Source: Clostridia bacterium (GTDB taxonomy: Bacteria > Bacillota > Clostridia > Oscillospirales > Acutalibacteraceae). Taken from it: DNA of 62,999 nt. The position numbers and the translations under genes were made by a program. Shown here one piece after another: positions 1 through 62,999 of the stretch; positions within the stretch are counted from its first letter, which is position 1; every line of letters begins with the position of its first letter. The notes under the pieces were generated by a model. It saw only the letters and a program-made list of their open reading frames with translations, was not told the origin of the DNA and did not search any database. The DNA lies in contig JAFWYP010000009.1 in the NCBI GenBank assembly GCA_017517665.1, positions 1 to 62,999 of the forward strand. Direction: 5' to 3'.

Positions 1-203
1 GGAAATCTATAATAATGGACATCATCTTCATTAATCAAAATTTTCACGTTTTTATTAACATACGGCAATAAATCCAATCTGTTTTTTCTGATATACAGTG
101 TTACTTCATTAACACTGTAATCAACACTGTTAAGAGCAGAAATCAAAGATTTTTGGATCCCTCCGACTGTCAAATGATTAGCTACGAACAAAACTTTTCT
201 CAT
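1..203 (-). CDS. Glycosyltransferase family 4, N-terminal part (cut by window edge)
   Basis: The minus strand is open from an ATG at 203 to the window edge, giving the first 67 residues of a protein that begins MRKVLFVANHLTVGGIQKSL. A short beta strand, then a Gly-Gly loop and a helix (NHLTVGGIQKSL), is the usual start of GT-B fold family 4 glycosyltransferases. It lies 13 nt downstream of the next GT4 gene on the same strand, so it belongs to the same exopolysaccharide operon. Catalytic C-terminal motifs are outside the window, so donor and acceptor cannot be guessed. Confidence 0.75.
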   Translation of the reverse strand, partial: MRKVLFVANHLTVGGIQKSLISALNSVDYSVNEVTLYIRKNRLDLLPYVNKNVKILINEDDVHYYRF

Positions 204-216
204 AAAATCAAGTCCT

Positions 217-1413
217 TTAAAATAATTCCATCCATTTTTTGGCTGTGTTTTCGAGTGAAAGATTATTTCTGATTTGTGAGGCATTTTTTGAAAGTTTATC
301 GGCGAATGATATGTCATTTGCAATTTTCTTCATTGCTTCACACATTTCTTTTGCGTTGCCGACTTCGGTAAGGATACCGTTTTCATTATTTTTTATAACT
401 GCATTTGCGCCGCCAATGGGGCAATCTGTGCAGATAACAGGCATACCGATTGCCATTGCCTCAAGCATTGCATTGGACATACCTTCGTAATCGGATGAAT
501 TGACATACATTGCGTCACGGATAATCAAGTCATGAACCTGTGCGCTGAAGGGCATAAAATCGATATATTCTGTAATACCGAGCTTATCTGCGAGAGCTTT
601 TGTTTCTTCCAAATGCGCTCTGTCATCATTATTCTGGGGTTCACCTATGATTTTGAGCCTGTAATCGCTGAATTCCTTATGAAAATCAGCAAACGCCTGA
701 ACAAGCACTGGCAGGTTTTTCTGCCTTGAAATTCTGCAGAAAGTGGTAACATATTTTTCTCTTTCACCGAAATAGGGTTCGGGGAGTTTATCGTTTATGG
801 GGTTGAAAATAACTGTTCCTTTTTCGGAAATGTTATCGGGATAAGCGGCTTTTGCATCATTAGTCTGGAAAACAACCGCATCGGCACGCTGATAGTATTT
901 TTTTATAAAGTTGTATCCGTAGCGTTTTTTGAGCAGGCGATAAGGGTCTGCTCTTTCGGAAACAACAACTCTGTTGGGAAGGTCTTTCGTTGCAAGCAGA
1001 GTGAGAGGGATTGATGGCTGAAGAAAAGAAATAACTTTTGTTTCAGGCTCATTTTTGAGTTTTGCTCTTAAAGCTTTTATTTCTGCATGATATTGAGAAA
1101 AGAACGAAAGATAAGCAAAACAGGCGGGTACGGACATTCCGAGCAGTTCAAAAGGCTTACAAAGGAGCGACGCAATAATTTCCAAAGTCTTGAAAACCAA
1201 GCTGTTTTTCTTTTTATTGCCGTAAACAGAAGTTATCGGAACAGCGGAATTGAGGTCACGGTTTATGCAGTCCTCTTTTTTTGATGAGGTGAGCAAAAAT
1301 TCGCAGTCATATCCGTTACGGTTAAATTCGTTGAGAAGCAGGGATGCAACTCTTTCTGCACCTCCGCCTTTCATAACGGGCATAACCATCAGAATTTTTT
1401 TCTTTTTGCTCAT
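217..1413 (-). CDS. Glycosyltransferase family 4 (GT-B fold)
   Basis: A 398-residue cytoplasmic glycosyltransferase that probably adds one sugar to the lipid-linked exopolysaccharide repeat unit. The N-terminus has the GT4 acceptor-side loop (MPVMKGGGAERVASLL, about residues 12-27). The C-terminal half carries the donor-side signature DYEGMSNAMLEAMAIGMPV near residues 309-327, whose paired Glu residues (E-x7-E) contact the nucleotide sugar, followed by a CPIGG loop. Length is normal for the family. Its ATG overlaps the stop of the upstream GT2 gene by 4 nt (ATGA), implying translational coupling. Donor and linkage cannot be read from sequence. Confidence 0.88.
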   Translation of the reverse strand: MSKKKKILMVMPVMKGGGAERVASLLLNEFNRNGYDCEFLLTSSKKEDCINRDLNSAVPITSVYGNKKKNSLVFKTLEIIASLLCKPFELLGMSVPACFAYLSFFSQYHAEIKALRAKLKNEPETKVISFLQPSIPLTLLATKDLPNRVVVSERADPYRLLKKRYGYNFIKKYYQRADAVVFQTNDAKAAYPDNISEKGTVIFNPINDKLPEPYFGEREKYVTTFCRISRQKNLPVLVQAFADFHKEFSDYRLKIIGEPQNNDDRAHLEETKALADKLGITEYIDFMPFSAQVHDLIIRDAMYVNSSDYEGMSNAMLEAMAIGMPVICTDCPIGGANAVIKNNENGILTEVGNAKEMCEAMKKIANDISFADKLSKNASQIRNNLSLENTAKKWMELF

Positions 1414-2405
1414 TTTGTTCCTTTCAGCAGTCTGCCGACTGTTTTGTCAAATATTTTATATATAAACCAGAACAGTTTTCCGTAACAGCGCATTTTAAGG
1501 GTGATATCGCCGAAGGCTTCGTTTCCGAGAATATCTTTTTTTGCTTTTTTGAGGTCAACTTTGCAGATTTTTTTATCTGATTTATCGAGTTTTTCGTAAA
1601 CATTGAAGATATTGAAAGCACATCTGCACACAAATCCGTTTGCGGCGGAAACAACGGTTTGGTTGATTTGTTTTGTGAATTCTGCGTTGGCGGTATAAAC
1701 CTCAACACAGCTTGTAAAATGTTTTTTTGATTTTGATGAGGTCATAATGGAGTTTTTGCGGTATCTTCGATGATAAAGAGCTTCAGAACACTGAGAAACG
1801 GTTGCTGCCTTGCAGAAAAGTTGATATGTAAAGACCATATCCTCGTAAATAATATCGGGAATGAATGAAATGTTGGTGTTTCTTAAGAATTTACTGCTGA
1901 TAAAAAGAAGGGGTACTGCACTGTGAAATTCTTTGTTTTCAGTCATTTTACCGAAAACATCAATACCGCAGTCTGTCTGATATTTATTTTTTCTTATATA
2001 GTTTTGTTTAACGGTGAAATCATCCGTATCGGCAAAGGAAATCGCATCGAAAAATACTATATCGCTGTTATCTTTTTCTGCGATTTTGAGAAGAGTTCCA
2101 AGCGTTTTTTCGTCAATGTAATCATCGCTGTCAAGAAAATACAGATAATCTCCGTTTGCTTCTGAAAGTCCTGCATTTCTTGCGGCGGAGAGTCCGCCGT
2201 TTTTCTGATGAATAACGGTGACACGTTCATCCTTTTCAAGATATTCATCGCAGATCTGACCTGAAGAATCCGTTGAGCCGTCATCAACGAGGATTATTTC
2301 AAAGTTTCCGTATGTTTGACAAAGAATGCTGTCAACGCATTCACGCAGGTATTCTTCGACATTGTAAACAGGGATTATTACGCTTATGAGAGCCTGATTT
2401 TCCAT
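1410..2405 (-). CDS. Glycosyltransferase family 2 (GT-A fold)
   Basis: A 331-residue GT-A glycosyltransferase. The first 100 residues hold the classic family 2 core: SVIIPVYNVEEYLRECVDSI, the ILVDDGSTDSSG nucleotide-binding segment, GLSAARNAGL, and the metal-binding LDSDDYI (DxD type). The C-terminal 200 residues are variable and probably bind the acceptor. The last 35 residues are basic and aromatic, which suggests membrane association. It sits between two other transferases in the exopolysaccharide operon and overlaps the downstream gene by 4 nt. It resembles capsular transferases of the EpsJ/CpsI kind, but the sugar is unknown. Confidence 0.9.
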   Translation of the reverse strand: MENQALISVIIPVYNVEEYLRECVDSILCQTYGNFEIILVDDGSTDSSGQICDEYLEKDERVTVIHQKNGGLSAARNAGLSEANGDYLYFLDSDDYIDEKTLGTLLKIAEKDNSDIVFFDAISFADTDDFTVKQNYIRKNKYQTDCGIDVFGKMTENKEFHSAVPLLFISSKFLRNTNISFIPDIIYEDMVFTYQLFCKAATVSQCSEALYHRRYRKNSIMTSSKSKKHFTSCVEVYTANAEFTKQINQTVVSAANGFVCRCAFNIFNVYEKLDKSDKKICKVDLKKAKKDILGNEAFGDITLKMRCYGKLFWFIYKIFDKTVGRLLKGTK

Positions 2406-2409
2406 TATC

Positions 2410-3339
2410 TCATCTCAATCTTTCTTTGATAACAATTAAAACTGTTGCGATAAATTTCTTTGTTTCCGAAATAATGCCGTAGGAATAGTGTTTTTTCATT
2501 ATTTTCTGAATACGGTTGTCAATTTCAACATCGGCAAAAACAGGGCTTTCAATTGCTTTTGACAAATCTACACGCATTTTTTCGTTATCTTCCATTTTGC
2601 TGTGAACGCCAGATTCATCGCAGCCGATGTTTGTTATATATGAGTATCTCGGATAAACCGTAAGCATATTGTTTTTAACGAGATGTGCACCGAATCTTAC
2701 CGACCATGAGCTTCCGTTTCCTTTTGTCTGACGGTAGAGGCGGATGAATCTGTCGCTTCCGTTCGAGTTGAGGCGTCGGATAAGTTTGAGGGAATTATAG
2801 AAATCTTTGATGTTTTTGAGTTCCCAGTCAACGCCTTCCCATCGGTCTTTCCAGGTTGCCCAGGTGCAACTGCATGAACGGTAGGCGGAGAAAACATCTT
2901 TTTTGTAATTGTCGGGGAATTCTATCATCGGAGTATAGCCTGAAAGACATCCGATTTTTTTATTGTTTTCATAATAACCGAGAGCGTTATTGATATATCC
3001 GAGAAAATGAGGTGAAACAACACAGTCATCTTCAACAACAATTACCTTGCCGTATTTATTGATGATATCGGTAACGCCTGCAATAACAGATGCTGCAAGG
3101 CCCTTATTAACGGGACTTTCGGTAACTGTAACGGATTTGAAATCACCCGAATCCTTTATTGCTGCAACTTCTGTACGGACTTCGTTAACCTTTTCTTTGC
3201 CTGCCTCGTTTTTTGCACCGTCGGAGAAGATAAAAAGCTCGGAATCCTTTGCCTCTTTACAGGCGGCAAGAGCGTTATATGTTTCAATAAAATGGTCGGC
3301 ACGGTTATATACAAATATTATAATCGGTGCGTAACTCAT
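2410..3339 (-). CDS. Glycosyltransferase family 2-like sugar transferase
   Basis: A 309-residue protein with a GT-A style N-terminus: APIIIFVYNRADHFIETYNAL, then ELFIFSDGAKNE, then GLAASVIAGV, and an acidic metal site VVEDDCVVSPHFL near residues 102-114. The central Trp-rich stretch (CTWATWKDRWEGVDW, about 155-170) is typical of the subfamily often annotated as hemolysin/HlpA-like sugar transferases. It is 4 nt from the preceding GT2 gene and 1 nt from the following GT4 gene, so it is clearly co-transcribed. The specificity is unknown. Confidence 0.82.
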   Translation of the reverse strand: MSYAPIIIFVYNRADHFIETYNALAACKEAKDSELFIFSDGAKNEAGKEKVNEVRTEVAAIKDSGDFKSVTVTESPVNKGLAASVIAGVTDIINKYGKVIVVEDDCVVSPHFLGYINNALGYYENNKKIGCLSGYTPMIEFPDNYKKDVFSAYRSCSCTWATWKDRWEGVDWELKNIKDFYNSLKLIRRLNSNGSDRFIRLYRQTKGNGSSWSVRFGAHLVKNNMLTVYPRYSYITNIGCDESGVHSKMEDNEKMRVDLSKAIESPVFADVEIDNRIQKIMKKHYSYGIISETKKFIATVLIVIKERLR

Positions 3340-3340
3340 G

Positions 3341-4606
3341 TTATTTTCCTTCTTTCAGAATATCTGTATATGCATCAATAAGCATCTGTGCATTTCTTTC
3401 GGCATCGTGGGTTACGAGAGCTTTTTTTCTGCCTGCTTCGGAAAGTGAGAGTGCAAGCTCATCATTATCAAAAATGCGTTTTATGTTCCATGCAAGAAGC
3501 TTCGGGTCATCATTTCTGTAGAAAAGTGCCTCTTTTCCGTCTTCTGCCATGTCAGAAACACCGCCCACATAAGATGCAACGCAGGGGGTACCAACCATCA
3601 TTGCTTCGCCGAGAGTGTTGGGGCTGTTTTCTATGGTTGAGCATAAAACATATGCATTGACTTTAGAAAGTTTTTCTGCAACCTGAGGTGCTTTCAGAGG
3701 ACCCGTAAATTCGATATGGTCCTGCACACCGAGGTCGTATATAAGCTTTTTGAGGTATGAAGCATATCCTTTTTTGAGGAAGGAACGCTTGTCATTTTCT
3801 GTGTAGGGTTTATATCCCGCAACATAAACCTTGACATCGGGATATTCTTTTATTAGATAGGGGAGAGCCATGACAACAAAGTGTACACCTTTAAGAGCGC
3901 TGTATCCGTTGCCGACATAAATCGAATGTCTTTCGGCTTTTTCAATGCTCCATTTTTCTTCATAGAAAGGAGTACGGAGAATGCGGCTGCAGGGATAATA
4001 TTTTGCCTTTGGATTTATCGCATAGGAATGCGCTCTGTCCCATGTTGTTCTGCCGAGAATATACTGGGCGTTTTCTATTATTTCCTTTTCGGATTTCATG
4101 CGGGGTTTATACCACATTGTTTTGCGGAGATGCATAATCCATGCCGAGAAAATCTCGGTCAGCGATTTTGAAAACATCATTTCGTCAATCTGAAGCTGAC
4201 CGCACTGGTAGACATATTGTCCGTTGAGTATGCCCTGCAACGATACAACTGCGGGTATACCATGTTTTTTTGCTGTTAACTGCATCGCTCTTGCATGCAA
4301 GAATTCCGTACCCTCAATGTTCACTATATCGGGTTTGAAATCCGAAACAATCTTATCGCATTTTGCCTCAAGTTCTTCAAGGGATGTTGAAGAATTATAG
4401 TAAAGACTGAAATATGTTACACCGTCAATTATTTCGCAAAAGCTGAGGTTTTCCTCGCATTTGCAGACAATACCGAGTTCGATATTGCTGTTTTTGCTGA
4501 GTTGTTCAGCCATGGATTCAACCCATCCGCCAAGCACTTCGGAGGCTTTTCCGAGCTTTACCGAAACTGCGGCAGGTATTAAATTTACTGTCCATAAAAC
4601 TTTCAT
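3341..4606 (-). CDS. Glycosyltransferase family 4
   Basis: A 421-residue GT-B glycosyltransferase. The N-terminal domain has GGWVESMAEQL (about residues 26-36) and VNIEGTEFLHA. The C-terminal donor domain starts around YVGNGYSALKGVHFVVMAL (residue about 235) and ends with ENSPNTLGEAMMVGTPCVAS (about 335-355), in which the E-x7-E motif is partly replaced: ENSPNTLGE keeps two Glu residues. Its start overlaps the stop of the Wzy-like gene by 4 nt. The role is one step in assembling the exopolysaccharide repeat unit. The donor is unknown. Confidence 0.86.
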   Translation of the reverse strand: MKVLWTVNLIPAAVSVKLGKASEVLGGWVESMAEQLSKNSNIELGIVCKCEENLSFCEIIDGVTYFSLYYNSSTSLEELEAKCDKIVSDFKPDIVNIEGTEFLHARAMQLTAKKHGIPAVVSLQGILNGQYVYQCGQLQIDEMMFSKSLTEIFSAWIMHLRKTMWYKPRMKSEKEIIENAQYILGRTTWDRAHSYAINPKAKYYPCSRILRTPFYEEKWSIEKAERHSIYVGNGYSALKGVHFVVMALPYLIKEYPDVKVYVAGYKPYTENDKRSFLKKGYASYLKKLIYDLGVQDHIEFTGPLKAPQVAEKLSKVNAYVLCSTIENSPNTLGEAMMVGTPCVASYVGGVSDMAEDGKEALFYRNDDPKLLAWNIKRIFDNDELALSLSEAGRKKALVTHDAERNAQMLIDAYTDILKEGK

Positions 4607-5820
4607 GTTCTTTCAGCTCCGGTCCATTTTATAATATCCTCAAACAGCAGCGATGAAACAATCATAACCATTAATGTGAATGAGTAATTGAATGAGTCAA
4701 GCGAGGAGACAAACATCAGTGTTACAAGAGTGGCGTTTGCTGCCGATATGATAAATTTATCATTATAGTGATGTTTGTAGTGGAAAGGAACATGATAAAA
4801 CATCATTGCAAATGCATATCCGCCGAGCCAACCGTATTTTGATGTGATATCCAGAAGAGCGGAATGACCGCCGCCGCTTTCGCGCCAGAGAGAGCCGATG
4901 ATAGGATATTTAAGCATATCCATAAGGCTGTTTGAATAAGCATTGATTCGGACCTGGATAGAGTCTCCCGTAACACCGGATTCCGATGTTGAAACAAGGT
5001 CATTTACTTTTTTTGCAACTGCCATACCGTCAAATGTTTCGAGTATCCATTCCCTGAACGGTGTGATATACATGATAGCCGCCATGATCCAAATGAACGC
5101 GAGAATTGTAACGATAAATGCAGGGATGATATTTTTCCCTTTGTAGAAAAGCAGAAGAATGAGACCGATGGCGCTTGCAAAGAGTGCGATGGAGTAACCG
5201 GCAAGTTCAAGGAGTCTCACATAGAAATATGCCCACACCGCACCGATGGCAAAAAACAGTTTGTTATTTTTGAATGCTTTGATAATCCATGCGAATATGG
5301 CAGGGCATATACAAACCTGGGGATAGATAAGGCTGTATCCACCGATGCCTTGTCTGAGAAATTGATATGTTGATTCATCATCTCGAACCAGAAGTCTTGC
5401 GATTGTATGGTCTTCGACAAGTATTTTTACGGTATTATAGTTCCACACTGTCAGAAGGATAAGTACAATCGGGACAATTCCCGAAAGTTCGTCCCATTTG
5501 TCGTCATAGAAATATGTCATCATAAAGCATATGACAAGCATGATAAGCGCAATCTGTTTGATCAGTGCGGAAAAGTCATACTTTTCAAAGTAGACAACCA
5601 CCATAACACAGATGAGGAATATAATAGCACCGAGTTGTTCCTTACCCAAAGTGAGCGGAGTTTCTCTGACGAACCAGATTCCTGCCCACAGAACAGCACA
5701 CGCAAGTGCAACCAGTCGGTAGATTGAGTCAACCTGTAAAGGAGGAGAAATTGTCCATATTATAAGATAAAGCACGGCGATTTTCTGAACAAGACCGAGC
5801 GAAAATCCGTTTTTGAGCAT
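4603..5820 (-). CDS. O-antigen/capsule polymerase-like membrane protein (Wzy type)
   Basis: A 405-residue integral membrane protein with about ten hydrophobic helices and short loops, except for a longer polar loop in the second half (about residues 255-325, from FREWILETFDGM to HSALLDITSKYG). A large periplasm-side loop followed by a conserved H-S/L-D-x-x-x-x-G segment is the hallmark of Wzy/WaaL-like polymerases (here GGGHSALLDITSKYGWLGG). It would join lipid-linked repeat units outside the membrane. It lies among glycosyltransferases in the operon. No Wzx flippase is visible in the window, so it should lie beyond position 1. The assignment rests on topology and context because Wzy proteins diverge fast. 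Confidence 0.75.
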   Translation of the reverse strand: MLKNGFSLGLVQKIAVLYLIIWTISPPLQVDSIYRLVALACAVLWAGIWFVRETPLTLGKEQLGAIIFLICVMVVVYFEKYDFSALIKQIALIMLVICFMMTYFYDDKWDELSGIVPIVLILLTVWNYNTVKILVEDHTIARLLVRDDESTYQFLRQGIGGYSLIYPQVCICPAIFAWIIKAFKNNKLFFAIGAVWAYFYVRLLELAGYSIALFASAIGLILLLFYKGKNIIPAFIVTILAFIWIMAAIMYITPFREWILETFDGMAVAKKVNDLVSTSESGVTGDSIQVRINAYSNSLMDMLKYPIIGSLWRESGGGHSALLDITSKYGWLGGYAFAMMFYHVPFHYKHHYNDKFIISAANATLVTLMFVSSLDSFNYSFTLMVMIVSSLLFEDIIKWTGAERT

Positions 5821-5838
5821 ATTTTCCTCCTTTCTTTT

Positions 5839-6951
5839 TTATTTCAGCCAGTTTTCTGTCGGCTGAATGAATGATTCATAGTGAAATGTATTGTCAAGTG
5901 ATTTTGACTGAAGTTTGTTTTCAATCTGATAAAGCATAGCTTCGGATATGTTTTCTGTTGTCATATCGTTTAAAAGACTGCCTTTTCCGCTTTTTTTGAT
6001 ATATTCTCCGACATCACTGACATCAGTTGTTATAATCGGCACACCGCAGGTAAAACTTTCCGCAAATTTAGTGGGGAAGCCTGCATTGTTGCGCTTATCC
6101 GAACGGCGGATGAATATATAGCAGTCGCATCCGAGGACATATTTTATTGTTTCCGAATGAGAAAGCCTGCCCATGAATGTGATTTTGTTGAGGACATTTT
6201 TCGGAATAAAACAGTCAGGATAAATATTATTGAAATCATTTTCGGTTATACCGATAATGCGAAGATGAGTATTCTTTTTATTGATGTTGCAGAAGGCTTC
6301 GACAACTTTGTCGAGGCTTTCTTTTTTGCCGTCGGGTATACCTGCAAAGCAGAATTCGAAAATTCCTTCGTGCGAATCGGGTGTCTGATTCCAGATTTCA
6401 TCGCCGATATCAACAAGAGGGGGAAGAATGAGCAGTTTCTTACTGTTTTTATATTTCTTCTCCATCATTGAGCTTATGGCAATCATGCCGTCGGCAACCT
6501 TGTGAGCAAAATTGCTTATGAGAATTTCATCAAACGCCTTGAAAAGTCTTTTGGGCAGTGAGCCGTCGGTATCCTTTGTCCATTCGGTGCAGTCGTAGCA
6601 GACCTCAATGTTTCTCTTTGAAAATACTTTCTTTGCTTTCATAAGAGTAAACATCGGAACATTATAAAGGATTATTCTGCATACGTCGTCATATTTTTCA
6701 ATAACAGACTCAATATGCTCAACGCTAAGCATATGCCTAAGCCATTGTTTGGTTGATTTGGGATGAGCGTGTTCAAACATATTGTCACAGCCCTCAACGG
6801 GTCTCAGACCCTCGAAAGAGCCTTCGGATGCACCGATAAAAACCGTTTTGTAGCCGAGTTTTGCGAAAATCTTTCCGTTTGAAACAACTCTGTTTGCCGA
6901 TGCACTTTTATCGGGCAGAGTGAATCCGCCGTAATAAATTATTGTACTCAT
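5839..6951 (-). CDS. Glycosyltransferase, GT4-like
   Basis: A 370-residue GT-B type transferase beginning MSTIIYYGGFTLPDKSASAN. I place the start at the ATG at 6951 because it overlaps the stop of the upstream epimerase gene as ATGA; an in-frame GTG 18 nt earlier has no ribosome site. The donor domain carries FAGIPDGKKESLDKVVEAF (about 225-243), ITFMGRLSHSETIKYVLGCDCYIFIRRSDKRNNAGFP split over residues 280-316, and KFAESFTCGVPIITTDVSD (about 317-335). The Lys-Phe-Ala-Glu-Ser replaces the usual second Glu motif and is seen in many capsule GT4 enzymes. Its substrate is unknown. Confidence 0.83.
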   Translation of the reverse strand: MSTIIYYGGFTLPDKSASANRVVSNGKIFAKLGYKTVFIGASEGSFEGLRPVEGCDNMFEHAHPKSTKQWLRHMLSVEHIESVIEKYDDVCRIILYNVPMFTLMKAKKVFSKRNIEVCYDCTEWTKDTDGSLPKRLFKAFDEILISNFAHKVADGMIAISSMMEKKYKNSKKLLILPPLVDIGDEIWNQTPDSHEGIFEFCFAGIPDGKKESLDKVVEAFCNINKKNTHLRIIGITENDFNNIYPDCFIPKNVLNKITFMGRLSHSETIKYVLGCDCYIFIRRSDKRNNAGFPTKFAESFTCGVPIITTDVSDVGEYIKKSGKGSLLNDMTTENISEAMLYQIENKLQSKSLDNTFHYESFIQPTENWLK

Positions 6952-7922
6952 AAGTTTTCTTTGTACCACTCAATAGCCGCTTCAATTCCTCTTTCAAAGC
7001 TCCAGTCGGGATCATATCCGAGGAGTTCTTTTGCCTTTGAAATATCAGCATTGCTGTGCTTGATGTCACCTGCACGGTCAGGTCCGAAATTCGGTTCAAT
7101 GTCAACACCGAGAGCCTTTGTAAGACCGTAATAAATATCAATGAGATATTCTCTGCCGCCGTAGGCAATATTGAATGCTTCGCCTGCGGCCTCGTGGGGA
7201 GCAAGGCAGGCTTTGAGGTTTGCCTCAATAACATTTTCGATATATGTGAAGTCACGGCTCTGTTTTCCGTCACCGTTGATGGTGGGAGTTTCGCCGTTTA
7301 TAAGCATTTTTATGAATTTGGGAATAACTGCGGCATATGCGCCGTCGGGAGTCTGTCTTCTGCCGAAAACGTTGAAATAACGCATTCCGTAGGTGTCAAG
7401 ACCGTAGTGTTTTGTGTACTGCTTTGCCCATTCTTCGTCGCATCTTTTTGTAAGTGCATAAGGGGAGAGAAGATTGCCTTCTCTGCCTTCCGTTTTGGGG
7501 AGATTGGGTTCATCGCCGTAAACGGATGAAGATGAAGCATAAACAAACTTTTTGACATTGTTCTGTCTTGCGGCTTCAAGCATATTGAGAGTACCGCTTA
7601 TATTATTTGCGCAGTAAAAAAGAGGCATTTCAATGCTTCTGGGTACACTTCCCCATGCCGCCTGATTGAGAACATAGTCAACGCCTTCGCAAGCTTTCAT
7701 ACATACATCAAGGTCTTTGATGTCGCCCTTTATGAATTCATAGTTGGGGTTTGAGATAAACATATCAACATTCTTTTGTGAGCCTGTCGATAAATCGTCA
7801 AGGCAGCGTACTCTGTAACCCATTTCAAGAATGGCTTCACAGAGGTTTGAACCGATGAAGCCCGCTCCGCCTGTAACGAGGAAAAGTGAATTTTCGGGGA
7901 AAACAAGATGTCTGTAACCCAT
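6948..7922 (-). CDS. wbpP: NAD-dependent UDP-HexNAc(A) 4-epimerase, WbpP/TviC family
   Basis: A 324-residue short-chain dehydrogenase-like epimerase. The Rossmann motif TGGAGFIGSNLCEAIL lies at about residues 16-31, the NAD-contact sequence GDIKDLD follows, the catalytic SSSSVYG is near 127 and YALTK (Tyr-x3-Lys) near 152. RYFNVFGRRQ-PDGAYAAVIP and DGKQSRDFTYIENV match the WbpP branch closely rather than GalE. This branch interconverts UDP-GlcNAc/UDP-GalNAc or their uronic acids. The partner gene 2 nt upstream is a TviB-like dehydrogenase. Together they should make UDP-GalNAcA (or UDP-GlcNAcA and its epimer) for the polysaccharide. Family assignment is strong; the exact C6 state of the substrate is inferred. 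Confidence 0.92.
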   Translation of the reverse strand: MGYRHLVFPENSLFLVTGGAGFIGSNLCEAILEMGYRVRCLDDLSTGSQKNVDMFISNPNYEFIKGDIKDLDVCMKACEGVDYVLNQAAWGSVPRSIEMPLFYCANNISGTLNMLEAARQNNVKKFVYASSSSVYGDEPNLPKTEGREGNLLSPYALTKRCDEEWAKQYTKHYGLDTYGMRYFNVFGRRQTPDGAYAAVIPKFIKMLINGETPTINGDGKQSRDFTYIENVIEANLKACLAPHEAAGEAFNIAYGGREYLIDIYYGLTKALGVDIEPNFGPDRAGDIKHSNADISKAKELLGYDPDWSFERGIEAAIEWYKENL

Positions 7923-7924
7923 TA

Positions 7925-9250
7925 TTAAAGCCTCCAGTACTGATAGCCTGCTTCTGTATATGTTTTTCTGTCGAGAACACCTTTGACATCAACGAGAACT
8001 TTGCCTGAATTATTGCCGTCTGCAAACATTGCATCGATATCGCTCATAGCGAAATTCATGAATTCAGAATGACCTACTGCAATGATAACTGCGTCCATAT
8101 TTTTAACGGTGCTTATATCGGCGAATTCAATGCCGTAATGCTGCTTGCCCTCCTCTGCATCTGCAACGGGGTCTGCAACAACGGGAGTGATGCCGTATTC
8201 GCTGAGTTCATTCATTATGTCGATGACTCTTGTGTTTCTTGTATCGGGGCAGTTTTCCTTGAATGTGAAGCCGAGGATTGCAACCTTTGCGTCCTTTACA
8301 TTCTTGCCGGCGGCAATGAGCTTTTTAACAACATTTTCAGCAACATATTTGCCCATATCGTCGTTGATTCTTCTGCCTGCAAGGATAACCTGGCTGTGAT
8401 AGCCGAGCTGTTCTGCCTTGTATGTAAGATAATAGGGGTCAACACCGATGCAGTGTCCGCCGACAAGACCGGGGAAGAATTTGAGGAAGTTCCACTTTGT
8501 GCCTGCAGCTTCGAGAACTGCCTTTGTGTCGATACCCATTTTATTGAAAATAATTGAAAGTTCGTTCATGAAAGCGATGTTGATATCACGCTGGCTGTTT
8601 TCGATAACCTTTGCGGCCTCGGCAACCTTGATGCTTTCTGCACGGTGAACGCCCGCCTCAACAACAAGCTCATAAACCTTCGCAACGATATCAAGAGTTT
8701 CCGCATCCATGCCCGAAACGATTTTCACGATTGTTTCAAGTCTGTGCACCTTGTCACCGGGATTGATTCTTTCGGGAGAATATCCGATTTTGAAATCAAC
8801 ACCGCACTTAAGACCTGATTCAGCTTCAAGAATGGGAACGCATATATCCTCTGTTACACCGGGATAAACGGTTGATTCAAAAACAACGATTGAACCCTTT
8901 GTGAGATTTCTGCCTAGGATACGGCTTGCACCCTCAACGGGAGTGAGATCGGGAGTGTGGTCATCGTTAACGGGAGTAGGAACTGCAACAATGTGGAATT
9001 TTGCTTCGCGGAGCTTTGTTTCATCAGAGGTGAATTCAACGGTTGTGTTCTTGATAGCTTCATCGCCTACTTCGAGAGTGGGGTCGATACCGCTTTTATA
9101 AAGCTCGATTTTCTTTGCGTTGAGGTCATAGCCGATAACTTGGGCTTTCTTTGCAAATGCAACGGCAATGGGCATACCAACGTAGCCGAGACCGACGAGT
9201 GAGATTTTTTCTTCTTTAGCGAGGATTTTTTCATAAAGATTTACAAACAT
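7925..9250 (-). CDS. tviB: UDP-N-acetylhexosamine 6-dehydrogenase, TviB/WbpO family
   Basis: A 441-residue UDP-sugar dehydrogenase that oxidises the C6 hydroxyl of a UDP-HexNAc to a carboxylate using two NAD+. The NAD-binding VGLGYVGMPIAVAFAKK is at about residues 18-34, the central domain has AEAAKVIENSQRDINIAFMNEL, and the catalytic cysteine sits in GGHCIGVDPYYL near residue 267. The C-terminal UDP-binding domain has LGFTFKENCPDTRNTR. These motifs are those of TviB/WbpO rather than UDP-glucose dehydrogenase. Paired with the adjacent epimerase, it argues that the exopolysaccharide contains an acidic amino sugar. The ATG start at 9250 gives a normal family length. Confidence 0.94.
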   Translation of the reverse strand: MFVNLYEKILAKEEKISLVGLGYVGMPIAVAFAKKAQVIGYDLNAKKIELYKSGIDPTLEVGDEAIKNTTVEFTSDETKLREAKFHIVAVPTPVNDDHTPDLTPVEGASRILGRNLTKGSIVVFESTVYPGVTEDICVPILEAESGLKCGVDFKIGYSPERINPGDKVHRLETIVKIVSGMDAETLDIVAKVYELVVEAGVHRAESIKVAEAAKVIENSQRDINIAFMNELSIIFNKMGIDTKAVLEAAGTKWNFLKFFPGLVGGHCIGVDPYYLTYKAEQLGYHSQVILAGRRINDDMGKYVAENVVKKLIAAGKNVKDAKVAILGFTFKENCPDTRNTRVIDIMNELSEYGITPVVADPVADAEEGKQHYGIEFADISTVKNMDAVIIAVGHSEFMNFAMSDIDAMFADGNNSGKVLVDVKGVLDRKTYTEAGYQYWRL

Positions 9251-9263
9251 AACTCTTACTCCC

Positions 9264-10397
9264 TTATTTGCACAGACTGTTTATTTTTTCGAGATATGCC
9301 TTGATGACTATATCTCTTGAGAAATTTGCTTTTATATATTCTCTTCCCTTTTCGCCCATAGCTTTTCTTTCTTCGTTGGGCATGACAAGGAATTTTTTGA
9401 TTTGTTCGCAGAGAGCGTCAACATCTCCGCCGTGATAGATAAATCCCGTTTCACCGTCAATGAATGTTTCCTGACATCCGGGATTGTCGGTTGAGATAAT
9501 CGGTCTGCCGCTTGATGCACTTTCAAGAAGCACATTGCTCATTCCCTCACCGTATGTTGAGGGATGAATTGTTGCATGGGAGGCGGAGACAAAGGGTTTT
9601 ATATCCTTCTGACTGCCTCTGTATTTTATAATGTCTTTTTCTTCAAGCTCGGAAAGAAGCTTTTGATAGTGCATTTCCGTCGGCTCAATAAATCCGAGCA
9701 TATTGAATTCGGTTTGAGGATATTCGGCTTTTATTCTTTTTGCGGCTTCTATATAATCGTCAACGCCCTTGTCGTGAAGAATTCTGCCGATGTAGTTGAA
9801 AACAATCTTTTCGCCGTTTTTACCGTTTCCTCCGTCGGGGTAAGGCTGGAGAGGATAACGGTCTGTGTTAACGCCCGAGCCGGGAATAAGACGATGTTCA
9901 CCTTTTATCATTCCCGATTCTTCTGCAAGCTTCATGTTGGTTGAATTCTGGAACATAACACAAGCCGAGCGCCTGAACGAGAATTTGAAGAGCGACATAA
10001 TAAGCTTCTGTTTCAGACCGCCCTCGTTGAGAACGCTTCCGAATCCCGTAACATTACTGATAACGGGAATTCCGAGAATATGGGCGGCAACGCCTGCATA
10101 AACATTCGGTTTTGCAGTGTAGGTCAGAACAACCGAAGGTTTATTCTTCATAAAGAGCTTTAAATAATGCATGAACAGCTTTGCATCCGCAACGATATTG
10201 GTTCCTCGCCTGTCGATAACGGGGTCATCATAGCGGTATTCAAGATGCTGCATCAGCTCAAACTTTTCGCCGTCGGGGCAAGAAATGAGCATTTCATAGC
10301 CCGAATCAATTATGGCTTCGATAAGTTCTTTTCTGAAACAATAAATGTCGTCGGAATCGTTTGTGAGAAGTGCGATAAGATGCTTTGGTTTTTTCAT
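9264..10397 (-). CDS. Glycosyltransferase family 4, PglA/CapM-like
   Basis: A 377-residue GT-B transferase. The N-terminal domain has TYTAKPNVYAGVAAHILGIP and NVTGFGSVL (about 95-125), the latter matching the glycine-rich acceptor loop of PglA-type HexNAc transferases that add the second sugar to undecaprenyl-linked bacillosamine. The C-terminal domain has FNYIGRILHDKGVDDYIEA (about 205) and PSTYGEGMSNVLLESASSGRP (about 290), giving the E-x7-E donor motif. It is directly downstream of the PglC-like priming enzyme, which fits a role as the first transferase acting on the primed lipid. That role is inference from order and similarity. Confidence 0.87.
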   Translation of the reverse strand: MKKPKHLIALLTNDSDDIYCFRKELIEAIIDSGYEMLISCPDGEKFELMQHLEYRYDDPVIDRRGTNIVADAKLFMHYLKLFMKNKPSVVLTYTAKPNVYAGVAAHILGIPVISNVTGFGSVLNEGGLKQKLIMSLFKFSFRRSACVMFQNSTNMKLAEESGMIKGEHRLIPGSGVNTDRYPLQPYPDGGNGKNGEKIVFNYIGRILHDKGVDDYIEAAKRIKAEYPQTEFNMLGFIEPTEMHYQKLLSELEEKDIIKYRGSQKDIKPFVSASHATIHPSTYGEGMSNVLLESASSGRPIISTDNPGCQETFIDGETGFIYHGGDVDALCEQIKKFLVMPNEERKAMGEKGREYIKANFSRDIVIKAYLEKINSLCK

Positions 10398-10406
10398 TTT
10401 ATTTCC

Positions 10407-11087
10407 TCATTTGAAAACCGCAAGAGCGGTAAGAATCATAACTTTTATATCGTCAATGAAGCTGAATGATTTGATAGCGGCAAGGTTATACTTCATTTTA
10501 TCGGGAAGAACAACCTCGAGATATGTTTTTTCAACGTCCTCTGCGGCATCGAGAAGTTCGTTTTCATCTTTGTAATAAACGCTTGCTTCCGATGTTATGC
10601 CTGCGGGCATAAGAAGAGTTGCCATCATTTCGGGAGTGTATTTCTCAACATACTTGGGAACTTCGGGCCTTGTGCCGACGAATGTCATTGTACCTCTTAA
10701 AACGTCAATAAGCTGGCTGAATTCGTCGAGCTTATATTTACGGATGAATTTTCCTGTTTTTGTGATTCGTGAATCACCGCCGACTGTCAGAAGCGAACCT
10801 TTGTCGGCATTTGTTACCATTGAACGAAATTTGAAAATACGGAATTCTTCACCGTATTGAGTGACTCGTGTCTGTCTGTAGAAAACAGGACCTTTCGAGT
10901 CAAGTTTTATAGCGATTGCAAGAATGATAAACAGGGGAGAAAGAAGTGTTAAAAGAGTGAATGATACAACGATATCAAAGATACGCTTGAGTACAAGCTG
11001 AAACTTCTTTTTGCTGAGCAAATCATAGTATTCTTTCACTTCAGGAATCTGCATTTCTTTGGGAAGGTCTTCCCATTTTCGCAGTAT
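10407..11087 (-). CDS. Undecaprenyl-phosphate sugar phosphotransferase (PglC/WcaJ family priming enzyme)
   Basis: A 226-residue monotopic phosphoglycosyl transferase that moves a sugar-1-phosphate from a UDP-sugar onto undecaprenyl phosphate and so starts repeat-unit synthesis at the membrane. One hydrophobic segment (FDIVVSFTLLTLLSPLFIILAIAI, split by the re-entrant helix) precedes LDSKGPVFYRQTRV, the FRIFKFRSM motif and KYKLDEFSQLIDVLRG, the family's basic and Asp-Glu catalytic motifs. I prefer the ATG at 11087 because a GGGAGAG ribosome site lies just upstream; an ORF extension to 11132 would overlap the aminotransferase. It follows PglE- and PglF-like genes, suggesting a 4-amino-6-deoxy-HexNAc-derived first sugar. 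Confidence 0.92.
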   Translation of the reverse strand: MLRKWEDLPKEMQIPEVKEYYDLLSKKKFQLVLKRIFDIVVSFTLLTLLSPLFIILAIAIKLDSKGPVFYRQTRVTQYGEEFRIFKFRSMVTNADKGSLLTVGGDSRITKTGKFIRKYKLDEFSQLIDVLRGTMTFVGTRPEVPKYVEKYTPEMMATLLMPAGITSEASVYYKDENELLDAAEDVEKTYLEVVLPDKMKYNLAAIKSFSFIDDIKVMILTALAVFK

Positions 11088-11112
11088 CATAGCTCTCTCT
11101 CCCTTAAATAAT

Positions 11113-12318
11113 TCAGATATACTTTTTAACAACCTCTGAAAAGTTTTCGCAGACGGTTTTTATGTCGTCATCCGAAAGTTTTGTGTGCAGAGGAAGGGTT
11201 ATTTCGTTTTTGAAATAGTTATATGCATTGGGAAAATCCGCAATATTCCAGCCGAGATTCTTATATGCCGTCATCATCGGAAGGGGCTTATAGTGAACGT
11301 TGCAGGCAATTCCTCTTTCTGCCATTTCGGTAATGATTGCGTTTCTTGTTTCTTCGGTGATACCGGGAATTCTTGTTATGTAAAGATGTCCCGAGGAAGA
11401 ATGATTTTCACCGTAATGGTTAAGATAAGCAATTCCGAGAGAATCGCACATTTCGTTATATTTACCGATTATTTCTTTTCTTCTTTCCATAAGTGCAGGG
11501 TATCTTTCAAGCTGCTTAAGACCGATAGCGGCTGTGATATCCGTCATGTTGCATTTGTACCACGCACCGACAATGTCATATTCCCATGCGCCTGCTTTTG
11601 TTTTTGCAAGGGCATCCTTGGACTGACCGTGAAGACTGTAAAGCATATACTGTTTATAAAGTTCTTCGTTGTCAATTCCGTCAATGGTTTTCCATGTTGC
11701 CGCACCGCCCTCTGCAGTGGTGAGATTCTTTACGGCGTGGAATGAGAATGATGTGAAATCGGCAATCTGTCCTGCGTTTTTGCCATCTTTTGTTGCACCG
11801 AGGGCATGAGCGCAGTCTGCACATACCGCAATTCTGCCCATAGCTTTCTGAATATCATTTGAAGGCTTAAAAAGATGTTTCTTGTTTTCAACTGCGGCGT
11901 ATATTCTCCCGTAGTCACAGACGATGCCTGCAAGGTCAACGGGAATGATTGCCTTTGTTTTTTCATTTATAGCTGATTCCATGAGGTCATAGTCCATCTC
12001 GAACGAATCGGGTTTGCTGTCGATGAATATAACCTTTGCGCCGACATGAATTGCAGCCGATGCGGAGGCGGTGTATGTATAGGCAGGAACAATAACCTCA
12101 TCGCCTTCACCGATGCCGAGCACACGCAGATTCAGTTCAAGCGCGGCAGTTGCCGAGTTGAGGCAGGCAACCTTTTCCGTACCGCAATATTCTGCAAGTC
12201 TGCGTTCAAATTCCTTCGTGCGTGGACCTGTTGTTATCCAGCCTGAACGGAGCGCTTCACAAACTTCGCTTATTTCTGCCTCCGTTATATCAGGAGGGCT
12301 GAAGGGTATGTTTGCCAT
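11113..12318 (-). CDS. DegT/DnrJ/EryC1-type PLP-dependent sugar aminotransferase (PglE-like)
   Basis: A 401-residue PLP enzyme that transfers an amino group to a UDP-4-keto-6-deoxy sugar. It begins with the typical IPFSPPDITEAEISEVCEALRSGWITTGP and has TEKVACLNSATAALELNL (about 50-67, PLP phosphate loop). The aldimine-forming lysine is in SFHAVKNLTTAEGG near residue 195, and NMTDITAAIGLKQLERY follows. The gene sits 3 nt downstream of the 4,6-dehydratase, whose product is the expected substrate. Length is normal. No PglD-like acetyltransferase is visible, so whether the amine is acetylated is unknown. Confidence 0.93.
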   Translation of the reverse strand: MANIPFSPPDITEAEISEVCEALRSGWITTGPRTKEFERRLAEYCGTEKVACLNSATAALELNLRVLGIGEGDEVIVPAYTYTASASAAIHVGAKVIFIDSKPDSFEMDYDLMESAINEKTKAIIPVDLAGIVCDYGRIYAAVENKKHLFKPSNDIQKAMGRIAVCADCAHALGATKDGKNAGQIADFTSFSFHAVKNLTTAEGGAATWKTIDGIDNEELYKQYMLYSLHGQSKDALAKTKAGAWEYDIVGAWYKCNMTDITAAIGLKQLERYPALMERRKEIIGKYNEMCDSLGIAYLNHYGENHSSSGHLYITRIPGITEETRNAIITEMAERGIACNVHYKPLPMMTAYKNLGWNIADFPNAYNYFKNEITLPLHTKLSDDDIKTVCENFSEVVKKYI

Positions 12319-12321
12319 AAA

Positions 12322-14298
12322 TTAACCTCTTTTCGGTGAATAGGTAGGAACAATATTTTCTACGATTTCAACCATGCTGTCGTCATTGTTATAAGCGGCA
12401 GTCATGAGTTCGTCGAGTTGCTTCTGAAATAAATCTGTATCGAACTGAATGGGATTTCCGATATGGATAAGCTTGTTGGGAGTTGTCTGCAAACCCTCTT
12501 CTTCCATAAGCTTTTCCTCGTAAAGTTTTTCGCCGGGTCGGAGTCCCGTATATTCAATCTTGATATCAACATCGGGTTTGAGTCCCGAAAGTTTTATAAG
12601 ATTTCGTGCAAGAGTATCAATTTTAACGGGTGAACCCATGTCGAGAACAAAGATTTCGCCGCCCTTGGCATCTGCACCTGCAAGAAGCACGAGCGATACC
12701 GCCTCGGGAATTGTCATGAAATAACGGATGATTTCGGGATGAGTAACGGTAACGGGTCCGCCTTTTTCAATCTGACGCTTGAAAAGGGGAACAACCGAGC
12801 CGTTGGAACCGAGCACATTGCCGAATCTGACGGCAACAAATTCTGTTCTTACATTTTCGGGAACATCGTTGTATGCAACAGAGTTGTCTTCAGAGTGAGT
12901 AAACATTCTGTGAATTTCATTCTGTTTGTTTTCTCTGATTTTTCTGTCAAACGACTGAACGACCATTTCGCAAAGGCGCTTGCTTGCGCCCATTATGTTT
13001 GTGGGGTTAACAGCCTTGTCCGTGCTGATAAGAACGAATCTTGAGCAGTTATTGACCATTGCGGCGTAGGCTGTTTTATATGTACCGATAACATTGTTCT
13101 TTATCGCTTCGCAGGGACTGTCTTCCATGAGAGGGACGTGTTTGTGAGCCGCCGCATGGTAAACGATATCGGGTCTGAATTTTTTGAAAACGTAGTCAAG
13201 TCTTCTTGAATCACGGACCGAGCCGATAAGAACTTCAAGATTCATTTTCGGATACTTGTCTTTGAGTTCCTGCTGAATTGCATAAGCATTGTTTTCGTAG
13301 ATATCAAAAATAATGAGTCTTTCGGGTTCATGAGCCGCAACCTGACGGCAAAGCTCACTTCCGATTGAACCGCCGCCGCCGGTAATAAGGATGGTTTTTC
13401 CTTTTATGAGGTTATAAACCTCTTTCATATCCGTGCTTATAGGTTCTCTTCCGAGGAGGTCTTCAACAGAAACGTCCTTGAGTGCGCCTGCGGTGATGCC
13501 GCTGTTGACATACTGATAGAAATCGGGGAGCGTTTTGGTTTCACATCCTGTTTCTTTACAGATGTTAACTATATCACGGATTGTTTCTTTTGATGCACTC
13601 GGCATTGCAATATAAATTCTGTCGATATTGAATTTTTCAACAGAGTGGAGAATATCATCACGTCCGCCGACTATTCTTACTCCGTCAAAGTATCTGTTCT
13701 GTTTATCGGGATTGTCGTCAATCATGCAGACAACCTTATCTTTGTTTGCTCTTGTTTTCTGAATGTTTTCGAGAAGCATTCTGCCTGCATCGCCTGCACC
13801 GATAATCATAACCTTGTGATAGGTATGGGTTCCCGTGTCTGTTCCGAAAAGCTGAGGAACGGAAGTGAAGATTCTGTAAGAGAATCTTGCGGCAAGGAGC
13901 AAGAGAAGCTGCAAAACCGAACCGATAAGATAATATGATATGGGCATTCTCTGCAAGAAAACAGTGATAAGAATAATATGCACAGCAGAAACAGCAATGC
14001 TTCCTATTGCCGCCCTCATAAGTTCTCTTATGCTCACATATTCCCATACGCTGTGGTACATACGCATTGCATAGAAAACAACAAGGCTGATTATGATATA
14101 TACGGGAAGAAAATTTACATAGGGGTCAAGATATTTTTCGGGTATTTCCGAAAACACACCGTCAAATCTTATCCATAAGGCGAAGAAATAGGAGATGCTC
14201 ATCGCCATAATATCATAAGCCATAAGGAACAAAGCTTTTATGTGCCAGGTTTCAATATGAAAATTTCTTTTACCGGAGGTTGACTTCGATAATTTCAA
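12322..14298 (-). CDS. Membrane UDP-GlcNAc 4,6-dehydratase, CapD/WbpM/PglF family
   Basis: A long membrane-bound nucleotide-sugar dehydratase of about 658 residues. Four or five N-terminal hydrophobic helices (residues about 20-150) are followed by a first CoA-binding-like Rossmann domain (VMIIGAGDAGRMLLENI, about 170) and a second catalytic SDR domain (ILITGGGGSIGSELCRQVA, about 305). The active-site segment STDKAVNPTNIMGASKR has Met where most SDRs have Tyr, the known WbpM/PglF variation. It converts UDP-GlcNAc to the 4-keto-6-deoxy sugar. I place the start at a TTG at 14298, 9 nt after AAAAGGA; another TTG at 14307 sits too close to that site. It leads the sugar-synthesis half of the operon. 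Confidence 0.92.
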   Translation of the reverse strand: MKLSKSTSGKRNFHIETWHIKALFLMAYDIMAMSISYFFALWIRFDGVFSEIPEKYLDPYVNFLPVYIIISLVVFYAMRMYHSVWEYVSIRELMRAAIGSIAVSAVHIILITVFLQRMPISYYLIGSVLQLLLLLAARFSYRIFTSVPQLFGTDTGTHTYHKVMIIGAGDAGRMLLENIQKTRANKDKVVCMIDDNPDKQNRYFDGVRIVGGRDDILHSVEKFNIDRIYIAMPSASKETIRDIVNICKETGCETKTLPDFYQYVNSGITAGALKDVSVEDLLGREPISTDMKEVYNLIKGKTILITGGGGSIGSELCRQVAAHEPERLIIFDIYENNAYAIQQELKDKYPKMNLEVLIGSVRDSRRLDYVFKKFRPDIVYHAAAHKHVPLMEDSPCEAIKNNVIGTYKTAYAAMVNNCSRFVLISTDKAVNPTNIMGASKRLCEMVVQSFDRKIRENKQNEIHRMFTHSEDNSVAYNDVPENVRTEFVAVRFGNVLGSNGSVVPLFKRQIEKGGPVTVTHPEIIRYFMTIPEAVSLVLLAGADAKGGEIFVLDMGSPVKIDTLARNLIKLSGLKPDVDIKIEYTGLRPGEKLYEEKLMEEEGLQTTPNKLIHIGNPIQFDTDLFQKQLDELMTAAYNNDDSMVEIVENIVPTYSPKRG

Positions 14299-14313
14299 AT
14301 CAATCAAATCCTT

Positions 14314-15876
14314 TTATTCTTTTGTTTCTTTTTCTTTTGATTTTCTGTGGCTTTTCTTTTTCTTGTGTTTGTGATGCTTTTCACCGTAGCCACCATAGCC
14401 GCCATAGCCACCATAGCCGTGCTTACCGTAGCCGCCGTAGCCGTAACCGTAACCGTACTTGCCGTATCCATATCCATAGCCATAGCCGTAACCGTAATAG
14501 CCGTAACCCGAGAAGCCCTGAACCGTTCCGTTGAGAACACATCCGAGGATACGTATATCTGTTGACATAAGTCCGTCAAGAGTGCTCTTGACTCGTGAAA
14601 TCCTGACAGCATCCTGATATGTTACGAAAATCGCGGCGTCTGCGTACTGTGCAATAAACAATGCGTCGGAAATAAGTCCGCAGGGAGGGGTATCAACGAG
14701 AATATAATCGTATGAATCCCTGAAGTTTTTAAACATCTGTTTTATGTTGCCTGAACTGAAATATCCGCTCTGTTCTTCTTCCGCAGGAGTGGGAATAAGA
14801 AGATGAAGCTTGTATTTTTCAAGATAAGCAATTTTATAAAGGTCCGTAACGGTTTCATATTCGATGCTTTCAAGGTCGACACCGAGAAGGGGGGCAATGC
14901 TCGGATGTCGGATATCGCCGTCAACAAGAAGAATCTTCTTGCTGTGGTCAGCAAGAGCAATTGCAAGGTTTGTTGCGGTTGTTGTTTTGCCTTCACCGGG
15001 AACAGAGCTTGTTACCATGATGATTTTTTCGTTTTCGTTAAGCGAAGAAACGAAGATGTTTCTCAGCACACGGAATGATTCGGGGAAACCGCTTCCAATG
15101 TCGGGGTTTGTAAACAAAAGCGACTTATCACCGGGCATGGCTCGTTTCTTGAATGTAACCTGAGGAATAACCGCAAGGGAATCAAGATTGAGCTGGTTTT
15201 TGATATCGGTTTTTGTTTTGACTGTTTTTCTCTGAATGATATAAATGAATATAAACAGAAGTCCGAAGAACACACCGACTATCGCACCTTTGGCGGCTTC
15301 GTTGAAGTAGTTGATTCTGTTTGATGGGGAAGTTGCAACCATGGGCTGCTTAAGAATTTCAAAAGTTATATGACCGACAACATATTTTGCAACAGAGGGA
15401 TAATTTTCAAGAGCCGAAACAAGAACATCATAGGTTGCCTGAGGATCCCTGCCACTTGCAGTAAGAGTGAACATGTTAGTGCCGGGAACTGCCGATGCGC
15501 TGACCTTTGCAGGCAAGGCGGGAACACCGAGGTCTTCACAGACCGCTTCCTGAAGCAGATTACAGTTCAGGATATAGGGGAATGTTGTTGAGAGCAGTGA
15601 TGCGGTGGTTGAGTCATAATAGAATGAATAAACCGAAACGCCGGTGATTGCACCTACTGCGTTCTGGGTGTTGACTGTAAGCGTTACGTTTGACTGATAT
15701 TCGGGAACATAGTTGATTCTCTGAGACAATGCGCTGTAACCGCCGAATAATACTGCAGCGGCAACACATACCCACCAGAATCTCTGCAACGCTTTGATGA
15801 TATCATTCAGATAAACCGTAACGAAAACATCTTTTATGCTTTCGGTTGACTGTTTGTTTTGTGTGGTCTGATTCAT
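14314..15876 (-). CDS. Wzz/BY-kinase fusion with Gly-Tyr-rich tail (chain-length regulator and tyrosine autokinase)
   Basis: About 520 residues. A polysaccharide co-polymerase (Wzz) domain spans two membrane helices (FWWVCVAAAVLFGGYSAL near 40 and GAIVGVFFGLLFIFIYII near 205). The cytoplasmic bacterial tyrosine kinase domain has Walker A SSVPGEGKTTTATNLA (about 290), Walker A' ILLVDGDIRHPSI (about 320) and Walker B YILVDTPPCG (about 395). After residue 445 comes a tail of alternating Gly and Tyr with about 17 Tyr in 45 residues, then a Lys/His-rich end. Such clusters are the usual autophosphorylation sites, but this one is unusually long. The ATG at 15876 is preferred over an upstream TTG. 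It acts with the CpsB-type phosphatase of this operon. Confidence 0.92.
   Translation of the reverse strand: MNQTTQNKQSTESIKDVFVTVYLNDIIKALQRFWWVCVAAAVLFGGYSALSQRINYVPEYQSNVTLTVNTQNAVGAITGVSVYSFYYDSTTASLLSTTFPYILNCNLLQEAVCEDLGVPALPAKVSASAVPGTNMFTLTASGRDPQATYDVLVSALENYPSVAKYVVGHITFEILKQPMVATSPSNRINYFNEAAKGAIVGVFFGLLFIFIYIIQRKTVKTKTDIKNQLNLDSLAVIPQVTFKKRAMPGDKSLLFTNPDIGSGFPESFRVLRNIFVSSLNENEKIIMVTSSVPGEGKTTTATNLAIALADHSKKILLVDGDIRHPSIAPLLGVDLESIEYETVTDLYKIAYLEKYKLHLLIPTPAEEEQSGYFSSGNIKQMFKNFRDSYDYILVDTPPCGLISDALFIAQYADAAIFVTYQDAVRISRVKSTLDGLMSTDIRILGCVLNGTVQGFSGYGYYGYGYGYGYGYGKYGYGYGYGGYGKHGYGGYGGYGGYGEKHHKHKKKKSHRKSKEKETKE
14383..14512 (-). repeat. Low-complexity Gly-Tyr codon repeat
   Basis: A run of near-tandem 6- and 9-base units (complement of GGTTAC/GGCTAT and GGCGGCTATGGT types) encodes the Gly-Tyr tail of the BY-kinase. 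The units alternate GGC/GGT and TAC/TAT codons, so it is a protein-level repeat rather than a perfect DNA satellite. It may be prone to slippage. Confidence 0.85.
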
Positions 15877-15909
15877 TTCAAATCTTTCTTTCAATATATT
15901 TTTTGAATC

Positions 15910-17460
15910 TTACTGTTCGGTTGTTTCTTCAATGTCGTCTTCATCCGCATCGTCGGGATTTACGGGAACATTCTGAACAGTAATTTCGTTTTCTTCGGAG
16001 ATAGGTTCAATATCATATTTTGGTGCGGGATATTTGCCGTAGTGACCGTAATGTGAATGCTTGCCGTATCTGTATCCGCCGTAACGGTTGCTTTCGTCGT
16101 CACCTGTGATACTGAACGGAAGAATATTCATGTGGACATCATTGAGAATGCAACCTGCAAGGTTCGAACTGATTTTACTGATTGTTGAAATTGCGTCGTT
16201 GATAACGTTTGCGTGAACAGTATCCGTTCTTACAACCAGAATCGTTTTGTCAACCATGTTAATAATATCGGTAACTGCTGAATCAAGAGAAAGCGGTGCG
16301 GTATCGATAATAATGAAATCGTACCATGCCTTAAGCTTTTCGATCAGTTCCGTTATGCTTCCGTCTTCAATATAATTGCGGTATTCGGAGTCTGCTTTAG
16401 TGTTAAGAGCAAGAGAAAGAGAAGTTTTCTTGAATGTTCTGAAAGTGAAATCTTCAAAAGAAACTTTGTTGCAGAGCAAGTCGGAAACTTCTCCGTTTTC
16501 GACTTCTTCTTCGCTGAATATTTTGTATACAGCAGGTTTCTTGAAGTCGAGGTCCAGAAGAATAACTTTGTTGCCTCTGTCTGCAAGAGAAACGGCAATG
16601 TTTGCCGCACAGGTGGATTTGCCTTCATTTTCAGCAACGCTTGTTATTGCAAAAACTCTTTCGTCGGAACGGTTTTTCTTATGTTCGAGTTTTGCGGCGA
16701 TTTTATGGAAATTTTCAGTGAATCGAAGGCTTATGTATGCATTACTGTGAATGAGAAGACCCTTTTTCTTTTTCTGTCTCATATCCTGAAGAGTCATTCT
16801 CTTGTCTTCGTGAGCAATTGTACCGATAAGCTTTGATTCTATCTTTTCGTCAAAATCGCTTTCTTTTTTAACGGTGTTTCTCATGAGTGACATGGCGATA
16901 ACAAAAGCGAGAGCAAGTGTTGCACATGCCATGATGACCATATTACGGTTTGATGTTGAAATGTGGTTCGACGGTCCGAGTGGAACAGTCGGAGCGCTGA
17001 TTACCGTAACGCCGGCATTCTTGAAAATCTTGTTTGAAACCTTATGGTGAGATTTCAGAACAGCGTTGAGAAGTTTATATGCTTTTTCGGGATGGTTTGA
17101 TGTAACCTTGAGTTCGATGAAGTTTGTCTGGTCGAGAACTTTTGCGGAAACAGTACCGTCAAACTTGTCAAGTTCAAGGTAAGCGGCGGCATATTCTTTG
17201 ATTGTGGGTTCCGTGAAAACATTAACAAGAACATTTGCCTTTTCTGTTGAGATTGTGTAAGTTGAGTATGAAGCGGTAACGGCGCCGCTGTTGAGAACGG
17301 TAAGGGTTGCCGTTGAAGTGTACATCGGTTTGTATGAAGCATGGGTTACAAGGAAAAAGCCCATTGAACCGATAAGTGCACAGAGAATAACAACCCAGAT
17401 ATTTTTGATGATATCCATCACCAGACTGTGCAATTCAATTGTGATTTTATTTTTCTTCAT
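15910..17460 (-). CDS. Second Wzz/BY-kinase fusion with tyrosine-containing tail
   Basis: A 516-residue paralogue of the following gene, with a Wzz domain between helices at about residues 18-38 and 175-192. The kinase-like domain has an unusual P-loop ENEGKSTCAANIAVSLA (about 275), Walker A' VILLDLDFKKPAVYK (Lys where Arg is usual) and Walker B FIIIDTAPLS (about 395). The C-terminus has a shorter His/Tyr cluster (RYGGYRYGKHSHYGHYGKY) with seven Tyr, then an acidic end. Two fused co-polymerase kinases in series within one operon are uncommon; this one could be a regulatory or structural partner with altered nucleotide chemistry. It follows the Ig-like gene by 6 nt. Confidence 0.88.
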   Translation of the reverse strand: MKKNKITIELHSLVMDIIKNIWVVILCALIGSMGFFLVTHASYKPMYTSTATLTVLNSGAVTASYSTYTISTEKANVLVNVFTEPTIKEYAAAYLELDKFDGTVSAKVLDQTNFIELKVTSNHPEKAYKLLNAVLKSHHKVSNKIFKNAGVTVISAPTVPLGPSNHISTSNRNMVIMACATLALAFVIAMSLMRNTVKKESDFDEKIESKLIGTIAHEDKRMTLQDMRQKKKKGLLIHSNAYISLRFTENFHKIAAKLEHKKNRSDERVFAITSVAENEGKSTCAANIAVSLADRGNKVILLDLDFKKPAVYKIFSEEEVENGEVSDLLCNKVSFEDFTFRTFKKTSLSLALNTKADSEYRNYIEDGSITELIEKLKAWYDFIIIDTAPLSLDSAVTDIINMVDKTILVVRTDTVHANVINDAISTISKISSNLAGCILNDVHMNILPFSITGDDESNRYGGYRYGKHSHYGHYGKYPAPKYDIEPISEENEITVQNVPVNPDDADEDDIEETTEQ

Positions 17461-17466
17461 AGCTTG

Positions 17467-18285
17467 TTATTCTCCAACAATAACGGTCAGTATGCTGTGG
17501 CCTCTGAGACCGAGACTGTCCGTGACATAATAGTGAACATGATATGTGCCGGGTTCATTGAAATTGACATTTGATTCAACTGTTACCTGATTTTTGAGGC
17601 TTACCTCTTCAATATCGAGAGCATCAACAATATAGGAGTTGAAATCAACGGTTTTGCCTTTTTTTGTATAAACGAGGTACTCTTTGAGTTCGATAACGGG
17701 AACTGAAAGCGGACGGTCTTCAACGATAAGCGGAAGAGTTATGGTTGAAGTGTCACCCTTGCTGTTTGAAACAAAAACATTGAGCGAAAACGCGCCTGCG
17801 ATTGAAGTTGCGTAGTCATCGGATGTGACGATGATATTGCTTTTTATATTTCCTTCAATGCTGTCGGTGGCAAGAATCAGATCTCTGATATCGATATGTT
17901 CATAAAGCGAGAAGCAAAGATTGCCGACAACCTTAAATTTCGGTGACTCATAGCCTTTGAACTTTATTGTTCTTGTTGCTTTGGCAACATTGTTGTTGCT
18001 GTCACACACGGCGTAGGTAACCTTGCTGACGCCTTTCGATGTGAATCTGGAAATTGATTCAATGATGATTTTGTCGGTGAGGTCACCGTCTTTTTCATCG
18101 TGAGCCGTAACACCTTTGAGCAGTTCTTCATCTTTGGCTTTAAGGCTGACTTCTATCATTTCTTCCTCAACGGTAATTTGCGGTAATGTTTTATCAACAG
18201 CAAGCTTTTCACTGATAAACATGACCAAAGAAGCTATTGATACGAGTATAAATACAATTAAAACAACAATTCTAAACGGTTTCAT
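17467..18285 (-). CDS. Membrane-anchored Ig-like (DUF5011-type) protein in exopolysaccharide operon
   Basis: A 272-residue protein with an N-terminal signal anchor (FRIVVLIVFILVSIASLVMFI, split at residues 4-24) and an extracellular part made of about three Ig-like beta-sandwich domains. The motifs VTAHDEKDGDLTDKI and VTYAVCDSNNNVAKATRTI (residues 60-110) are typical of DUF5011/Cry22-like Ig domains; the last domain ends with GTYHVHYYVTDSLGLRGHS. Placed between the phosphatase and the co-polymerase kinases, it may bind or organise nascent polysaccharide outside the membrane. That role is inference. Confidence 0.72.
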   Translation of the reverse strand: MKPFRIVVLIVFILVSIASLVMFISEKLAVDKTLPQITVEEEMIEVSLKAKDEELLKGVTAHDEKDGDLTDKIIIESISRFTSKGVSKVTYAVCDSNNNVAKATRTIKFKGYESPKFKVVGNLCFSLYEHIDIRDLILATDSIEGNIKSNIIVTSDDYATSIAGAFSLNVFVSNSKGDTSTITLPLIVEDRPLSVPVIELKEYLVYTKKGKTVDFNSYIVDALDIEEVSLKNQVTVESNVNFNEPGTYHVHYYVTDSLGLRGHSILTVIVGE

Positions 18286-18301
18286 TCAGTTCACCTTGTA
18301 A

Positions 18302-19027
18302 TTATTTGATTTTTTCGTTTTTGAGAATTTTTCTCGGGTTGATGCTCAGAAGCAAATCTGCATATTGTTCAGAATGCAGTTCGCAGACGATTTCATGAGC
18401 GTCTGCGAGATAAGGCGTTCGCATGTACGGACTGTGAGCATCGCTTGCAACAAAATCCGCAACTTCACGTCTGATAAGAGCCTGTGAAACATCATAAGCA
18501 TTTGAGCCGAACTTGTTTTTCAGACTTCCTTTGTTCACCTGCAAAAGACATCCCATTTTTTTGAGTATCAACGGTGCGGAGCCGTTTTCAAAAACAAAAG
18601 CATATCTTTCGGGGTGGGCAATAATCGGAGTCAGACCTTCCGCAACAAGAATCTGCAGTTTTTGATAAACCGATTCAGAGCGTTCTCTGAAACCGAATTC
18701 AACAAGCGGATAATCTGAACCGCAAAGAGTGAGAAGTCTTTTTCTTTTTATCGGTTCAATGATATCATCTGTTGCGAATATTTCATGACCCGGATAAATT
18801 TCAAGTGGGATTTTTTGCTCTTTGATTTTAGCTTTGAGTTCCTTGAATGTATCAACATAAAACTTATCAAGATAGTTCTGATATGAATCGGGAATGTTGC
18901 TGTGGGGGGTGACAATTATTGCTTTTGTTCCGCCGCCGGCAGCGATTCGTGCCATGCGAAGGGACTCTTCGATATTGTCCGCACCGTCGTCAAAACCGGG
19001 CAGAATATGACAATGAATATCGACCAT
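18302..19027 (-). CDS. cpsB: CpsB/CapC-family protein-tyrosine phosphatase (PHP fold)
   Basis: A 241-residue metal-dependent tyrosine phosphatase that dephosphorylates BY-kinases and so controls capsule chain length. The PHP metal motifs are visible: DIHCHILPGFDDG at residues 3-15 (His-x-His), VTPHSN near 45, AHPERYAF near 135 and SDAHS near 195. The ATG at 19027 is chosen because GGAGG sits 7 nt upstream; a further upstream codon would add seven residues with no ribosome site. It is the first gene of the operon, followed by the Ig-like protein and the two kinases it would act on. Confidence 0.93.
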   Translation of the reverse strand: MVDIHCHILPGFDDGADNIEESLRMARIAAGGGTKAIIVTPHSNIPDSYQNYLDKFYVDTFKELKAKIKEQKIPLEIYPGHEIFATDDIIEPIKRKRLLTLCGSDYPLVEFGFRERSESVYQKLQILVAEGLTPIIAHPERYAFVFENGSAPLILKKMGCLLQVNKGSLKNKFGSNAYDVSQALIRREVADFVASDAHSPYMRTPYLADAHEIVCELHSEQYADLLLSINPRKILKNEKIK

Positions 19028-19335
19028 GACACACCTCCACCAATTCATACTTTTTGAATCAGCAATCCCATATGTCTGAAATACAACATTTCACGCACAT
19101 TCGGACATTTTTCTCTTTGCCATACATTGAGTATGACTGCATCGAAGAAATGCCCGACTGCACGCAATCCGTTGCATTTCAGATGCGAAGCAGTTTTGAA
19201 CGAGAAGATTTTTATCATGTCAAGGCAAAAATTTGAAGAAATACGAGGATATTTCAAGAATTTTTAACGCAGATATGGTGAAAATATTCCGTTCAAAACC
19301 ATATTAATTGCTGTTTCAAAAAGTATAGTTATACA
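19028..19335 (-). promoter_or_regulatory. Long untranslated leader of the exopolysaccharide operon
   Basis: About 300 nt separate the predicted promoter from the cpsB start. The minus strand contains an open frame of about 57-70 codons ending just before cpsB, but it has no ribosome site or recognisable protein. GC content is higher than in the promoter region. Length and position suggest a regulatory leader; I recognise no known riboswitch. Confidence 0.4.
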
Positions 19336-19341
19336 TACTAT

Positions 19342-19371
19342 ATAATACTATAATAGCAATATTAAAGTCAA
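19342..19371 (-). promoter_or_regulatory. Sigma-A type promoter of the exopolysaccharide operon
   Basis: On the minus strand, TTGACT is followed after 18 bp by TATTAT in a very A/T-rich region. It is the best promoter match between the peptide A terminator and cpsB and would drive the whole operon down to position 1. Confidence 0.6.
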
Positions 19372-19422
19372 CATATAATTATATATTTTTATTATTTTCT
19401 TTATTATATGACAGAAAAATGC

Positions 19423-19459
19423 AAAAGAAAAACGCCTGTACGGAATTAACCGTACAGGC
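19423..19459 (-). terminator. Rho-independent terminator of locus A operon
   Basis: A perfect 10-bp stem GCCTGTACGG/CCGTACAGGC with a 6-nt loop is followed on the minus strand by a T-rich tract (GTTTTTCTTTT). It ends the operon after the peptide gene and separates it from the exopolysaccharide operon. Confidence 0.88.
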
Positions 19460-19477
19460 ATTTGAAATCATTGGGTT

Positions 19478-19711
19478 TTATGACCAGAAAACAACGATTT
19501 TTCCCATCTCTGCAGATGTGAACTTGCAATACATATCAAGAGGGAGTTCAATCTGGCAGGATTCTCCCATGCCGAATGTATCGTTGGCATTTGCGCCGCC
19601 GATAATACTCTGAATAAGCTCCATATCAGACTCTGTTGTTCCGCATGATACAGAACTGCCGCTTGGAGCGAATGTTGCGAGTTTGATAACGGGTTTAACG
19701 TAATTATTCAT
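19478..19711 (-). CDS. Peptide A: putative RiPP-like precursor with Y-x-K-P-x-I leader
   Basis: A 77-residue protein starting MNNYVKPVIKLATFAPSG. It has no signal peptide or membrane helix. The first 20 or so residues share the Y-[VI]-K-P-x-I pattern and a following Ser/Cys/Gly-rich junction (SSVSCGT) with the 79-residue peptide of locus B; the rest is unrelated. There are three Cys (about residues 23, 52 and 62) and a GGANAND stretch. A strong GGAGGG ribosome site lies 6 nt upstream. It is encoded 12 nt after a giant secreted protein, in an operon with radical SAM and HprK-like enzymes. I infer a modified peptide whose leader resembles the YxxPxL leader motif known for RRE-guided lasso peptides. 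Function is unproven. Confidence 0.7.
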   Translation of the reverse strand: MNNYVKPVIKLATFAPSGSSVSCGTTESDMELIQSIIGGANANDTFGMGESCQIELPLDMYCKFTSAEMGKIVVFWS

Positions 19712-19723
19712 TGCAATCCCTCC

Positions 19724-22700
19724 TTATATTTTTTTAGAAAACCAATCAATCGGTAATGAGTTAAGTGCATTTTTGAAGAACTCAATGATTCTTGCGAAAA
19801 ATGACTTGAGCATTTCGATGATTGCAGTGAATTTATCCTGCTCTGCCTTCTGTTCTGCCACAGATTCAAGAGTGGGAAGTGAACCTTCGGGGTCGATATT
19901 GGGATCATCTGCAGGAGCTTGAACGAATGTGTATGCTGTGGGTTTCACTTCGTGGGGGTCAACCTCTACAGCTTGAGTTGAGAGAATCTGGTCAAGCTCT
20001 GCAAGGCTTGCGCCGTTGAGGGGAACAAGCGATGCATTGGTAATCTTGATGTTATCAACTGCAAGAAGACCGCTGCCGCTGTTTGTTATAGTTACGGTGT
20101 ATGCGCCGTTATCTCCGTTTCCGAGATAATCCGTAATATCGTAATATGTTTCCGATGCGCTCTTAATATCAAATGATTTACTGTTTGCAGCACCGCTTGC
20201 GCCGACCGTTGCCTGGGGAGTACCGGGAGTACCGCTTGCTGCGCGAAGGCTTATCATTGCTTTGCGGTTGCTGTTGTCAGCCTTGAAGCGGAAAGCGATT
20301 GAGTGTCCGGGCTTGAGATATACTTCATACTTGGGACCGCCGCTTGTGAGATAGTTACCGAAGTTGATTTCACCTTCTGCGCCGGGTTCGATGTAAGCTG
20401 TAAGTGCATCGCCGCCCATACCGCCTGCGGTGATGGTTTCGATAACGCTGTAGTATGATGCGTTCTTTTCGCTTGCAATGTATTCATCGTTATAGGTATT
20501 GGGGTTATAGATACGGAAACCATCGATGTAGTTAACAAGCGAAGGAGTTGAGGTTGTTTCGTCTGCCTGAGTGTAAAGTGTTACGCCCTGAACGCCGAGA
20601 CCGCCGTTGAGAACTGAATCATCATCCATCCAGACAAGCTCAACTTCCTGACCGATGAGTTCATCCATGCCAACCTGAGCAAAGAGCTCGTCTGTTGAGA
20701 AGGTGTCTGCAACAGCTGAGGTTGCTTCGAGTTCTGTGCCTTCAACCGCATAGGTATCTACGCTCTGAGTCTTGACAAGACCGCCTGCAAAGCTGTAGTA
20801 AGCTGCGGTTGTTTCAACGGTATATGTGCCGTAAGCACCCTTGAACTGAACAACGGGAACCTGATAAATTGTGCGGTAGGTTGCGTCATTATAGAATGTG
20901 TCAACCATGAATACCTTGACAATCTTCATGCTTCCGTCAGTCTGATGCTGTTTAACCGTAACAGTCTGGATACCCGTGTTGCTGCCGCAGGCAGAGATAA
21001 GGTCGAAGCCTGTGCCTGTGAAGGTGAAGGACTGGGTATCGCTTCGGTTGCTTGAGGATGTAACGGTAACCTGCTTATGAGTGCCGAGCGAGAATGTTTC
21101 ATTGCTGTTATAGTAAGTTTTATCGCTGCCGAAAACGTCATCTTTGGTTGAAAGAGACTGATACTTGCCGTCAAATGAGCCGCTTTCAGTCCATTCTGTG
21201 AAGCTCTGTGTTCCGTCAAGAGTTTCCATCTTGTTTTCTTCGTAATAAACCGTTGAAGCGGGGACGATGTTAAGGCGGAACCAGTCATATGTGCCGTCAT
21301 CACGCTGGATGAGAACATAGCCCTTTGAGAGGTTTTCCGTAAGACCTGCCTGGCTGTTAAGGGTATAAACCATATCAAGGTTTTCGTTCACGAACTGAAT
21401 ACCCATGTTACCCGTGCTGAGGCTGGTCTTATAGGTTGACTGCTTCTGAAGGGTTGAGTCAACGGAGCAGAGAGTGCCGTTGATATCCGAGTCGTACATG
21501 GGAATATCGTAGTCCATGTAGTAGGTATACTCGGGGATTGTGAAGTGGTAGGTCGGGAATCTCTTAACGGGCTTATCGTTTGCGAGAGTATCACTCATAT
21601 AGCTTCTGTTCTGATAAAGAGCTGTTTTTGAAGTGTCGTTGATTGAGGTGTTGAGAAGCTCTTTATCATGCTTTGCTATAACGCCCGAAATAGTAACAAT
21701 CAGCTTTTCACCGTTGCCGAGGTTGGAGTTATATTCGGAAACGTTCTTTGCAGAATAGTCGAAGCCTTTAACTTCAATGTTGTTGTTTGCCTTGTCGAAG
21801 GTGGTTGTGAAGCCGGATGCGGTCTTAGGAGCTTCAAAATAGAGTCTGCCGATGCCGTCATACTTACTCTTTGCGGTCTGGTAGGTGATGGTTGCGTTGG
21901 TAAGGTCGAATGCATCTGTCAGATGCTCACGGAGGATAGCTTCCGTTGTGAGCGAAGCGATCGCGTTGTTTGAGTTTGCAACAACTTCGTTGAATACCTG
22001 GTTGGTGAAACTTTCAAGGTTGAAAGAACTTCCTATGGGAAGCTGCATATAATAGTTAACGCCTTCTTTGGTGTTGAACGGACCGGGGTCGGTCAAGCTC
22101 TTTGAACCTGTATATTCGGATGACAGGTATTTCATGAAATCATATTTGTTGAATTGTGCTTCATCATATACGGTGTCATCACCGACAAGAACAGAGTAAA
22201 CATATGCGCCGTTACGTTTAAGGTTGTAAGCACCGTTGCCGATAGCATCATTTGCAACTTGTTTTGCGGTGTCAACATTATAGTAACCGTTTTCGTCACC
22301 GCCCGGAGTACCGTCGGAAATAACGATAACAACTGCGCTTCGTGTTCCGTTAACATCATAGTCATAAGCACTGTTGTCAATTATTTTACTTGCCATTTCA
22401 ATGCCGTATGAGGGGAACGTATGACCCAGAGCCGTCAGATTGTTGACAATATTTCTGACAGTGCCGAATTGGCTGACTGAGAAAAATGCATTCTGATAGT
22501 TGGCGGTAGTGATGTTCGGATAACTTATTGCTGAACCGCTGTTTGTGTACAGATTTGTGCCTGTCCAAGTGTAACGGCTGTCAATTGAACCGTCAGAGCC
22601 GAAGGTAACAACAGCAATGCGGTGGTCAAAACCTGTTGCGTTTGCTTGAGCAGCAATTGTGTATGTAAGAGAGTCAACAGCGTTCTTGATACCGCTGATT

Positions 22701-25700
22701 CGCTGGTCGTTTCTTAATGAATAGTGAGGACCGCGGTAAACAACTGTTTGTTTACGGTCACTATTTTGGTTGTCGCTGACTGTTGCCGAGGGACTCGAGT
22801 TGTTATCAACAAGTGAAACGAGATCGTTGTAAGTAATACCTGTTGTTGCAACAGTACCGTCGGAGTACATCATATAATATTTTCCGTCTGTTACGCTTAT
22901 ATAATATGCCCAATAAGACTGCTTACATTTTGTTGTGCTTCTTTCGGTTGTTCTTACAGCGGCGTATACAGGATGATATCTACCGTCATTGGTAGTTTTG
23001 TAATAAATTGTTCCGGTTCGGAGTTGGTAGCCATGAACTTTTGCGCTGCTTGGTTTTGATGTGTTATCCTCGCCTACGATACTTTCGATTGATAAAGTTT
23101 CCCAACCGCTTTCTGTGTAATAAGTGGTTGTATCTGTTTTATCCAGTGTACCCGAAGTATCAAGAACAAAGATAAAGTCTGTGGGTCTTTCTTCAACTCG
23201 CTGATACTGAAGGTTGTTGGTGGCGTAGGTTTCAAGAGTAATGTTATATGTGCCGTCGGAGGTAAGCTCTGCATTAAGGTCTGTATAAACCTGAGTTTCA
23301 TATGATGATGTGTAGGGGTCGGAAACGCGCTTGTATATATGCAAGCCTTGTTGTTCGCTTGTAGGCAATGCAGGCTGGCCGCTGTTGGTTATGTGGAAAG
23401 TGCCGGCAGTTTCTTCAAGGTTGTGGTAGTTGGGCACATAACCGCTCTGGCCGTGGTTTGAATAGAAGTTTGTATAAGCTGTTATTGATTCGGGAACGGA
23501 GCCGTCGTTACACCAGATGGAGTAGTTTGTGCCGCTGCCGTAGATTGTGAAATCACCGTTGCCCCAGTCCTTAATGTTCATGGTGGAAGAAGCGGTTGTT
23601 GTCATTGCAAAAAGAGAGTCGCCTGAATAGAGATAGGGGTGCTTTGCAAAGTAAAGCTCTCTGTTCTTGAGTCTGAGAGAAGTTGATGAGCCGGATTCAA
23701 ACTGCCAGTGGAGCGATTTATGGGCATCGTCTTCGGCGTTGAGAATAATGCTGGTTTTTCCGTTTTCTTCCTTAACGGAATAGGCTCTGATTTCGTAACC
23801 GACAATACCTCTTGAATCGCCCGTTGAAGCTGCGTCGACATTGGAGGGGTCAGACTTTTTGGAAAGTTTCTTGTCGCCGTAACCGCCGTTTGAATCGAGA
23901 AGATAAAGAATATTTCTCTGCGAAACGGGGTCTTTGATTGCGGATTCATAAAGAACGATATATTCATCGTAGCCGTTGAGTTCGCTGAGTGAATTAACCT
24001 TCTGATATTCAACGGAGGCAACGTCGTCGTGAGGTCTTGTGAGACCCTGGATTGCATACTGGTCAATCTTCCAGATAACGTCGATGGGTTCGGGACATTT
24101 GCTGTCTTCTTTTGCTCGGTAGGTGTATGCGGCACTTTCACCGAACATATAGAGATAGTCATCGATAACGCAGAGAGCTTCGCCCATGTAAAGCATCTGA
24201 TTGAGATTGCCGTTACTCTTGTCGCCGCCGAAGTGCGTGCAGTCTGCATATTTGATAATATGAACAGGTCTTGTTCTGCCGTTGATTGCTCTGTTTTCGT
24301 TACCGGGCATTGTAAGGTCAATGTCACCGATAGTAAGGTCTCTTGAGTGATTGGTGGATTCGGTACGGCTCCATGAACGGCTGATATAGATCTTGCCCTT
24401 ATCAACCATAGCGTACTGAATCTTATCCATGTTCAGAAGAATAACGTATGTGGGGTTACCCTGACAACCGATACCTTCGTATTTTGAGTCGGGTGTGAAG
24501 CCCTGGGGTTCAACATATTCTGAAATTGAGAAGTCAGTGATGTTGAAAGAACGTCCGCCTGCAGGAATGTTGTCCTGGTCAAAACGGATTGTATATGTGC
24601 CTGTGTAATTTGTTCCGTCGTCAACACCCGAAGCTTGCCATGATGAGTCTGCACCTGTCGGCATAACGCCTGCGGTGAATATCATCTGATAATGATATTT
24701 GCCGTTGCCGAGGCTGGTGATTGTTGAATCCTGTGACTGCTTAACATTACAATGCTTGCCGCCGGGTGAGAACATGTACATATCGCTCAGATTGTTATCG
24801 GCGATAAATTCAATTTTATATCTAACACCTTCGGTAAGAGAAACCGATGCAAAGGTAGGAGTAACTTCGCCGAGAGCGGTTGAAGTAGTGATTGTACCGC
24901 GGATTTCAGCGTTTGCACCGTCAACATTATAGCTTCTGTAAGTTACTGCGCCATCGGTAATGTTGGCTGTGGGATTATCCGAGTTGAGCTTGACAAGGTT
25001 ATAGCCGTTCTTGAGGTAATACCATTCTTCTGCGGATGAATTACCTGCGAGCTTATAACCCATAAGAGTCTGTGCATAGTCGCTTGCAAACGTCTTGTTG
25101 TATCTGTCGTCGCTGGAAATATAGAAGTTACCTGTCCAGAGAACACCTTCGTCGTAACAGCAGTATGATGTTGCAACGCCGTTGAGTTCTTTGTTGAGGT
25201 CGATGCTGTCTTTGAGCTTGATGGTTTTCACCGTTCCGGGAGCAACGTCCATTTCCGAAAGGGGAACATAACTGATTTTTGAGCCTGAATCAGCATAGTA
25301 GAAGTTATATTCCGATGCAGCAATACCGCCGCCGTGGCTGAGGTTGGTTGAACCGTCGGCATTCTGCATCTTGAAAACTGCAACAAGTTCGGTTGAAACA
25401 ACGTCAAGTGCATAGATAACAGAGGGGTCCGAACCGCCTGCATCATAAGCTGAAATGAGAATCCATTCCTTGGCTTTCCAGTATGTCATACCCTGAGGAG
25501 TGAAGTCGTCGGCATCGCCGAGACCGGGAATAACAAAGTTAGTGGGCCAGTTTGTTTCTTCGCCCTTGAAGAATCTTTTCTGGTATGCTCTGTAGGTTGC
25601 TTCATAGTTCGAAACAACTCTCTGCTGAGTGATTCCGCCGAGAGTGATTGCTGCTTCTGCTTTGGGGAACAGATTTGCAATGTCGTCAACAGTAATTCCC

Positions 25701-25771
25701 GAAACAGCAAAAATGCCGACGGTCATTACAAGACAAAGCACAAGAGCAATCGCTTTTTTGAATGCTTTCAT
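19724..25771 (-). CDS. Giant secreted protein A (2015 aa) with von Willebrand A domain
   Basis: Residues 1-41 form a signal peptide ending near AEA. Residues about 45-850 are beta-rich with repeated Trp/Gly motifs and a carbohydrate-binding-like insert (about 300-430); I cannot name the fold, though a beta-propeller is possible. A von Willebrand A domain spans about 855-1190, with FIFVLDTSGT (MIDAS-like, Thr in the last position) and VIVISDGTPGGDENG. Further beta domains follow. FTGTGFDLIS (about 1583) begins a module ending in VDTFY and YQVPVV, then YEVYLKPGHSIAFRF (about 1818), and a C-terminal aromatic amphipathic tail (FFARIIEFFKNAL). The last three features recur in giant B. The ATG follows ATGGAGG. 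It is co-transcribed with peptide A. Role inferred as a surface adhesin. Confidence 0.85.
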   Translation of the reverse strand: MKAFKKAIALVLCLVMTVGIFAVSGITVDDIANLFPKAEAAITLGGITQQRVVSNYEATYRAYQKRFFKGEETNWPTNFVIPGLGDADDFTPQGMTYWKAKEWILISAYDAGGSDPSVIYALDVVSTELVAVFKMQNADGSTNLSHGGGIAASEYNFYYADSGSKISYVPLSEMDVAPGTVKTIKLKDSIDLNKELNGVATSYCCYDEGVLWTGNFYISSDDRYNKTFASDYAQTLMGYKLAGNSSAEEWYYLKNGYNLVKLNSDNPTANITDGAVTYRSYNVDGANAEIRGTITTSTALGEVTPTFASVSLTEGVRYKIEFIADNNLSDMYMFSPGGKHCNVKQSQDSTITSLGNGKYHYQMIFTAGVMPTGADSSWQASGVDDGTNYTGTYTIRFDQDNIPAGGRSFNITDFSISEYVEPQGFTPDSKYEGIGCQGNPTYVILLNMDKIQYAMVDKGKIYISRSWSRTESTNHSRDLTIGDIDLTMPGNENRAINGRTRPVHIIKYADCTHFGGDKSNGNLNQMLYMGEALCVIDDYLYMFGESAAYTYRAKEDSKCPEPIDVIWKIDQYAIQGLTRPHDDVASVEYQKVNSLSELNGYDEYIVLYESAIKDPVSQRNILYLLDSNGGYGDKKLSKKSDPSNVDAASTGDSRGIVGYEIRAYSVKEENGKTSIILNAEDDAHKSLHWQFESGSSTSLRLKNRELYFAKHPYLYSGDSLFAMTTTASSTMNIKDWGNGDFTIYGSGTNYSIWCNDGSVPESITAYTNFYSNHGQSGYVPNYHNLEETAGTFHITNSGQPALPTSEQQGLHIYKRVSDPYTSSYETQVYTDLNAELTSDGTYNITLETYATNNLQYQRVEERPTDFIFVLDTSGTLDKTDTTTYYTESGWETLSIESIVGEDNTSKPSSAKVHGYQLRTGTIYYKTTNDGRYHPVYAAVRTTERSTTKCKQSYWAYYISVTDGKYYMMYSDGTVATTGITYNDLVSLVDNNSSPSATVSDNQNSDRKQTVVYRGPHYSLRNDQRISGIKNAVDSLTYTIAAQANATGFDHRIAVVTFGSDGSIDSRYTWTGTNLYTNSGSAISYPNITTANYQNAFFSVSQFGTVRNIVNNLTALGHTFPSYGIEMASKIIDNSAYDYDVNGTRSAVVIVISDGTPGGDENGYYNVDTAKQVANDAIGNGAYNLKRNGAYVYSVLVGDDTVYDEAQFNKYDFMKYLSSEYTGSKSLTDPGPFNTKEGVNYYMQLPIGSSFNLESFTNQVFNEVVANSNNAIASLTTEAILREHLTDAFDLTNATITYQTAKSKYDGIGRLYFEAPKTASGFTTTFDKANNNIEVKGFDYSAKNVSEYNSNLGNGEKLIVTISGVIAKHDKELLNTSINDTSKTALYQNRSYMSDTLANDKPVKRFPTYHFTIPEYTYYMDYDIPMYDSDINGTLCSVDSTLQKQSTYKTSLSTGNMGIQFVNENLDMVYTLNSQAGLTENLSKGYVLIQRDDGTYDWFRLNIVPASTVYYEENKMETLDGTQSFTEWTESGSFDGKYQSLSTKDDVFGSDKTYYNSNETFSLGTHKQVTVTSSSNRSDTQSFTFTGTGFDLISACGSNTGIQTVTVKQHQTDGSMKIVKVFMVDTFYNDATYRTIYQVPVVQFKGAYGTYTVETTAAYYSFAGGLVKTQSVDTYAVEGTELEATSAVADTFSTDELFAQVGMDELIGQEVELVWMDDDSVLNGGLGVQGVTLYTQADETTSTPSLVNYIDGFRIYNPNTYNDEYIASEKNASYYSVIETITAGGMGGDALTAYIEPGAEGEINFGNYLTSGGPKYEVYLKPGHSIAFRFKADNSNRKAMISLRAASGTPGTPQATVGASGAANSKSFDIKSASETYYDITDYLGNGDNGAYTVTITNSGSGLLAVDNIKITNASLVPLNGASLAELDQILSTQAVEVDPHEVKPTAYTFVQAPADDPNIDPEGSLPTLESVAEQKAEQDKFTAIIEMLKSFFARIIEFFKNALNSLPIDWFSKKI

Positions 25772-25804
25772 AAATGTTTACCTCCATTTATAATTTCAAA
25801 AATT

Positions 25805-25840
25805 ATTTATTAATAAAATCCAAAACGGATACGTTTGGAT
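25805..25840 (-). terminator. Weak hairpin between radical SAM gene and giant A
   Basis: On the minus strand ATCCAAACG pairs with CGTTTTGGAT (one bulged base) and is followed by a T/A-rich stretch. It could attenuate readthrough from the enzyme genes into the giant protein gene. The 70-bp gap also holds the giant's ribosome site. Confidence 0.35.
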
Positions 25841-25842
25841 AA

Positions 25843-26922
25843 TTATTGCCGTGATTTAAACTCTTCGCAGAGTTTTTCAAATTCATGCGCCTTTTTGCAG
25901 GCGTATGGCGGAACTTCGTCGCTCTTTCCTGTTTCTGCAATTGAAACAGCCGCACACATATCGCATTTTTTGCGGAGCGAACAGGCTGAGCATTCTTTGG
26001 AAAGAAAGATTTTTTTTCTTTCTTCACAAATCTTTTTCCATGCATCGCCGAAATCCGCTATCGGAATATTCGGTCCCGACATCATTCCGCACGGTGTCAT
26101 TTCGCCTTTCCAGGTTACCCAGAAGGTTGAAAGTCCAGCACGGCAATTAATCCGCTGACTGCATGAAATATCGTTTGCTTCGGGAACGGTTTCGGATTTG
26201 AGAAGAAGTCTTTTTATTTCTTCGTCTCCGAGCATATTCCTCTGCCAGTCAAGCTTTGCTTTTGCCGCATCCTCGGGAGAAAGTCTGAAAGTTTCACCGC
26301 AAGTCCGCACGGGGGAGAACATATAGCTCGCCGCTTTTATCGGAACATCAAGCTCTTTTGCAAAAGCTGTTACGGCAGAAATATCGTCAACATTGTCGGG
26401 GGTTATGCTGTAGTTGAGTTTGATGTTGATTCCTGCATCTTTCAGCTTTCGGATTGAATCCGTAACCTTCTGATAAGCCGATGCATTTCCGCAGAGCCTG
26501 CCGTAGGTTTCAGGTGATGCGCCGTAAAGCGTGATGCTGATTCTCTGAGGCGGATATTCCGTGAAAAGACGGATTTTATCTTCGTCAAGAAGTGTTGCGT
26601 TGGTGTTGACCGAAACAAGCAGACCGAGTTTTTTGCATTCCGTATAGATTTCATCGAAATCACGGCGGAGCAGAGGTTCGCCGCCTGTCAGCAAAAGCAT
26701 GAGCATTCCCGAATCTCTTGCTTTTGTTGCGAGGTCAATCCAGAATTTCGCATCTTTTTCTTCCGCAATTGCGGATTTATCGCAGCTGCGTTTATGAATA
26801 TAACACATTTTGCAGTCAAGAGTGCATCTCGGAGTGAGTTCAAACGAGCCTGCAAGAGGTATTTTGTTAATATCCGCTTTTGCGAAAAGAAAAGTCGTTA
26901 ATTGGTCGCAGGTGATATCCAT
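25843..26922 (-). CDS. Radical SAM/SPASM peptide-modifying enzyme (locus A)
   Basis: A 359-residue enzyme. The [4Fe-4S]-SAM motif CTLDCKMC (C-x3... form CxxxCxxC) lies at about residues 33-40, followed by LLTGGEPLLRRDF (SAM-binding GGE) near 78. The C-terminal SPASM domain is canonical: CRAGLSTFW, GEMTPC, then CSACSLRKKCDMC and a final Cys in YACKK, ligands for two auxiliary clusters. SPASM enzymes mostly modify ribosomal peptides. Its start overlaps the stop of the HprK-like gene by one base (TAATG type), so the two are translationally coupled. It is clearly paralogous to the locus B enzyme (shared FELTxRC, CYxH, CGMM segments). The substrate is inferred to be peptide A. Confidence 0.9.
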   Translation of the reverse strand: MDITCDQLTTFLFAKADINKIPLAGSFELTPRCTLDCKMCYIHKRSCDKSAIAEEKDAKFWIDLATKARDSGMLMLLLTGGEPLLRRDFDEIYTECKKLGLLVSVNTNATLLDEDKIRLFTEYPPQRISITLYGASPETYGRLCGNASAYQKVTDSIRKLKDAGINIKLNYSITPDNVDDISAVTAFAKELDVPIKAASYMFSPVRTCGETFRLSPEDAAKAKLDWQRNMLGDEEIKRLLLKSETVPEANDISCSQRINCRAGLSTFWVTWKGEMTPCGMMSGPNIPIADFGDAWKKICEERKKIFLSKECSACSLRKKCDMCAAVSIAETGKSDEVPPYACKKAHEFEKLCEEFKSRQ

Positions 26923-27770
26923 TAAATCACCCCTTCGCTTATGAGTGTTTTTTCAAGAGTGATTACGGCTTCTTCATCGGGGGTGCATCCGAAATGATAA
27001 ACGGGAACATCCGAAAGAAGCTCTATGATTAAATCGGTGCATTTCAGCCGTTCATAGGGGGCAACGAAATCAAGATAAATATTCCTCATAATGCCTTGCA
27101 GAGCCTCTGCACCGCTGAGACGCCTTATGCTGTTTGTCTTTGATTGGCTGAGAAGCACGATTGCACCGAGAGGGAGAGTTTTGTTATGGCATATACCGCT
27201 TGTTCCGCAGAACGGAACTCCGCAGGCATAAACGCCGTCTTGAACAAGAATTCCCGCTTTGTCACCATTAATAACATCGGCATTGCGGTGTTTTTCCCAG
27301 AGCGCAGCCTGAGTGCCTTTTCCCGTTCCGCAAGGTGCGGAAAAGAGAATTGCCTTTCCGTTGACCGAAATGAATGATGAATGAATGAAAAATGCGTTCT
27401 GAGGAAGCAGAAGCTGTGCGAGGGAAATTGAACTCCACATAAATCTGTTATCCGCCATGATCGGAAAACTTCTCGGGGTGAAAAATGTTTCACTGTGAGA
27501 GGTGTCGTCAGGGGTGTACTTTGTGAGCGCACCGTTAACCTTACCCATAGGAAAAGCTCTGTAAACCGTGTTGCCGTCAACAGACACAGTGAATTCGCCG
27601 ATCTGTGTTCCGCTCGAAATTTCGGGAAAATCATCACTGATTTTGCAACTTATATTTATATCTGCATTGCATGGCTCGGCTTCAAACTGTTCCCACATCG
27701 GATTATCACCCGGGAAACATTCCGCATCAATGCAAATCAGTTTTTTGCATATCCGATAAAACTTTTTCAT
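26922..27770 (-). CDS. HprK-like kinase (locus A)
   Basis: A 282-residue protein. The N-terminal 140 residues are unassigned; the C-terminal half has an HPr kinase/PEPCK-like P-loop SAPCGTGKGTQAALWEKH (about 148-165), then VINGDKAGILV and GVPFCGTSG. True HPr kinases have a different N-terminal domain and a GxSGIGKSE loop, so this belongs to the HprK-related group found beside peptide-maturation enzymes, including kinases of some lasso peptide clusters. It is the first gene of the locus A operon. The homologue in locus B keeps the same loops. It may phosphorylate the peptide or partner enzymes; this is inference. Confidence 0.82.
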   Translation of the reverse strand: MKKFYRICKKLICIDAECFPGDNPMWEQFEAEPCNADINISCKISDDFPEISSGTQIGEFTVSVDGNTVYRAFPMGKVNGALTKYTPDDTSHSETFFTPRSFPIMADNRFMWSSISLAQLLLPQNAFFIHSSFISVNGKAILFSAPCGTGKGTQAALWEKHRNADVINGDKAGILVQDGVYACGVPFCGTSGICHNKTLPLGAIVLLSQSKTNSIRRLSGAEALQGIMRNIYLDFVAPYERLKCTDLIIELLSDVPVYHFGCTPDEEAVITLEKTLISEGVI

Positions 27771-27826
27771 AGCGACAAACCCTATCTATGACATTATAGC
27801 ATATCATTCCATCATAGTTTAGAATA

Positions 27827-27855
27827 ATTATAAACTCTTAGTTCCATAAAGTCAA
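27827..27855 (-). promoter_or_regulatory. Promoter of locus A operon
   Basis: On the minus strand TTGACT and TATAAT are separated by exactly 17 bp, near consensus. It lies about 60 bp upstream of the HprK-like start. A CTATGA...TCATAG inverted repeat downstream (27784-27815 region) could be an operator, but this is weak. Confidence 0.75.
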
Positions 27856-27898
27856 TATATAAAATACAAAATAATCTGTTTTTATTGATACAATTTTA

Positions 27899-27927
27899 TT
27901 GTAATTTGCTGTCGGTTGTGGTAATAT
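27899..27927 (+). promoter_or_regulatory. Probable promoter of the ABC exporter
   Basis: TTGTAA and TAATAT are separated by 17 bp, 26 bp upstream of the transporter start and divergent from the locus A promoter. The -35 box is a weaker match. Confidence 0.5.
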
Positions 27928-27952
27928 ATAAAATAAACTAAACTGAAGTGAA

Positions 27953-29689
27953 ATGAGCTGGCTTTATATGAAGAAACCAAGTGAATATATTGAGCTTTTC
28001 CGTTCGCTCGGCAAGGAATGGAAATGGCTCCTGAAATATGTTTCAAAATACCGTTTGCAGATAGTGTTTTATGTTGTCATCGGACTTTTCAGCACAGCAA
28101 TGGGTCTGGGTGCAAGCATTGCATCGAAATACCTGATCGATTCCGTTATTTCGCATAACAGCAACACAATTCTGAAGAGTGCAATAATTGCCGTAACTTT
28201 CGGTGTAACGCAGATTGCAGTCGGAGCTGTTGTTTCGAGAATCGCAGGTATTGTCGGAACAAAAATCAGCATGGAGATAAGAAGCGGTGTTTATGAACAT
28301 GTGACTTTTTCCAAATGGGAAGATATCCGCAAATACCATTCGGGTGAACTTCTCAACAGAATTGAAGGCGATGTCGGCGCGGTTTCAAACAGCATAGTTT
28401 CCTTTATTCCCAATGTTTTCACCACTTCTGCGCAGTTTATCGGCTGTCTTGCTGTTGTTCTTTATTATGACCCGACAATGGCGATTTTCGCATTCATGAG
28501 CGCACCGTTTCTTGTTTTTTCTTCAAAAATCACAACAAAAATGGTGAGAAAATACAACAAGGAGAGCCGTGAAATGAACGGCAAAATCCTTTCGTTTTAT
28601 TCCGAATCAATTCAGAATCTGCAGACTATCAAAGCGTTTGATATAACAAAAAGATATGTTGAGCAGATGAAAACAAATCTTCAGCTCCACAGAAAAATCA
28701 AGCTGGAACATGACCGTTTCACAATTATTATGAGTCTCTGTATGTCGTTAATCGGTCTTGCAGTTGCTTACACCTGCTACGGATGGGGAGTTTACAGACT
28801 CTGGCAGGGAGCGATTTCTTACGGAACAATGACTTTGTTTTTGCAGATTTCGGGTCAGCTCACAGGTTCGTTTTCGGCACTTGTTTCTTTGCTCCCGAGT
28901 GCAATTTCAATCGCCACTTCGGCTGGCAGAATAATGGAAATAACAAGTCTTCCTCTTGAAGAACATAAGGATTCCAAAAAGGCTGAAAAAATGGAAAAAT
29001 CCGCCGACGAAAGCGGAATTTCAATCATTTGCAATAACCTCAAATACACATATCCCGATGGGGAAAAACCCGTTGTGGCGAATGTTTCTTTCAGAGCAAA
29101 AGCGGGCGAAACAATAGCTTTTGTGGGTTCTTCAGGCGAAGGAAAAACAACGCTTCTCAGACTGATTCTCGGTCTCGTAGAAGCCGATTCGGGAGAACTA
29201 ATTTTAGAAACAAAAGACGGCAATAAAATCCCTGTCTCCGAATGCACAAGAAGGTTTTGTTCCTATGTGCCTCAAGGGAATGCGATATTCTCGGGAACCG
29301 TTGCGGACAACCTCAGAATCGTAAAACCCGAGGCAACGGATGAAGAAATAATTGAAGTTCTCAAAACTGCCGATGCGTGGAGCTTCATCAAAGAATTACC
29401 TCTCGGAATAAACACGGAAATCAGCGAAAAAGGTGTCAATTTCTCCGAAGGTCAGGTGCAGAGAATGTCTATTGCGAGGGCGATTCTCCGTGATGCACCG
29501 ATTATAGTTATGGACGAAGCAACAAGCGCTCTCGATGCAAAAACGGAAGAAATTGTCCTTGCAAATATGATGAAAGCATATCCCAACAGAACAAGGATAA
29601 TCACCACCCACCGACCCAGTATGCTTCAATATTGCACAAGGGTTTACGGTATCGACAGCAACGGAAATTTGGCGGAAATTGAAAAATAA
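27953..29689 (+). CDS. ABC exporter, fused membrane and ATPase domains
   Basis: A 578-residue half-transporter of the bacterial exporter type, expected to work as a homodimer. Residues about 25-320 hold six membrane helices (IVFYVVIGLFSTAMGLGASI is the first). The nucleotide-binding domain has Walker A GSSGEGKTTLL (about 394), Q-loop YVPQGNA, signature FSEGQ (a variant of LSGGQ), Walker B IIVMDEATSAL and the H-loop TTHRPS. There is no N-terminal C39 protease, so leader cleavage would need another enzyme. It is divergent from locus A and points toward locus B, from which it is separated by the mobile island. It may export the mature peptides of both loci. The start could also be the ATG at 27968. 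Confidence 0.9.
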   Translation: MSWLYMKKPSEYIELFRSLGKEWKWLLKYVSKYRLQIVFYVVIGLFSTAMGLGASIASKYLIDSVISHNSNTILKSAIIAVTFGVTQIAVGAVVSRIAGIVGTKISMEIRSGVYEHVTFSKWEDIRKYHSGELLNRIEGDVGAVSNSIVSFIPNVFTTSAQFIGCLAVVLYYDPTMAIFAFMSAPFLVFSSKITTKMVRKYNKESREMNGKILSFYSESIQNLQTIKAFDITKRYVEQMKTNLQLHRKIKLEHDRFTIIMSLCMSLIGLAVAYTCYGWGVYRLWQGAISYGTMTLFLQISGQLTGSFSALVSLLPSAISIATSAGRIMEITSLPLEEHKDSKKAEKMEKSADESGISIICNNLKYTYPDGEKPVVANVSFRAKAGETIAFVGSSGEGKTTLLRLILGLVEADSGELILETKDGNKIPVSECTRRFCSYVPQGNAIFSGTVADNLRIVKPEATDEEIIEVLKTADAWSFIKELPLGINTEISEKGVNFSEGQVQRMSIARAILRDAPIIVMDEATSALDAKTEEIVLANMMKAYPNRTRIITTHRPSMLQYCTRVYGIDSNGNLAEIEK

Positions 29690-29695
29690 CACAAT

Positions 29696-29725
29696 AAAAC
29701 GGTGTCAATCAGGCACCGTTTTTTT
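29696..29725 (+). terminator. Rho-independent terminator after the ABC exporter
   Basis: A 9-bp stem AAAACGGTG/CACCGTTTT with a 9-nt loop, followed by an uninterrupted T run. Confidence 0.9.
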
Positions 29726-29754
29726 CTTTTTGATGATTGCAACAAATGCTTATC

Positions 29755-29790
29755 TGTCATAATTAAATCAAAGATTGTGACGGATGGAGG
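29755..29790 (+). repeat. Island leader repeat, copy 1
   Basis: TGTCATAA-TTAAATCAAAGATT-GTGACG followed by ATGGAGG. Same layout as the copies at 30104 and 31340; the right arm has diverged so the inverted repeat is imperfect here. It precedes the small DUF6809-like gene. Confidence 0.8.
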
Positions 29791-29828
29791 TGAACAACAG
29801 TGAAAAATAAAACGGAGGGGGTGAGAAA

Positions 29829-30089
29829 ATATTTATTGATGATTTCTATTATGGGAACATAGAACCGCAAAGGTCCGGATTAACTGATTCTAAATTGTTC
29901 CGTAAAAAGATGGAGGTATTAGCAGAAACAGAAAAAGAACTGTTGGATAATTTGAAAGGTAAAGAACTGGATTGTTTTGAGAAATACTCTGAAGCATGGT
30001 TATATATCAACAGCGAAACCAACAGAGATTCATTTAAAACAGGATTTAAATTGGGCACAAAACTTGTTTTTGATGTTTTTGCGGATTGA
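29829..30089 (+). CDS. Small island protein (DUF6809-like), start unresolved
   Basis: The open frame reads IDDFYYGNIEPQRSG, then a helical region ending in DSFKTGFKLGTKLVFDVFAD, about 85 residues. The FYYGNI...P opening and a C-terminal GFKLG stretch resemble the small DUF6809-type proteins common in Clostridia mobile elements. No ATG, GTG or TTG is in frame near the expected start; a strong AGGGGGTG site lies at about 29816-29823 and a GTG at 29821 is in another frame. Either it starts at ATA/ATT, a base has been lost near 29825, or it begins at the internal TTG at 29895. It may be a decaying gene. Confidence 0.5.
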   Translation: MFIDDFYYGNIEPQRSGLTDSKLFRKKMEVLAETEKELLDNLKGKELDCFEKYSEAWLYINSETNRDSFKTGFKLGTKLVFDVFAD

Positions 30090-30103
30090 GAGCATTTATC
30101 ATC

Positions 30104-30140
30104 TGTCATAATTAAAGCAAATCGATATGACATATGGAGG
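30104..30140 (+). repeat. Island leader repeat, copy 2
   Basis: TGTCATA...TATGACA is a perfect 7-bp inverted repeat around TTAAAGCAAATCGA, followed at once by TATGGAGG. It precedes the integrase region. Confidence 0.85.
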
Positions 30141-30219
30141 TTACAGATATACAATAGGAGAAATAAAGAATCAATAACCAAACTGAGAAAGGAAGAAAAG
30201 ATGACAATGCAAAGCAGAA

Positions 30220-30369
30220 ATGTGTTTAGGTTTTGAAGTTAGTATGGTTGATGAAACCATAGAGATTTTAACCTCAGAAACTTCAGTGAAATATTTATTT
30301 GACTTCTGGAACACCTCGGCGATGACAAAGGAGATGATCGATTGGGTGCTAAACGACCTCGCAGGCTGA
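30220..30369 (+). CDS. Possible 49-aa ORF coupled to the integrase
   Basis: ATG at 30220 opens a 49-codon frame (MCLGFEVSMVDETIEILTSE...NDLAG) that overlaps the integrase start by 28 nt. The integrase ribosome site AAAGGAG lies inside it. Its own ribosome site is weak (AAAGGAAG about 25 nt upstream), and no family is recognised. It could be a coupling peptide or chance. Confidence 0.3.
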   Translation: MCLGFEVSMVDETIEILTSETSVKYLFDFWNTSAMTKEMIDWVLNDLAG

Positions 30370-31319
30370 CGGTAACACAGCAGATAATGCAAGAGGTTGA
30401 AAAACAGCTCAAAAGCAAAAATTATCCCAACGAAAAAACGTATAAAACATATCTGCACCACGCTCGACGATATGTACAATTCTGCAGAGAAAATTATAAC
30501 TGTCGAAGTTATGAAGAATGCAGTAACCTTGAGTTTGCTCAGGGTTACTGCGATGCCCTGAAAGAAAATTACGCACCGAGCAGTATACATCTTTTTATGA
30601 TTTCTGTGACAAGCACATTCAATCTGCCGATTCGGAAAATCGACAAACCCAGAAGATGTACCGCAGAATATACAAGGGGACGAAAGCAGAAATTCGCACC
30701 GCAGACCGCCGAAGATCTGAATGATCTCAAATGGTCTTATCTTGTTGATTTTCAAAGGGCCGCGGGGTTGAGGCGCATGGAATTAATGCGGTTGTGCGGA
30801 CGGAATTTCAAGCAAGATGAAAGCGGTTACTGGTGCATAGAAATTGAGAAAGGCAAAGGTGGAAAATATCAGCTTCAGAGACTCAACTCCGACGAGGATG
30901 TTGAGTTTGTGCGGAAATATTTTGAGGCAGTCGGACCTGATGAAAAAATATTTCCGCCCGAATTGTTCAGAAACAGGCTGAATCTGCATAAACTCCGTGC
31001 GGATTCTGCTCGCGAATTCTATTTTCAGAGTCTTAAAAAATTACAGAGAAATCCTGCGTATGCCGAGCAGATGGAAAGAGAGATAAGAGCCAGATGGGAG
31101 AAATATAACATTGATAAACGAACGGGGGAGCCAAAGAAATTCAATCCCGAAAAGTACAGAGGATACCATGTTTTAAGAGGAAAAAACCGTGAGCTTGCCA
31201 TGAAAAACGGTATGCCCGGCAAGTATCACAAAATGTGTTTACTTTATACTTCAATCATGAAATTGAGTCATTGGCGTTGTTCGGTGGCGGTAAATTCGTA
31301 TATAAATATCGATTTTTGA
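30342..31319 (+). CDS. Tyrosine recombinase/integrase of the island
   Basis: A 325-residue site-specific recombinase. The N-terminal 125 residues form a SAM-like core-binding domain (TYKTYLHHARRYVQFCRE). Catalytic residues are visible: box I Arg in AAGLRRMELMRL (about 145), HKLRAD (His-x-x-Arg, about 214), and the C-terminal LSHWR with Tyr in NSYINIDF as the likely nucleophile. An insertion of about 50 basic residues lies between HKLRAD and the C-terminus, as in related Clostridia island integrases. The start is TTG at 30342 with AAGGAG 9 nt upstream. It probably moves or rearranges this island, together with the serine recombinase. Confidence 0.82.
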   Translation: MGAKRPRRLTVTQQIMQEVEKQLKSKNYPNEKTYKTYLHHARRYVQFCRENYNCRSYEECSNLEFAQGYCDALKENYAPSSIHLFMISVTSTFNLPIRKIDKPRRCTAEYTRGRKQKFAPQTAEDLNDLKWSYLVDFQRAAGLRRMELMRLCGRNFKQDESGYWCIEIEKGKGGKYQLQRLNSDEDVEFVRKYFEAVGPDEKIFPPELFRNRLNLHKLRADSAREFYFQSLKKLQRNPAYAEQMEREIRARWEKYNIDKRTGEPKKFNPEKYRGYHVLRGKNRELAMKNGMPGKYHKMCLLYTSIMKLSHWRCSVAVNSYINIDF

Positions 31320-31339
31320 GATTGTTTTGTAAACATATA

Positions 31340-31375
31340 TGTCATAACTTAATCAAAGATTTATGACACACGGAG
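31340..31375 (+). repeat. Island leader repeat, copy 3
   Basis: TGTCATAA...TTATGACA is a perfect 8-bp inverted repeat around CTTAATCAAAGATT, followed by CACGGAG. It precedes the 103-aa gene. Confidence 0.85.
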
Positions 31376-31395
31376 CTTAAGAAAGGAGAGATAAC

Positions 31396-31707
31396 TTGAC
31401 AAACGGTTGTGTTTCAAGAATAAGAAGAGGCAAATTATCCAAAAATCACTTTGTAAGGAGTGATTTGGTGAATGATTTGAAGTGTCTCAGAAATGCCGAT
31501 ATATCAGCTTGTAACGCAGATGAACTTGTTGATTTGAGAAATGTTGAAGTGAACCCGAAAGCGTCTTTAAACCGCCGTACAGACGATTTTATTGCACAGG
31601 TCGGCAATCCCTATCTTTTCAGGGTTGATGATATTGTTGTCAAAGTCGAATTCGGCGACGGAAAAGATTTTTCGGAAATACTCACAGACGTTATTCTTGC
31701 AGGATGA
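31396..31707 (+). CDS. Small island accessory protein (103 aa)
   Basis: TTG start with AAAGGAGA 6 nt upstream. The protein has ELVDLRNVEVNPKASLNRRTDDF and VGNPYLFRVDDIVVKVEF. The motif 'V-D-x-R-x-V-x-V-x... R-x-x-x-F-x-x-x-x-x-N-P-Y-x-F-x-x-x-D-x-x-V-K-V' recurs in small proteins encoded just upstream of large serine recombinases in Clostridia elements. The function is unknown; recombination control is plausible from position. It is the ORF before the recombinase promoter. Confidence 0.7.
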   Translation: MTNGCVSRIRRGKLSKNHFVRSDLVNDLKCLRNADISACNADELVDLRNVEVNPKASLNRRTDDFIAQVGNPYLFRVDDIVVKVEFGDGKDFSEILTDVILAG

Positions 31708-31716
31708 TTTTACAAG

Positions 31717-31745
31717 TTGAAATTCAGACGGCAGTGCGGTATAAT
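31717..31745 (+). promoter_or_regulatory. Promoter of the serine recombinase gene
   Basis: TTGAAA and TATAAT separated by 17 bp. The -10 lies in the loop edge of an 11-bp hairpin GGCAGTGCGGT/ACCGTGCTGCC (31730-31772, two G-T pairs), which could regulate expression. Confidence 0.75.
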
Positions 31746-31797
31746 TTTGCTGTATGATAACCGTGCTGCCTTATGCTGAAGAAAAGGTGGCTTTATA

Positions 31798-33471
31798 ATG
31801 TATACAAAAAAAGCGAAAAAAGAGCAGTTTACGGAAGGTCTGAAACTGCGGAAAACGGCTGTTTATATCCGACTTTCAAAGGAAGACGGTGACAAGGAAG
31901 AAAGCGATTCTGTGGCATCGCAGAGAGAGATTATCAAAGAATTTCTCAAGCTTCATCCCGAACTTGAACTCTATGATTATTATATTGACGACGGCTGTAC
32001 CGGAACGGATTTTGACAGATCGGGATTCGAACGGATGAAAAGAGATATCGAGGCAGGCATTATAAAATGCGTTGTGGTAAAAGACCTGTCACGATTCGGC
32101 AGAAACTATGCCGACGGAGGTTATTATATCGGCGATTTTTTTGTGCGTCACTCCGTCAGACTCATTGCAATCAATAATTGTGTTGATACCGAATCGAGCA
32201 ATATGAATGCTTTTACGCAGTGTATCACTATCGGTGTTACAAACGTCATCAATGAGAGTGTTTCTGCGGCAACTTCGGTTAATGTCAGGGGAACGCTGAA
32301 CATGAGGCGTAACAACGGCGATTTCATCGGTTCGTTTGCGTCTTACGGGTATCTGAAAGACCCCGATGACCGCCACAAACTCATTGTTGATGAAGAAGCT
32401 GCGGCAGTTGTCAGAATGATATTTGAAAAGTTTGTTTCGGGTGTGAGCATTTACGAAATAACCCATCAGCTGAACGAAACGGGACTTCCGAATCCGTCGG
32501 CTTATAAAAAGCAGAAAGGCATGAATTACAGGCATCCGTCGGGCAAAATCACAGACGGAATGTGGCCCGAAAGTTCGGTCAGAAGAATCCTGAAAAACGA
32601 AATGTATATCGGCAATATGGTGCAGGGTAAGAACACGAAAATCAGCTATAAAATCAAGCAATGCGTTGCCGTTCCGAAGGAAGAATGGTATGTTGTCAAA
32701 GGCACTCACGAGCCGATAATTGACACGGAAACCTTTGAAAAAGCGCAGTCTTTGTTCAATCATAACATCCGCAGACCGTCCGAAAAATATGAGGTCGATT
32801 TGTTTGCGGGATTTGTAAAATGCGCCGATTGCGGAAGGGCGATGGGCAAAAAATCCAACGAAAATCCGAACCGTGAATATCACTATTACCGATGTGAAAC
32901 CGCCAAAAAAACGAGGCGTAAAGCCTGCACAAATCACACAATCCGCATTGATAAAATGGAAACTGCGGTGCTTGTTTTTCTTCAGAAAATGGTTGAAGTT
33001 GCAACGGAATATGACGAGATTATCAGGAAGATAAATTCGGGCGAAAAAAGAAAAACGAAGACGGATTTGCTGTCAAAAGCATTGGAAAATCAGTTGAAAA
33101 ACCGTGAATTTCTCAACAATATGATTCTTGATCTTTATCCCGATTTTAAAAAAGGAATTATCTCTGCGGAAGAGTATATGTCGCTGAAAAATGACTGCAA
33201 CAGCAAGCTTAAAAAACTTGACGAAGATATAAAATTGACCAAAGAAAAAATTGAAGAACAGAATAACGGAATGGAGAATAATCCGTTTGTTGAAAGCTTC
33301 AGAAAACTCGGCAACATAGAGACGCTGACAAGAGCGATTGTCGTTGATATGATTGAGGGAATTCTTGTTCATGAGGACTCAAAAATCACAGTCCGACTCA
33401 AGTGCAGAGACGCATTTGAGCAGGCAACGGAATACATTGAAATCAATAAAGATGCTGTCAAAACGGCATGA
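31798..33471 (+). CDS. Large serine recombinase
   Basis: A 557-residue resolvase/invertase-type recombinase. The catalytic Ser27 lies in YIRLSKEDG; DDGCTGTDFDRSGFERM and VVKDLSRFGRNY complete the resolvase domain (residues about 20-165). The recombinase domain has AAVVRMIFEKFVSGVSIYEI, and WPESSVRRILKNEMYIG at about 258. The zinc ribbon has CADCGRAMGKK and YYRCETAKKT...C (about 340-385), followed by a coiled coil (410-510) used in att-site synapsis. All key parts are intact. Large serine recombinases insert and excise mobile elements at att sites. It is the last gene of the island and carries its own promoter and terminator. Confidence 0.95.
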   Translation: MYTKKAKKEQFTEGLKLRKTAVYIRLSKEDGDKEESDSVASQREIIKEFLKLHPELELYDYYIDDGCTGTDFDRSGFERMKRDIEAGIIKCVVVKDLSRFGRNYADGGYYIGDFFVRHSVRLIAINNCVDTESSNMNAFTQCITIGVTNVINESVSAATSVNVRGTLNMRRNNGDFIGSFASYGYLKDPDDRHKLIVDEEAAAVVRMIFEKFVSGVSIYEITHQLNETGLPNPSAYKKQKGMNYRHPSGKITDGMWPESSVRRILKNEMYIGNMVQGKNTKISYKIKQCVAVPKEEWYVVKGTHEPIIDTETFEKAQSLFNHNIRRPSEKYEVDLFAGFVKCADCGRAMGKKSNENPNREYHYYRCETAKKTRRKACTNHTIRIDKMETAVLVFLQKMVEVATEYDEIIRKINSGEKRKTKTDLLSKALENQLKNREFLNNMILDLYPDFKKGIISAEEYMSLKNDCNSKLKKLDEDIKLTKEKIEEQNNGMENNPFVESFRKLGNIETLTRAIVVDMIEGILVHEDSKITVRLKCRDAFEQATEYIEINKDAVKTA

Positions 33472-33505
33472 CAAAAGCGTGCAGATTTTCATCTGCACGC
33501 TTTTG
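33472..33505 (+). terminator. Terminator after the serine recombinase
   Basis: A perfect 14-bp stem CAAAAGCGTGCAGA/TCTGCACGCTTTTG with a 6-nt loop, starting at the base after the stop codon. The symmetrical A/T ends could make it work in both directions. Confidence 0.85.
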
Positions 33506-33801
33506 ACTGTCGATAAAGTCGCTGAAACATAAACGAAAATTTGCAGGGGGTCGTCTATCCGGCGACGCAAATGCACCAAAAGGTGTACAAAAGCTCAAAA
33601 TATCGTATACAAATAATTTGTTTCGTTTATTTGACGTTTTTTCTCCCATCGACGTACCTTTGTACGCCATCGGTCGAAGAAAACGCCATTCTGCATCCTT
33701 TCTCAACAGCCACCGGTTTGTCGTCTGATATGTTTAAAAAGAAAAATGATGCAATAATTTGCGGAAAAACCGAAGAAAATCATTTTATTTTTGATTTTTT
33801 A
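33506..33801. other. Non-coding flank of the island
   Basis: About 300 bp with no gene I can support. Short frames on both strands have no ribosome sites or recognisable content. The right junction of the island (att site) may lie here, but without an empty site it cannot be placed. Confidence 0.5.
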
Positions 33802-33830
33802 TTGATTTTGTTTCACTAGTTTGATATACT
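33802..33830 (+). promoter_or_regulatory. Promoter of locus B
   Basis: TTGATT and TATACT separated by 17 bp, 80 bp upstream of the giant B start. Confidence 0.65.
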
Positions 33831-33909
33831 CATATTACCTATGATATATATAAAAAATATTTGAAAAATCTTTAATGTTAATAATAAGCTAATTTTAGGG
33901 GGATTGTTT

Positions 33910-36900
33910 ATGAAGAATGCAAAAAAAGCGTTGGCTTTTATGCTCTGCATATTAATGATTGCATCGGTGATGTTCAATGAAGGATGGGTATCGCTTCTGC
34001 AATCAAACAAGGCATCGGCTATAGCAGGTCATGAACAGAATTATAACGATGCCAGAGTTGAACTTGATTTCAACAAGGGCTGGAAATTTGCTTTCAGCGA
34101 AGATTCGGCATCCTACCTGAAAGGTTTTGACGATTCCGGTTGGGAGAATGTTGATCTGCCTCACGATTTCAGTATGGAACAGGGCTTTTCCGCAACAGGC
34201 ACCGAAGCTGAAAGCGGAAACATTCCCGGCGGTACAGGCTGGTACAGAAAATGGTTCAATCTTTATGAATACTACACAGGCAACTGCATCACCATTGATT
34301 TTGACGGTGCATATCAGCATGCTTATGTTTATGTCAACGGTCAGTATGTCGGCGAAAATCATTACGGCTACAACAGCTTTTCTTTTGAGATTTCGGACTA
34401 TCTTATCTGCTCAAACACATCGCTCAATCTTATTGCGGTTAAGGTTGTCAATGAAATTCCCTCAAGCCGTTGGTATTCGGGTTCGGGTATCAACAGAGAC
34501 GTCAGACTCACAATTAAAGAACCCGTTCATGTTTCGCTCTACGGTCCTCAGGTAACAACTCCCGGCATTGCAAACGGTGACGGAACCGTAAATGCAGATA
34601 TAACAATGCATAACGATACGGCGATTTCCAAAAAAGTTATCGTTGAAGCTACGATTCTTGATGATAACCATAATGCAGTAAGCGATACTGTTGTGTCATC
34701 AACTGTTCTTGTTCCTGCAAATGCAGAGCAGACGGTTACTCTCAAACCCGAAGTTGATTCTCCCAGGCTCTGGAGCCCTGACAGTCCAAATCTCTACAAA
34801 CTCAGGACTGTTATAAGAAATGAAGACGGCGACCTCATCGATGAGTATCACACTACATTCGGCTACCGTTATATCGAATGGGATGAAGACACGGGATTTT
34901 CAATCAACGGTAAATTGACAAAGCTCAAGGGTGTCAGCCTTCACCACGACCAGGGTGCGCTCGGTGCTGTTCAGGAATATGATGCAATTTACCGTCAGCT
35001 TTCTATCCTCAAGGATATGGGCTGTAATGCAATCCGTACAACTCATAACACCGCATCAAGGGTTGTTATTGATATCTGTAACGAACTCGGACTGTTCGTT
35101 ATGGAAGAATTCTTTGACGGATGGGATGCTTCCAAAAACTATAATGACCACGACTTCAGCGAATATTTCAATCAGACAGTAAATGCAGATACCTGCCTTA
35201 TCGGTGCAAAGGGTCAGAAATGGTTTGAGTTTGTTGTTGAACAAACCGTTCTCCGTGACAGACACGATCCCTGTATCATTGCCTGGGGTGTCGGTAACGA
35301 ACTTTATAACATCACCGTAGAATCACCCGAATCAACCGTTAATTATGAAAACATAGTCAAGTCCATCGCTGATATCACGGATAGACTTGACCCCGATATA
35401 GTTCTTACTCAGGGTAACAATAAATCTCATGCAGACGCCACAATGCTGGTTGACCGCTATATGGATGTTATCGGCGGTAACTATAATCCCTATGCATGGA
35501 GTTTGCTTATGGGCGGAAACGATGATTTCAGGTCCTCAAAGCCTTTCGTTGCAACCGAAGCCGCTTCAGCAAATAACAGCCGAGGTGTTTACTACACAAT
35601 GGGTGCTGATGATGCCACTCTTCAGTGCACATCCTATGACACATACGCTGTCAGCTGGGGTAACGAAGCCGCGGAAGCCTGGTATTATGTTGCAACAAAC
35701 GACTTCTTCTCGGGCGAATTTGTCTGGACAGGTTTTGACTATATAGGTGAAACCACTCCCTGGATGAATTACAGCGGACCCAACGAGAATTTCGTTCCCA
35801 ACACATCGTATTTCGGAATTGTGGATACAGCAGGTTTTGCAAAGGATTCATATTATCTATATAGAAGCCTCTGGAATGAAGAAAGCACAACTCTTCACCT
35901 TGTTCCCGGTTCGTGGAATTCAGAAAATCTCTATGTTGAAAACGGATATGTAAACGTTGCGGTTTACAGCAACGCAAAGAAAATTGAGCTTCTCCTCAAC
36001 GGCAATGTTATCGCAACCGCAACTTCAGCAGTCAACACAACTCCCGCAGGTTATACATACAAAACATGGACCGAAAGCATAGTTGATTATTCAAATTGCA
36101 AAGTCGGCAGTTTTTACACAGGCAGCGGAGAAGATTTCTATCCTCAGTTCAACGTTAAATATGCGGCAGGCGAACTTTCCGTAAAAGCATATGACGAAAA
36201 CGGTGCAGAAATAACAGATACAGTCGGTTTGACAAAGTCCGTTTCAGGCACTGCAACACAGATTGCCGTAAAAACATGGCAGGATAAGAATACCTATGTT
36301 GCAGACGGTTCGGATTATATTTATGTTGAGTTTGAAGCTCAGGATGCCAACGGCAACTTCATGAATGACTATAACGGCACAATCAATTTTGATGTTGACG
36401 ATGATTCTGACAGATATGCAAAAATCATCGGTGTTGACAACGGTAATTCCGCAACAGCCGAAAAGTTCCAACAGGATTCCGTGATTGCATCCGATGCCGA
36501 GGCTGAAATACAGATGTTCAACGGCAGAGCGCTTGTAATTCTCAAAACAACGGAAGAAGAAGGCACAATCAATTTCACCGCTGTTGCAAATGACGGCACA
36601 TCGGAAATTATTGTTCCCGGTGTTACCGTTACATCCGTAAGTGAAACAGGTATTGAACTTACAGATGAATTTGAAGAAGTGGTTTTTCAGAACGGCAAAG
36701 AATACGAAGTCACTCTTTACGATGAATACGAAATGGTTAAGCACCATATAAACGAGCTTGAACCTCCGAAAGCAGAAGAAGGTGATTCAGGTTCGGGCGG
36801 AACAGGTTCGGGCGATGATTCAGGCAGTTCGGGTGATTCGGGTTCAGATGACACAACAGTTCCTGAAAAATATGAGATTTTCATTCCCGATTCAAGCGCA

Positions 36901-39900
36901 TCACAACATATTCCCAATGGCGAATATGTAATAAACAGCAACAAAGTTCTTATGTCAGGCAGAGTATATGACGGTTGGGCGGTTGAAGAAGACAGCACCA
37001 TTCAAAACGCTGAATGGGCAAGCGAAGACGTTGCTTATACGTATGAGAGCTTCGACACAACCGACAGCAACGTGTTTGTGTTTACTCATCAGGGCAATAA
37101 TAAATATTATATCCAGCATAAGAGAACGGGCCGATATCTTACCGTAAACAGTTATATGCTTGTGCTCGGCTCTGAACCTCATGCATTTGACGTTGAGCTT
37201 AATGCGAACGGTTCTTTCCATATTGATTCTAACGATACATATTACGTGAGTCAGGGTTGGGGTCCTTATGAATTCACAGCAGACGAAACCGCCAGCACAG
37301 ATCTCTGGCTGTATTCAAAACCGTCAGGTAAATCCGCTGCACCGCCCCCTTCTTCGGAGCTGAACAAGGTGGAACTTTACCTTGCCGATTCAACTGTTTC
37401 GGCAGGAAGCATCAAAGACGGCGATTATGTTTTGTTTAACAAGGATTGGGTGTTTGCAGATGAAGTTCTTTGGAATTATGTTGTATACGCAAACGATGAT
37501 ATTTACGAAATAACTCCTCCGACAGGTTATTCAAATCAGTATGAGGATTTCGAAACCATTGATTCCAATATCCTTACTTTTACTCATCAGGGCAACAACA
37601 CCTATTATATCAAGAATAAAAGCACGGGCCTGTATGTAAACATAGGTGAATGGAACCTCGTTTACGGTTCCAATCCTCAGGCTATAACGGTTACTCCCCG
37701 AAGCGACGGTTCAGTTCTTTTGTCCGACAATAATTTCTATGCTATTCACCTTACTTATACAACAGGTGACAAAATAGGTACACATCATTTTTATTCCGAA
37801 ACGCCAAACGATTGGTTTGTGCCTGAAAATAATGCAAATTCGATAATGTGGCTTTATTCCGTGACCGAATATTCATCCGAACGAGAGGATGACGATGAAG
37901 GCGGCAACGAAGGCGGTGACAGCGGCAGCACACCCACTCCTACACCCACTCCCACTATCAATCCCTATAAGAAAGCACTTTATGATATCCTTCACGAAGG
38001 TATCGGATATGATTACTCTGCTTACACAAGAACAAGCTACGAAAAATTGCTCGATGCTCTTGATGCAGGAGTTACGGTCTATAAAAAAGACAACGTAACA
38101 GATGCGGAACTTTCAGCTGCAACCGAAGCAATCCGTGCCGCAATTGATGCTCTTTCAATGGACATCAAGAAAATCAACGGTACTCTGTTCAAATACGGTT
38201 ATAACAACTCAACAGGTGCGGCCGACTATTCAGACGGCGGTCTGCTGATGAATGATATTGCCGTAAGACAGATGAAAACCGCTATTCTTGCAGATCAGAA
38301 CCTTGTGAGACAGATAAAGGATATTATCGGTTATGATACCGTTGAATGGGGAGGAGACCAGGCCGATAAAGTGCTTGATGAAGCAGTTGAAATATACGCA
38401 AAAATCTATACTCTGATGTTTACCGGTAAAGCTCAGAACGACATAGAAAATTATAACTCTCCGTCAAATTTTGAGCCTATCTCCATCAGCACGAAAATCC
38501 CCCTTACTCTCTGGAATGTATGGACCAAAAATAATACTCACGGTGCAATGGACCCTGACGATTGGGAAGGTAATCCGATACACGACGGTGCATCTGTTCA
38601 GGGTCTTGCAAGCGCAACGCTTGATAAGGGTGTTATAACCTCTCATTCAGCCTATAACCAGGAACTTCCCTATGCAAATGATGGTCCGGTTGCTGCTTAT
38701 GATATTGATACATACACCTATGGTTTTAATACGGGTACAGGTCTGTATAAGCAGGTTGAACTTGAACCTCTTTCGGGTATCAGCGTTCATTTCCCCGATT
38801 TGTTCACCCGTGAAAGCCTTGATGCAAGCGGTAACGTAACAGATGCAACATCGGGTCAGTATGCAAAGTATTACTGGGATACAGAGTTCCCAATGTTCAT
38901 CAGTACCGATGAATACGGTGTCAACACTTATCATTATGACAGCAAGGATACCAGATATCTTGTTCAGGCTTCATTTGATGATGAAAATCACACCGCAGAA
39001 ATGGAACTTAACGAAGTTGGCAAGTGGACTATAGTCGGTCCCAATAACGAAACCAAATCAGGTTTCTTCCCCTTCAACTATAAAGAGGGAACAACGGAAT
39101 ATAACTACGAAAACGCAGTTTACCATTACGGTTTTACATTCGAGCATAACTTCTATATTCCCAAGGGCGGTAAACATGTTAACGGTGAAGACGTTATATT
39201 CAACTTCTCGGGCGACGACGACGTTTATGTTTATATCGACGGCGTTCTTGTTCTTGATAACGGCGGTCTTCACGGTGCCCGTGCGGCAACCATCAACTTC
39301 ACAGACTGTTCAATCAGTTATCAGTATGCAATGGATGTTACCGACGGCGTGCTTAATGGCGACGAATTTGAAACAATATATTCATATAACAAATATATCG
39401 AAAACCCCGATGCAACAGGATATAACGCAGACACAATCGCCGCTATCAACAAGCTTCACGAAGTAATAACAGACGGTGAAGTTCATACTCTTAACTTCTT
39501 CTATCTTGAACGAGGCGCATCAGACTCCAACTGTCTGATATCCTTCAATCTCTCGGAAACATCGGAAGAAGTAAAGATTACCGACCAGAATCTTACTCTC
39601 GATTACGGTCTGCCCGTAGAATATGATATAACCTCAAATAATGAAATTTCGCAGGCGGCTCTTGATAACGGTGTTGAGATTGAATATCTCGGTATCTGCG
39701 CCGTAAACGAAGATTATACCCCGACATATACTTTCGAACTGCCTCAAATCATCATTCCGTTTGAAGACGGTAAAACATACACTGTTGACGGAATGAAATA
39801 CGGCACATGCACGGTTGATAACAAGGGTAATGTTTCTTATTCGCTTGAATCAACGAACATGAAAGAGTCGGAAAACTTCTTTGTGGTTGCAAAAATCACG

Positions 39901-42012
39901 GGTGACCCGACTTATGCGGAAGAGGTTGTATACTATCAGATAGAAAAAACAACCTTCATTCCTGCAACAGCGATTTATTATGAGGATACTTTTGATACCA
40001 TAACCTACACAAACGGCAAAGTTCCTGCAAATTATGATAATAACACAAATCAGTACGGTATCTGGAAAACCGAAGGTATGCAGTCAACCGATCTCAAGCA
40101 GGCGGCTGATATTACCGACAGTGAAGCAAATCCCTACGGATACGAAACAAACTATTTGTCATTCGCAGAATACAGCGGTAATTCAACCCATTATGTCGAT
40201 GTAAGCACAAAGAACAATCCCAATAAGAAGTACAGCGGCGGAACGGGTGCGGCATGGCCGACTGTTGAATTCGATTTTACAGGCACGGGATTTGACCTCA
40301 TAAGCGTTACGGATAACACCACGGGTGCATTCAGCGTTATGATTAAGGATGAAAACGGTGCGTCAGTGCTGAATACCGTTGTTGATACCTTCTACGGATA
40401 CAACTACGGCAGAATCTATTCAGATGCCAACGGCAAGCCTTCGCTTGACAGCACTCTTACACCCATGTATAAGTCCGAAAACGGACTCTGCACATCCGAT
40501 GCAAGATTCTATGACGAAAACGGTGCAATCACCTCAACTGCGCATTATTACGGTGCAAACGGCGAAGTTACCGAAACCGTTCATTATTATGATGAAAACG
40601 GCATGAGCACCGATGTTCCCCATTATTATGAAAACGGTAAAGTGGTTGAAACAGAAACCGATAATCCGTCATATGCATATTCATATGCATTTGCCTATGG
40701 CTGGGTTGTTGCCACCGATGATTCAAAAGATACGCTTTATCAGATTCCCGTTATCAAGATAACGGACCTTGAATACGGTCATTACGATGTTGTGATAACA
40801 CCCACATTCACAAGCGCATTCCGTCATTCATCCACAGCTGAAGACGGCACAAGCTATTACAGAGTATATCTTGATGCCATAAAGATATACTCGCCTGCAG
40901 GCGAAAACGACGATATCAAAGACCGCGATGTAAAGAAAGCGTATGCAACGGATGATGAGCAATATCCGAGCTATCTTGAACTCAAGGATATGCTTATCGG
41001 TGCCGATTCGCTGGCAGAAGAGAAGGATACACAGGGTATTATCTTTATCGACGGTATTGCCGCACTTAACAATGACATTGCAACTTATAAAAACGCAGGT
41101 CCCAACAATGAGCTGTATCTTGCAAAAGATCAGGCTGTTGCGTTTGAAATCTGGGCAACATCCGTTCCTACCGATATTCAGCTCGGAACAAAGCTCGCCT
41201 GCGGCAATCCCAAGCTTACCGTTTCATATGCATCCAAAACAACGGATACCGTAATAGAAACGGCAACGGATATTTATTATTCTCTGAATACCATGCTGCC
41301 GAATGACGCAAAGCTCACCTGGAAACAGGTTGAAGGCAGCGACGGAAACAATTATTACACCACGGGAACCGTTGTTATTCAGAACACGGGCGACGAAGAC
41401 AGCGTACTTTCGCTCACGAATCTTAAGTGGACATTCTCGCAGAACGGCGGAAAGGGATATTTCCGTATTCCCACACCGATTGATAACGAAGTTCTCATGG
41501 TTGCTTCAACAAATGATACACCGATTCGTGCTTATTCTCTTATGAGTATGAGAACTGCTGCTCTCGGACTCGAAATGATTCAGGCACCCAGAGTTATCAG
41601 GGATAAAAACGGTGACGGATTTGTTGTTGTAAATCTCAAATCATCTCTTGATGTTGATTCCTTTGTTGTTACGGAGCGAAAAGGTATCCGTTCGATTCCG
41701 AAGGAAGTTGAATCTGTTGCTTCTCATATTGACGGAAATGATTACATTGAATGGGTTCTGTTGATTCCTGCAGATGAAATCGGCACTTTCACCTATGAAG
41801 TTACAGGCGCTTATGCAAACGGATATGTAGATGAATCAAAAACGGTAACCTTTACCATAACCGTAACTCCGCTTTCGGATGATGAAGCGGATGACGGAAC
41901 AAACAACAAAAAACCCGAACCTGCTCCCATTATCGATCTTGTAACTGAGTGGTTCGCAAAATTCTTTGAATTTATCAGATCCGTATTCGCATCGATCGGA
42001 ATTATATTTTAA
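33910..42012 (+). CDS. Giant secreted protein B (about 2700 aa): GH2-type hydrolase, fibro-slime domain, C-terminal modules
   Basis: ATG at 33910 follows AGGGGGA. After a signal peptide, residues about 40-800 are a glycoside hydrolase family 2 enzyme: sugar-binding domain (FNKGWKFAF, VDLPHDFS), Ig domain and TIM barrel with acid/base Glu in WGVGNELYN (about 460) and a likely nucleophile Glu in PFVATEAAS (about 550). A Gly/Ser/Asp linker (about 958) leads to two tandem 150-residue repeats sharing FTHQGNN-YYI, a Thr-Pro linker, and a FIVAR-like helical domain (about 1350-1418). A fibro-slime/PA14-like domain follows (FNFSGDDDVYVYIDGVLVLDNGG, about 1775), then FTGTGFDLIS (2122), HYYDENG repeats, NELYLAKDQAVAFEI (2399) and a tail WFAKFFEFIRSVF. 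Probably a beta-galactosidase-like surface enzyme. Confidence 0.88.
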   Translation: MKNAKKALAFMLCILMIASVMFNEGWVSLLQSNKASAIAGHEQNYNDARVELDFNKGWKFAFSEDSASYLKGFDDSGWENVDLPHDFSMEQGFSATGTEAESGNIPGGTGWYRKWFNLYEYYTGNCITIDFDGAYQHAYVYVNGQYVGENHYGYNSFSFEISDYLICSNTSLNLIAVKVVNEIPSSRWYSGSGINRDVRLTIKEPVHVSLYGPQVTTPGIANGDGTVNADITMHNDTAISKKVIVEATILDDNHNAVSDTVVSSTVLVPANAEQTVTLKPEVDSPRLWSPDSPNLYKLRTVIRNEDGDLIDEYHTTFGYRYIEWDEDTGFSINGKLTKLKGVSLHHDQGALGAVQEYDAIYRQLSILKDMGCNAIRTTHNTASRVVIDICNELGLFVMEEFFDGWDASKNYNDHDFSEYFNQTVNADTCLIGAKGQKWFEFVVEQTVLRDRHDPCIIAWGVGNELYNITVESPESTVNYENIVKSIADITDRLDPDIVLTQGNNKSHADATMLVDRYMDVIGGNYNPYAWSLLMGGNDDFRSSKPFVATEAASANNSRGVYYTMGADDATLQCTSYDTYAVSWGNEAAEAWYYVATNDFFSGEFVWTGFDYIGETTPWMNYSGPNENFVPNTSYFGIVDTAGFAKDSYYLYRSLWNEESTTLHLVPGSWNSENLYVENGYVNVAVYSNAKKIELLLNGNVIATATSAVNTTPAGYTYKTWTESIVDYSNCKVGSFYTGSGEDFYPQFNVKYAAGELSVKAYDENGAEITDTVGLTKSVSGTATQIAVKTWQDKNTYVADGSDYIYVEFEAQDANGNFMNDYNGTINFDVDDDSDRYAKIIGVDNGNSATAEKFQQDSVIASDAEAEIQMFNGRALVILKTTEEEGTINFTAVANDGTSEIIVPGVTVTSVSETGIELTDEFEEVVFQNGKEYEVTLYDEYEMVKHHINELEPPKAEEGDSGSGGTGSGDDSGSSGDSGSDDTTVPEKYEIFIPDSSASQHIPNGEYVINSNKVLMSGRVYDGWAVEEDSTIQNAEWASEDVAYTYESFDTTDSNVFVFTHQGNNKYYIQHKRTGRYLTVNSYMLVLGSEPHAFDVELNANGSFHIDSNDTYYVSQGWGPYEFTADETASTDLWLYSKPSGKSAAPPPSSELNKVELYLADSTVSAGSIKDGDYVLFNKDWVFADEVLWNYVVYANDDIYEITPPTGYSNQYEDFETIDSNILTFTHQGNNTYYIKNKSTGLYVNIGEWNLVYGSNPQAITVTPRSDGSVLLSDNNFYAIHLTYTTGDKIGTHHFYSETPNDWFVPENNANSIMWLYSVTEYSSEREDDDEGGNEGGDSGSTPTPTPTPTINPYKKALYDILHEGIGYDYSAYTRTSYEKLLDALDAGVTVYKKDNVTDAELSAATEAIRAAIDALSMDIKKINGTLFKYGYNNSTGAADYSDGGLLMNDIAVRQMKTAILADQNLVRQIKDIIGYDTVEWGGDQADKVLDEAVEIYAKIYTLMFTGKAQNDIENYNSPSNFEPISISTKIPLTLWNVWTKNNTHGAMDPDDWEGNPIHDGASVQGLASATLDKGVITSHSAYNQELPYANDGPVAAYDIDTYTYGFNTGTGLYKQVELEPLSGISVHFPDLFTRESLDASGNVTDATSGQYAKYYWDTEFPMFISTDEYGVNTYHYDSKDTRYLVQASFDDENHTAEMELNEVGKWTIVGPNNETKSGFFPFNYKEGTTEYNYENAVYHYGFTFEHNFYIPKGGKHVNGEDVIFNFSGDDDVYVYIDGVLVLDNGGLHGARAATINFTDCSISYQYAMDVTDGVLNGDEFETIYSYNKYIENPDATGYNADTIAAINKLHEVITDGEVHTLNFFYLERGASDSNCLISFNLSETSEEVKITDQNLTLDYGLPVEYDITSNNEISQAALDNGVEIEYLGICAVNEDYTPTYTFELPQIIIPFEDGKTYTVDGMKYGTCTVDNKGNVSYSLESTNMKESENFFVVAKITGDPTYAEEVVYYQIEKTTFIPATAIYYEDTFDTITYTNGKVPANYDNNTNQYGIWKTEGMQSTDLKQAADITDSEANPYGYETNYLSFAEYSGNSTHYVDVSTKNNPNKKYSGGTGAAWPTVEFDFTGTGFDLISVTDNTTGAFSVMIKDENGASVLNTVVDTFYGYNYGRIYSDANGKPSLDSTLTPMYKSENGLCTSDARFYDENGAITSTAHYYGANGEVTETVHYYDENGMSTDVPHYYENGKVVETETDNPSYAYSYAFAYGWVVATDDSKDTLYQIPVIKITDLEYGHYDVVITPTFTSAFRHSSTAEDGTSYYRVYLDAIKIYSPAGENDDIKDRDVKKAYATDDEQYPSYLELKDMLIGADSLAEEKDTQGIIFIDGIAALNNDIATYKNAGPNNELYLAKDQAVAFEIWATSVPTDIQLGTKLACGNPKLTVSYASKTTDTVIETATDIYYSLNTMLPNDAKLTWKQVEGSDGNNYYTTGTVVIQNTGDEDSVLSLTNLKWTFSQNGGKGYFRIPTPIDNEVLMVASTNDTPIRAYSLMSMRTAALGLEMIQAPRVIRDKNGDGFVVVNLKSSLDVDSFVVTERKGIRSIPKEVESVASHIDGNDYIEWVLLIPADEIGTFTYEVTGAYANGYVDESKTVTFTITVTPLSDDEADDGTNNKKPEPAPIIDLVTEWFAKFFEFIRSVFASIGIIF

Positions 42013-42038
42013 TGCTGTAAAAGGAGGTAGCCCAAAAC

Positions 42039-42278
42039 TTGAAAAAGTCCTATATTAAACCCGCAATCGCTTTTGAAAGCCTCGCTATTACAGCAAATGT
42101 ATCTTCCGGATGCTATCTTCTCGGCACAAACAGTGCTGAATATGAATGTCCTGTTATTGACGAAGAATCAGGCTGGACAATATTCTCCAACACAGCGCAA
42201 TGTATGTTTCTTCCGGGTCCTAATGACACGATATGCTACGATATACCTCTTGCCAACAGCAATGTATTTTCATCGTAA
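42039..42278 (+). CDS. Peptide B: putative RiPP-like precursor with Y-x-K-P-x-I leader
   Basis: A 79-residue protein with a TTG start after AAGGAGG. It begins LKKSYIKPAIAFESLAITAN and then VSSGC, matching peptide A in the Y-[VI]-K-P-x-I segment and the Ser/Cys/Gly junction; the remaining 50 residues are different and carry three more Cys (four in total) plus several Gly-Pro and Asn residues. There is no signal peptide. It lies 26 nt downstream of giant B and upstream of a kinase, a radical SAM/SPASM enzyme and a PqqD-like protein. The leader fits binding by the PqqD-like protein. It is inferred to be the substrate of this enzyme set; the modification is unknown. Confidence 0.72.
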   Translation: MKKSYIKPAIAFESLAITANVSSGCYLLGTNSAEYECPVIDEESGWTIFSNTAQCMFLPGPNDTICYDIPLANSNVFSS

Positions 42279-42289
42279 CTAAATTAATA

Positions 42290-42327
42290 AAGAAACGGAG
42301 TTCATCTTATGACGGACTCCGTTTCTT
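42290..42327 (+). terminator. Strong hairpin between peptide B and the maturation genes
   Basis: A perfect 12-bp stem AAGAAACGGAGT/ACTCCGTTTCTT with a 14-nt loop. It has no downstream T run beyond TTTCTT, so partial termination or mRNA processing is likely. Such hairpins after precursor genes often let the precursor outnumber its enzymes. Confidence 0.65.
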
Positions 42328-42342
42328 GAAACAGGTGTTTTT

Positions 42343-42996
42343 ATGAAGAAAAGATTTGTTGCAATCGGTCTGGCAGTTCTTGTTGTAATTTCAGTTGTTG
42401 CCGTTATCTTGGTAAAGAAAAATTCTGATTCAAAGAATCCGCAGACAACAACCGTTGCATTTCAGAATGCTCAGCTTGGTGTCACCGTTGACGGCTGGCT
42501 GAAAATCATTGAAATTGATGAATATTACGGAAGACTTGCAGTTGTTGCCGAAAATGTTTCGGACAGCGATGTTGAATATGCTTTGCTTACCGTGAAAACA
42601 AAAAGCGGAGAACTGACATTCAATGTGTCTGCACTGTTAAGAGGCACAAAGGCTGTTCTTCTGTGCAACGAAGATGTCGGAAGCAATCCCGGCGAAGTTT
42701 ATACAGCATGGCAGACAAAAGATAAGATTGATTTTGTGAAAAAGCCTGTTACGAACGATGATAAACTTGAGATAAGCATTCTTGACGGTTCTGTATCGGT
42801 GAAAAATATTTCAGGCAAGGATATAGAATCCGATATATATATTTATTATAATGATAAAAAAGACGATTTGGTTAACGGCAGTGTGACATATAAATTCCGT
42901 GTGGATGGAATCAAAGCTGATTCGCAGACCTATGTCAAAGCACCGGAACTTAATGAAAACAACTGCATGATTATATTTACTGATTATGATAATTAA
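42343..42996 (+). CDS. Membrane-anchored protein of locus B, unknown function
   Basis: A 217-residue protein with one N-terminal hydrophobic segment (FVAIGLAVLVVISVVAVILV, residues 5-24) and no lipobox cysteine, so a signal anchor. The outer part looks like two beta-sandwich units (VDGWLKIIEIDEYYGRLAVVAENVS split at 55-80, and ISILDGSVSVKNISGKDI at 145-162), similar in style to FxLYD/DUF4352-type stalks, but I do not recognise a family. It overlaps the HprK-like gene by 11 nt, so it is part of the maturation operon. It has no counterpart in locus A. It may help in export or display of the peptide. Confidence 0.7.
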   Translation: MKKRFVAIGLAVLVVISVVAVILVKKNSDSKNPQTTTVAFQNAQLGVTVDGWLKIIEIDEYYGRLAVVAENVSDSDVEYALLTVKTKSGELTFNVSALLRGTKAVLLCNEDVGSNPGEVYTAWQTKDKIDFVKKPVTNDDKLEISILDGSVSVKNISGKDIESDIYIYYNDKKDDLVNGSVTYKFRVDGIKADSQTYVKAPELNENNCMIIFTDYDN

Positions 42997-43846
42997 GAAG
43001 TATAAAATCGGTAATTTTACCGTGGAAGTGAATTCACAGGCAACTTACGGGAATTCAGGGCCGTTCACCCCGTTTTCGTATGACGGTGATCAGACCGATT
43101 ATAAAGTTACCGTTGAATTTTCATCCGTTCTTCCGCAGACTGCCCAAAATCCGTATTGTACATTTACGGACAGGGTATGCGAGTATGAAAACGGCATCTG
43201 GCGTTGCTTTTATAAATCCCACGACAACGATGATGAATATTATGCCTGCCGTATTGTTGACGGTAAAAATACAGATATCATTATTGATGAAAGATACCGT
43301 GATATGCTTCGTGCCGATGTTATATTCACCCTTGTCGGAATTGAGGAAATCGCTGTCGGAAGCAACGGCTGTGTGCTTCATTCATCATTTATAGAAAAAG
43401 ACGGCGGTGCAATTCTTTTCACGGGTCCTTGTGACATCGGAAAGTCAACGCAGGCAAATCTCTGGAGAGAGTATGCCGATGCCGTTGTTGTAAACGGCGA
43501 CAAAACATTTATTTTTGAAAAAGACGGTGTCTTTTATGCATCGGGACTGCCTTTTTCGGGTTCGTCAAGAGACTGCCTGAACAGGGTTTTGCCCCTCAGA
43601 GCCGTGATAAGTCTTGAGCAGGCTGAGTCAAACAATGCGCAGAGACTTGTTTCGGATGAAGCGTTTTTCAGATTATATAAAAACTGTTACTCCGTGCATT
43701 GTTCACGGGAATTTACGGGTATGCTGTTTGATTTCGTGCAGAAGTTAAGCTGCAGTGTGCCTGTATACGACTATGCCTGCCTTGCCGACGAAAGCGCAGT
43801 CAGGTATCTGGAGAGAAAATTATGTCCGATTTTGCAGAGCCTTTGA
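42986..43846 (+). CDS. HprK-like kinase (locus B)
   Basis: A 286-residue paralogue of the locus A kinase. The N-terminal half is a divergent beta-rich region; the P-loop TGPCDIGKSTQANLWREY is at about 147-164, followed by VVNGDKTFIFEKDGVFYASGLPFSGSS, in which the NGDK and G-x-PF-x-G-S loops match locus A. The first ATG overlaps the upstream gene and the last 25 nt overlap the radical SAM gene, so translation of all three is coupled. It is not the carbon-catabolite HPr kinase, because the N-terminal domain and the HPr-specific loop are absent. Peptide or Ser phosphorylation is the best guess from kinases in some lasso clusters. Confidence 0.82.
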   Translation: MIIKKYKIGNFTVEVNSQATYGNSGPFTPFSYDGDQTDYKVTVEFSSVLPQTAQNPYCTFTDRVCEYENGIWRCFYKSHDNDDEYYACRIVDGKNTDIIIDERYRDMLRADVIFTLVGIEEIAVGSNGCVLHSSFIEKDGGAILFTGPCDIGKSTQANLWREYADAVVVNGDKTFIFEKDGVFYASGLPFSGSSRDCLNRVLPLRAVISLEQAESNNAQRLVSDEAFFRLYKNCYSVHCSREFTGMLFDFVQKLSCSVPVYDYACLADESAVRYLERKLCPILQSL

Positions 43847-44895
43847 TGGTAAAATATCTTCACGATAAAGGCGCTCGTGAAGGAATACCCGTTTCGGGTA
43901 CTTTTGAGCTGACACAGCGTTGCAATTTCAATTGCGGAATGTGTTATGTTCACGATTGCAAACAGAAAACAGACCCTCTGTCTGCCGATGACTGGCTGAA
44001 TCTTGCTCAGCAGGCCAAGGATGCAGGCACTGTTTTTCTGCTGCTTACAGGCGGCGAGCCTCTGTTCCGTGAAGATTTTGAGAAAATTTACACAGCTCTT
44101 GCAAAAATGGGATTTCTTATTTCGATAAACACAAACGGCAGTCTGATTGAAAGATATGCAAAACTCTTCGATGAGTTGCCTCCGACCCGCATCAATGTTT
44201 CGCTCTACGGCGCAGATAATGATGCCTACGGAAGACTGTGCCGTAACGATGCGTTCGATAAAGTTATGAGTTCGGTAAAACAGATGAAAGAACTCGGAAT
44301 ATCCATGCGTTTCAACACGATTTTTACACCCGAAAATATATCGGAATATAAAAAAATTGCAGATATTTCAAAGGAAATGAGCATTCCTCTGAAACCCACA
44401 ACCTACACCTATCCCTCAGTCAGAATCGGAAGCGGAAACAAGGATTCGCGTTTTATGCCCGAGGAAGCTGCCGAATATATTTCGCTTATCGACGAGTACA
44501 GACTTGATAAGGATTTTTATCTTGGAAGAGCGAAGAAAATGCTTCTCCTCCCGAAAGGACCGACAGAGAACAAAGTCCGTTGCAGGGCAGGTAAATCGTC
44601 TTATTGGATAACTGCCGACGGAATAATGCGTCCTTGCGGAATGATGCCCGAACCCGATGCCAGACCGTTTGAAGACGGATTCGAAAAAGCATGGCAGGAT
44701 ATAAAAGCGGCAACGGAAGAGATAAGAACCCCCGAAGAATGTCTCACCTGCAAATATTCGGGAATATGCAATGTGTGTGCGGCTATGTGCAAGGCTGAAA
44801 CGGGCGATTTCGGCAAAACGCCGCAGTATATCTGCCGTATGACAAAGCATCTTTTTACTCTTGCAGAAAGGAGTGTTTGTGATAATGACAATTAA
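43822..44895 (+). CDS. Radical SAM/SPASM peptide-modifying enzyme (locus B)
   Basis: A 357-residue enzyme with the SAM-cluster motif CNFNCGMC (about 32-39), LLTGGEPLFREDF near 76, and a SPASM domain: CRAGKSSYW, GIMRPC, CLTCKYSGICNVC and a final Cys in YICRM. These provide ligands for three iron-sulfur clusters. Sequence and motif spacing are close to the locus A enzyme, so the two are paralogues. The adjacent PqqD-like gene, whose start overlaps this gene's end, is the usual peptide-binding partner of such enzymes (as PqqD for PqqE). The substrate is inferred to be peptide B. Confidence 0.92.
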   Translation: MSDFAEPLMVKYLHDKGAREGIPVSGTFELTQRCNFNCGMCYVHDCKQKTDPLSADDWLNLAQQAKDAGTVFLLLTGGEPLFREDFEKIYTALAKMGFLISINTNGSLIERYAKLFDELPPTRINVSLYGADNDAYGRLCRNDAFDKVMSSVKQMKELGISMRFNTIFTPENISEYKKIADISKEMSIPLKPTTYTYPSVRIGSGNKDSRFMPEEAAEYISLIDEYRLDKDFYLGRAKKMLLLPKGPTENKVRCRAGKSSYWITADGIMRPCGMMPEPDARPFEDGFEKAWQDIKAATEEIRTPEECLTCKYSGICNVCAAMCKAETGDFGKTPQYICRMTKHLFTLAERSVCDNDN

Positions 44896-45151
44896 AAAAG
44901 ATATGATTCTTCGCAAAGTGGGCGTTGATATAATCCTTGTTCCCGTCGGAAATGCACTCAAAGATCATAACGGATTCTTTATGCTCACGGAATCTGCTTG
45001 CTTTCTCTGGAATAATCTCACCGAATGCAACTCCGTTGAAGAACTTGCGAAGAAACTTTTTGATGAATACGATGTCACCGAAGAACAGGCACTCGCAGAT
45101 ACAAAAGAGTTTACAGATAAGCTTGTTGAGCTGGAAATAATTGATTTGTAA
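44885..45151 (+). CDS. PqqD-like RiPP recognition element protein
   Basis: An 88-residue stand-alone PqqD-family protein: MILRKVGVDIILVPVGNA, then ESACFLWNNLTE, then EELAKKLFDEYDVTEEQALADTKEFTDKLVELEIID. This is the winged-helix RRE fold that binds leader peptides and hands them to a modifying enzyme. I use the ATG at 44885, which overlaps the end of the radical SAM gene and follows AAAGGAG; a TTG 24 nt earlier is less likely. No second copy lies in locus A, so this one may serve both peptides. Confidence 0.9.
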   Translation: MTIKKDMILRKVGVDIILVPVGNALKDHNGFFMLTESACFLWNNLTECNSVEELAKKLFDEYDVTEEQALADTKEFTDKLVELEIIDL

Positions 45152-45159
45152 TAAAAATT

Positions 45160-45187
45160 ACTCCCTCTGTCACAAAACAGAGGGAGT
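45160..45187. terminator. Bidirectional terminator between locus B and GH98-like gene
   Basis: A perfect 11-bp stem ACTCCCTCTGT/ACAGAGGGAGT with a 6-nt loop between convergent genes. T/A-rich sequence flanks both sides. Confidence 0.85.
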
Positions 45188-45196
45188 TCTTGCATT

Positions 45197-47143
45197 TTAT
45201 TCAATGGTTATTCTTACCTCACCGTTTGAGATAACGGTAAGAGTCAGTGTTTTTGTTTCTTCATTCCATTCTGCACGACCTTTTGCGCCGTTTGAGCCTG
45301 TTGCATTGACACTCGGCGGAGTGTCAAATCCCGAAAGTGTGATAACAGATGTTCTGAAATCGTTGGGATTGTTCATCTTTCCGCCTGCGGCATATGCTCT
45401 CATAAACTGGTCTTCGCTTTCGAGTCTGTTGCAGACCGCATCGGTATCAAGTCGCAGATTGTATAAATCAATGTCAATCTTTTCTTCAGATTCCTTTATG
45501 ATTGCATATGTATGCGCAACAAAGTTTGTGTTGATTTCCAATCCGCTTTCGGGCAGAGTATAGTTTACGGTTTGCTCGCTGTCGATTGTTTTGTTTTCGT
45601 TGCTGTTGAAAATATAAACATAATCATTTATATCAAACAGCACTCCGTCGCCTTCATATGTTTTTTCATAATACTTGTTAAAGAAATTGACCTTTATCGG
45701 ATTTATGAAAAGAAGATTTAAGAAATAACTGAAATCGTTAAGAATTTTGCTGTCGGGCAAAATTTCTTCGGGGTTTGAATAAATCGGAAGGATGGGAACT
45801 ATGTGATATCTTCCCGTCGAAGGCACCCAATCCTTTGTGCAGTCAAAATAAGGGGTGATGTCTATCTTTTCTTCAATAAAGGAGAAGGCATCGCAATAAA
45901 GCCCCTGAAGAATATGCGCATCGTTGCCGCTGAGTGCGTATGAAGTAGGCGATGTCATTTTGTATGCCACTTTGATTTTTTCCTTTACCTGCTCTTTGCT
46001 CGGAACGGAGCCGTTCAGAGCCATCTGATAAAACGGATAAAGCACATCCCAGAATGTGGGAGTCAGAACAACCTCACCGTCAATGAAGTGATAAAGTCCG
46101 CCTCTGCTGAATGTGCCTTCAATGGCATAAACCGTTGCACCGCCAACCATATCGGCTATCATATCGATTCCGAAAAGGGCGGGGGGATATTTGACGGTAG
46201 TAATCGGGTTGGGCTCATTGGGTTTAACGCCGATGTTGTCATATTCAATAAAGCCTTCCTCATACCAGAGGAAATTCTCAAGATTGACTCCCCAGTTACC
46301 GCAGACACCGTCAAGCCAGCAGCCGAGAATATTTGCCTGGGAAGCAAAATGTCTGCCGTGACCGTTGTGTTTATCCATTATGATAATATTTTCGGTGTTG
46401 CTTTTGAGAAGGTCATAGAGCTCTCTGTCCTTGAGAATGTGATTTACATAATTGGCTTTTTTCCAATAGATATATTCCATGTCCTGCCAGATAAAAAGAC
46501 CTCCGTTTTCGGCGCAAGCCTTTATGCAGGATTTCATTCTTGCGAGGATATTGTTGTTAACGCCGTTATCCTCCGTAACCTCATCATAAGCAAGCTTTTC
46601 GTCGGTGACGCCGTTGGTCGAGAGTTCAACCTGAACAAAGCCGATAAGTGAAGGATGATTTTTGAATACTGTGGAAAGCTCTTCCTGAGTAAAGGGGTCA
46701 CGGGTTTTGTTGGTGCAGAAGCATTCGCTCTGACAAACAATCGGAACATCCGCTTCATCGGTAATGGTTAGAAGCTCGTCCCAGAATTCAAGCTGACGGG
46801 CAGGGGTCATATCCGTTGTGCCTTCGTCGATATAAATTACGGCAAAATTTCTGACATCCTCGGGAAGTGCATAATATGTTTTGATTGCGTATTCCGCAAA
46901 GGCTTCGCCCGTCTGAGGTCCTCCCCAAATTGGGCAGTTTCTAATCATAAAGAGAGGATTTTCTTCGTCAACATACATACGCAGTCCGTCAACCTTTTTG
47001 CGTGTACGTACTTCGGTGGAATCGTTTGATTTCTGAGGGAGGTCAACAATTCCCGTGTCATATGATGTTCCTTCTGCAGAAACTTCAAACGGAATCATAA
47101 ATATCATTGATACAATCAGAAGAAGGCATATTATTCTTTTCAT
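45197..47143 (-). CDS. Secreted glycoside hydrolase, GH98-like
   Basis: A 648-residue secreted protein with a signal peptide (IICLLLIVSMIFMIPFEVSA). The catalytic part has IRNCPIWGGPQTG (about 67), HPSLIGFVQVELS, IWQDMEYIYWKK, IIIMDKHNGHGRH and GCWLDGVCGNWGVNLENFLWYEEGF. This arrangement resembles family GH98, whose members release A/B blood-group oligosaccharides or cut related galactosides. The C-terminal 150 residues are beta-rich, like the GH98 C-domain. I use the ATG at 47143 because AAGGAG lies 8 nt upstream. There is no cell-wall anchor. The GH98 assignment is from memory of motifs and is moderately sure; host-glycan use is inference. Confidence 0.65.
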   Translation of the reverse strand: MKRIICLLLIVSMIFMIPFEVSAEGTSYDTGIVDLPQKSNDSTEVRTRKKVDGLRMYVDEENPLFMIRNCPIWGGPQTGEAFAEYAIKTYYALPEDVRNFAVIYIDEGTTDMTPARQLEFWDELLTITDEADVPIVCQSECFCTNKTRDPFTQEELSTVFKNHPSLIGFVQVELSTNGVTDEKLAYDEVTEDNGVNNNILARMKSCIKACAENGGLFIWQDMEYIYWKKANYVNHILKDRELYDLLKSNTENIIIMDKHNGHGRHFASQANILGCWLDGVCGNWGVNLENFLWYEEGFIEYDNIGVKPNEPNPITTVKYPPALFGIDMIADMVGGATVYAIEGTFSRGGLYHFIDGEVVLTPTFWDVLYPFYQMALNGSVPSKEQVKEKIKVAYKMTSPTSYALSGNDAHILQGLYCDAFSFIEEKIDITPYFDCTKDWVPSTGRYHIVPILPIYSNPEEILPDSKILNDFSYFLNLLFINPIKVNFFNKYYEKTYEGDGVLFDINDYVYIFNSNENKTIDSEQTVNYTLPESGLEINTNFVAHTYAIIKESEEKIDIDLYNLRLDTDAVCNRLESEDQFMRAYAAGGKMNNPNDFRTSVITLSGFDTPPSVNATGSNGAKGRAEWNEETKTLTLTVISNGEVRITIE

Positions 47144-47175
47144 TTTATTTGCTCCTTGCATTTTAATTCGTTCAG

Positions 47176-47204
47176 ATTATATCATATATAATTCCTTGTA
47201 ACAA
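47176..47204 (-). promoter_or_regulatory. Promoter of the GH98-like gene
   Basis: On the minus strand TTGTTA and TATAAT are 17 bp apart, about 35 bp upstream of the start. Confidence 0.65.
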
Positions 47205-47222
47205 GAGGTGATATAATATGAA

Positions 47223-47251
47223 TTGACGGATTCTTATTTATAATGTATAAT
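47223..47251 (+). promoter_or_regulatory. Promoter of the kinase/nucleotidyltransferase/transporter operon
   Basis: TTGACG and TATAAT are 17 bp apart, about 37 bp upstream of the kinase start; divergent from the GH98-like promoter. Confidence 0.8.
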
Positions 47252-47287
47252 GTAATGGATTATAAATGAGCAACGGAGGAAAAGAAA

Positions 47288-48463
47288 ATGACAGCTGCCC
47301 TGATGTTTGAACAAACATATAAAAAGCCTGCTCAATATACTGCTTTCACACCCTACAGAATTTGCCCGATAGGTGCGCACAGCGACCATCAGCTCGGCAA
47401 AATCACGGGCTTTGCAATTGACAAGGGAATACATATCGCATACGGTCCCAAGGAAAACGGTGTTATAGAAATAAAATCCCTGCAGTTTGACAAGCGTGCA
47501 CAGTGGCACGTTGCCGCAACTCCCGAAACGGTGCAGGGCGACTGGGCGGACCATCTCAGAGGAGCAACCATCGCTCTCAACAAGCGTTATCCTCTGCGCA
47601 GAGGACTTTGCGCGATTGTTGACGGTGAACTTCCCATCGGCGGACTTTCGTCATCGGCGGCGGTAATCATCACATTCCTTTCAGCCCTTTGTACGATGAA
47701 CAGAATTGAGCTTGAACCTGCCGAACTTATCACAATTTCACAGGAAGCCGAGAATGCTTATGTGGGTGTTTCATGCGGAAAATTGGACCAGTCCTGCGAG
47801 GTTTACTGCAAAAAAGACCATCTTTTATATATGGATTTGCAGAATGATACATATGAGCTTATACCTCAGAATCCCGATATGAAGCCCTATAAAATCGCAA
47901 TCTTTTTCAGCGGTCTTGAACGCTCTCTTGCAGGCTCTGCTTTCAATATGCGTGTTGACGAATGCAGAAGTGCCGCCTATGCTCTGAAAGCTTATGCAGG
48001 CATGGAATACGGCAAGTTTGAAGAAACAAATCTCCGTGATGTACCCTATGAGGTATATCTCGAACATAAAGATAAATTGCCCGAAAACTGGCGCAAGCGT
48101 GCCGAGCATTGGTATACGGAATTTGACCGTGTGCAGAAGGGTGCAGAGGCATGGAGAAAGGGTGACATTGAGGAGTTTGGCAGACTTTCATTTGAAAGCG
48201 GAAAATCCTCGATTTATAACTGGGAAACAGGCTCTCCCGAACTCAAAAAGCTTTATGAAATCATGACTCACACCGAAGGGATTTACGGTGGACGTTTTTC
48301 GGGTGCAGGCTTCAAGGGCTGTTGTATGGCGCTCATAAATCCTGAATTTGAGGAAAGTATTGTCAAAAAAGTTACCCGTGAATATCTTGAAGTATTCCCT
48401 CATCTTGAGGGCAAATATTCCGTTCATATCTGCGAAAGTGCAGACGGTGTAAATCTTGGTTAA
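47288..48463 (+). CDS. GHMP sugar kinase, galacturonokinase-like
   Basis: A 391-residue GHMP-family kinase. It looks like a galactokinase but has RICPIGAHSDHQLGK (about 24-38) instead of the galactokinase R-x-N-L-I-G-E-H-T-D-Y signature. The ATP loop LPIGGLSSSAAV is near 115, and GLERSLAGSAFNMRVDECR, RAEHWYTEFDRV and GGRFSGAGFKGCC follow. These features match plant galacturonokinase closely and differ from bacterial GalK. It would make galacturonic acid 1-phosphate. The next gene is a nucleotidyltransferase and the third a hexuronide-type symporter, which supports uronic-acid salvage to an NDP-uronate. A galactokinase acting on galactose is the alternative. Confidence 0.8.
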   Translation: MTAALMFEQTYKKPAQYTAFTPYRICPIGAHSDHQLGKITGFAIDKGIHIAYGPKENGVIEIKSLQFDKRAQWHVAATPETVQGDWADHLRGATIALNKRYPLRRGLCAIVDGELPIGGLSSSAAVIITFLSALCTMNRIELEPAELITISQEAENAYVGVSCGKLDQSCEVYCKKDHLLYMDLQNDTYELIPQNPDMKPYKIAIFFSGLERSLAGSAFNMRVDECRSAAYALKAYAGMEYGKFEETNLRDVPYEVYLEHKDKLPENWRKRAEHWYTEFDRVQKGAEAWRKGDIEEFGRLSFESGKSSIYNWETGSPELKKLYEIMTHTEGIYGGRFSGAGFKGCCMALINPEFEESIVKKVTREYLEVFPHLEGKYSVHICESADGVNLG

Positions 48464-48477
48464 TCGGAGGAAAAATC

Positions 48478-49215
48478 ATGAAATGTCTTATTCTTGCGGC
48501 GGGATACGCAACCCGTCTTTATCCTTTAACCGAAAATTTTCCGAAGCCGCTTCTCGAAGTGGGCGACAAAACAATTCTTGACTGGCTTATCGACGATATC
48601 GACACATCGGGAGATGTTGATGAATATGTTGTTATTTCAAACCATAAATATGCCCATCACTTTGAAAACTGGGCAAGAACAAAATCGCAGAAGGTCACCG
48701 TTGTTGATGACGGCACCGATACAAACGAAACCCGTCTCGGTGCGGTAAAAGACATTCAGTTTGCCATTGAAAAGCTGAACCTCGACGATGATATGCTCGT
48801 TATTGCAGGAGATAATGTTCTCGATTTCAGCCTCACAAAGTTTGTTGCATATGCAAAAGCTAAAAACACCTCCTGCATTATGAGATATTTTGAACCCGAA
48901 TTCAAAAAGCTTCTCAAATGCGGTGTTGTTACGGTTGATGAGAATGATAAAGTTCTTAATATGACCGAAAAATCACCGACTCCCGCAACAAACTGGTGCT
49001 GCCCGCCGTTCTATTTCTATACGAAAGACGATGCACGGCTTGTTCAGAAAGGTATTGACAGCGGATGCGGAACGGATGCACCCGGCAGCTATATCGCATG
49101 GCTTTGCACACAGACTGATGTTCATGCCATGGAAATGCCCGGCAGCCGTTATGATATTGGTAATCTCGAAAGCTATGAAAGAGTCAAGGCGGAGTATAAG
49201 GGCATAAATAAATAA
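48478..49215 (+). CDS. Sugar-1-phosphate nucleotidylyltransferase
   Basis: A 245-residue NTP transferase. The nucleotide-binding signature LILAAGYATRLYPLTENFPKPLLEV occupies residues about 3-27 (GYATRL replaces the usual GxGTRL), metal Asp is in AGDNVLDF (about 104-111), and TEKSPTPATNW (about 163) is the sugar-side loop. It is shorter than GlmU or GalU, with no acyltransferase domain, and is like the compact RmlA/CpsA enzymes. It starts 14 nt after the kinase with GGAGG, so it should activate the kinase product to an NDP-sugar. The NTP is not readable from sequence. Confidence 0.9.
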   Translation: MKCLILAAGYATRLYPLTENFPKPLLEVGDKTILDWLIDDIDTSGDVDEYVVISNHKYAHHFENWARTKSQKVTVVDDGTDTNETRLGAVKDIQFAIEKLNLDDDMLVIAGDNVLDFSLTKFVAYAKAKNTSCIMRYFEPEFKKLLKCGVVTVDENDKVLNMTEKSPTPATNWCCPPFYFYTKDDARLVQKGIDSGCGTDAPGSYIAWLCTQTDVHAMEMPGSRYDIGNLESYERVKAEYKGINK

Positions 49216-49233
49216 GAAACCGAGGTTTGCTTT

Positions 49234-51324
49234 ATGGAAGGTAAAACAGGCATTATTGAAAAAGTCAAAAGTGCAATAGGAACAGCAAAAGAATATTGGC
49301 ATGTGCCCCCGAAAGGCAAGTATATTTCATATAAAGAAATTGCAGCACTCAGCGGTGCAGGTTTCGGTGTCAACTGGGCAATGCTTCTTGCTTCAACCAT
49401 AGGTCTGAGTGCGGGCAATTTCCTTGTCGGAGCGAGTATCGGACTTCGCCCCATGGATTTGCAGATAATGCTGACCGTAGCCAATCTCATCGGAATTCCC
49501 ATCGGCATTTTCAGAAGCTGGTATTATGACAACCATCATATTCCCGGCGGAAAATTTCTGCCCTTTATCAGAAGAACGGGTCTTCCCATTGTTCTGATTT
49601 CCATGATATTTGTATGGCTTCCCTATGAATATTTCAGCTACAATACAAAAGCGGTTGTTGTCTGGTTTATGTATTTTCTTTTGAGTCAGTTCCTTTGCTT
49701 CTATAACGAAAGCTATACGTATTTTCAGCAGATTATTTCACCCGATGCCCAGGAAAGAGCCAATGTAATGAGCATTTCACAGGTCATCTATTCCCTCGCT
49801 CCGACGATTTCAAACCTGTTTATCCCGATGATTGCAGGCTGGACATGGGGTCTCAACAATATCTGGACTTACCGTGTTATTTATCCTGTTTTCACCGTTA
49901 TCGGATTTGTTGTCAGTTCAATCTTCTTCCGCAGAGTCAAGGAAAGGCTTATTCTTCCCAAAAAGAAGCTTGAACCCGTCAGAATGCTTGATGCAATCCG
50001 TGAGGTTGCCAAAAACAAGTATTACTGGATTATTCAGTCAGCGGCATGGGTTGTATTCCTTGAATCGGGCTACGGAGTTATTCTCGGCTGGTCATTTGTT
50101 TACGGATACGGAGGAGAATATCAGTCATATCTCGGCGTTGCAAACACGGTTATCGGTAATGCTGCTTTGTGGTCTATGCTTCTCGCCCCCCTTGCAATCA
50201 AGGTGATGGGCAAAAGAAATCTGCTCATAACCGCAAACTCAATCAATATTGCCGTTCTTATTGTTCTTTATTTCACATATGAAAATCTTATTTTAATCTG
50301 TGTTATCTGGTATTTCAACACATTCATCAATACTTTCTGGAATATTGTTCAGCACCAGATCAGCGCCGATATGCGTGACTACCACCAATGGAAAACAGGC
50401 GTCAGAGTTGACGGTCTTTTCGGACCTCTCGGCATGATAGGAACCGTTATCGGCTTCTTCACCGGAATGGTTTATCCTGCAATTTATGAGAAGATGGGTC
50501 TTCTCGATGATTATAATGTTCTTTATGACGATACAATCAGAAACAATCTTTTTGAAGTTCTGATTCTCTGCTCTGCTTTGGGCGCATTATTGAATCTCAT
50601 TCCGTTCTGTTTCTATGACCTTACGGAAAACAAGCACAGAGCCTATGTCGGAGTGCTAAAAATCCGTGCGATGTTTGAAAATTATTCTCTCGGCGCTCTT
50701 GAAGACGATGAACTTGCCGATACTATGGAGATTATTCATGAGGCGAAGAATCACTTCGGAAAAGAAAAGATAAAAGCGGATAAGAACGCTTCAAAAGCAG
50801 AAAAGAAACAGATAAAAGAAAGTAATCTTGCTATTGAAAGAGCCGATATTATAATGCAGGATCTCAATAAATTCTCGGGCGAAGCAGGTATTGCAAGATT
50901 GGCTCGGGCAAGAGTTGACTACGCAAACGGAATGATGTATTTCTATGAAAATGCAGATGAAGAAATGAAGACTGCAAGAAAGCTTCCGAAGTCAACAGAA
51001 ACTGAAAAGGAAATCCGTTCCGATGCAATCAAAAATGCACGGACAAAGAAAGAATCCGCATCTCTCATAAAGAAATACGGAATTGATAACATAACCGTAC
51101 CCGATGAGACTGTAAAGGTGGAACTTCAGAACAGAGAAACAAACGGTTTTGCGGAAAGTATGCAGGTAAGAAAAGAACTCAAGGCATATCTCAAGGCTGT
51201 TTCAATCTATGAAAGAACTGTGAAGCCCTATACCGATGCAAAAAATCTTATCGAACAGGCTGAAAACTACACTCATTATGAAGAACTTGAAGAAAGATAT
51301 TATTCTGTTGTTCGGAGTAAATAA
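49234..51324 (+). CDS. GPH-family sugar:cation symporter with C-terminal helical extension
   Basis: A 696-residue membrane protein. Residues about 35-475 hold 12 hydrophobic helices typical of the glycoside-pentoside-hexuronide (MelB-like) major facilitator group, with a cytoplasmic-loop motif RVDGLFGPLGMIG and DMRDYHQWKTG near 380-400. The C-terminal 220 residues are charged and helical (EDDELADTMEIIHEAKNHFG onward), with no membrane segments. Family members often end near residue 460, so the tail is an addition. As third gene of the operon, it probably imports the sugar acted on by the kinase. Substrate is unknown. Confidence 0.85.
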   Translation: MEGKTGIIEKVKSAIGTAKEYWHVPPKGKYISYKEIAALSGAGFGVNWAMLLASTIGLSAGNFLVGASIGLRPMDLQIMLTVANLIGIPIGIFRSWYYDNHHIPGGKFLPFIRRTGLPIVLISMIFVWLPYEYFSYNTKAVVVWFMYFLLSQFLCFYNESYTYFQQIISPDAQERANVMSISQVIYSLAPTISNLFIPMIAGWTWGLNNIWTYRVIYPVFTVIGFVVSSIFFRRVKERLILPKKKLEPVRMLDAIREVAKNKYYWIIQSAAWVVFLESGYGVILGWSFVYGYGGEYQSYLGVANTVIGNAALWSMLLAPLAIKVMGKRNLLITANSINIAVLIVLYFTYENLILICVIWYFNTFINTFWNIVQHQISADMRDYHQWKTGVRVDGLFGPLGMIGTVIGFFTGMVYPAIYEKMGLLDDYNVLYDDTIRNNLFEVLILCSALGALLNLIPFCFYDLTENKHRAYVGVLKIRAMFENYSLGALEDDELADTMEIIHEAKNHFGKEKIKADKNASKAEKKQIKESNLAIERADIIMQDLNKFSGEAGIARLARARVDYANGMMYFYENADEEMKTARKLPKSTETEKEIRSDAIKNARTKKESASLIKKYGIDNITVPDETVKVELQNRETNGFAESMQVRKELKAYLKAVSIYERTVKPYTDAKNLIEQAENYTHYEELEERYYSVVRSK

Positions 51325-51331
51325 TAAATGC

Positions 51332-51362
51332 GAAGCTGTCTGAAAAAGGCAGCTTCTTTTTT
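51332..51362 (+). terminator. Terminator after the symporter
   Basis: A 7-bp stem GAAGCTG/CAGCTTC with an 11-nt loop and a T6 tail. Confidence 0.85.
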
Positions 51363-51373
51363 ATGGTGTTTAC

Positions 51374-51781
51374 TTGACATTATCACCTGCTGCGTGTCGC
51401 ACCATAGCCGATTTCCTTTCAGATACAAACACAAAACCCGAAGACTACGATATTATTCTGACGGGCGATCTCGGGGCGGTGGGTTCAGAGCTTCTTTGTG
51501 AGTTGATGGTGAAGCAGGAGAACGTTGATATTTCGGCAGTCCATAAGGATTGCGGACTTATGCTTTATGATATTGCAAAGCAAAAAGATGTGGGCGCAGG
51601 CGGTTCGGGATGCGGCTGCAGCGGTGCGGTTTTGTGTTCGGATATACTCGGCAGAATTGAAAACGGCGAGCTGAAAAAGGTTTTGTTTGTTGGCACGGGT
51701 GCACTCATGTCGAGCGTTTCATCCTTGCAGAGTGAATCTATCCCGTCGATTGCTCACGGTGTATTGCTTACGGGAGGTTGA
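51374..51781 (+). pseudogene. spoVAD: spoVAD remnant (C-terminal 135 residues only)
   Basis: The frame encodes LSPAACRTIADFL, YDIILTGDLGAVGSELL, DCGLMLYDIAKQ, GGSGCGCSGAVL and VLFVGTGALMSSVS...ESIPSIAHGVLLTGG, the C-terminal third of SpoVAD, the thiolase-like protein of the spore dipicolinate channel (normally about 330-340 residues). The first 200 residues are missing; just upstream are a terminator and the symporter gene. No credible ribosome site precedes the TTG at 51374. It looks like a deletion scar, with no spoVAC or spoVAE beside it. Confidence 0.88.
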
Positions 51782-51785
51782 TATT

Positions 51786-51926
51786 GTGAATGAAATAACG
51801 AAAGCTTTGAGAATTGCGGATACCGCAATCAGAACGGTCAGGATAATAGATGTTGTAAAAAAAGGAATAATTTCCGTTTCGGCGGTACTGTGCCTTTTGT
51901 TTGCATTCAGATTTTTCCGTAAATAA
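51786..51926 (+). CDS. Small membrane protein (46 aa)
   Basis: GTG start at 51786, 9 nt after GGGAGG, which overlaps the spoVAD remnant's end. The product (VNEITKALRIADTAIRTVRI...FRFFRK) has an amphipathic N-terminus and one membrane helix (GIISVSAVLCLLFAFRFF). No family is recognised. It is 11 nt upstream of the glucan-synthase-like gene and may be co-expressed with it. Confidence 0.6.
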   Translation: MNEITKALRIADTAIRTVRIIDVVKKGIISVSAVLCLLFAFRFFRK

Positions 51927-51937
51927 GAGGTGAATAT

Positions 51938-54900
51938 ATGTATAATACACCTTACAAATTGATGAAATCCGATAAAAAAATATTCAGAAAATATTCAGCG
52001 GCAAAAACCTCAGAAAACGAAACCGTAAAGATTATTTCAGAACATTATCCTATGCTGGAAAGATGTGCTGCACAGTCGGCAAAGGAATACGGCAAGACCC
52101 AAAAGCGTTTCAAAGACCCGAATGTTTTTTCGGGTCTTTTTGATAAATGCCGTGAAATGTGCAGTGACGGAGAAATGCCCGATTCCGAAGTGATAGTTAA
52201 ATGTTTGCAAAACAATATCAGCGGCAATTATATTTCTTATATTCCTCTTATTATTACAAGCACATTGATTCATGTGTGTGCGCAGGCGGTTGTTGAGGAT
52301 GATTGCAAAACAGCAAAAAATTCAATTTTATCGCTTCAGAAAATGAGGGACACGGATTTTGATTATATATCTGAAAAACTGTTTTCTGCCGAAGATATTC
52401 TTCAATCCGACCCTGCAGATATATATTCTTGCATGAATAGTGAAACAAAGGCGCGATACAGAAGAAGGATTGCTTCAATATCTGTAAAAAAAGGAAAAAC
52501 CGAACGTGAAACAGCGGCAGATATTCTGGAAAAAGCGAAAAAAAACGGAGACCACATCGGAAATTATCTTTTTACAACTGTCAAAAACCCAAGAAGAGGC
52601 ACGGTTTATCTGATTATGGAGGCGGTTATGCCTGCACTTATATGCATTTCGTCGGGTATTCTCAGCGGAGAATGGCTGTTATCTTTTTTGCTTTATCTTC
52701 CCGTTTGGGAAATACTGCGGCATCCGATTGAAAAAATCTCTGTAAACGGTGCTTTGTCGGGAAAACTTATGAGTCTCGCCCCCGAATCTACGGCTGTATC
52801 GGAAGTCTGTGCAATGATAACATTATCTGTTATTTTGCCTTCCGTTGATAAAATGGATGAAATACGGGACAGACTTGAGGATTTATATCTGAGCAATGCT
52901 TACGGAAATATAAAAATCTGCTGCCTTGCAGATTTCAAAGCGTCGGATATACCGAGAAAGCCCGAGGATAAGCATATTATGAATGCTCTCAGTAATATTA
53001 TTGACTCTCTGAATGATAAATACGGCGGCGGATTTATTGCGGCGGTAAGACCCAGGTCATATTCAGAAACACAGAATGAATTTATAGGCAAAGAGAGAAA
53101 GAGAGGGGCAATAAGAGAGCTTGTAAGAGCTGTAAAGGGGAACGAAAAAGGTTTTTTGCTGCTGAAAGGTGACACAGAGCATTTAAAAGATACAAAATAC
53201 CTTATTACACTTGATTATGATTCAAGACCTGTTTTTGATTCTGTGAGGGAGCTTATTGCTGTTGCGGAGCATCCCGTAAACAAACCCGTTATCAAAAACG
53301 GCAGAGTTGTTTCGGGTTACGGAATTCTTGCACCTAAAACGCAAAACAGTCTTTCAAGTTCATTAAAAACATTTTTTAGTTCCGTTATGTCGCAAAACGC
53401 AGGGATTTCTTTATATGATGAGTATTCATGCGAAAGATATAATTCTCTTTTCGGAGAAAGTATATTTTGCGGGAAAGGTCTTATCAATATTGATGCTTAT
53501 CATCAAATACTTGATAACAGCTTACCTAAAGAGCGTATTCTCAGTCATGATATTATTGAAGGTGAGTTTCTGCGCACGGGATTTGTACCCGGTGTACAAA
53601 TTTTGGAAGATTTCCCTGCAACTGCAGATGCATATTATAAAAGAATGCATCGCTGGGTGAGGGGAGATTGGCAGAATGCGGGGTTCATATTCGGAAAAAA
53701 TCCGTTGAGTTTTGCTTCCCGCTTCAAACTTTTTGATAATCTCAGGCGAAGCATTACTCCTGTTATATGTGTTGCCGTGATTATTTACTCAGCCTTTTAT
53801 CAAGGCTACGCAGGGATTACCGCTGCAGTTATTTCTCTTTTTTCAATTTGCACAGCGGATATTTTTGCGGGAATTAATTCTGTAGTTCATGGCGGATTGC
53901 GGACGGTTACGGGGCTTTATTATTCCAAAATGCTTCCTCGCGGTCTTGGATGCTTTCTGAGAGCGTTTGTATCGGTTGCATATTCGGCAAGAGAAGCGTG
54001 TTTTTGTTTTGACGCAATTTTCAGAGCGTTATGGAGAGTACTGATAAGCGGTGATAATCTGCTTGAATGGACAACATCTGCCTCGGCAGAGCAGAGAGAA
54101 GAATTAAATCTTTCTGTTTCATGTCTTCCGGCACTTCTGATATCGGCGGTGCTGATTGTTTTCGGTTTACCGATACACAGAATGGCGGGACTGATAATTC
54201 TTGCCGATATACCGCTGATGATGTTCGGAAATTCTCCGTTTTCGGAAAGGAAAAACAAGGTTTCAAAGAATCAGAGAGAGTATTTACTGTCACATGCCTC
54301 TGCAATATGGGGTTATTTTAATGATTTGTGCGGTGAAGAGAATAACTTTCTTTCTCCGGACAATATTCAGTTTGCACCGCACCGTGCGGTTGCCCGCAGA
54401 ACATCTCCGACAAATATAGGTCTTATGCTTGCCTGTATAGTTGCGGCAAGGGATTTTGGGTTTATCACAACGGAAGAAATGAAAAAACGGATTGATTTGA
54501 GTCTTTCAAGCATTGAGAAGCTTGAAAAATATAAAGGTAATCTTATGAATTGGTACAGCACCGAAACTCTTGAAACCCTTGAACCGCGGTTTGTTTCTGC
54601 TGTTGACAGCGGAAATTTTCTTTGCTGCTTAACAGCGGTAAAAGAAGGAATCCGCGAATATATTTCCGAGTGTAAAGAGCTTGAATTAACGGCGGAAAGA
54701 ATTGAAAAAATAATAGATTCAACAAATCTGAATGAAATGTTTAATCGGAACAGAAATCTGTTCTGTATAGGCATTAACCCCGATAACGGCATAAAAACAG
54801 AAAGCTGCTATGACCTTTATATGAGTGAAATAAGAATGACTGCATATTTTGCCGTTGCAAGGGGATATGTTACAAAAAAACATTGGGCATCACTTGACCG

Positions 54901-56539
54901 TCCTCTCATAACAGACGGCAGATATATGGGTCTCGCATCATGGACGGGAACGATGTTTGAATATTTTATGGCAGATATTTTTGTTCCGGCACCATATGGC
55001 AGCATGAGTTATGAGGCTCTTTGCTTTTGTTTGCAAAAGCAAAGAAAAAAAGCAGGTAAAAATCCCTTTGGCATTTCAGAAAGTGCATTCTATGCCTTTG
55101 ACGGAGATTTGAATTATCAGTATAAAGCGCACGGGGTTCAGAAACTTGGATTGAAGAGAAATCTTGATAAAGAAAACGTCATTTCGCCGTATTCTTCGTT
55201 TCTGACTCTTAATATTGCACCGCATTTGTCTGTGAAAAATCTGAAAAGGCTCGAAAAATCGGGAATGAACGGTAAATACGGGCTTTATGAAGCCGCAGAT
55301 TTCACGAAAGGGAGAAAATCGGGTAAATATTCAATCGTAAATTCTTTTATGGTGCATCATATAGGTATGAGCTTTTTGTCAATCAACAATTTGCTCAACG
55401 AAAAATGTATGCAGAGAAGGTTTATGAAGGACGGATATATGGTTGGTGCCAAAACTTTGCTTGAAGAGAAACCGCCCGAAGGCAAAGACACTTTTAAGGA
55501 TGTTGTTTCGGATACGGTTATCCCATGTCAAAGAGAGCGGATATACAGTAAAGCTTCTGATTGGTACAACCCTGATCCCTATAAACCCGAGTATTTTCTT
55601 TTTTTAAACGGGAGAACCACTCTTTGCGTGAGTGATACGGGATTACTGTCTGTTATGTTTGACGGAGAAAAAAGATTTACATTGAAGCTGTCTGACCGAA
55701 TAGAAACAAATATCGGTTCTTACTCCTTTCTGGATGGTGGTTTTCAGGTCAGAGCATCAAAAAACAGAATAGAATACCAATCTGATTACGGTGATTTAAA
55801 ACTCAGCATGCAGATTTATCTGCTTGCAAACAGTAACTGTATAATCAAAAAATATTCAGTAGAAAACAAATGCAAAAAAAATATAGTCAAGGGTAGATTA
55901 ATTACTGAAAGCACGAACGAAAATATACGGTATTACTCAGCATACGGATTTCCTGAAAAAGAAGCGGAAGGATATAACGGGACCGTCGAAACCGAATTTG
56001 AGATATTGCCCAAAGGAATATCCGAAAACATTTTTGCTTTTGCGGCAGATATTTCCGAGGATGAGGCAATAAATTCTTATGAATCATTGAAGGTCAGAAA
56101 AAAGAATTATCAGAAAGCCGTAAATCCATTTGCATATGATTCGTTTATCTGTGCATTATCCGAAAAATATCTTCGGGATATAATAAATCATAAAACAAAA
56201 GGCGTCGGGTCGTGTGAAATGTTTGGAATTACACATGATTATCCCGTAATTCTTGTTAAACATGAAAACCATAATAACCTTGATTTGTTGAAACCTTTTA
56301 TCGTTTTTAACAAGATATTACGTAATTGCGGCATAAAAAACACCCTTGTCATCTGTAATTACGGAACAAAAGATACCAAAACCTCTGCTTTACAGACAAT
56401 AGAAACCTTTTTATCTGAAGAAGGATGCAGTCTGATGCTTGGAATCGGCGGAGGAGTATATGTTTTTGATGAGAAATTTTTAAATAAAACGAATTACAGG
56501 CTTCTTGAAGAAAGAAGTGCGGTTAAAACATCGGTATGA
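51938..56539 (+). CDS. Cyclic beta-1,2-glucan synthase-like protein (GT84 + glycoamylase), lacking the GH94 end
   Basis: A 1533-residue membrane protein with AAGAGG upstream. Helices at about 225-255, 605-645 and 720-770 enclose a GT84 glycosyltransferase: LDYDSRPVFDSV (about 425), ILSHDIIEGEFLRTGF (about 530), HRWVRGDWQNAGF (about 570). A glycoamylase-like domain follows: RTSPTNIGLMLACIVAARDFGF (820), NWYSTETLE, SAVDSGNFLCCL, SWTGTMFEY (1008), MVHHIGMSFL (1137). The last part is a beta-sandwich (NGRTTLCVSDTGL) from the start of the C-terminal region. NdvB/Cgs proteins are about 2800 residues and end with a GH94 phosphorylase module; it is missing here, although the ORF closes cleanly. It may polymerise or trim glucan without GH94 length control. 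Confidence 0.85.
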   Translation: MYNTPYKLMKSDKKIFRKYSAAKTSENETVKIISEHYPMLERCAAQSAKEYGKTQKRFKDPNVFSGLFDKCREMCSDGEMPDSEVIVKCLQNNISGNYISYIPLIITSTLIHVCAQAVVEDDCKTAKNSILSLQKMRDTDFDYISEKLFSAEDILQSDPADIYSCMNSETKARYRRRIASISVKKGKTERETAADILEKAKKNGDHIGNYLFTTVKNPRRGTVYLIMEAVMPALICISSGILSGEWLLSFLLYLPVWEILRHPIEKISVNGALSGKLMSLAPESTAVSEVCAMITLSVILPSVDKMDEIRDRLEDLYLSNAYGNIKICCLADFKASDIPRKPEDKHIMNALSNIIDSLNDKYGGGFIAAVRPRSYSETQNEFIGKERKRGAIRELVRAVKGNEKGFLLLKGDTEHLKDTKYLITLDYDSRPVFDSVRELIAVAEHPVNKPVIKNGRVVSGYGILAPKTQNSLSSSLKTFFSSVMSQNAGISLYDEYSCERYNSLFGESIFCGKGLINIDAYHQILDNSLPKERILSHDIIEGEFLRTGFVPGVQILEDFPATADAYYKRMHRWVRGDWQNAGFIFGKNPLSFASRFKLFDNLRRSITPVICVAVIIYSAFYQGYAGITAAVISLFSICTADIFAGINSVVHGGLRTVTGLYYSKMLPRGLGCFLRAFVSVAYSAREACFCFDAIFRALWRVLISGDNLLEWTTSASAEQREELNLSVSCLPALLISAVLIVFGLPIHRMAGLIILADIPLMMFGNSPFSERKNKVSKNQREYLLSHASAIWGYFNDLCGEENNFLSPDNIQFAPHRAVARRTSPTNIGLMLACIVAARDFGFITTEEMKKRIDLSLSSIEKLEKYKGNLMNWYSTETLETLEPRFVSAVDSGNFLCCLTAVKEGIREYISECKELELTAERIEKIIDSTNLNEMFNRNRNLFCIGINPDNGIKTESCYDLYMSEIRMTAYFAVARGYVTKKHWASLDRPLITDGRYMGLASWTGTMFEYFMADIFVPAPYGSMSYEALCFCLQKQRKKAGKNPFGISESAFYAFDGDLNYQYKAHGVQKLGLKRNLDKENVISPYSSFLTLNIAPHLSVKNLKRLEKSGMNGKYGLYEAADFTKGRKSGKYSIVNSFMVHHIGMSFLSINNLLNEKCMQRRFMKDGYMVGAKTLLEEKPPEGKDTFKDVVSDTVIPCQRERIYSKASDWYNPDPYKPEYFLFLNGRTTLCVSDTGLLSVMFDGEKRFTLKLSDRIETNIGSYSFLDGGFQVRASKNRIEYQSDYGDLKLSMQIYLLANSNCIIKKYSVENKCKKNIVKGRLITESTNENIRYYSAYGFPEKEAEGYNGTVETEFEILPKGISENIFAFAADISEDEAINSYESLKVRKKNYQKAVNPFAYDSFICALSEKYLRDIINHKTKGVGSCEMFGITHDYPVILVKHENHNNLDLLKPFIVFNKILRNCGIKNTLVICNYGTKDTKTSALQTIETFLSEEGCSLMLGIGGGVYVFDEKFLNKTNYRLLEERSAVKTSV

Positions 56540-56549
56540 GCAAGACAAG

Positions 56550-56597
56550 TCACAGCCCGATTTGTAAAGTATATCAGCTTTACAAATTAGGCTGTGA
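56550..56597 (+). terminator. Large hairpin after the glucan-synthase-like gene
   Basis: TCACAGCC-x2-ATTTGTAAAG pairs with CTTTACAAAT-x2-GGCTGTGA around an 8-nt loop: about 18 paired bases with a 2-nt internal mismatch. It contains the first GTAAAG-N8-CTTTAC palindrome. There is no T run, so termination is uncertain. Confidence 0.6.
56564..56583. promoter_or_regulatory. GTAAAG-N8-CTTTAC palindrome, site 1
   Basis: Perfect 6-bp half-sites, spacer TATATCAG; extended arms ATTT/AAAT. First of four sites with the same geometry in this intergenic region. Confidence 0.65.
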
Positions 56598-56647
56598 CTA
56601 TGGGTGAAAAACGAAAAAACTATGTATATCAACATTTATTTAAACAT

Positions 56648-56671
56648 AATTTCAATTTAAAAATTGAAATT
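56648..56671. repeat. Perfect A/T palindrome
   Basis: AATTTCAATTT and AAATTGAAATT form a perfect inverted repeat around two A residues, 3 bp before palindrome site 2. It could be a cruciform, hairpin or operator. Confidence 0.6.
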
Positions 56672-56673
56672 CC

Positions 56674-56693
56674 GTAAAGCTATTATGCTTTAC
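56674..56693. promoter_or_regulatory. GTAAAG-N8-CTTTAC palindrome, site 2
   Basis: Perfect half-sites with spacer CTATTATG; outer flanks not symmetrical. Confidence 0.65.
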
Positions 56694-56843
56694 ACATCAA
56701 TTTTTTTATGTGGATTTTATGCTTGATTTATCATTAAAAACCAGAAAAATCAATCATAAAAACAGCCAAAACAAGCTTTAAAAAGCCAATTTTTGTTCCA
56801 AAAGTGAAATAAAAATGATCTTAATATAAATTACATATTGTTT

Positions 56844-56863
56844 GTAAAGTCAAGTGGCTTTAC
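56844..56863. promoter_or_regulatory. GTAAAG-N8-CTTTAC palindrome, site 3
   Basis: Perfect half-sites with spacer TCAAGTGG and symmetrical TTT/AAA flanks. Confidence 0.65.
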
Positions 56864-57006
56864 AAATGTGAATTATAATTCCAAATCAAAAAATAAATGG
56901 TCATTTTATGATTAAACATTGTATACATTTTATATTATGTGTCTGTAGGAATTGAAAAACGCCTTGCGAATTGAGTGATTATTTTCAGAGCGATTTCACT
57001 CGTTTT

Positions 57007-57026
57007 GTAAAGATTAAATACTTTAC
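57007..57026. promoter_or_regulatory. GTAAAG-N8-CTTTAC palindrome, site 4
   Basis: Perfect half-sites with spacer ATTAAATA. It lies 117 bp upstream of the -35 box of the surface-protein promoter. Confidence 0.65.
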
Positions 57027-57142
57027 ATATTTCCTTGTGAGCGACAAAATAATCTGATGAAAACCGCATTGTCACATTGCCTAATTTTCAAACATTTCGA
57101 TTGTTCAATATTAACAAATTATGAAATCCTTTTTGAAAATCG

Positions 57143-57171
57143 TTGACTTTGCGCATGAATTTAGGTATAGT
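57143..57171 (+). promoter_or_regulatory. Promoter of the dockerin-bearing surface protein
   Basis: TTGACT and TATAGT separated by 17 bp, about 250 bp upstream of the TTG start. Confidence 0.75.
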
Positions 57172-57177
57172 TATTAT

Positions 57178-57420
57178 GACCATATAGTGGTTTTGTGTCT
57201 GCATATATACATATTTTCCTTGTTGATATGCTCCCGCAGAACTGCAATGGATAAAAAATTCTGTGATTCTGGCTATCGCTTGCGCCGGTAACGGCGTTAC
57301 CGGGCGTGGCGAAATCATTAAGGAGGTTGGTCAGAAGCGTCGGGTCTTTCGGTCTGTGCGCAAACAAAATTATTTTATCCAAGCTTTACTATTGTTCAAA
57401 ATTTTTTGGAGGTGTACAAT
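57178..57420 (+). promoter_or_regulatory. Structured 5' leader of the surface-protein gene
   Basis: About 240 nt of untranslated leader. A GC-rich core at 57283-57310 holds the hairpin CCGGTAAC/GTTACCGG with a GGC loop, nested in a larger pairing (GGCTATCGC... with ...GGCGTGG). It has no frame with a ribosome site. It does not match GEMM or other riboswitches I know. Likely a regulatory or stabilising leader. Confidence 0.5.
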
Positions 57421-60400
57421 TTGAAAAAGTCAATCCGCATTCTCTCAATCCTTATGGCTTTTGTAATGCTCATCGGTTCCTTCTCCGTAATGGGTAGCGC
57501 ATATCAAGCTTATAAGGGCAGCGCAATTGCTGACAGCTATGACGACGTTGACAAGCCCGTGTTTACTCTTGAGCAGTACGCATCAATGGGTCTTGACGAA
57601 GTTGACCGTATGTTGGCAAAAGAACAGTTGGAGCTTGACCTCTTCGGTCTTCTCTATCTTAACCTCACAAGCATTGACGCAACAATCGCCAGCGTTGAGC
57701 AGTTCCTTGAAACCGGTGATGTTCTCCTTGATATGCTTGGTGACCTCAAGACTCTTCCTGAAATCGTAGATCCTATCCTCGGTCTCCGCAGAAATACTGT
57801 AGCAGACCTTGATATCATCCACGCAGTGCTTGACATGGTTGCAGGTCTCAGAACAATCGCAGCTAAGTATGTTAAGAATGACCCCAACGCTCCTCTTGAT
57901 GCAGGTCTTCTCAACGGTCTTATCGCTGACTATATTTTCAATGTAAGAGAACTTGCAATCGGTGTTGTTTACGGTCTTACCGAAGAAGGCAAAGAATTCG
58001 ATTACATGGATGTTATGAACATTGATGATGTTCCTGATAAGTATAAGGGTAATGATGATGGTATCCTTAACCTTGGTCAGGCTCTCCTCAATGAGCTTGT
58101 TCTCGGCGAATGGAAAATGATCGACGAAGAACTCGATAACAAGTGCTCCGTTCTCATGAAGGGCAGCTACGCATGGAAAGATGCATCGGGCAACGATGTT
58201 ACCGACCAGGCTATCAACACCACAGCATATGACTACTATGCATGGGTTCATCCCGATGATTGGGTAACAGTTGGTCTCGGCGGTGCAACAAGAGTTACAG
58301 CAGGCGCAGCAGCTCCCGCAGCTGACCTTGGCGTTTGCGATATCACAACCGATAAAAACGGTTATGATTTCATCGAAGCTCTTATGCAGCGTGCATACAA
58401 CCATATCCTTGTTCCCGTTATCACAAGAGATACAGTTGACTGGGTTCTTGAGCTTTGCGGTTATTCATTCGATGAAACAAAGACTCAGAGAACAAAGTGG
58501 GATCCCGAAACTCAGACATGGATCGATAACGATGATTACGACCCCGATTACCACGGCTACATCGCTGCAGATGAAGACCTCACAAAGATTGCTGAGCTCT
58601 TCAATCATGAAGGTCTTGCCGACGGTTCAATAAGAATGCCGAAGGTAACAATTCCTGCAGGTGAAACCCTTGTTGGAAATTTCAATGATATTCTTGGTGA
58701 ATTTGCAGAACTCATTGTTAAGAAAACATATACCAGAGATGGCGTTACTCTTCCTTGGACTTGGACATATGGCGGAAACGAGCATCTCTTCCACAACATT
58801 GCTGTACTCGGCAAGTTTGTTGTTTTCGTAACAGATGACCTGTTCTTCAACAAGAGATCAGAAATCCCCAATGCATCAGAAATCGCTGCTATGGACAGTG
58901 ACCAGCAGATCGTTGCTCTCGTTATGAGAGAAATTCTCAACAACTCCGTTGATTACATCTATATTGATGATTCATATGATACAGTTGTTGACGTTGCTTA
59001 CAGAGCTACAGAACAGCTTGCATGGCAGGATATTCCTCAGTTCACATATACTAAGCCTGTAAGAACTGGCTATGCTACAGACGAAGCATACTATGAAGCA
59101 GTTGTTATCAAGATGATTGATATCCTCTTCGATATCGCTGTTTATAATCTCAACCAGGGCTTTGATATGAACAAAGCAAACGGTTCCAATCCTCTCACTG
59201 ATACCGGCCTCCTTCAGTATCAGGGCGATGCCGCTCTCGGCAGCTATGAAAACAACCTTGTTCAGATCGCTGCATGGGCATTTGAAAACTATTCAGCAGT
59301 CCTTCCCTTCGATTTCAATTCAGCAACAAAGGGTGCAGCTCTTACAGCTGACCAGGTTTGGGAAGATATCGACACAGTTATCAATGCACTTATCCCCATC
59401 AAGGGCGACGGTGCATGGATTAACGACGAAATCGCAGGCGACGGCACACAGATAGTTTCAAAGAGATTCATCTTTGACTATATCCTTAAGCCTCTCTATT
59501 GCCTCGATGCAACAAACTTCGCAAAGATCTTTGAAAGAAATGAAACAGGTACATTCGCTGAGATGAACGGTGTTGAAATCATCGTTGACCTTCTTGACAG
59601 CGTATTTGACCTTCTCTTCCCTAACGTATTCCAGAACCTCGGCACACTTGACAAGGTTGTTGAGAATGAAGCTCTCTCAAAGATGGTATTCGACCTTATC
59701 GGTACTCTCGGTGCTTCCAACTTCACAAACTCAGCAGGTGAACCCGCTCAAGGCAGAGGTACTTACATTGCTAAGACAGCTCTTCCCATCGTTTGCATGG
59801 TTCTCGGTCTCAGTGATGACCAGGAATTTGAAGAGATGGAAATCTATCTCCCCGAAATCGTTGCTGCTAACGAAGGCGCTCCCTCATTCAAGATCTTTAA
59901 CGGTTCAAGCGGTATCAACACAGGTTATACAGATAAGTATGGCAACTTTGACCAGGATAATCTTTATAAGTATGTTGTAAGAACCGTTAACGTTTATGAC
60001 TATAACGCAGCAGGCTCTAACACCGGTGCTCTTACAGTTGCAGGTATCCAGCCCGGTTCAGAACTCGAAGGTGGTGCTAACGTTGACGTAACAATCAACG
60101 GTACACTTACTCCCGGTAACCTTATCGAATTCGCTATCACATACGTTGTTATGGGCGAAGACGGCTCATCAATCACAGGCGTTGACAAGAACAATAACGA
60201 AATCACTCTTTCCAAGACTGTTTATGCATACGTTGGTTCAACAGCTGAAGACGACGATGCTATCGAAGTTGAAATTAAGGTTGGCGAAACCGGTCGTTCA
60301 ATCAAGTACGAAAACGTTATGTACCTTGACAGCGGCGATGACCTCGATGATATCGAAGGCAAGATGATCCGTGTTGTTGACCTCAATGATGACGGTAAGA

Positions 60401-62487
60401 CAACAGGCACAGCAACAGTAACAGGTGTTACAAACAGCTCCACAGCATATCCCTTCGCAGCAGTTAACGCTGATGCAGATCAGATCACAGCAGCTCTTGA
60501 AGGTAAGGGCGGTACATACTTCATTACTCCGTTCGATGTAGCAAAGAACGGCGTTGACGAAGAAGGCAATGATAAGTATTTCGAAAGATTCGAATACATC
60601 TATGCTAAGGACGAAGACGGCAATACTCTTTATGACGAAGAAACAGGCGAACCCATCATCGCAGAAGATGATGCAGGCAACCTCCTCAACAACGGCGGTG
60701 TTGTAAACGGTCTTTACAACATTTCCGCAGCAGTTAACGTTGCAGGCACAAATGTAAATGTTCCCGTTGCAGTTCACCTTTATGACGGCTACGGTCTCGA
60801 ATCAGCATTTGACAGAGCTGTTTCTGAAAACCGTCAGATTTCAAACTATGACAAGGAAGCTGAAGAAGGTGCTGTTCAGGATCACTGGAACGCATACGTT
60901 GCACTTCTTAAGGACATCGCTAAGTTCGTTCTTAAGCCCAAGACCTCAGCAACATTCCAGGCAGACATCGCTACAACAAATTCCGCATACGAAAACAAGT
61001 ATGAAGAATACAGAGTAGCTCTTGACGAAGCTATCGAAAACCTTGAAAAGTATGCACTTAACACAGGTACAGGTGCTCTTAAGAACGCTTATAATGTAAA
61101 GAGCGGTCTTAACTACGAAATCAGATACGACGATGCAGGCTATCCTTACAGATACGATTATAAGTATTATGAAGACGAATACGTATTCTTCGGTATGCGT
61201 GACTACGTTCCTCACACTTATAACAGATATAAGGATGCAAGAGGCCGTGTTGCTGATCTCATCAACTCTCAGGAAGTATTTGTAATGGCTCCCTTCACAG
61301 ATATTGACATCTATGGTGAGGGCTATGAAGCTTCACAGGAAGAACTCGATGCACGCTCAGCAAGCATTGCTGCTTACCTTGAAGCAAAAGAAAACCTCGG
61401 CGTTATCGGTTCAATCGAATCACTCTATGCTATTCACATGATCGAGCTCACAGGCGACCGCCTTATCGCTCTTACCGGCGACACCTCCAAGCTTGAAGAT
61501 GTTTACGAAATGTGCGGCAACGCTATTGAAGCAGGCACAGAAGGCCAGTACACAGTTGACTCACGTGAAGCATATCAGCACGCTGAAACATTCACAGAAG
61601 CAGTTCTTGCAGATGAAGATGCAACACCTTCAATGATCAACACAGCAACAACAGAACTTATTTATGCATGGAAGCGTCTTGAAAAATGTGCTGACTACTC
61701 AAAGCTTGATGCAGCTATCGCAGCAGCTCAGGGTACCGTTTCAGAAAATGGTGATGATGCACAGGCTCAGAGCAACTTCACACCCGATTCATACCAGGCA
61801 CTCCTTGATGCATACAATGCAGCAGTAAACGTTGACAGAGACCTCGGTGCATCTGACAACGAATACCTTAACGAACTTGCAACAAATCTTGAAGATGCAT
61901 TTGCAGCTCTTGCACCTGCATCTGCAGGCGAACCCACATTTGATATTTCAACAGAAGAAAAGTTTGCTAACATTGACTGGTCAATGTGGTATGCTCCTTA
62001 TCTTGATGAAATGGGCGTTATGAACCTCGGTGCTGTAGTTGCACCTGACGGGGCAACACCTGTTGATGCATTCCTTATTCTTGGTAACGGCGTATTCAGC
62101 GATGCTGATATTACAGGCTCATTTACAAATGTTGAAAACGCAGAGTTTGTTGTAACACCCAACGATATGGGTAACTATGGTACAGGTGCTGTTGTTCAGG
62201 TATTTGATGCTGAAGGCACACTTTACAAGACATACGTTGTAGTTGTTCGCGGTGACGTTAACGGCGACGCAGGCTTCGACTCAGGTGACACTGACGAAGT
62301 TGATATGCAGGGTGCTTACATCTACGACTGGTTCTGGAACTCATACGGCACAAACGACCAGTACAAGGCAATCGCAGGCGACGTTACAGGTGACGGTAGT
62401 ATCGACTCCGGTGATACCGACATGCTTGACATGGCAGCAGCTTACATGGGCTACTATGACATGATCTACGGCGGCGAAATTTTCTAA
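57421..62487 (+). CDS. Giant surface protein C (1688 aa) with C-terminal type I dockerin
   Basis: TTG start at 57421 with GGAGG 8 nt upstream. Signal peptide: IRILSILMAFVMLIGSFSVMGSA. Residues about 35-850 are helical and lack a known family. Beta-rich domains follow (about 850-1130; INTGYTDKYGNFDQDNLYKY). Residues about 1140-1500 are helical with FIVAR-like repeats (LDAAIAAAQGTVSENG, YQALLDAYNAAVN). A duplicated calcium-binding dockerin ends the protein: GDVNGDAGFDSGDTDEVDM (about 1610) and GDVTGDGSIDSGDTDMLDM (about 1660). Lys is nearly always AAG and Ile mostly ATC, unlike the neighbours, indicating very high expression. Probably a major cell-surface or scaffold-docked protein. Its cohesin partner is not in the window. 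Confidence 0.85.
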   Translation: MKKSIRILSILMAFVMLIGSFSVMGSAYQAYKGSAIADSYDDVDKPVFTLEQYASMGLDEVDRMLAKEQLELDLFGLLYLNLTSIDATIASVEQFLETGDVLLDMLGDLKTLPEIVDPILGLRRNTVADLDIIHAVLDMVAGLRTIAAKYVKNDPNAPLDAGLLNGLIADYIFNVRELAIGVVYGLTEEGKEFDYMDVMNIDDVPDKYKGNDDGILNLGQALLNELVLGEWKMIDEELDNKCSVLMKGSYAWKDASGNDVTDQAINTTAYDYYAWVHPDDWVTVGLGGATRVTAGAAAPAADLGVCDITTDKNGYDFIEALMQRAYNHILVPVITRDTVDWVLELCGYSFDETKTQRTKWDPETQTWIDNDDYDPDYHGYIAADEDLTKIAELFNHEGLADGSIRMPKVTIPAGETLVGNFNDILGEFAELIVKKTYTRDGVTLPWTWTYGGNEHLFHNIAVLGKFVVFVTDDLFFNKRSEIPNASEIAAMDSDQQIVALVMREILNNSVDYIYIDDSYDTVVDVAYRATEQLAWQDIPQFTYTKPVRTGYATDEAYYEAVVIKMIDILFDIAVYNLNQGFDMNKANGSNPLTDTGLLQYQGDAALGSYENNLVQIAAWAFENYSAVLPFDFNSATKGAALTADQVWEDIDTVINALIPIKGDGAWINDEIAGDGTQIVSKRFIFDYILKPLYCLDATNFAKIFERNETGTFAEMNGVEIIVDLLDSVFDLLFPNVFQNLGTLDKVVENEALSKMVFDLIGTLGASNFTNSAGEPAQGRGTYIAKTALPIVCMVLGLSDDQEFEEMEIYLPEIVAANEGAPSFKIFNGSSGINTGYTDKYGNFDQDNLYKYVVRTVNVYDYNAAGSNTGALTVAGIQPGSELEGGANVDVTINGTLTPGNLIEFAITYVVMGEDGSSITGVDKNNNEITLSKTVYAYVGSTAEDDDAIEVEIKVGETGRSIKYENVMYLDSGDDLDDIEGKMIRVVDLNDDGKTTGTATVTGVTNSSTAYPFAAVNADADQITAALEGKGGTYFITPFDVAKNGVDEEGNDKYFERFEYIYAKDEDGNTLYDEETGEPIIAEDDAGNLLNNGGVVNGLYNISAAVNVAGTNVNVPVAVHLYDGYGLESAFDRAVSENRQISNYDKEAEEGAVQDHWNAYVALLKDIAKFVLKPKTSATFQADIATTNSAYENKYEEYRVALDEAIENLEKYALNTGTGALKNAYNVKSGLNYEIRYDDAGYPYRYDYKYYEDEYVFFGMRDYVPHTYNRYKDARGRVADLINSQEVFVMAPFTDIDIYGEGYEASQEELDARSASIAAYLEAKENLGVIGSIESLYAIHMIELTGDRLIALTGDTSKLEDVYEMCGNAIEAGTEGQYTVDSREAYQHAETFTEAVLADEDATPSMINTATTELIYAWKRLEKCADYSKLDAAIAAAQGTVSENGDDAQAQSNFTPDSYQALLDAYNAAVNVDRDLGASDNEYLNELATNLEDAFAALAPASAGEPTFDISTEEKFANIDWSMWYAPYLDEMGVMNLGAVVAPDGATPVDAFLILGNGVFSDADITGSFTNVENAEFVVTPNDMGNYGTGAVVQVFDAEGTLYKTYVVVVRGDVNGDAGFDSGDTDEVDMQGAYIYDWFWNSYGTNDQYKAIAGDVTGDGSIDSGDTDMLDMAAAYMGYYDMIYGGEIF

Positions 62488-62535
62488 TCTGAAAATTCAA
62501 AAGCCAAAAACAAATTTGCTCTAATTAATTATTCA

Positions 62536-62567
62536 GGTATAACTCGCACCTCGGTGCGGGTTATACC
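62536..62567 (+). terminator. Terminator-like hairpin after giant C
   Basis: GGTATAACTCGCAC pairs with GTGCGGGTTATACC (one G-T pair) around a 4-nt loop. No T run follows, so readthrough into the next gene is possible. Confidence 0.65.
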
Positions 62568-62646
62568 GGGCTCTATAAGTATCCGATAAAAGTCAATTAT
62601 ATGGTATGAATTGCCATATTAATAATAAAAGGAGGAAAATGAGCTA

Positions 62647-62999
62647 ATGACAAAATTCAAACGTTGTCTGAGTGCATTCCTTGCTATTGCTATGGTTTTC
62701 GGAATGTTCTCCGGCGTAATGGACGTTTTTGTACCCAAAGCATCAGCTGATACTGCAGGCACAACAAATGTAGCAACATATGCAGAAATCAATGCAGACT
62801 ACGATAAGTTTGTATACGTTGGTATTGATGTTATCGAAGTTGCAAACGGCGAACTGACTGACGGTTATGTTCAGCCCGGTGACTGGCTTGAATACCACAT
62901 GACAGTTCTTTCCGATATGTATATCGGTACATCATATCCTCACCTTGTATATACCAAGGATTTCTTCGATGTTCGTGTAGTAACAAGCATGAATAAACC
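62647..62999 (+). CDS. Secreted protein, N-terminal part (cut by window edge)
   Basis: ATG at 62647 follows AAAGGAGG. The first 35 residues are a signal peptide (CLSAFLAIAMVFGMFSGVMDVFVPKASA). About 85 residues of the mature part are visible (TNVATYAEINADYDKFVYVGIDV, QPGDWLEYHMTVLSDMYIG), a beta-rich region not recognised. Codon use matches the preceding surface protein (AAG, ATC, GGC/GGT), so it is probably co-regulated with it. Confidence 0.85.
   Translation, partial: MTKFKRCLSAFLAIAMVFGMFSGVMDVFVPKASADTAGTTNVATYAEINADYDKFVYVGIDVIEVANGELTDGYVQPGDWLEYHMTVLSDMYIGTSYPHLVYTKDFFDVRVVTSMNK

Follow-up and report, generated by a model that had tools for sequence, protein, structure and literature searches.

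The pairing of a modification-type peptide with a giant surface protein is a recurring arrangement in gut bacteria, and it suggests, at the level of sequence, that the two products work together. RiPPs have mainly been described as small secreted molecules; if the scheme proposed below is true, a modified peptide would contribute to the cell surface as a structural or recognition element. The arrangement is present at two loci, A and B, of the window, that is, the whole stretch of 62,999 nucleotides analysed (positions 1–62,999 of contig JAFWYP010000009.1, assembly GCA_017517665.1) from a Clostridia bacterium (Acutalibacteraceae). Its features are as follows.

14314..19048, minus: exopolysaccharide-type genes (CpsB/CapC, an Ig-like protein, Wzz/ATPase proteins), downstream of peptide A and in the same direction
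19430..19463, minus: terminator-like hairpin, 14 pairs with a T-rich tail, directly 3' of peptide A
19478..19711, minus: peptide A, 77-aa precursor, leader motif YVKPVI, Cys 23, 52 and 62, C-terminus ...VVFWS
19724..25771, minus: giant A, 2015 aa, signal-peptide-like N-terminus, amphipathic-looking C-terminal tail
20045..21283, minus: shared C-terminal module of giant A (profile E 6.8e-76, its own stretch being among the profile's 19 rows)
25843..26922, minus: radical SAM/SPASM enzyme A, 359 aa
26922..27770, minus: HprK-like kinase A, 282 aa, with His, P-loop GKGT and NGD
27953..29689, plus: ABC exporter, MsbA-type by its best NCBIfam matches, which are below cut-off
30342..33471, plus: inserted stretch with an ORF (30342–31319) of no Pfam family, a small ORF and a serine recombinase (31798–33471)
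33904..42012, plus: giant B, 2702 aa from TTG; likely start the in-frame ATG at 33910
39946..41427, plus: shared C-terminal module of giant B (profile E 2.6e-125, its own stretch being the profile's first row)
42039..42278, plus: peptide B, 79-aa precursor, leader motif YIKPAI, four Cys, C-terminus ...NVFSS; TTG start after AAGGAGG
42290..42327, plus: strong hairpin 3' of peptide B, T tract absent, not counted as a terminator
42343..42996, plus: membrane-anchored protein, 217 aa
42986..43846, plus: HprK-like kinase B, 286 aa, with His132, GKST and NGD172
43822..44895, plus: radical SAM/SPASM enzyme B, 357 aa, with CX3CX2C and the SPASM Cys pattern
44861..45151, plus: PqqD-like RRE protein (PF05402, E 7e-14)

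Each of the two loci encodes a giant exported protein, a peptide of 77 or 79 aa, an HprK-like kinase and a radical SAM/SPASM enzyme, in agreement with the preliminary description, whose gene coordinates were exact or off by a few bases. The order of giant then peptide was also as described, with gaps of 12 nt at A and 26 nt at B. The exporter had been placed beside A. Its position is correct, but it is transcribed toward B and lies directly upstream of giant B in a relative (G022), and its membership of locus A was dropped on these grounds. In the window, the recombinase-bearing stretch (~30.3–33.5 kb) separates the exporter from giant B; it is absent between the two in G022. A third locus of the same genome (contig C44) encodes a peptide, membrane protein, HprK, radical SAM and PqqD; a chimaeric ORF of 266 aa occupies the position of the giant. 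The control regions for the hairpins, taken behind HprK genes, were mostly coding sequence and hence not intergenic.

Each locus is proposed to make a RiPP as the giant's dedicated partner. The giant would be exported via its signal peptide and anchored at the cell surface through its C-terminal tail. The YxKPx[IVF] leader of the precursor would be held by the PqqD-like RRE while the radical SAM/SPASM enzyme modifies the Cys-rich core, probably forming Cys cross-links, and the HprK-like kinase is predicted to phosphorylate the last residue, Ser; the product would probably carry both Cys cross-links and a phosphate on its end. The mature peptide could then exit through the MsbA-type exporter and cooperate with the giant at the surface, most likely by docking on the conserved module near the anchor, where it would be a cap, tether or ligand. 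A single enzyme set may supply several giant–peptide pairs. This scheme as a whole, from leader and RRE to surface docking, is held with slightly more belief than doubt. Its basis is gene order, the shared module, the leader motif, conserved Cys, the terminal Ser, co-occurrence and pairs remote from the enzymes. A bolder version, in which the mature RiPP would be a working part of the giant, attached stably or even covalently to its conserved C-terminal module with phospho-Ser or a radical-SAM cross-link as the joint, appears unlikely; it would give RiPP-decorated surface fibres whose outer domains exchange freely while the joint of peptide and module is retained, one enzyme set arming several fibres.

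In relatives, a module-bearing ORF lies directly upstream of 53 of the 65 evaluable peptides, at a distance of at most 40 nt in 49. An ORF of at least 1000 aa precedes only 21 of 1239 control genes, and a chance neighbourhood was set aside on that comparison. Viewed from the giants, 68 that bear the module have 400 nt or more of downstream sequence; the peptide directly follows 49 of them, and no such peptide was found for 9 of the 68. Some peptides lack an adjoining giant (e.g. L178, L217, L218, L229 and L234). The loci are not independent because they were collected by radical SAM similarity, and the counts ignore shared descent. Eighteen genomes had a fetched radical SAM locus holding neither partner; a peptide was found elsewhere in 16 of them and the module elsewhere in 17. 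There, 18 of 33 evaluable peptides sit directly behind a module ORF, and for 12 of these 18 pairs radical SAM and HprK are absent from the stretch. Giant–peptide pairs thus occur away from the enzymes, and the pair itself is therefore conserved. The same is seen for local peptides whose fetched stretch is devoid of radical SAM and HprK (e.g. L176, L204, L205, L209), which are giant–peptide pairs with the enzymes elsewhere in the genome. The earlier proposal that the peptide is tied to the large surface protein gains from the 53/65 and 18/33 counts and is weakened by the lone peptides and the peptide-less module giants.

Giants A and B are related at their C-terminal ends through the shared module. 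In 53/53 giants the module stops no more than 450 residues short of the C-terminus (median 158). It gave nothing above cut-off in Pfam or PDB and is an unclassified surface module of gut Clostridia. Twelve of 45 giants had themselves been seeds of a profile. The N-terminal domains vary: among 15 giants scanned, GH2, GH20, GH88, VWA, ricin lectin, PA14, Big_2 and endonuclease I were found. Giant B has a signal-peptide-like N-terminus, glycoside hydrolase family 2 domains (residues 56–577), ricin-lectin-like and FIVAR-like stretches that are both sub-threshold, the module and an amphipathic-looking tail. Giant A carries a VWA-like motif (FVLDTSGT) at about residue 870, where a Pfam match is absent. 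A simple signal-peptide pattern fits 27 of 34 complete giants. The hydrophobic-plus-basic tails of L111, L114 and L204 and an SLH-like stretch at the end of L103, all judged by eye, resemble those of LPXTG-like or SLH-anchored surface proteins, whereas by a rough pattern an amphipathic helix-like tail predominates at the C-terminus of these giants (37/53).

The leader motif [YW]xxPx[LVIAFY] is present in 74/75 peptides and a terminal Ser in 73/75, both counts being biased because the profile seeds were chosen for Y.[KSE]P and to end in Ser. A low-complexity false match (L123 15621) and a 16-residue fragment (L076) were left out of these 75, and a truncated peptide (L035) was excluded from the last-residue count. 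Peptides found by position behind module giants, a count less biased than those whose seeds carried both features, end in Ser in 47 of 49 cases, against a background of 128 of 2014 ORFs of at least 150 aa. Across an alignment of 29 type-B peptides, Cys25, Phe49, Cys66 and Tyr67 never vary, nor does the Ser column. The precursors of more distant HprK/radical SAM loci (L057–L060) are without terminal Ser. The mark of a RiPP is a short precursor that bears an identifiable leader and is encoded next to its modifying enzymes, and the leader motif with HprK, PqqD and radical SAM neighbours bears out the RiPP-pathway assignment made earlier. The proteins scanned included no recognisable leader peptidase.

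The CX3CX2C motif was found in 94/95 and the SPASM Cys pattern in 95/95 distinct close radical SAM enzymes. The best scores against curated NCBIfam equivalogs were 101 and 103 bits, where the cut-offs are 325 and 500. Among solved structures the nearest relative is SkfB (6efn, E 7e-25); MoaA, a further radical SAM entry and PqqE come next. For the kinases, His-GK[SG]T-GD (His, P-loop Lys, GD) is present in 81/88, using a pattern widened after misses were inspected (26/100, then 56/88 with the stricter first version). The published motif is His-Lys-Asp-Asp; a counterpart of its second Asp was not located. The kinase profile matched HPr kinase 1jb1 weakly (E 0.28); weak TopBP1 matches in a PDB search with kinase B alone were taken as chance. 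Operon B (peptide B, kinase, radical SAM and RRE) offers a named target for a chemistry that would combine radical SAM modification and C-terminal Ser phosphorylation.

Across the 45 genomes of the genus, close radical SAM and the module occur together in 18, the enzyme alone in 2, the module alone in 1 and neither in 24 (p 2e-9); with the peptide the counts are 19, 1, 0 and 25 (p 8e-12). These p values ignore shared descent, and the split into close and distant enzymes was made after scores were seen. With a looser search cut (27 enzyme genomes) the tables become 18/9/1/17 (p 4e-5) for the module and 19/8/0/18 (p 1e-6) for the peptide. Peptides with neither enzyme neighbours nor a giant were named in the preliminary description as the finding that would speak against it. 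At the genome level, all 19 of the 45 genomes with peptides belong to the 20 that have a close radical SAM. Peptides outnumber close radical SAM genes 3 to 1 in G015 and 2 to 1 in G019 and G030. In an even order-wide sample of 157 genomes, the module was found in 4 and the radical SAM in 4, with 3 in common; G207 has a module at a contig end without radical SAM, and G173 a radical SAM without module. The peptide profile matched in only 2 of the 157. In G166, one of the three with both, the giant, an 86-aa peptide with terminal Ser, HprK and radical SAM are consecutive. The fetched stretches of 92 close radical SAM loci held HprK in 88, PqqD in 75, the peptide in 66 and the exporter in only 13; neither peptide nor module was present in 25.

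The enzyme types are like those of the SynChlorMet cassette (in NCBIfam names ScmC, which we take to be HprK-like, the PqqD-related ScmD and the radical SAM proteins ScmE/ScmF). Kinase B matched ScmC with E 5e-7 at 29 bits (cut-off 125), and the radical SAM enzymes matched ScmE. Scores for ScmC, ScmD and ScmE (15–29, 15 and 60–77 bits) are nevertheless far under the curated cut-offs of 125, 100 and 400, and membership was dropped; we know of no giant partner for SynChlorMet. Sacti- and ranthipeptide maturases (SkfB and relatives) share the SPASM architecture, but to our knowledge those systems include no HprK-like kinase, terminal Ser or giant partner.

Closer in composition are the paeninodin-type lasso peptides (PadeK, ThcoK, PsmK), with which the loci have in common an HprK-like kinase, a C-terminal Ser, a discrete RRE and the leader motif. 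PadeK phosphorylates the precursor's C-terminal Ser (PMC9266682) and [YW]xxPx is the motif bound by discrete lasso RREs (PMC13381572). Loci A and B differ in having radical SAM/SPASM in place of the lasso enzymes, and a giant partner. No match to the lasso B2 leader peptidase (PF13471) was obtained in the window's genome (88.7% complete), on which a plain lasso cluster was set aside, and no Asn-synthetase-like lasso cyclase was present among the scanned locus and flanking proteins. The LPP family, described in 2026, shares the RRE, HprK-like kinase, MsbA-like exporter, capsule or exopolysaccharide neighbourhood and YxxPx leader (PMC13381572). The LPP components RRE, HprK-like kinase and MsbA-like exporter are all found here, the exporter below cut-off in NCBIfam. 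The LPP phosphate was placed on core Ser3, whereas in the present peptides the conserved Ser stands at the very end, radical SAM is added and there is a giant partner.

Since RRE, HprK-like kinase and MsbA-like exporter constitute the paeninodin-like and LPP core, the system is a variant, with known parts in a new combination. The preliminary statement that no described class has this make-up stands insofar as none was found in the open-licence literature, and is qualified by that core, already present in both families. No RiPP–giant surface protein pairing was found in the open-licence literature searched, mostly listings and abstract starts, and no paper there combined radical SAM and HprK in a RiPP, with or without PqqD; for HprK-like with RiPP the LPP paper alone was returned. 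Listings and abstract starts on rumen RiPPs, surface proteins or exopolysaccharides, and SPASM/PqqD/kinase likewise contained no such system.

Other explanations were weighed against the proposed partnership. The peptide may be a free RiPP, a bacteriocin or signal, with the giant a coexpressed adhesin or glycan-binding or -degrading protein of the same niche that it never contacts, and the membrane protein its immunity factor. The combination of a Cys-rich core and a radical SAM/SPASM enzyme is characteristic of sacti- and ranthipeptides, SkfB is the best solved relative, a membrane-anchored protein family is present in 65/92 radical SAM loci, and some peptides have no giant. Nevertheless, retention of the module near the anchor while N-termini differ, and giant–peptide pairs remote from the enzymes, would not be expected from shared regulation alone, and the core is strongly kept at its invariant positions; this explanation is regarded as rather doubtful, though the likeliest of the rivals. 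That the enzymes act on the giant (e.g. its module or tail), the small protein being a carrier, chaperone or decoy, would also account for co-occurrence of module, peptide and radical SAM by genome, but it is the peptide that bears the RRE-type leader motif and kinase-type terminal Ser, and a long chain entering export would be a poor target for cytoplasmic enzymes. It is considered very improbable.

An exopolysaccharide-locus RiPP like the LPPs, its phosphorylated end a glycan handle or polyphosphorylated and the giant a matrix protein, is suggested by the CpsB/Wzz-type genes after peptide A, by such genes in the fetched stretch of 19/92 loci, and by the finding of LPP clusters inside capsule loci with RRE, HprK-like kinase and MsbA-like exporter (PMC13381572). 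Against it, 73/92 fetched stretches are without exopolysaccharide genes, and the genes scanned at loci A and B included neither a SipW-like signal peptidase I nor an LPP-type NTP transferase. This explanation is rated quite improbable. Beyond the loci, a 245-aa NTP_transferase is encoded at 48478–49212, adjoining a GHMP-kinase gene. Loci L057, L060, L062 and L244 resemble LPP-type clusters with an added radical SAM (NTP_transf_5, S24/S26-like).

Reading of the genes in the window bore out the gene content that the preliminary description had given for loci A and B. In locus A, the genes for the kinase, the radical SAM enzyme, the giant exported protein and the peptide are co-directional, and the peptide gene is followed by a terminator-like hairpin and then by exopolysaccharide-type genes (CpsB/CapC, Wzz). 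Locus B has the order giant, peptide, hairpin, membrane protein, kinase, radical SAM enzyme and PqqD-like protein. An exported glycoside hydrolase family 98 enzyme (45197-47161, minus strand) adjoins locus B convergently. The window covers positions 1-62999 of contig C9 in a genome (2.77 Mb in 68 contigs, completeness 88.7%) that carries a third locus, of the locus B type, on contig C44. The ORF before its peptide (L203:387-1187) fuses an actin-like (ALP_N) N-terminus to a giant-like C-terminal tail, which looks like a rearrangement or an assembly chimaera.

The exporter most likely forms part of locus B. In the relative G022 the exporter, giant B and peptide B lie, in this order, on one strand, with locus A divergent from them, while in the window an ORF without known family and a serine recombinase sit between exporter and giant B; these arrangements point to B as its probable place. 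The stretch adjoining the exporter (30342-33471) holds the unknown-family ORF, a small ORF and the recombinase, and ORFs that resemble these by eye are found behind the exporter in the relative G011 (L042:16992-20000). This place may attract elements of one kind. Peptide B of G022 (L035:8955-9092) is truncated by a deletion extending into the membrane protein gene, and represents a broken gene or an assembly error.

Comparison of 45 giants all against all showed that the C-terminal part is the main region they share. A profile built on the final 950 residues of 12 seed giants matched 40 of the 45; the five missed form one subgroup (in stretches L085, L086, L094, L101 and L128), and four of these are recovered when profile A4 is run on whole proteins. 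In giant B this C-terminal module spans about residues 2015-2510. Searches with the module gave no match in PDB and, above cut-off, none in Pfam. N-terminal domains in the 15 giants scanned include GH2 (window B), GH20, GH88, VWA, ricin lectin, PA14, Big_2, List_Bact repeats and endonuclease I, and no family was found in three of the 15 (window A, L111, L114). A simple signal-peptide pattern is present in 27 of 34 complete giants.

The pairing of giant and peptide was counted from both sides. Among 76 distinct peptide matches, 65 could be evaluated, with 1000 nt or more of upstream sequence; 53 of these have a module-bearing ORF directly upstream, at 40 nt or less in 49. As a control, an ORF of at least 1000 aa lies directly upstream of 21 of 1239 genes. 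For the other 12 peptides, the module giant stands earlier in the same operon (L053, L112, L142) or elsewhere in the locus (L074, L109), one peptide follows a 2575-aa ORF (L086), two come after ORFs that are short or cut but have tails like those of giants (L034, L192), and no giant was found for four (L123, L133, L178, L198). From the giants' side, 68 distinct module giants could be evaluated (400 nt or more downstream), and the peptide is the next gene in 49. It lies 183-195 nt further on in four others (L085, L094, L101, L128), later in the operon in three (L112, L141, L142) and elsewhere in the locus in two (L074, L109), and the L075 entry is a front fragment, the giant there being split. 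The remaining nine are without any peptide, eight in genomes G001, G015 and G030 and the ninth in G026. On one contig of G015 (C43; L179, L180) three module giants form a tandem array; behind each comes a GC-rich inverted repeat, with no peptide, and this genome has one close radical SAM gene.

In all 53 module ORFs preceding peptides, fewer than 450 residues separate the end of the module match from the C-terminus (median 158). By rough patterns, the tails of these 53 are amphipathic and helix-like (37), hydrophobic plus basic (2) or other (14). One form, FFxKLIxFFKKLFG, recurs on large exported proteins (L177:2-7162, L195, L196, L062:8724-11405 and many giants), including proteins with no peptide behind them. 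It has the look of a so far undescribed tail for surface anchoring or sorting in these Clostridia.

Folding of the 75 nt downstream is stronger for peptides (median -24.9, n = 73) than for HprK genes (median -15.2, n = 88; p = 2e-16), a control that is mostly coding sequence. We infer a single unit of giant plus peptide that stops, or is attenuated, after the peptide; the enzyme genes of type B lie downstream of this unit.

An alignment of 29 diverse type-B peptides shows no variation at Y5, P8, C25, F49, C66, Y67 and the Ser column (S79), with one residue added after the Ser in the L103 peptide. Type A peptides, those like locus A, are unlike type B in having YCKF and three or four Cys, and like them end in [VIA]FxS. 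The motif [YW]xxPx[LVIAFY], which is recognized by discrete lasso RREs (PMC13381572), occurs in 74 of 75 peptides, a figure biased by preselection of seeds for Y.[KSE]P. A C-terminal Ser was found in 47 of the 49 peptides located by position behind module giants, the exceptions being L035, with its deletion, and L103; the baseline is 128 of 2014 ORFs of at least 150 aa. Ser also ends 35 of 36 peptides of a second batch (L231 ends in Asn), found with profile A6, in which 28 of 29 rows themselves end in Ser.

Among 95 distinct close relatives of the radical SAM enzymes, CX3CX2C is present in 94 and the SPASM Cys pattern in all. No curated NCBIfam family was reached, and SkfB is the best solved relative. 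Named relatives of the enzymes, among the best 80 of over 534, are Clostridia, Oscillospiraceae, Lachnospiraceae and related MAGs; titles place many of them in ruminant guts, and a few are isolates (e.g. Pseudoflavonifractor sp. An44 and Lachnoclostridium sp. An76). In these cultured carriers the module giant and the peptide share an operon without being neighbours. Alignment of 17 of the HprK-like kinases shows one His, GK, T and NGD to be constant, and His-GK[SG]T-GD was found in 81 of 88. Similarity to HPr kinase 1jb1 is weak (E = 0.28) and confined to this stretch. According to a review, PadeK, a kinase of paeninodin-type lasso peptides, modifies the hydroxyl of the precursor's C-terminal Ser, and conservation of this residue is extreme in clusters that have a kinase gene (PMC9266682). 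By analogy, the kinase here would catalyze the same reaction on the C-terminal Ser.

Close radical SAM loci (n = 92) contain the peptide in 66 cases, the module in 55, HprK in 88, PqqD in 75, the membrane protein in 65 and the exporter in 13. Peptide and module are both absent from the fetched stretch in 25. If peptide and enzymes belong together, the genomes of those 25 should hold the pair elsewhere. Genome-wide searches for 18 of them found the peptide in 16 (E up to 0.01) and the module in 17 (E up to 1e-6); for the other seven, genus searches found the peptide in six (G003, G014, G016, G017, G019, G020) and none in G026. In stretches from the 18 genomes, a module ORF directly precedes 18 of 33 evaluable peptides, in 12 genomes. 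Twelve of these 18 pairs have no radical SAM or HprK gene within the fetched stretch, some stretches ending at contig ends. Genome G071 has four pairs (L204-L207), and for two of these the stretch also includes radical SAM or HprK genes. The other 15 peptides lack a module ORF in front, several being preceded by a gene for PqqD or for a radical SAM enzyme.

Co-occurrence was counted over genomes that include incomplete MAGs, with statistics that ignore phylogeny and kinship throughout. In 45 members of the genus, a close radical SAM enzyme (E below 1e-140) is present in 20, the module in 19 and both in 18; the peptide (profile A2 or A3) occurs in 19, all among those 20. Fisher tests against the enzyme gave 2e-9 for the module and 8e-12 for the peptide, or 4e-5 and 1e-6 at a looser cut (E 1e-60, 27 genomes). 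In an evenly drawn sample of the order (157 genomes), module and radical SAM enzyme each occur in four, three of them common (G000, G049, G166; p = 2.5e-5), and the peptide profile passes E 1e-6 in two (G000, G049). G166, from a family other than that of the window, encodes a 1298-aa module giant, an 86-aa peptide ending in Ser, HprK, a radical SAM enzyme, a 1576-aa ORF and PqqD (L242). G207 has the module without a radical SAM gene, on a contig ending there, and G173 has a more distant radical SAM enzyme in an LPP-like locus (L244).

Most likely, the peptide would be held through its leader by the RRE, its Cys-rich core modified by the radical SAM enzyme and its last Ser phosphorylated, and after export it would be used with the giant at the surface. 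The pairs found away from the enzymes, and the constancy of the module relative to the rest of the giants, make the module the likely meeting place of the two.

The closest known systems are those of linear polyphosphorylated peptides (LPP), with a core of RRE, HprK-like kinase and MsbA-like exporter and clusters found in capsule loci, and paeninodin-like clusters, which share kinase and RRE with them (PMC13381572). Neither the parts consulted of PMC13381572 and PMC9266682 nor a search of the open-licence literature showed a radical SAM enzyme joined to RRE, HprK-like kinase and exporter with peptides ending in Ser, or a giant-protein partner. The window system is placed as a variant of phosphorylated RiPP systems, with putative phosphorylation, that belongs to neither the LPP nor the paeninodin-like group.

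More distant loci (L057-L062, L198, L199, L202, L244) combine PqqD, radical SAM, HprK and an ABC exporter, often beside exopolysaccharide genes, and would on their gene content be LPP-type clusters with a radical SAM enzyme. Their precursors end in Ser in L198 and L244 and in other residues in L057-L060. The three scanned all encode an NTP_transf_5 nucleotidyltransferase and a small S24/S26-like protein, the latter below cut-off.
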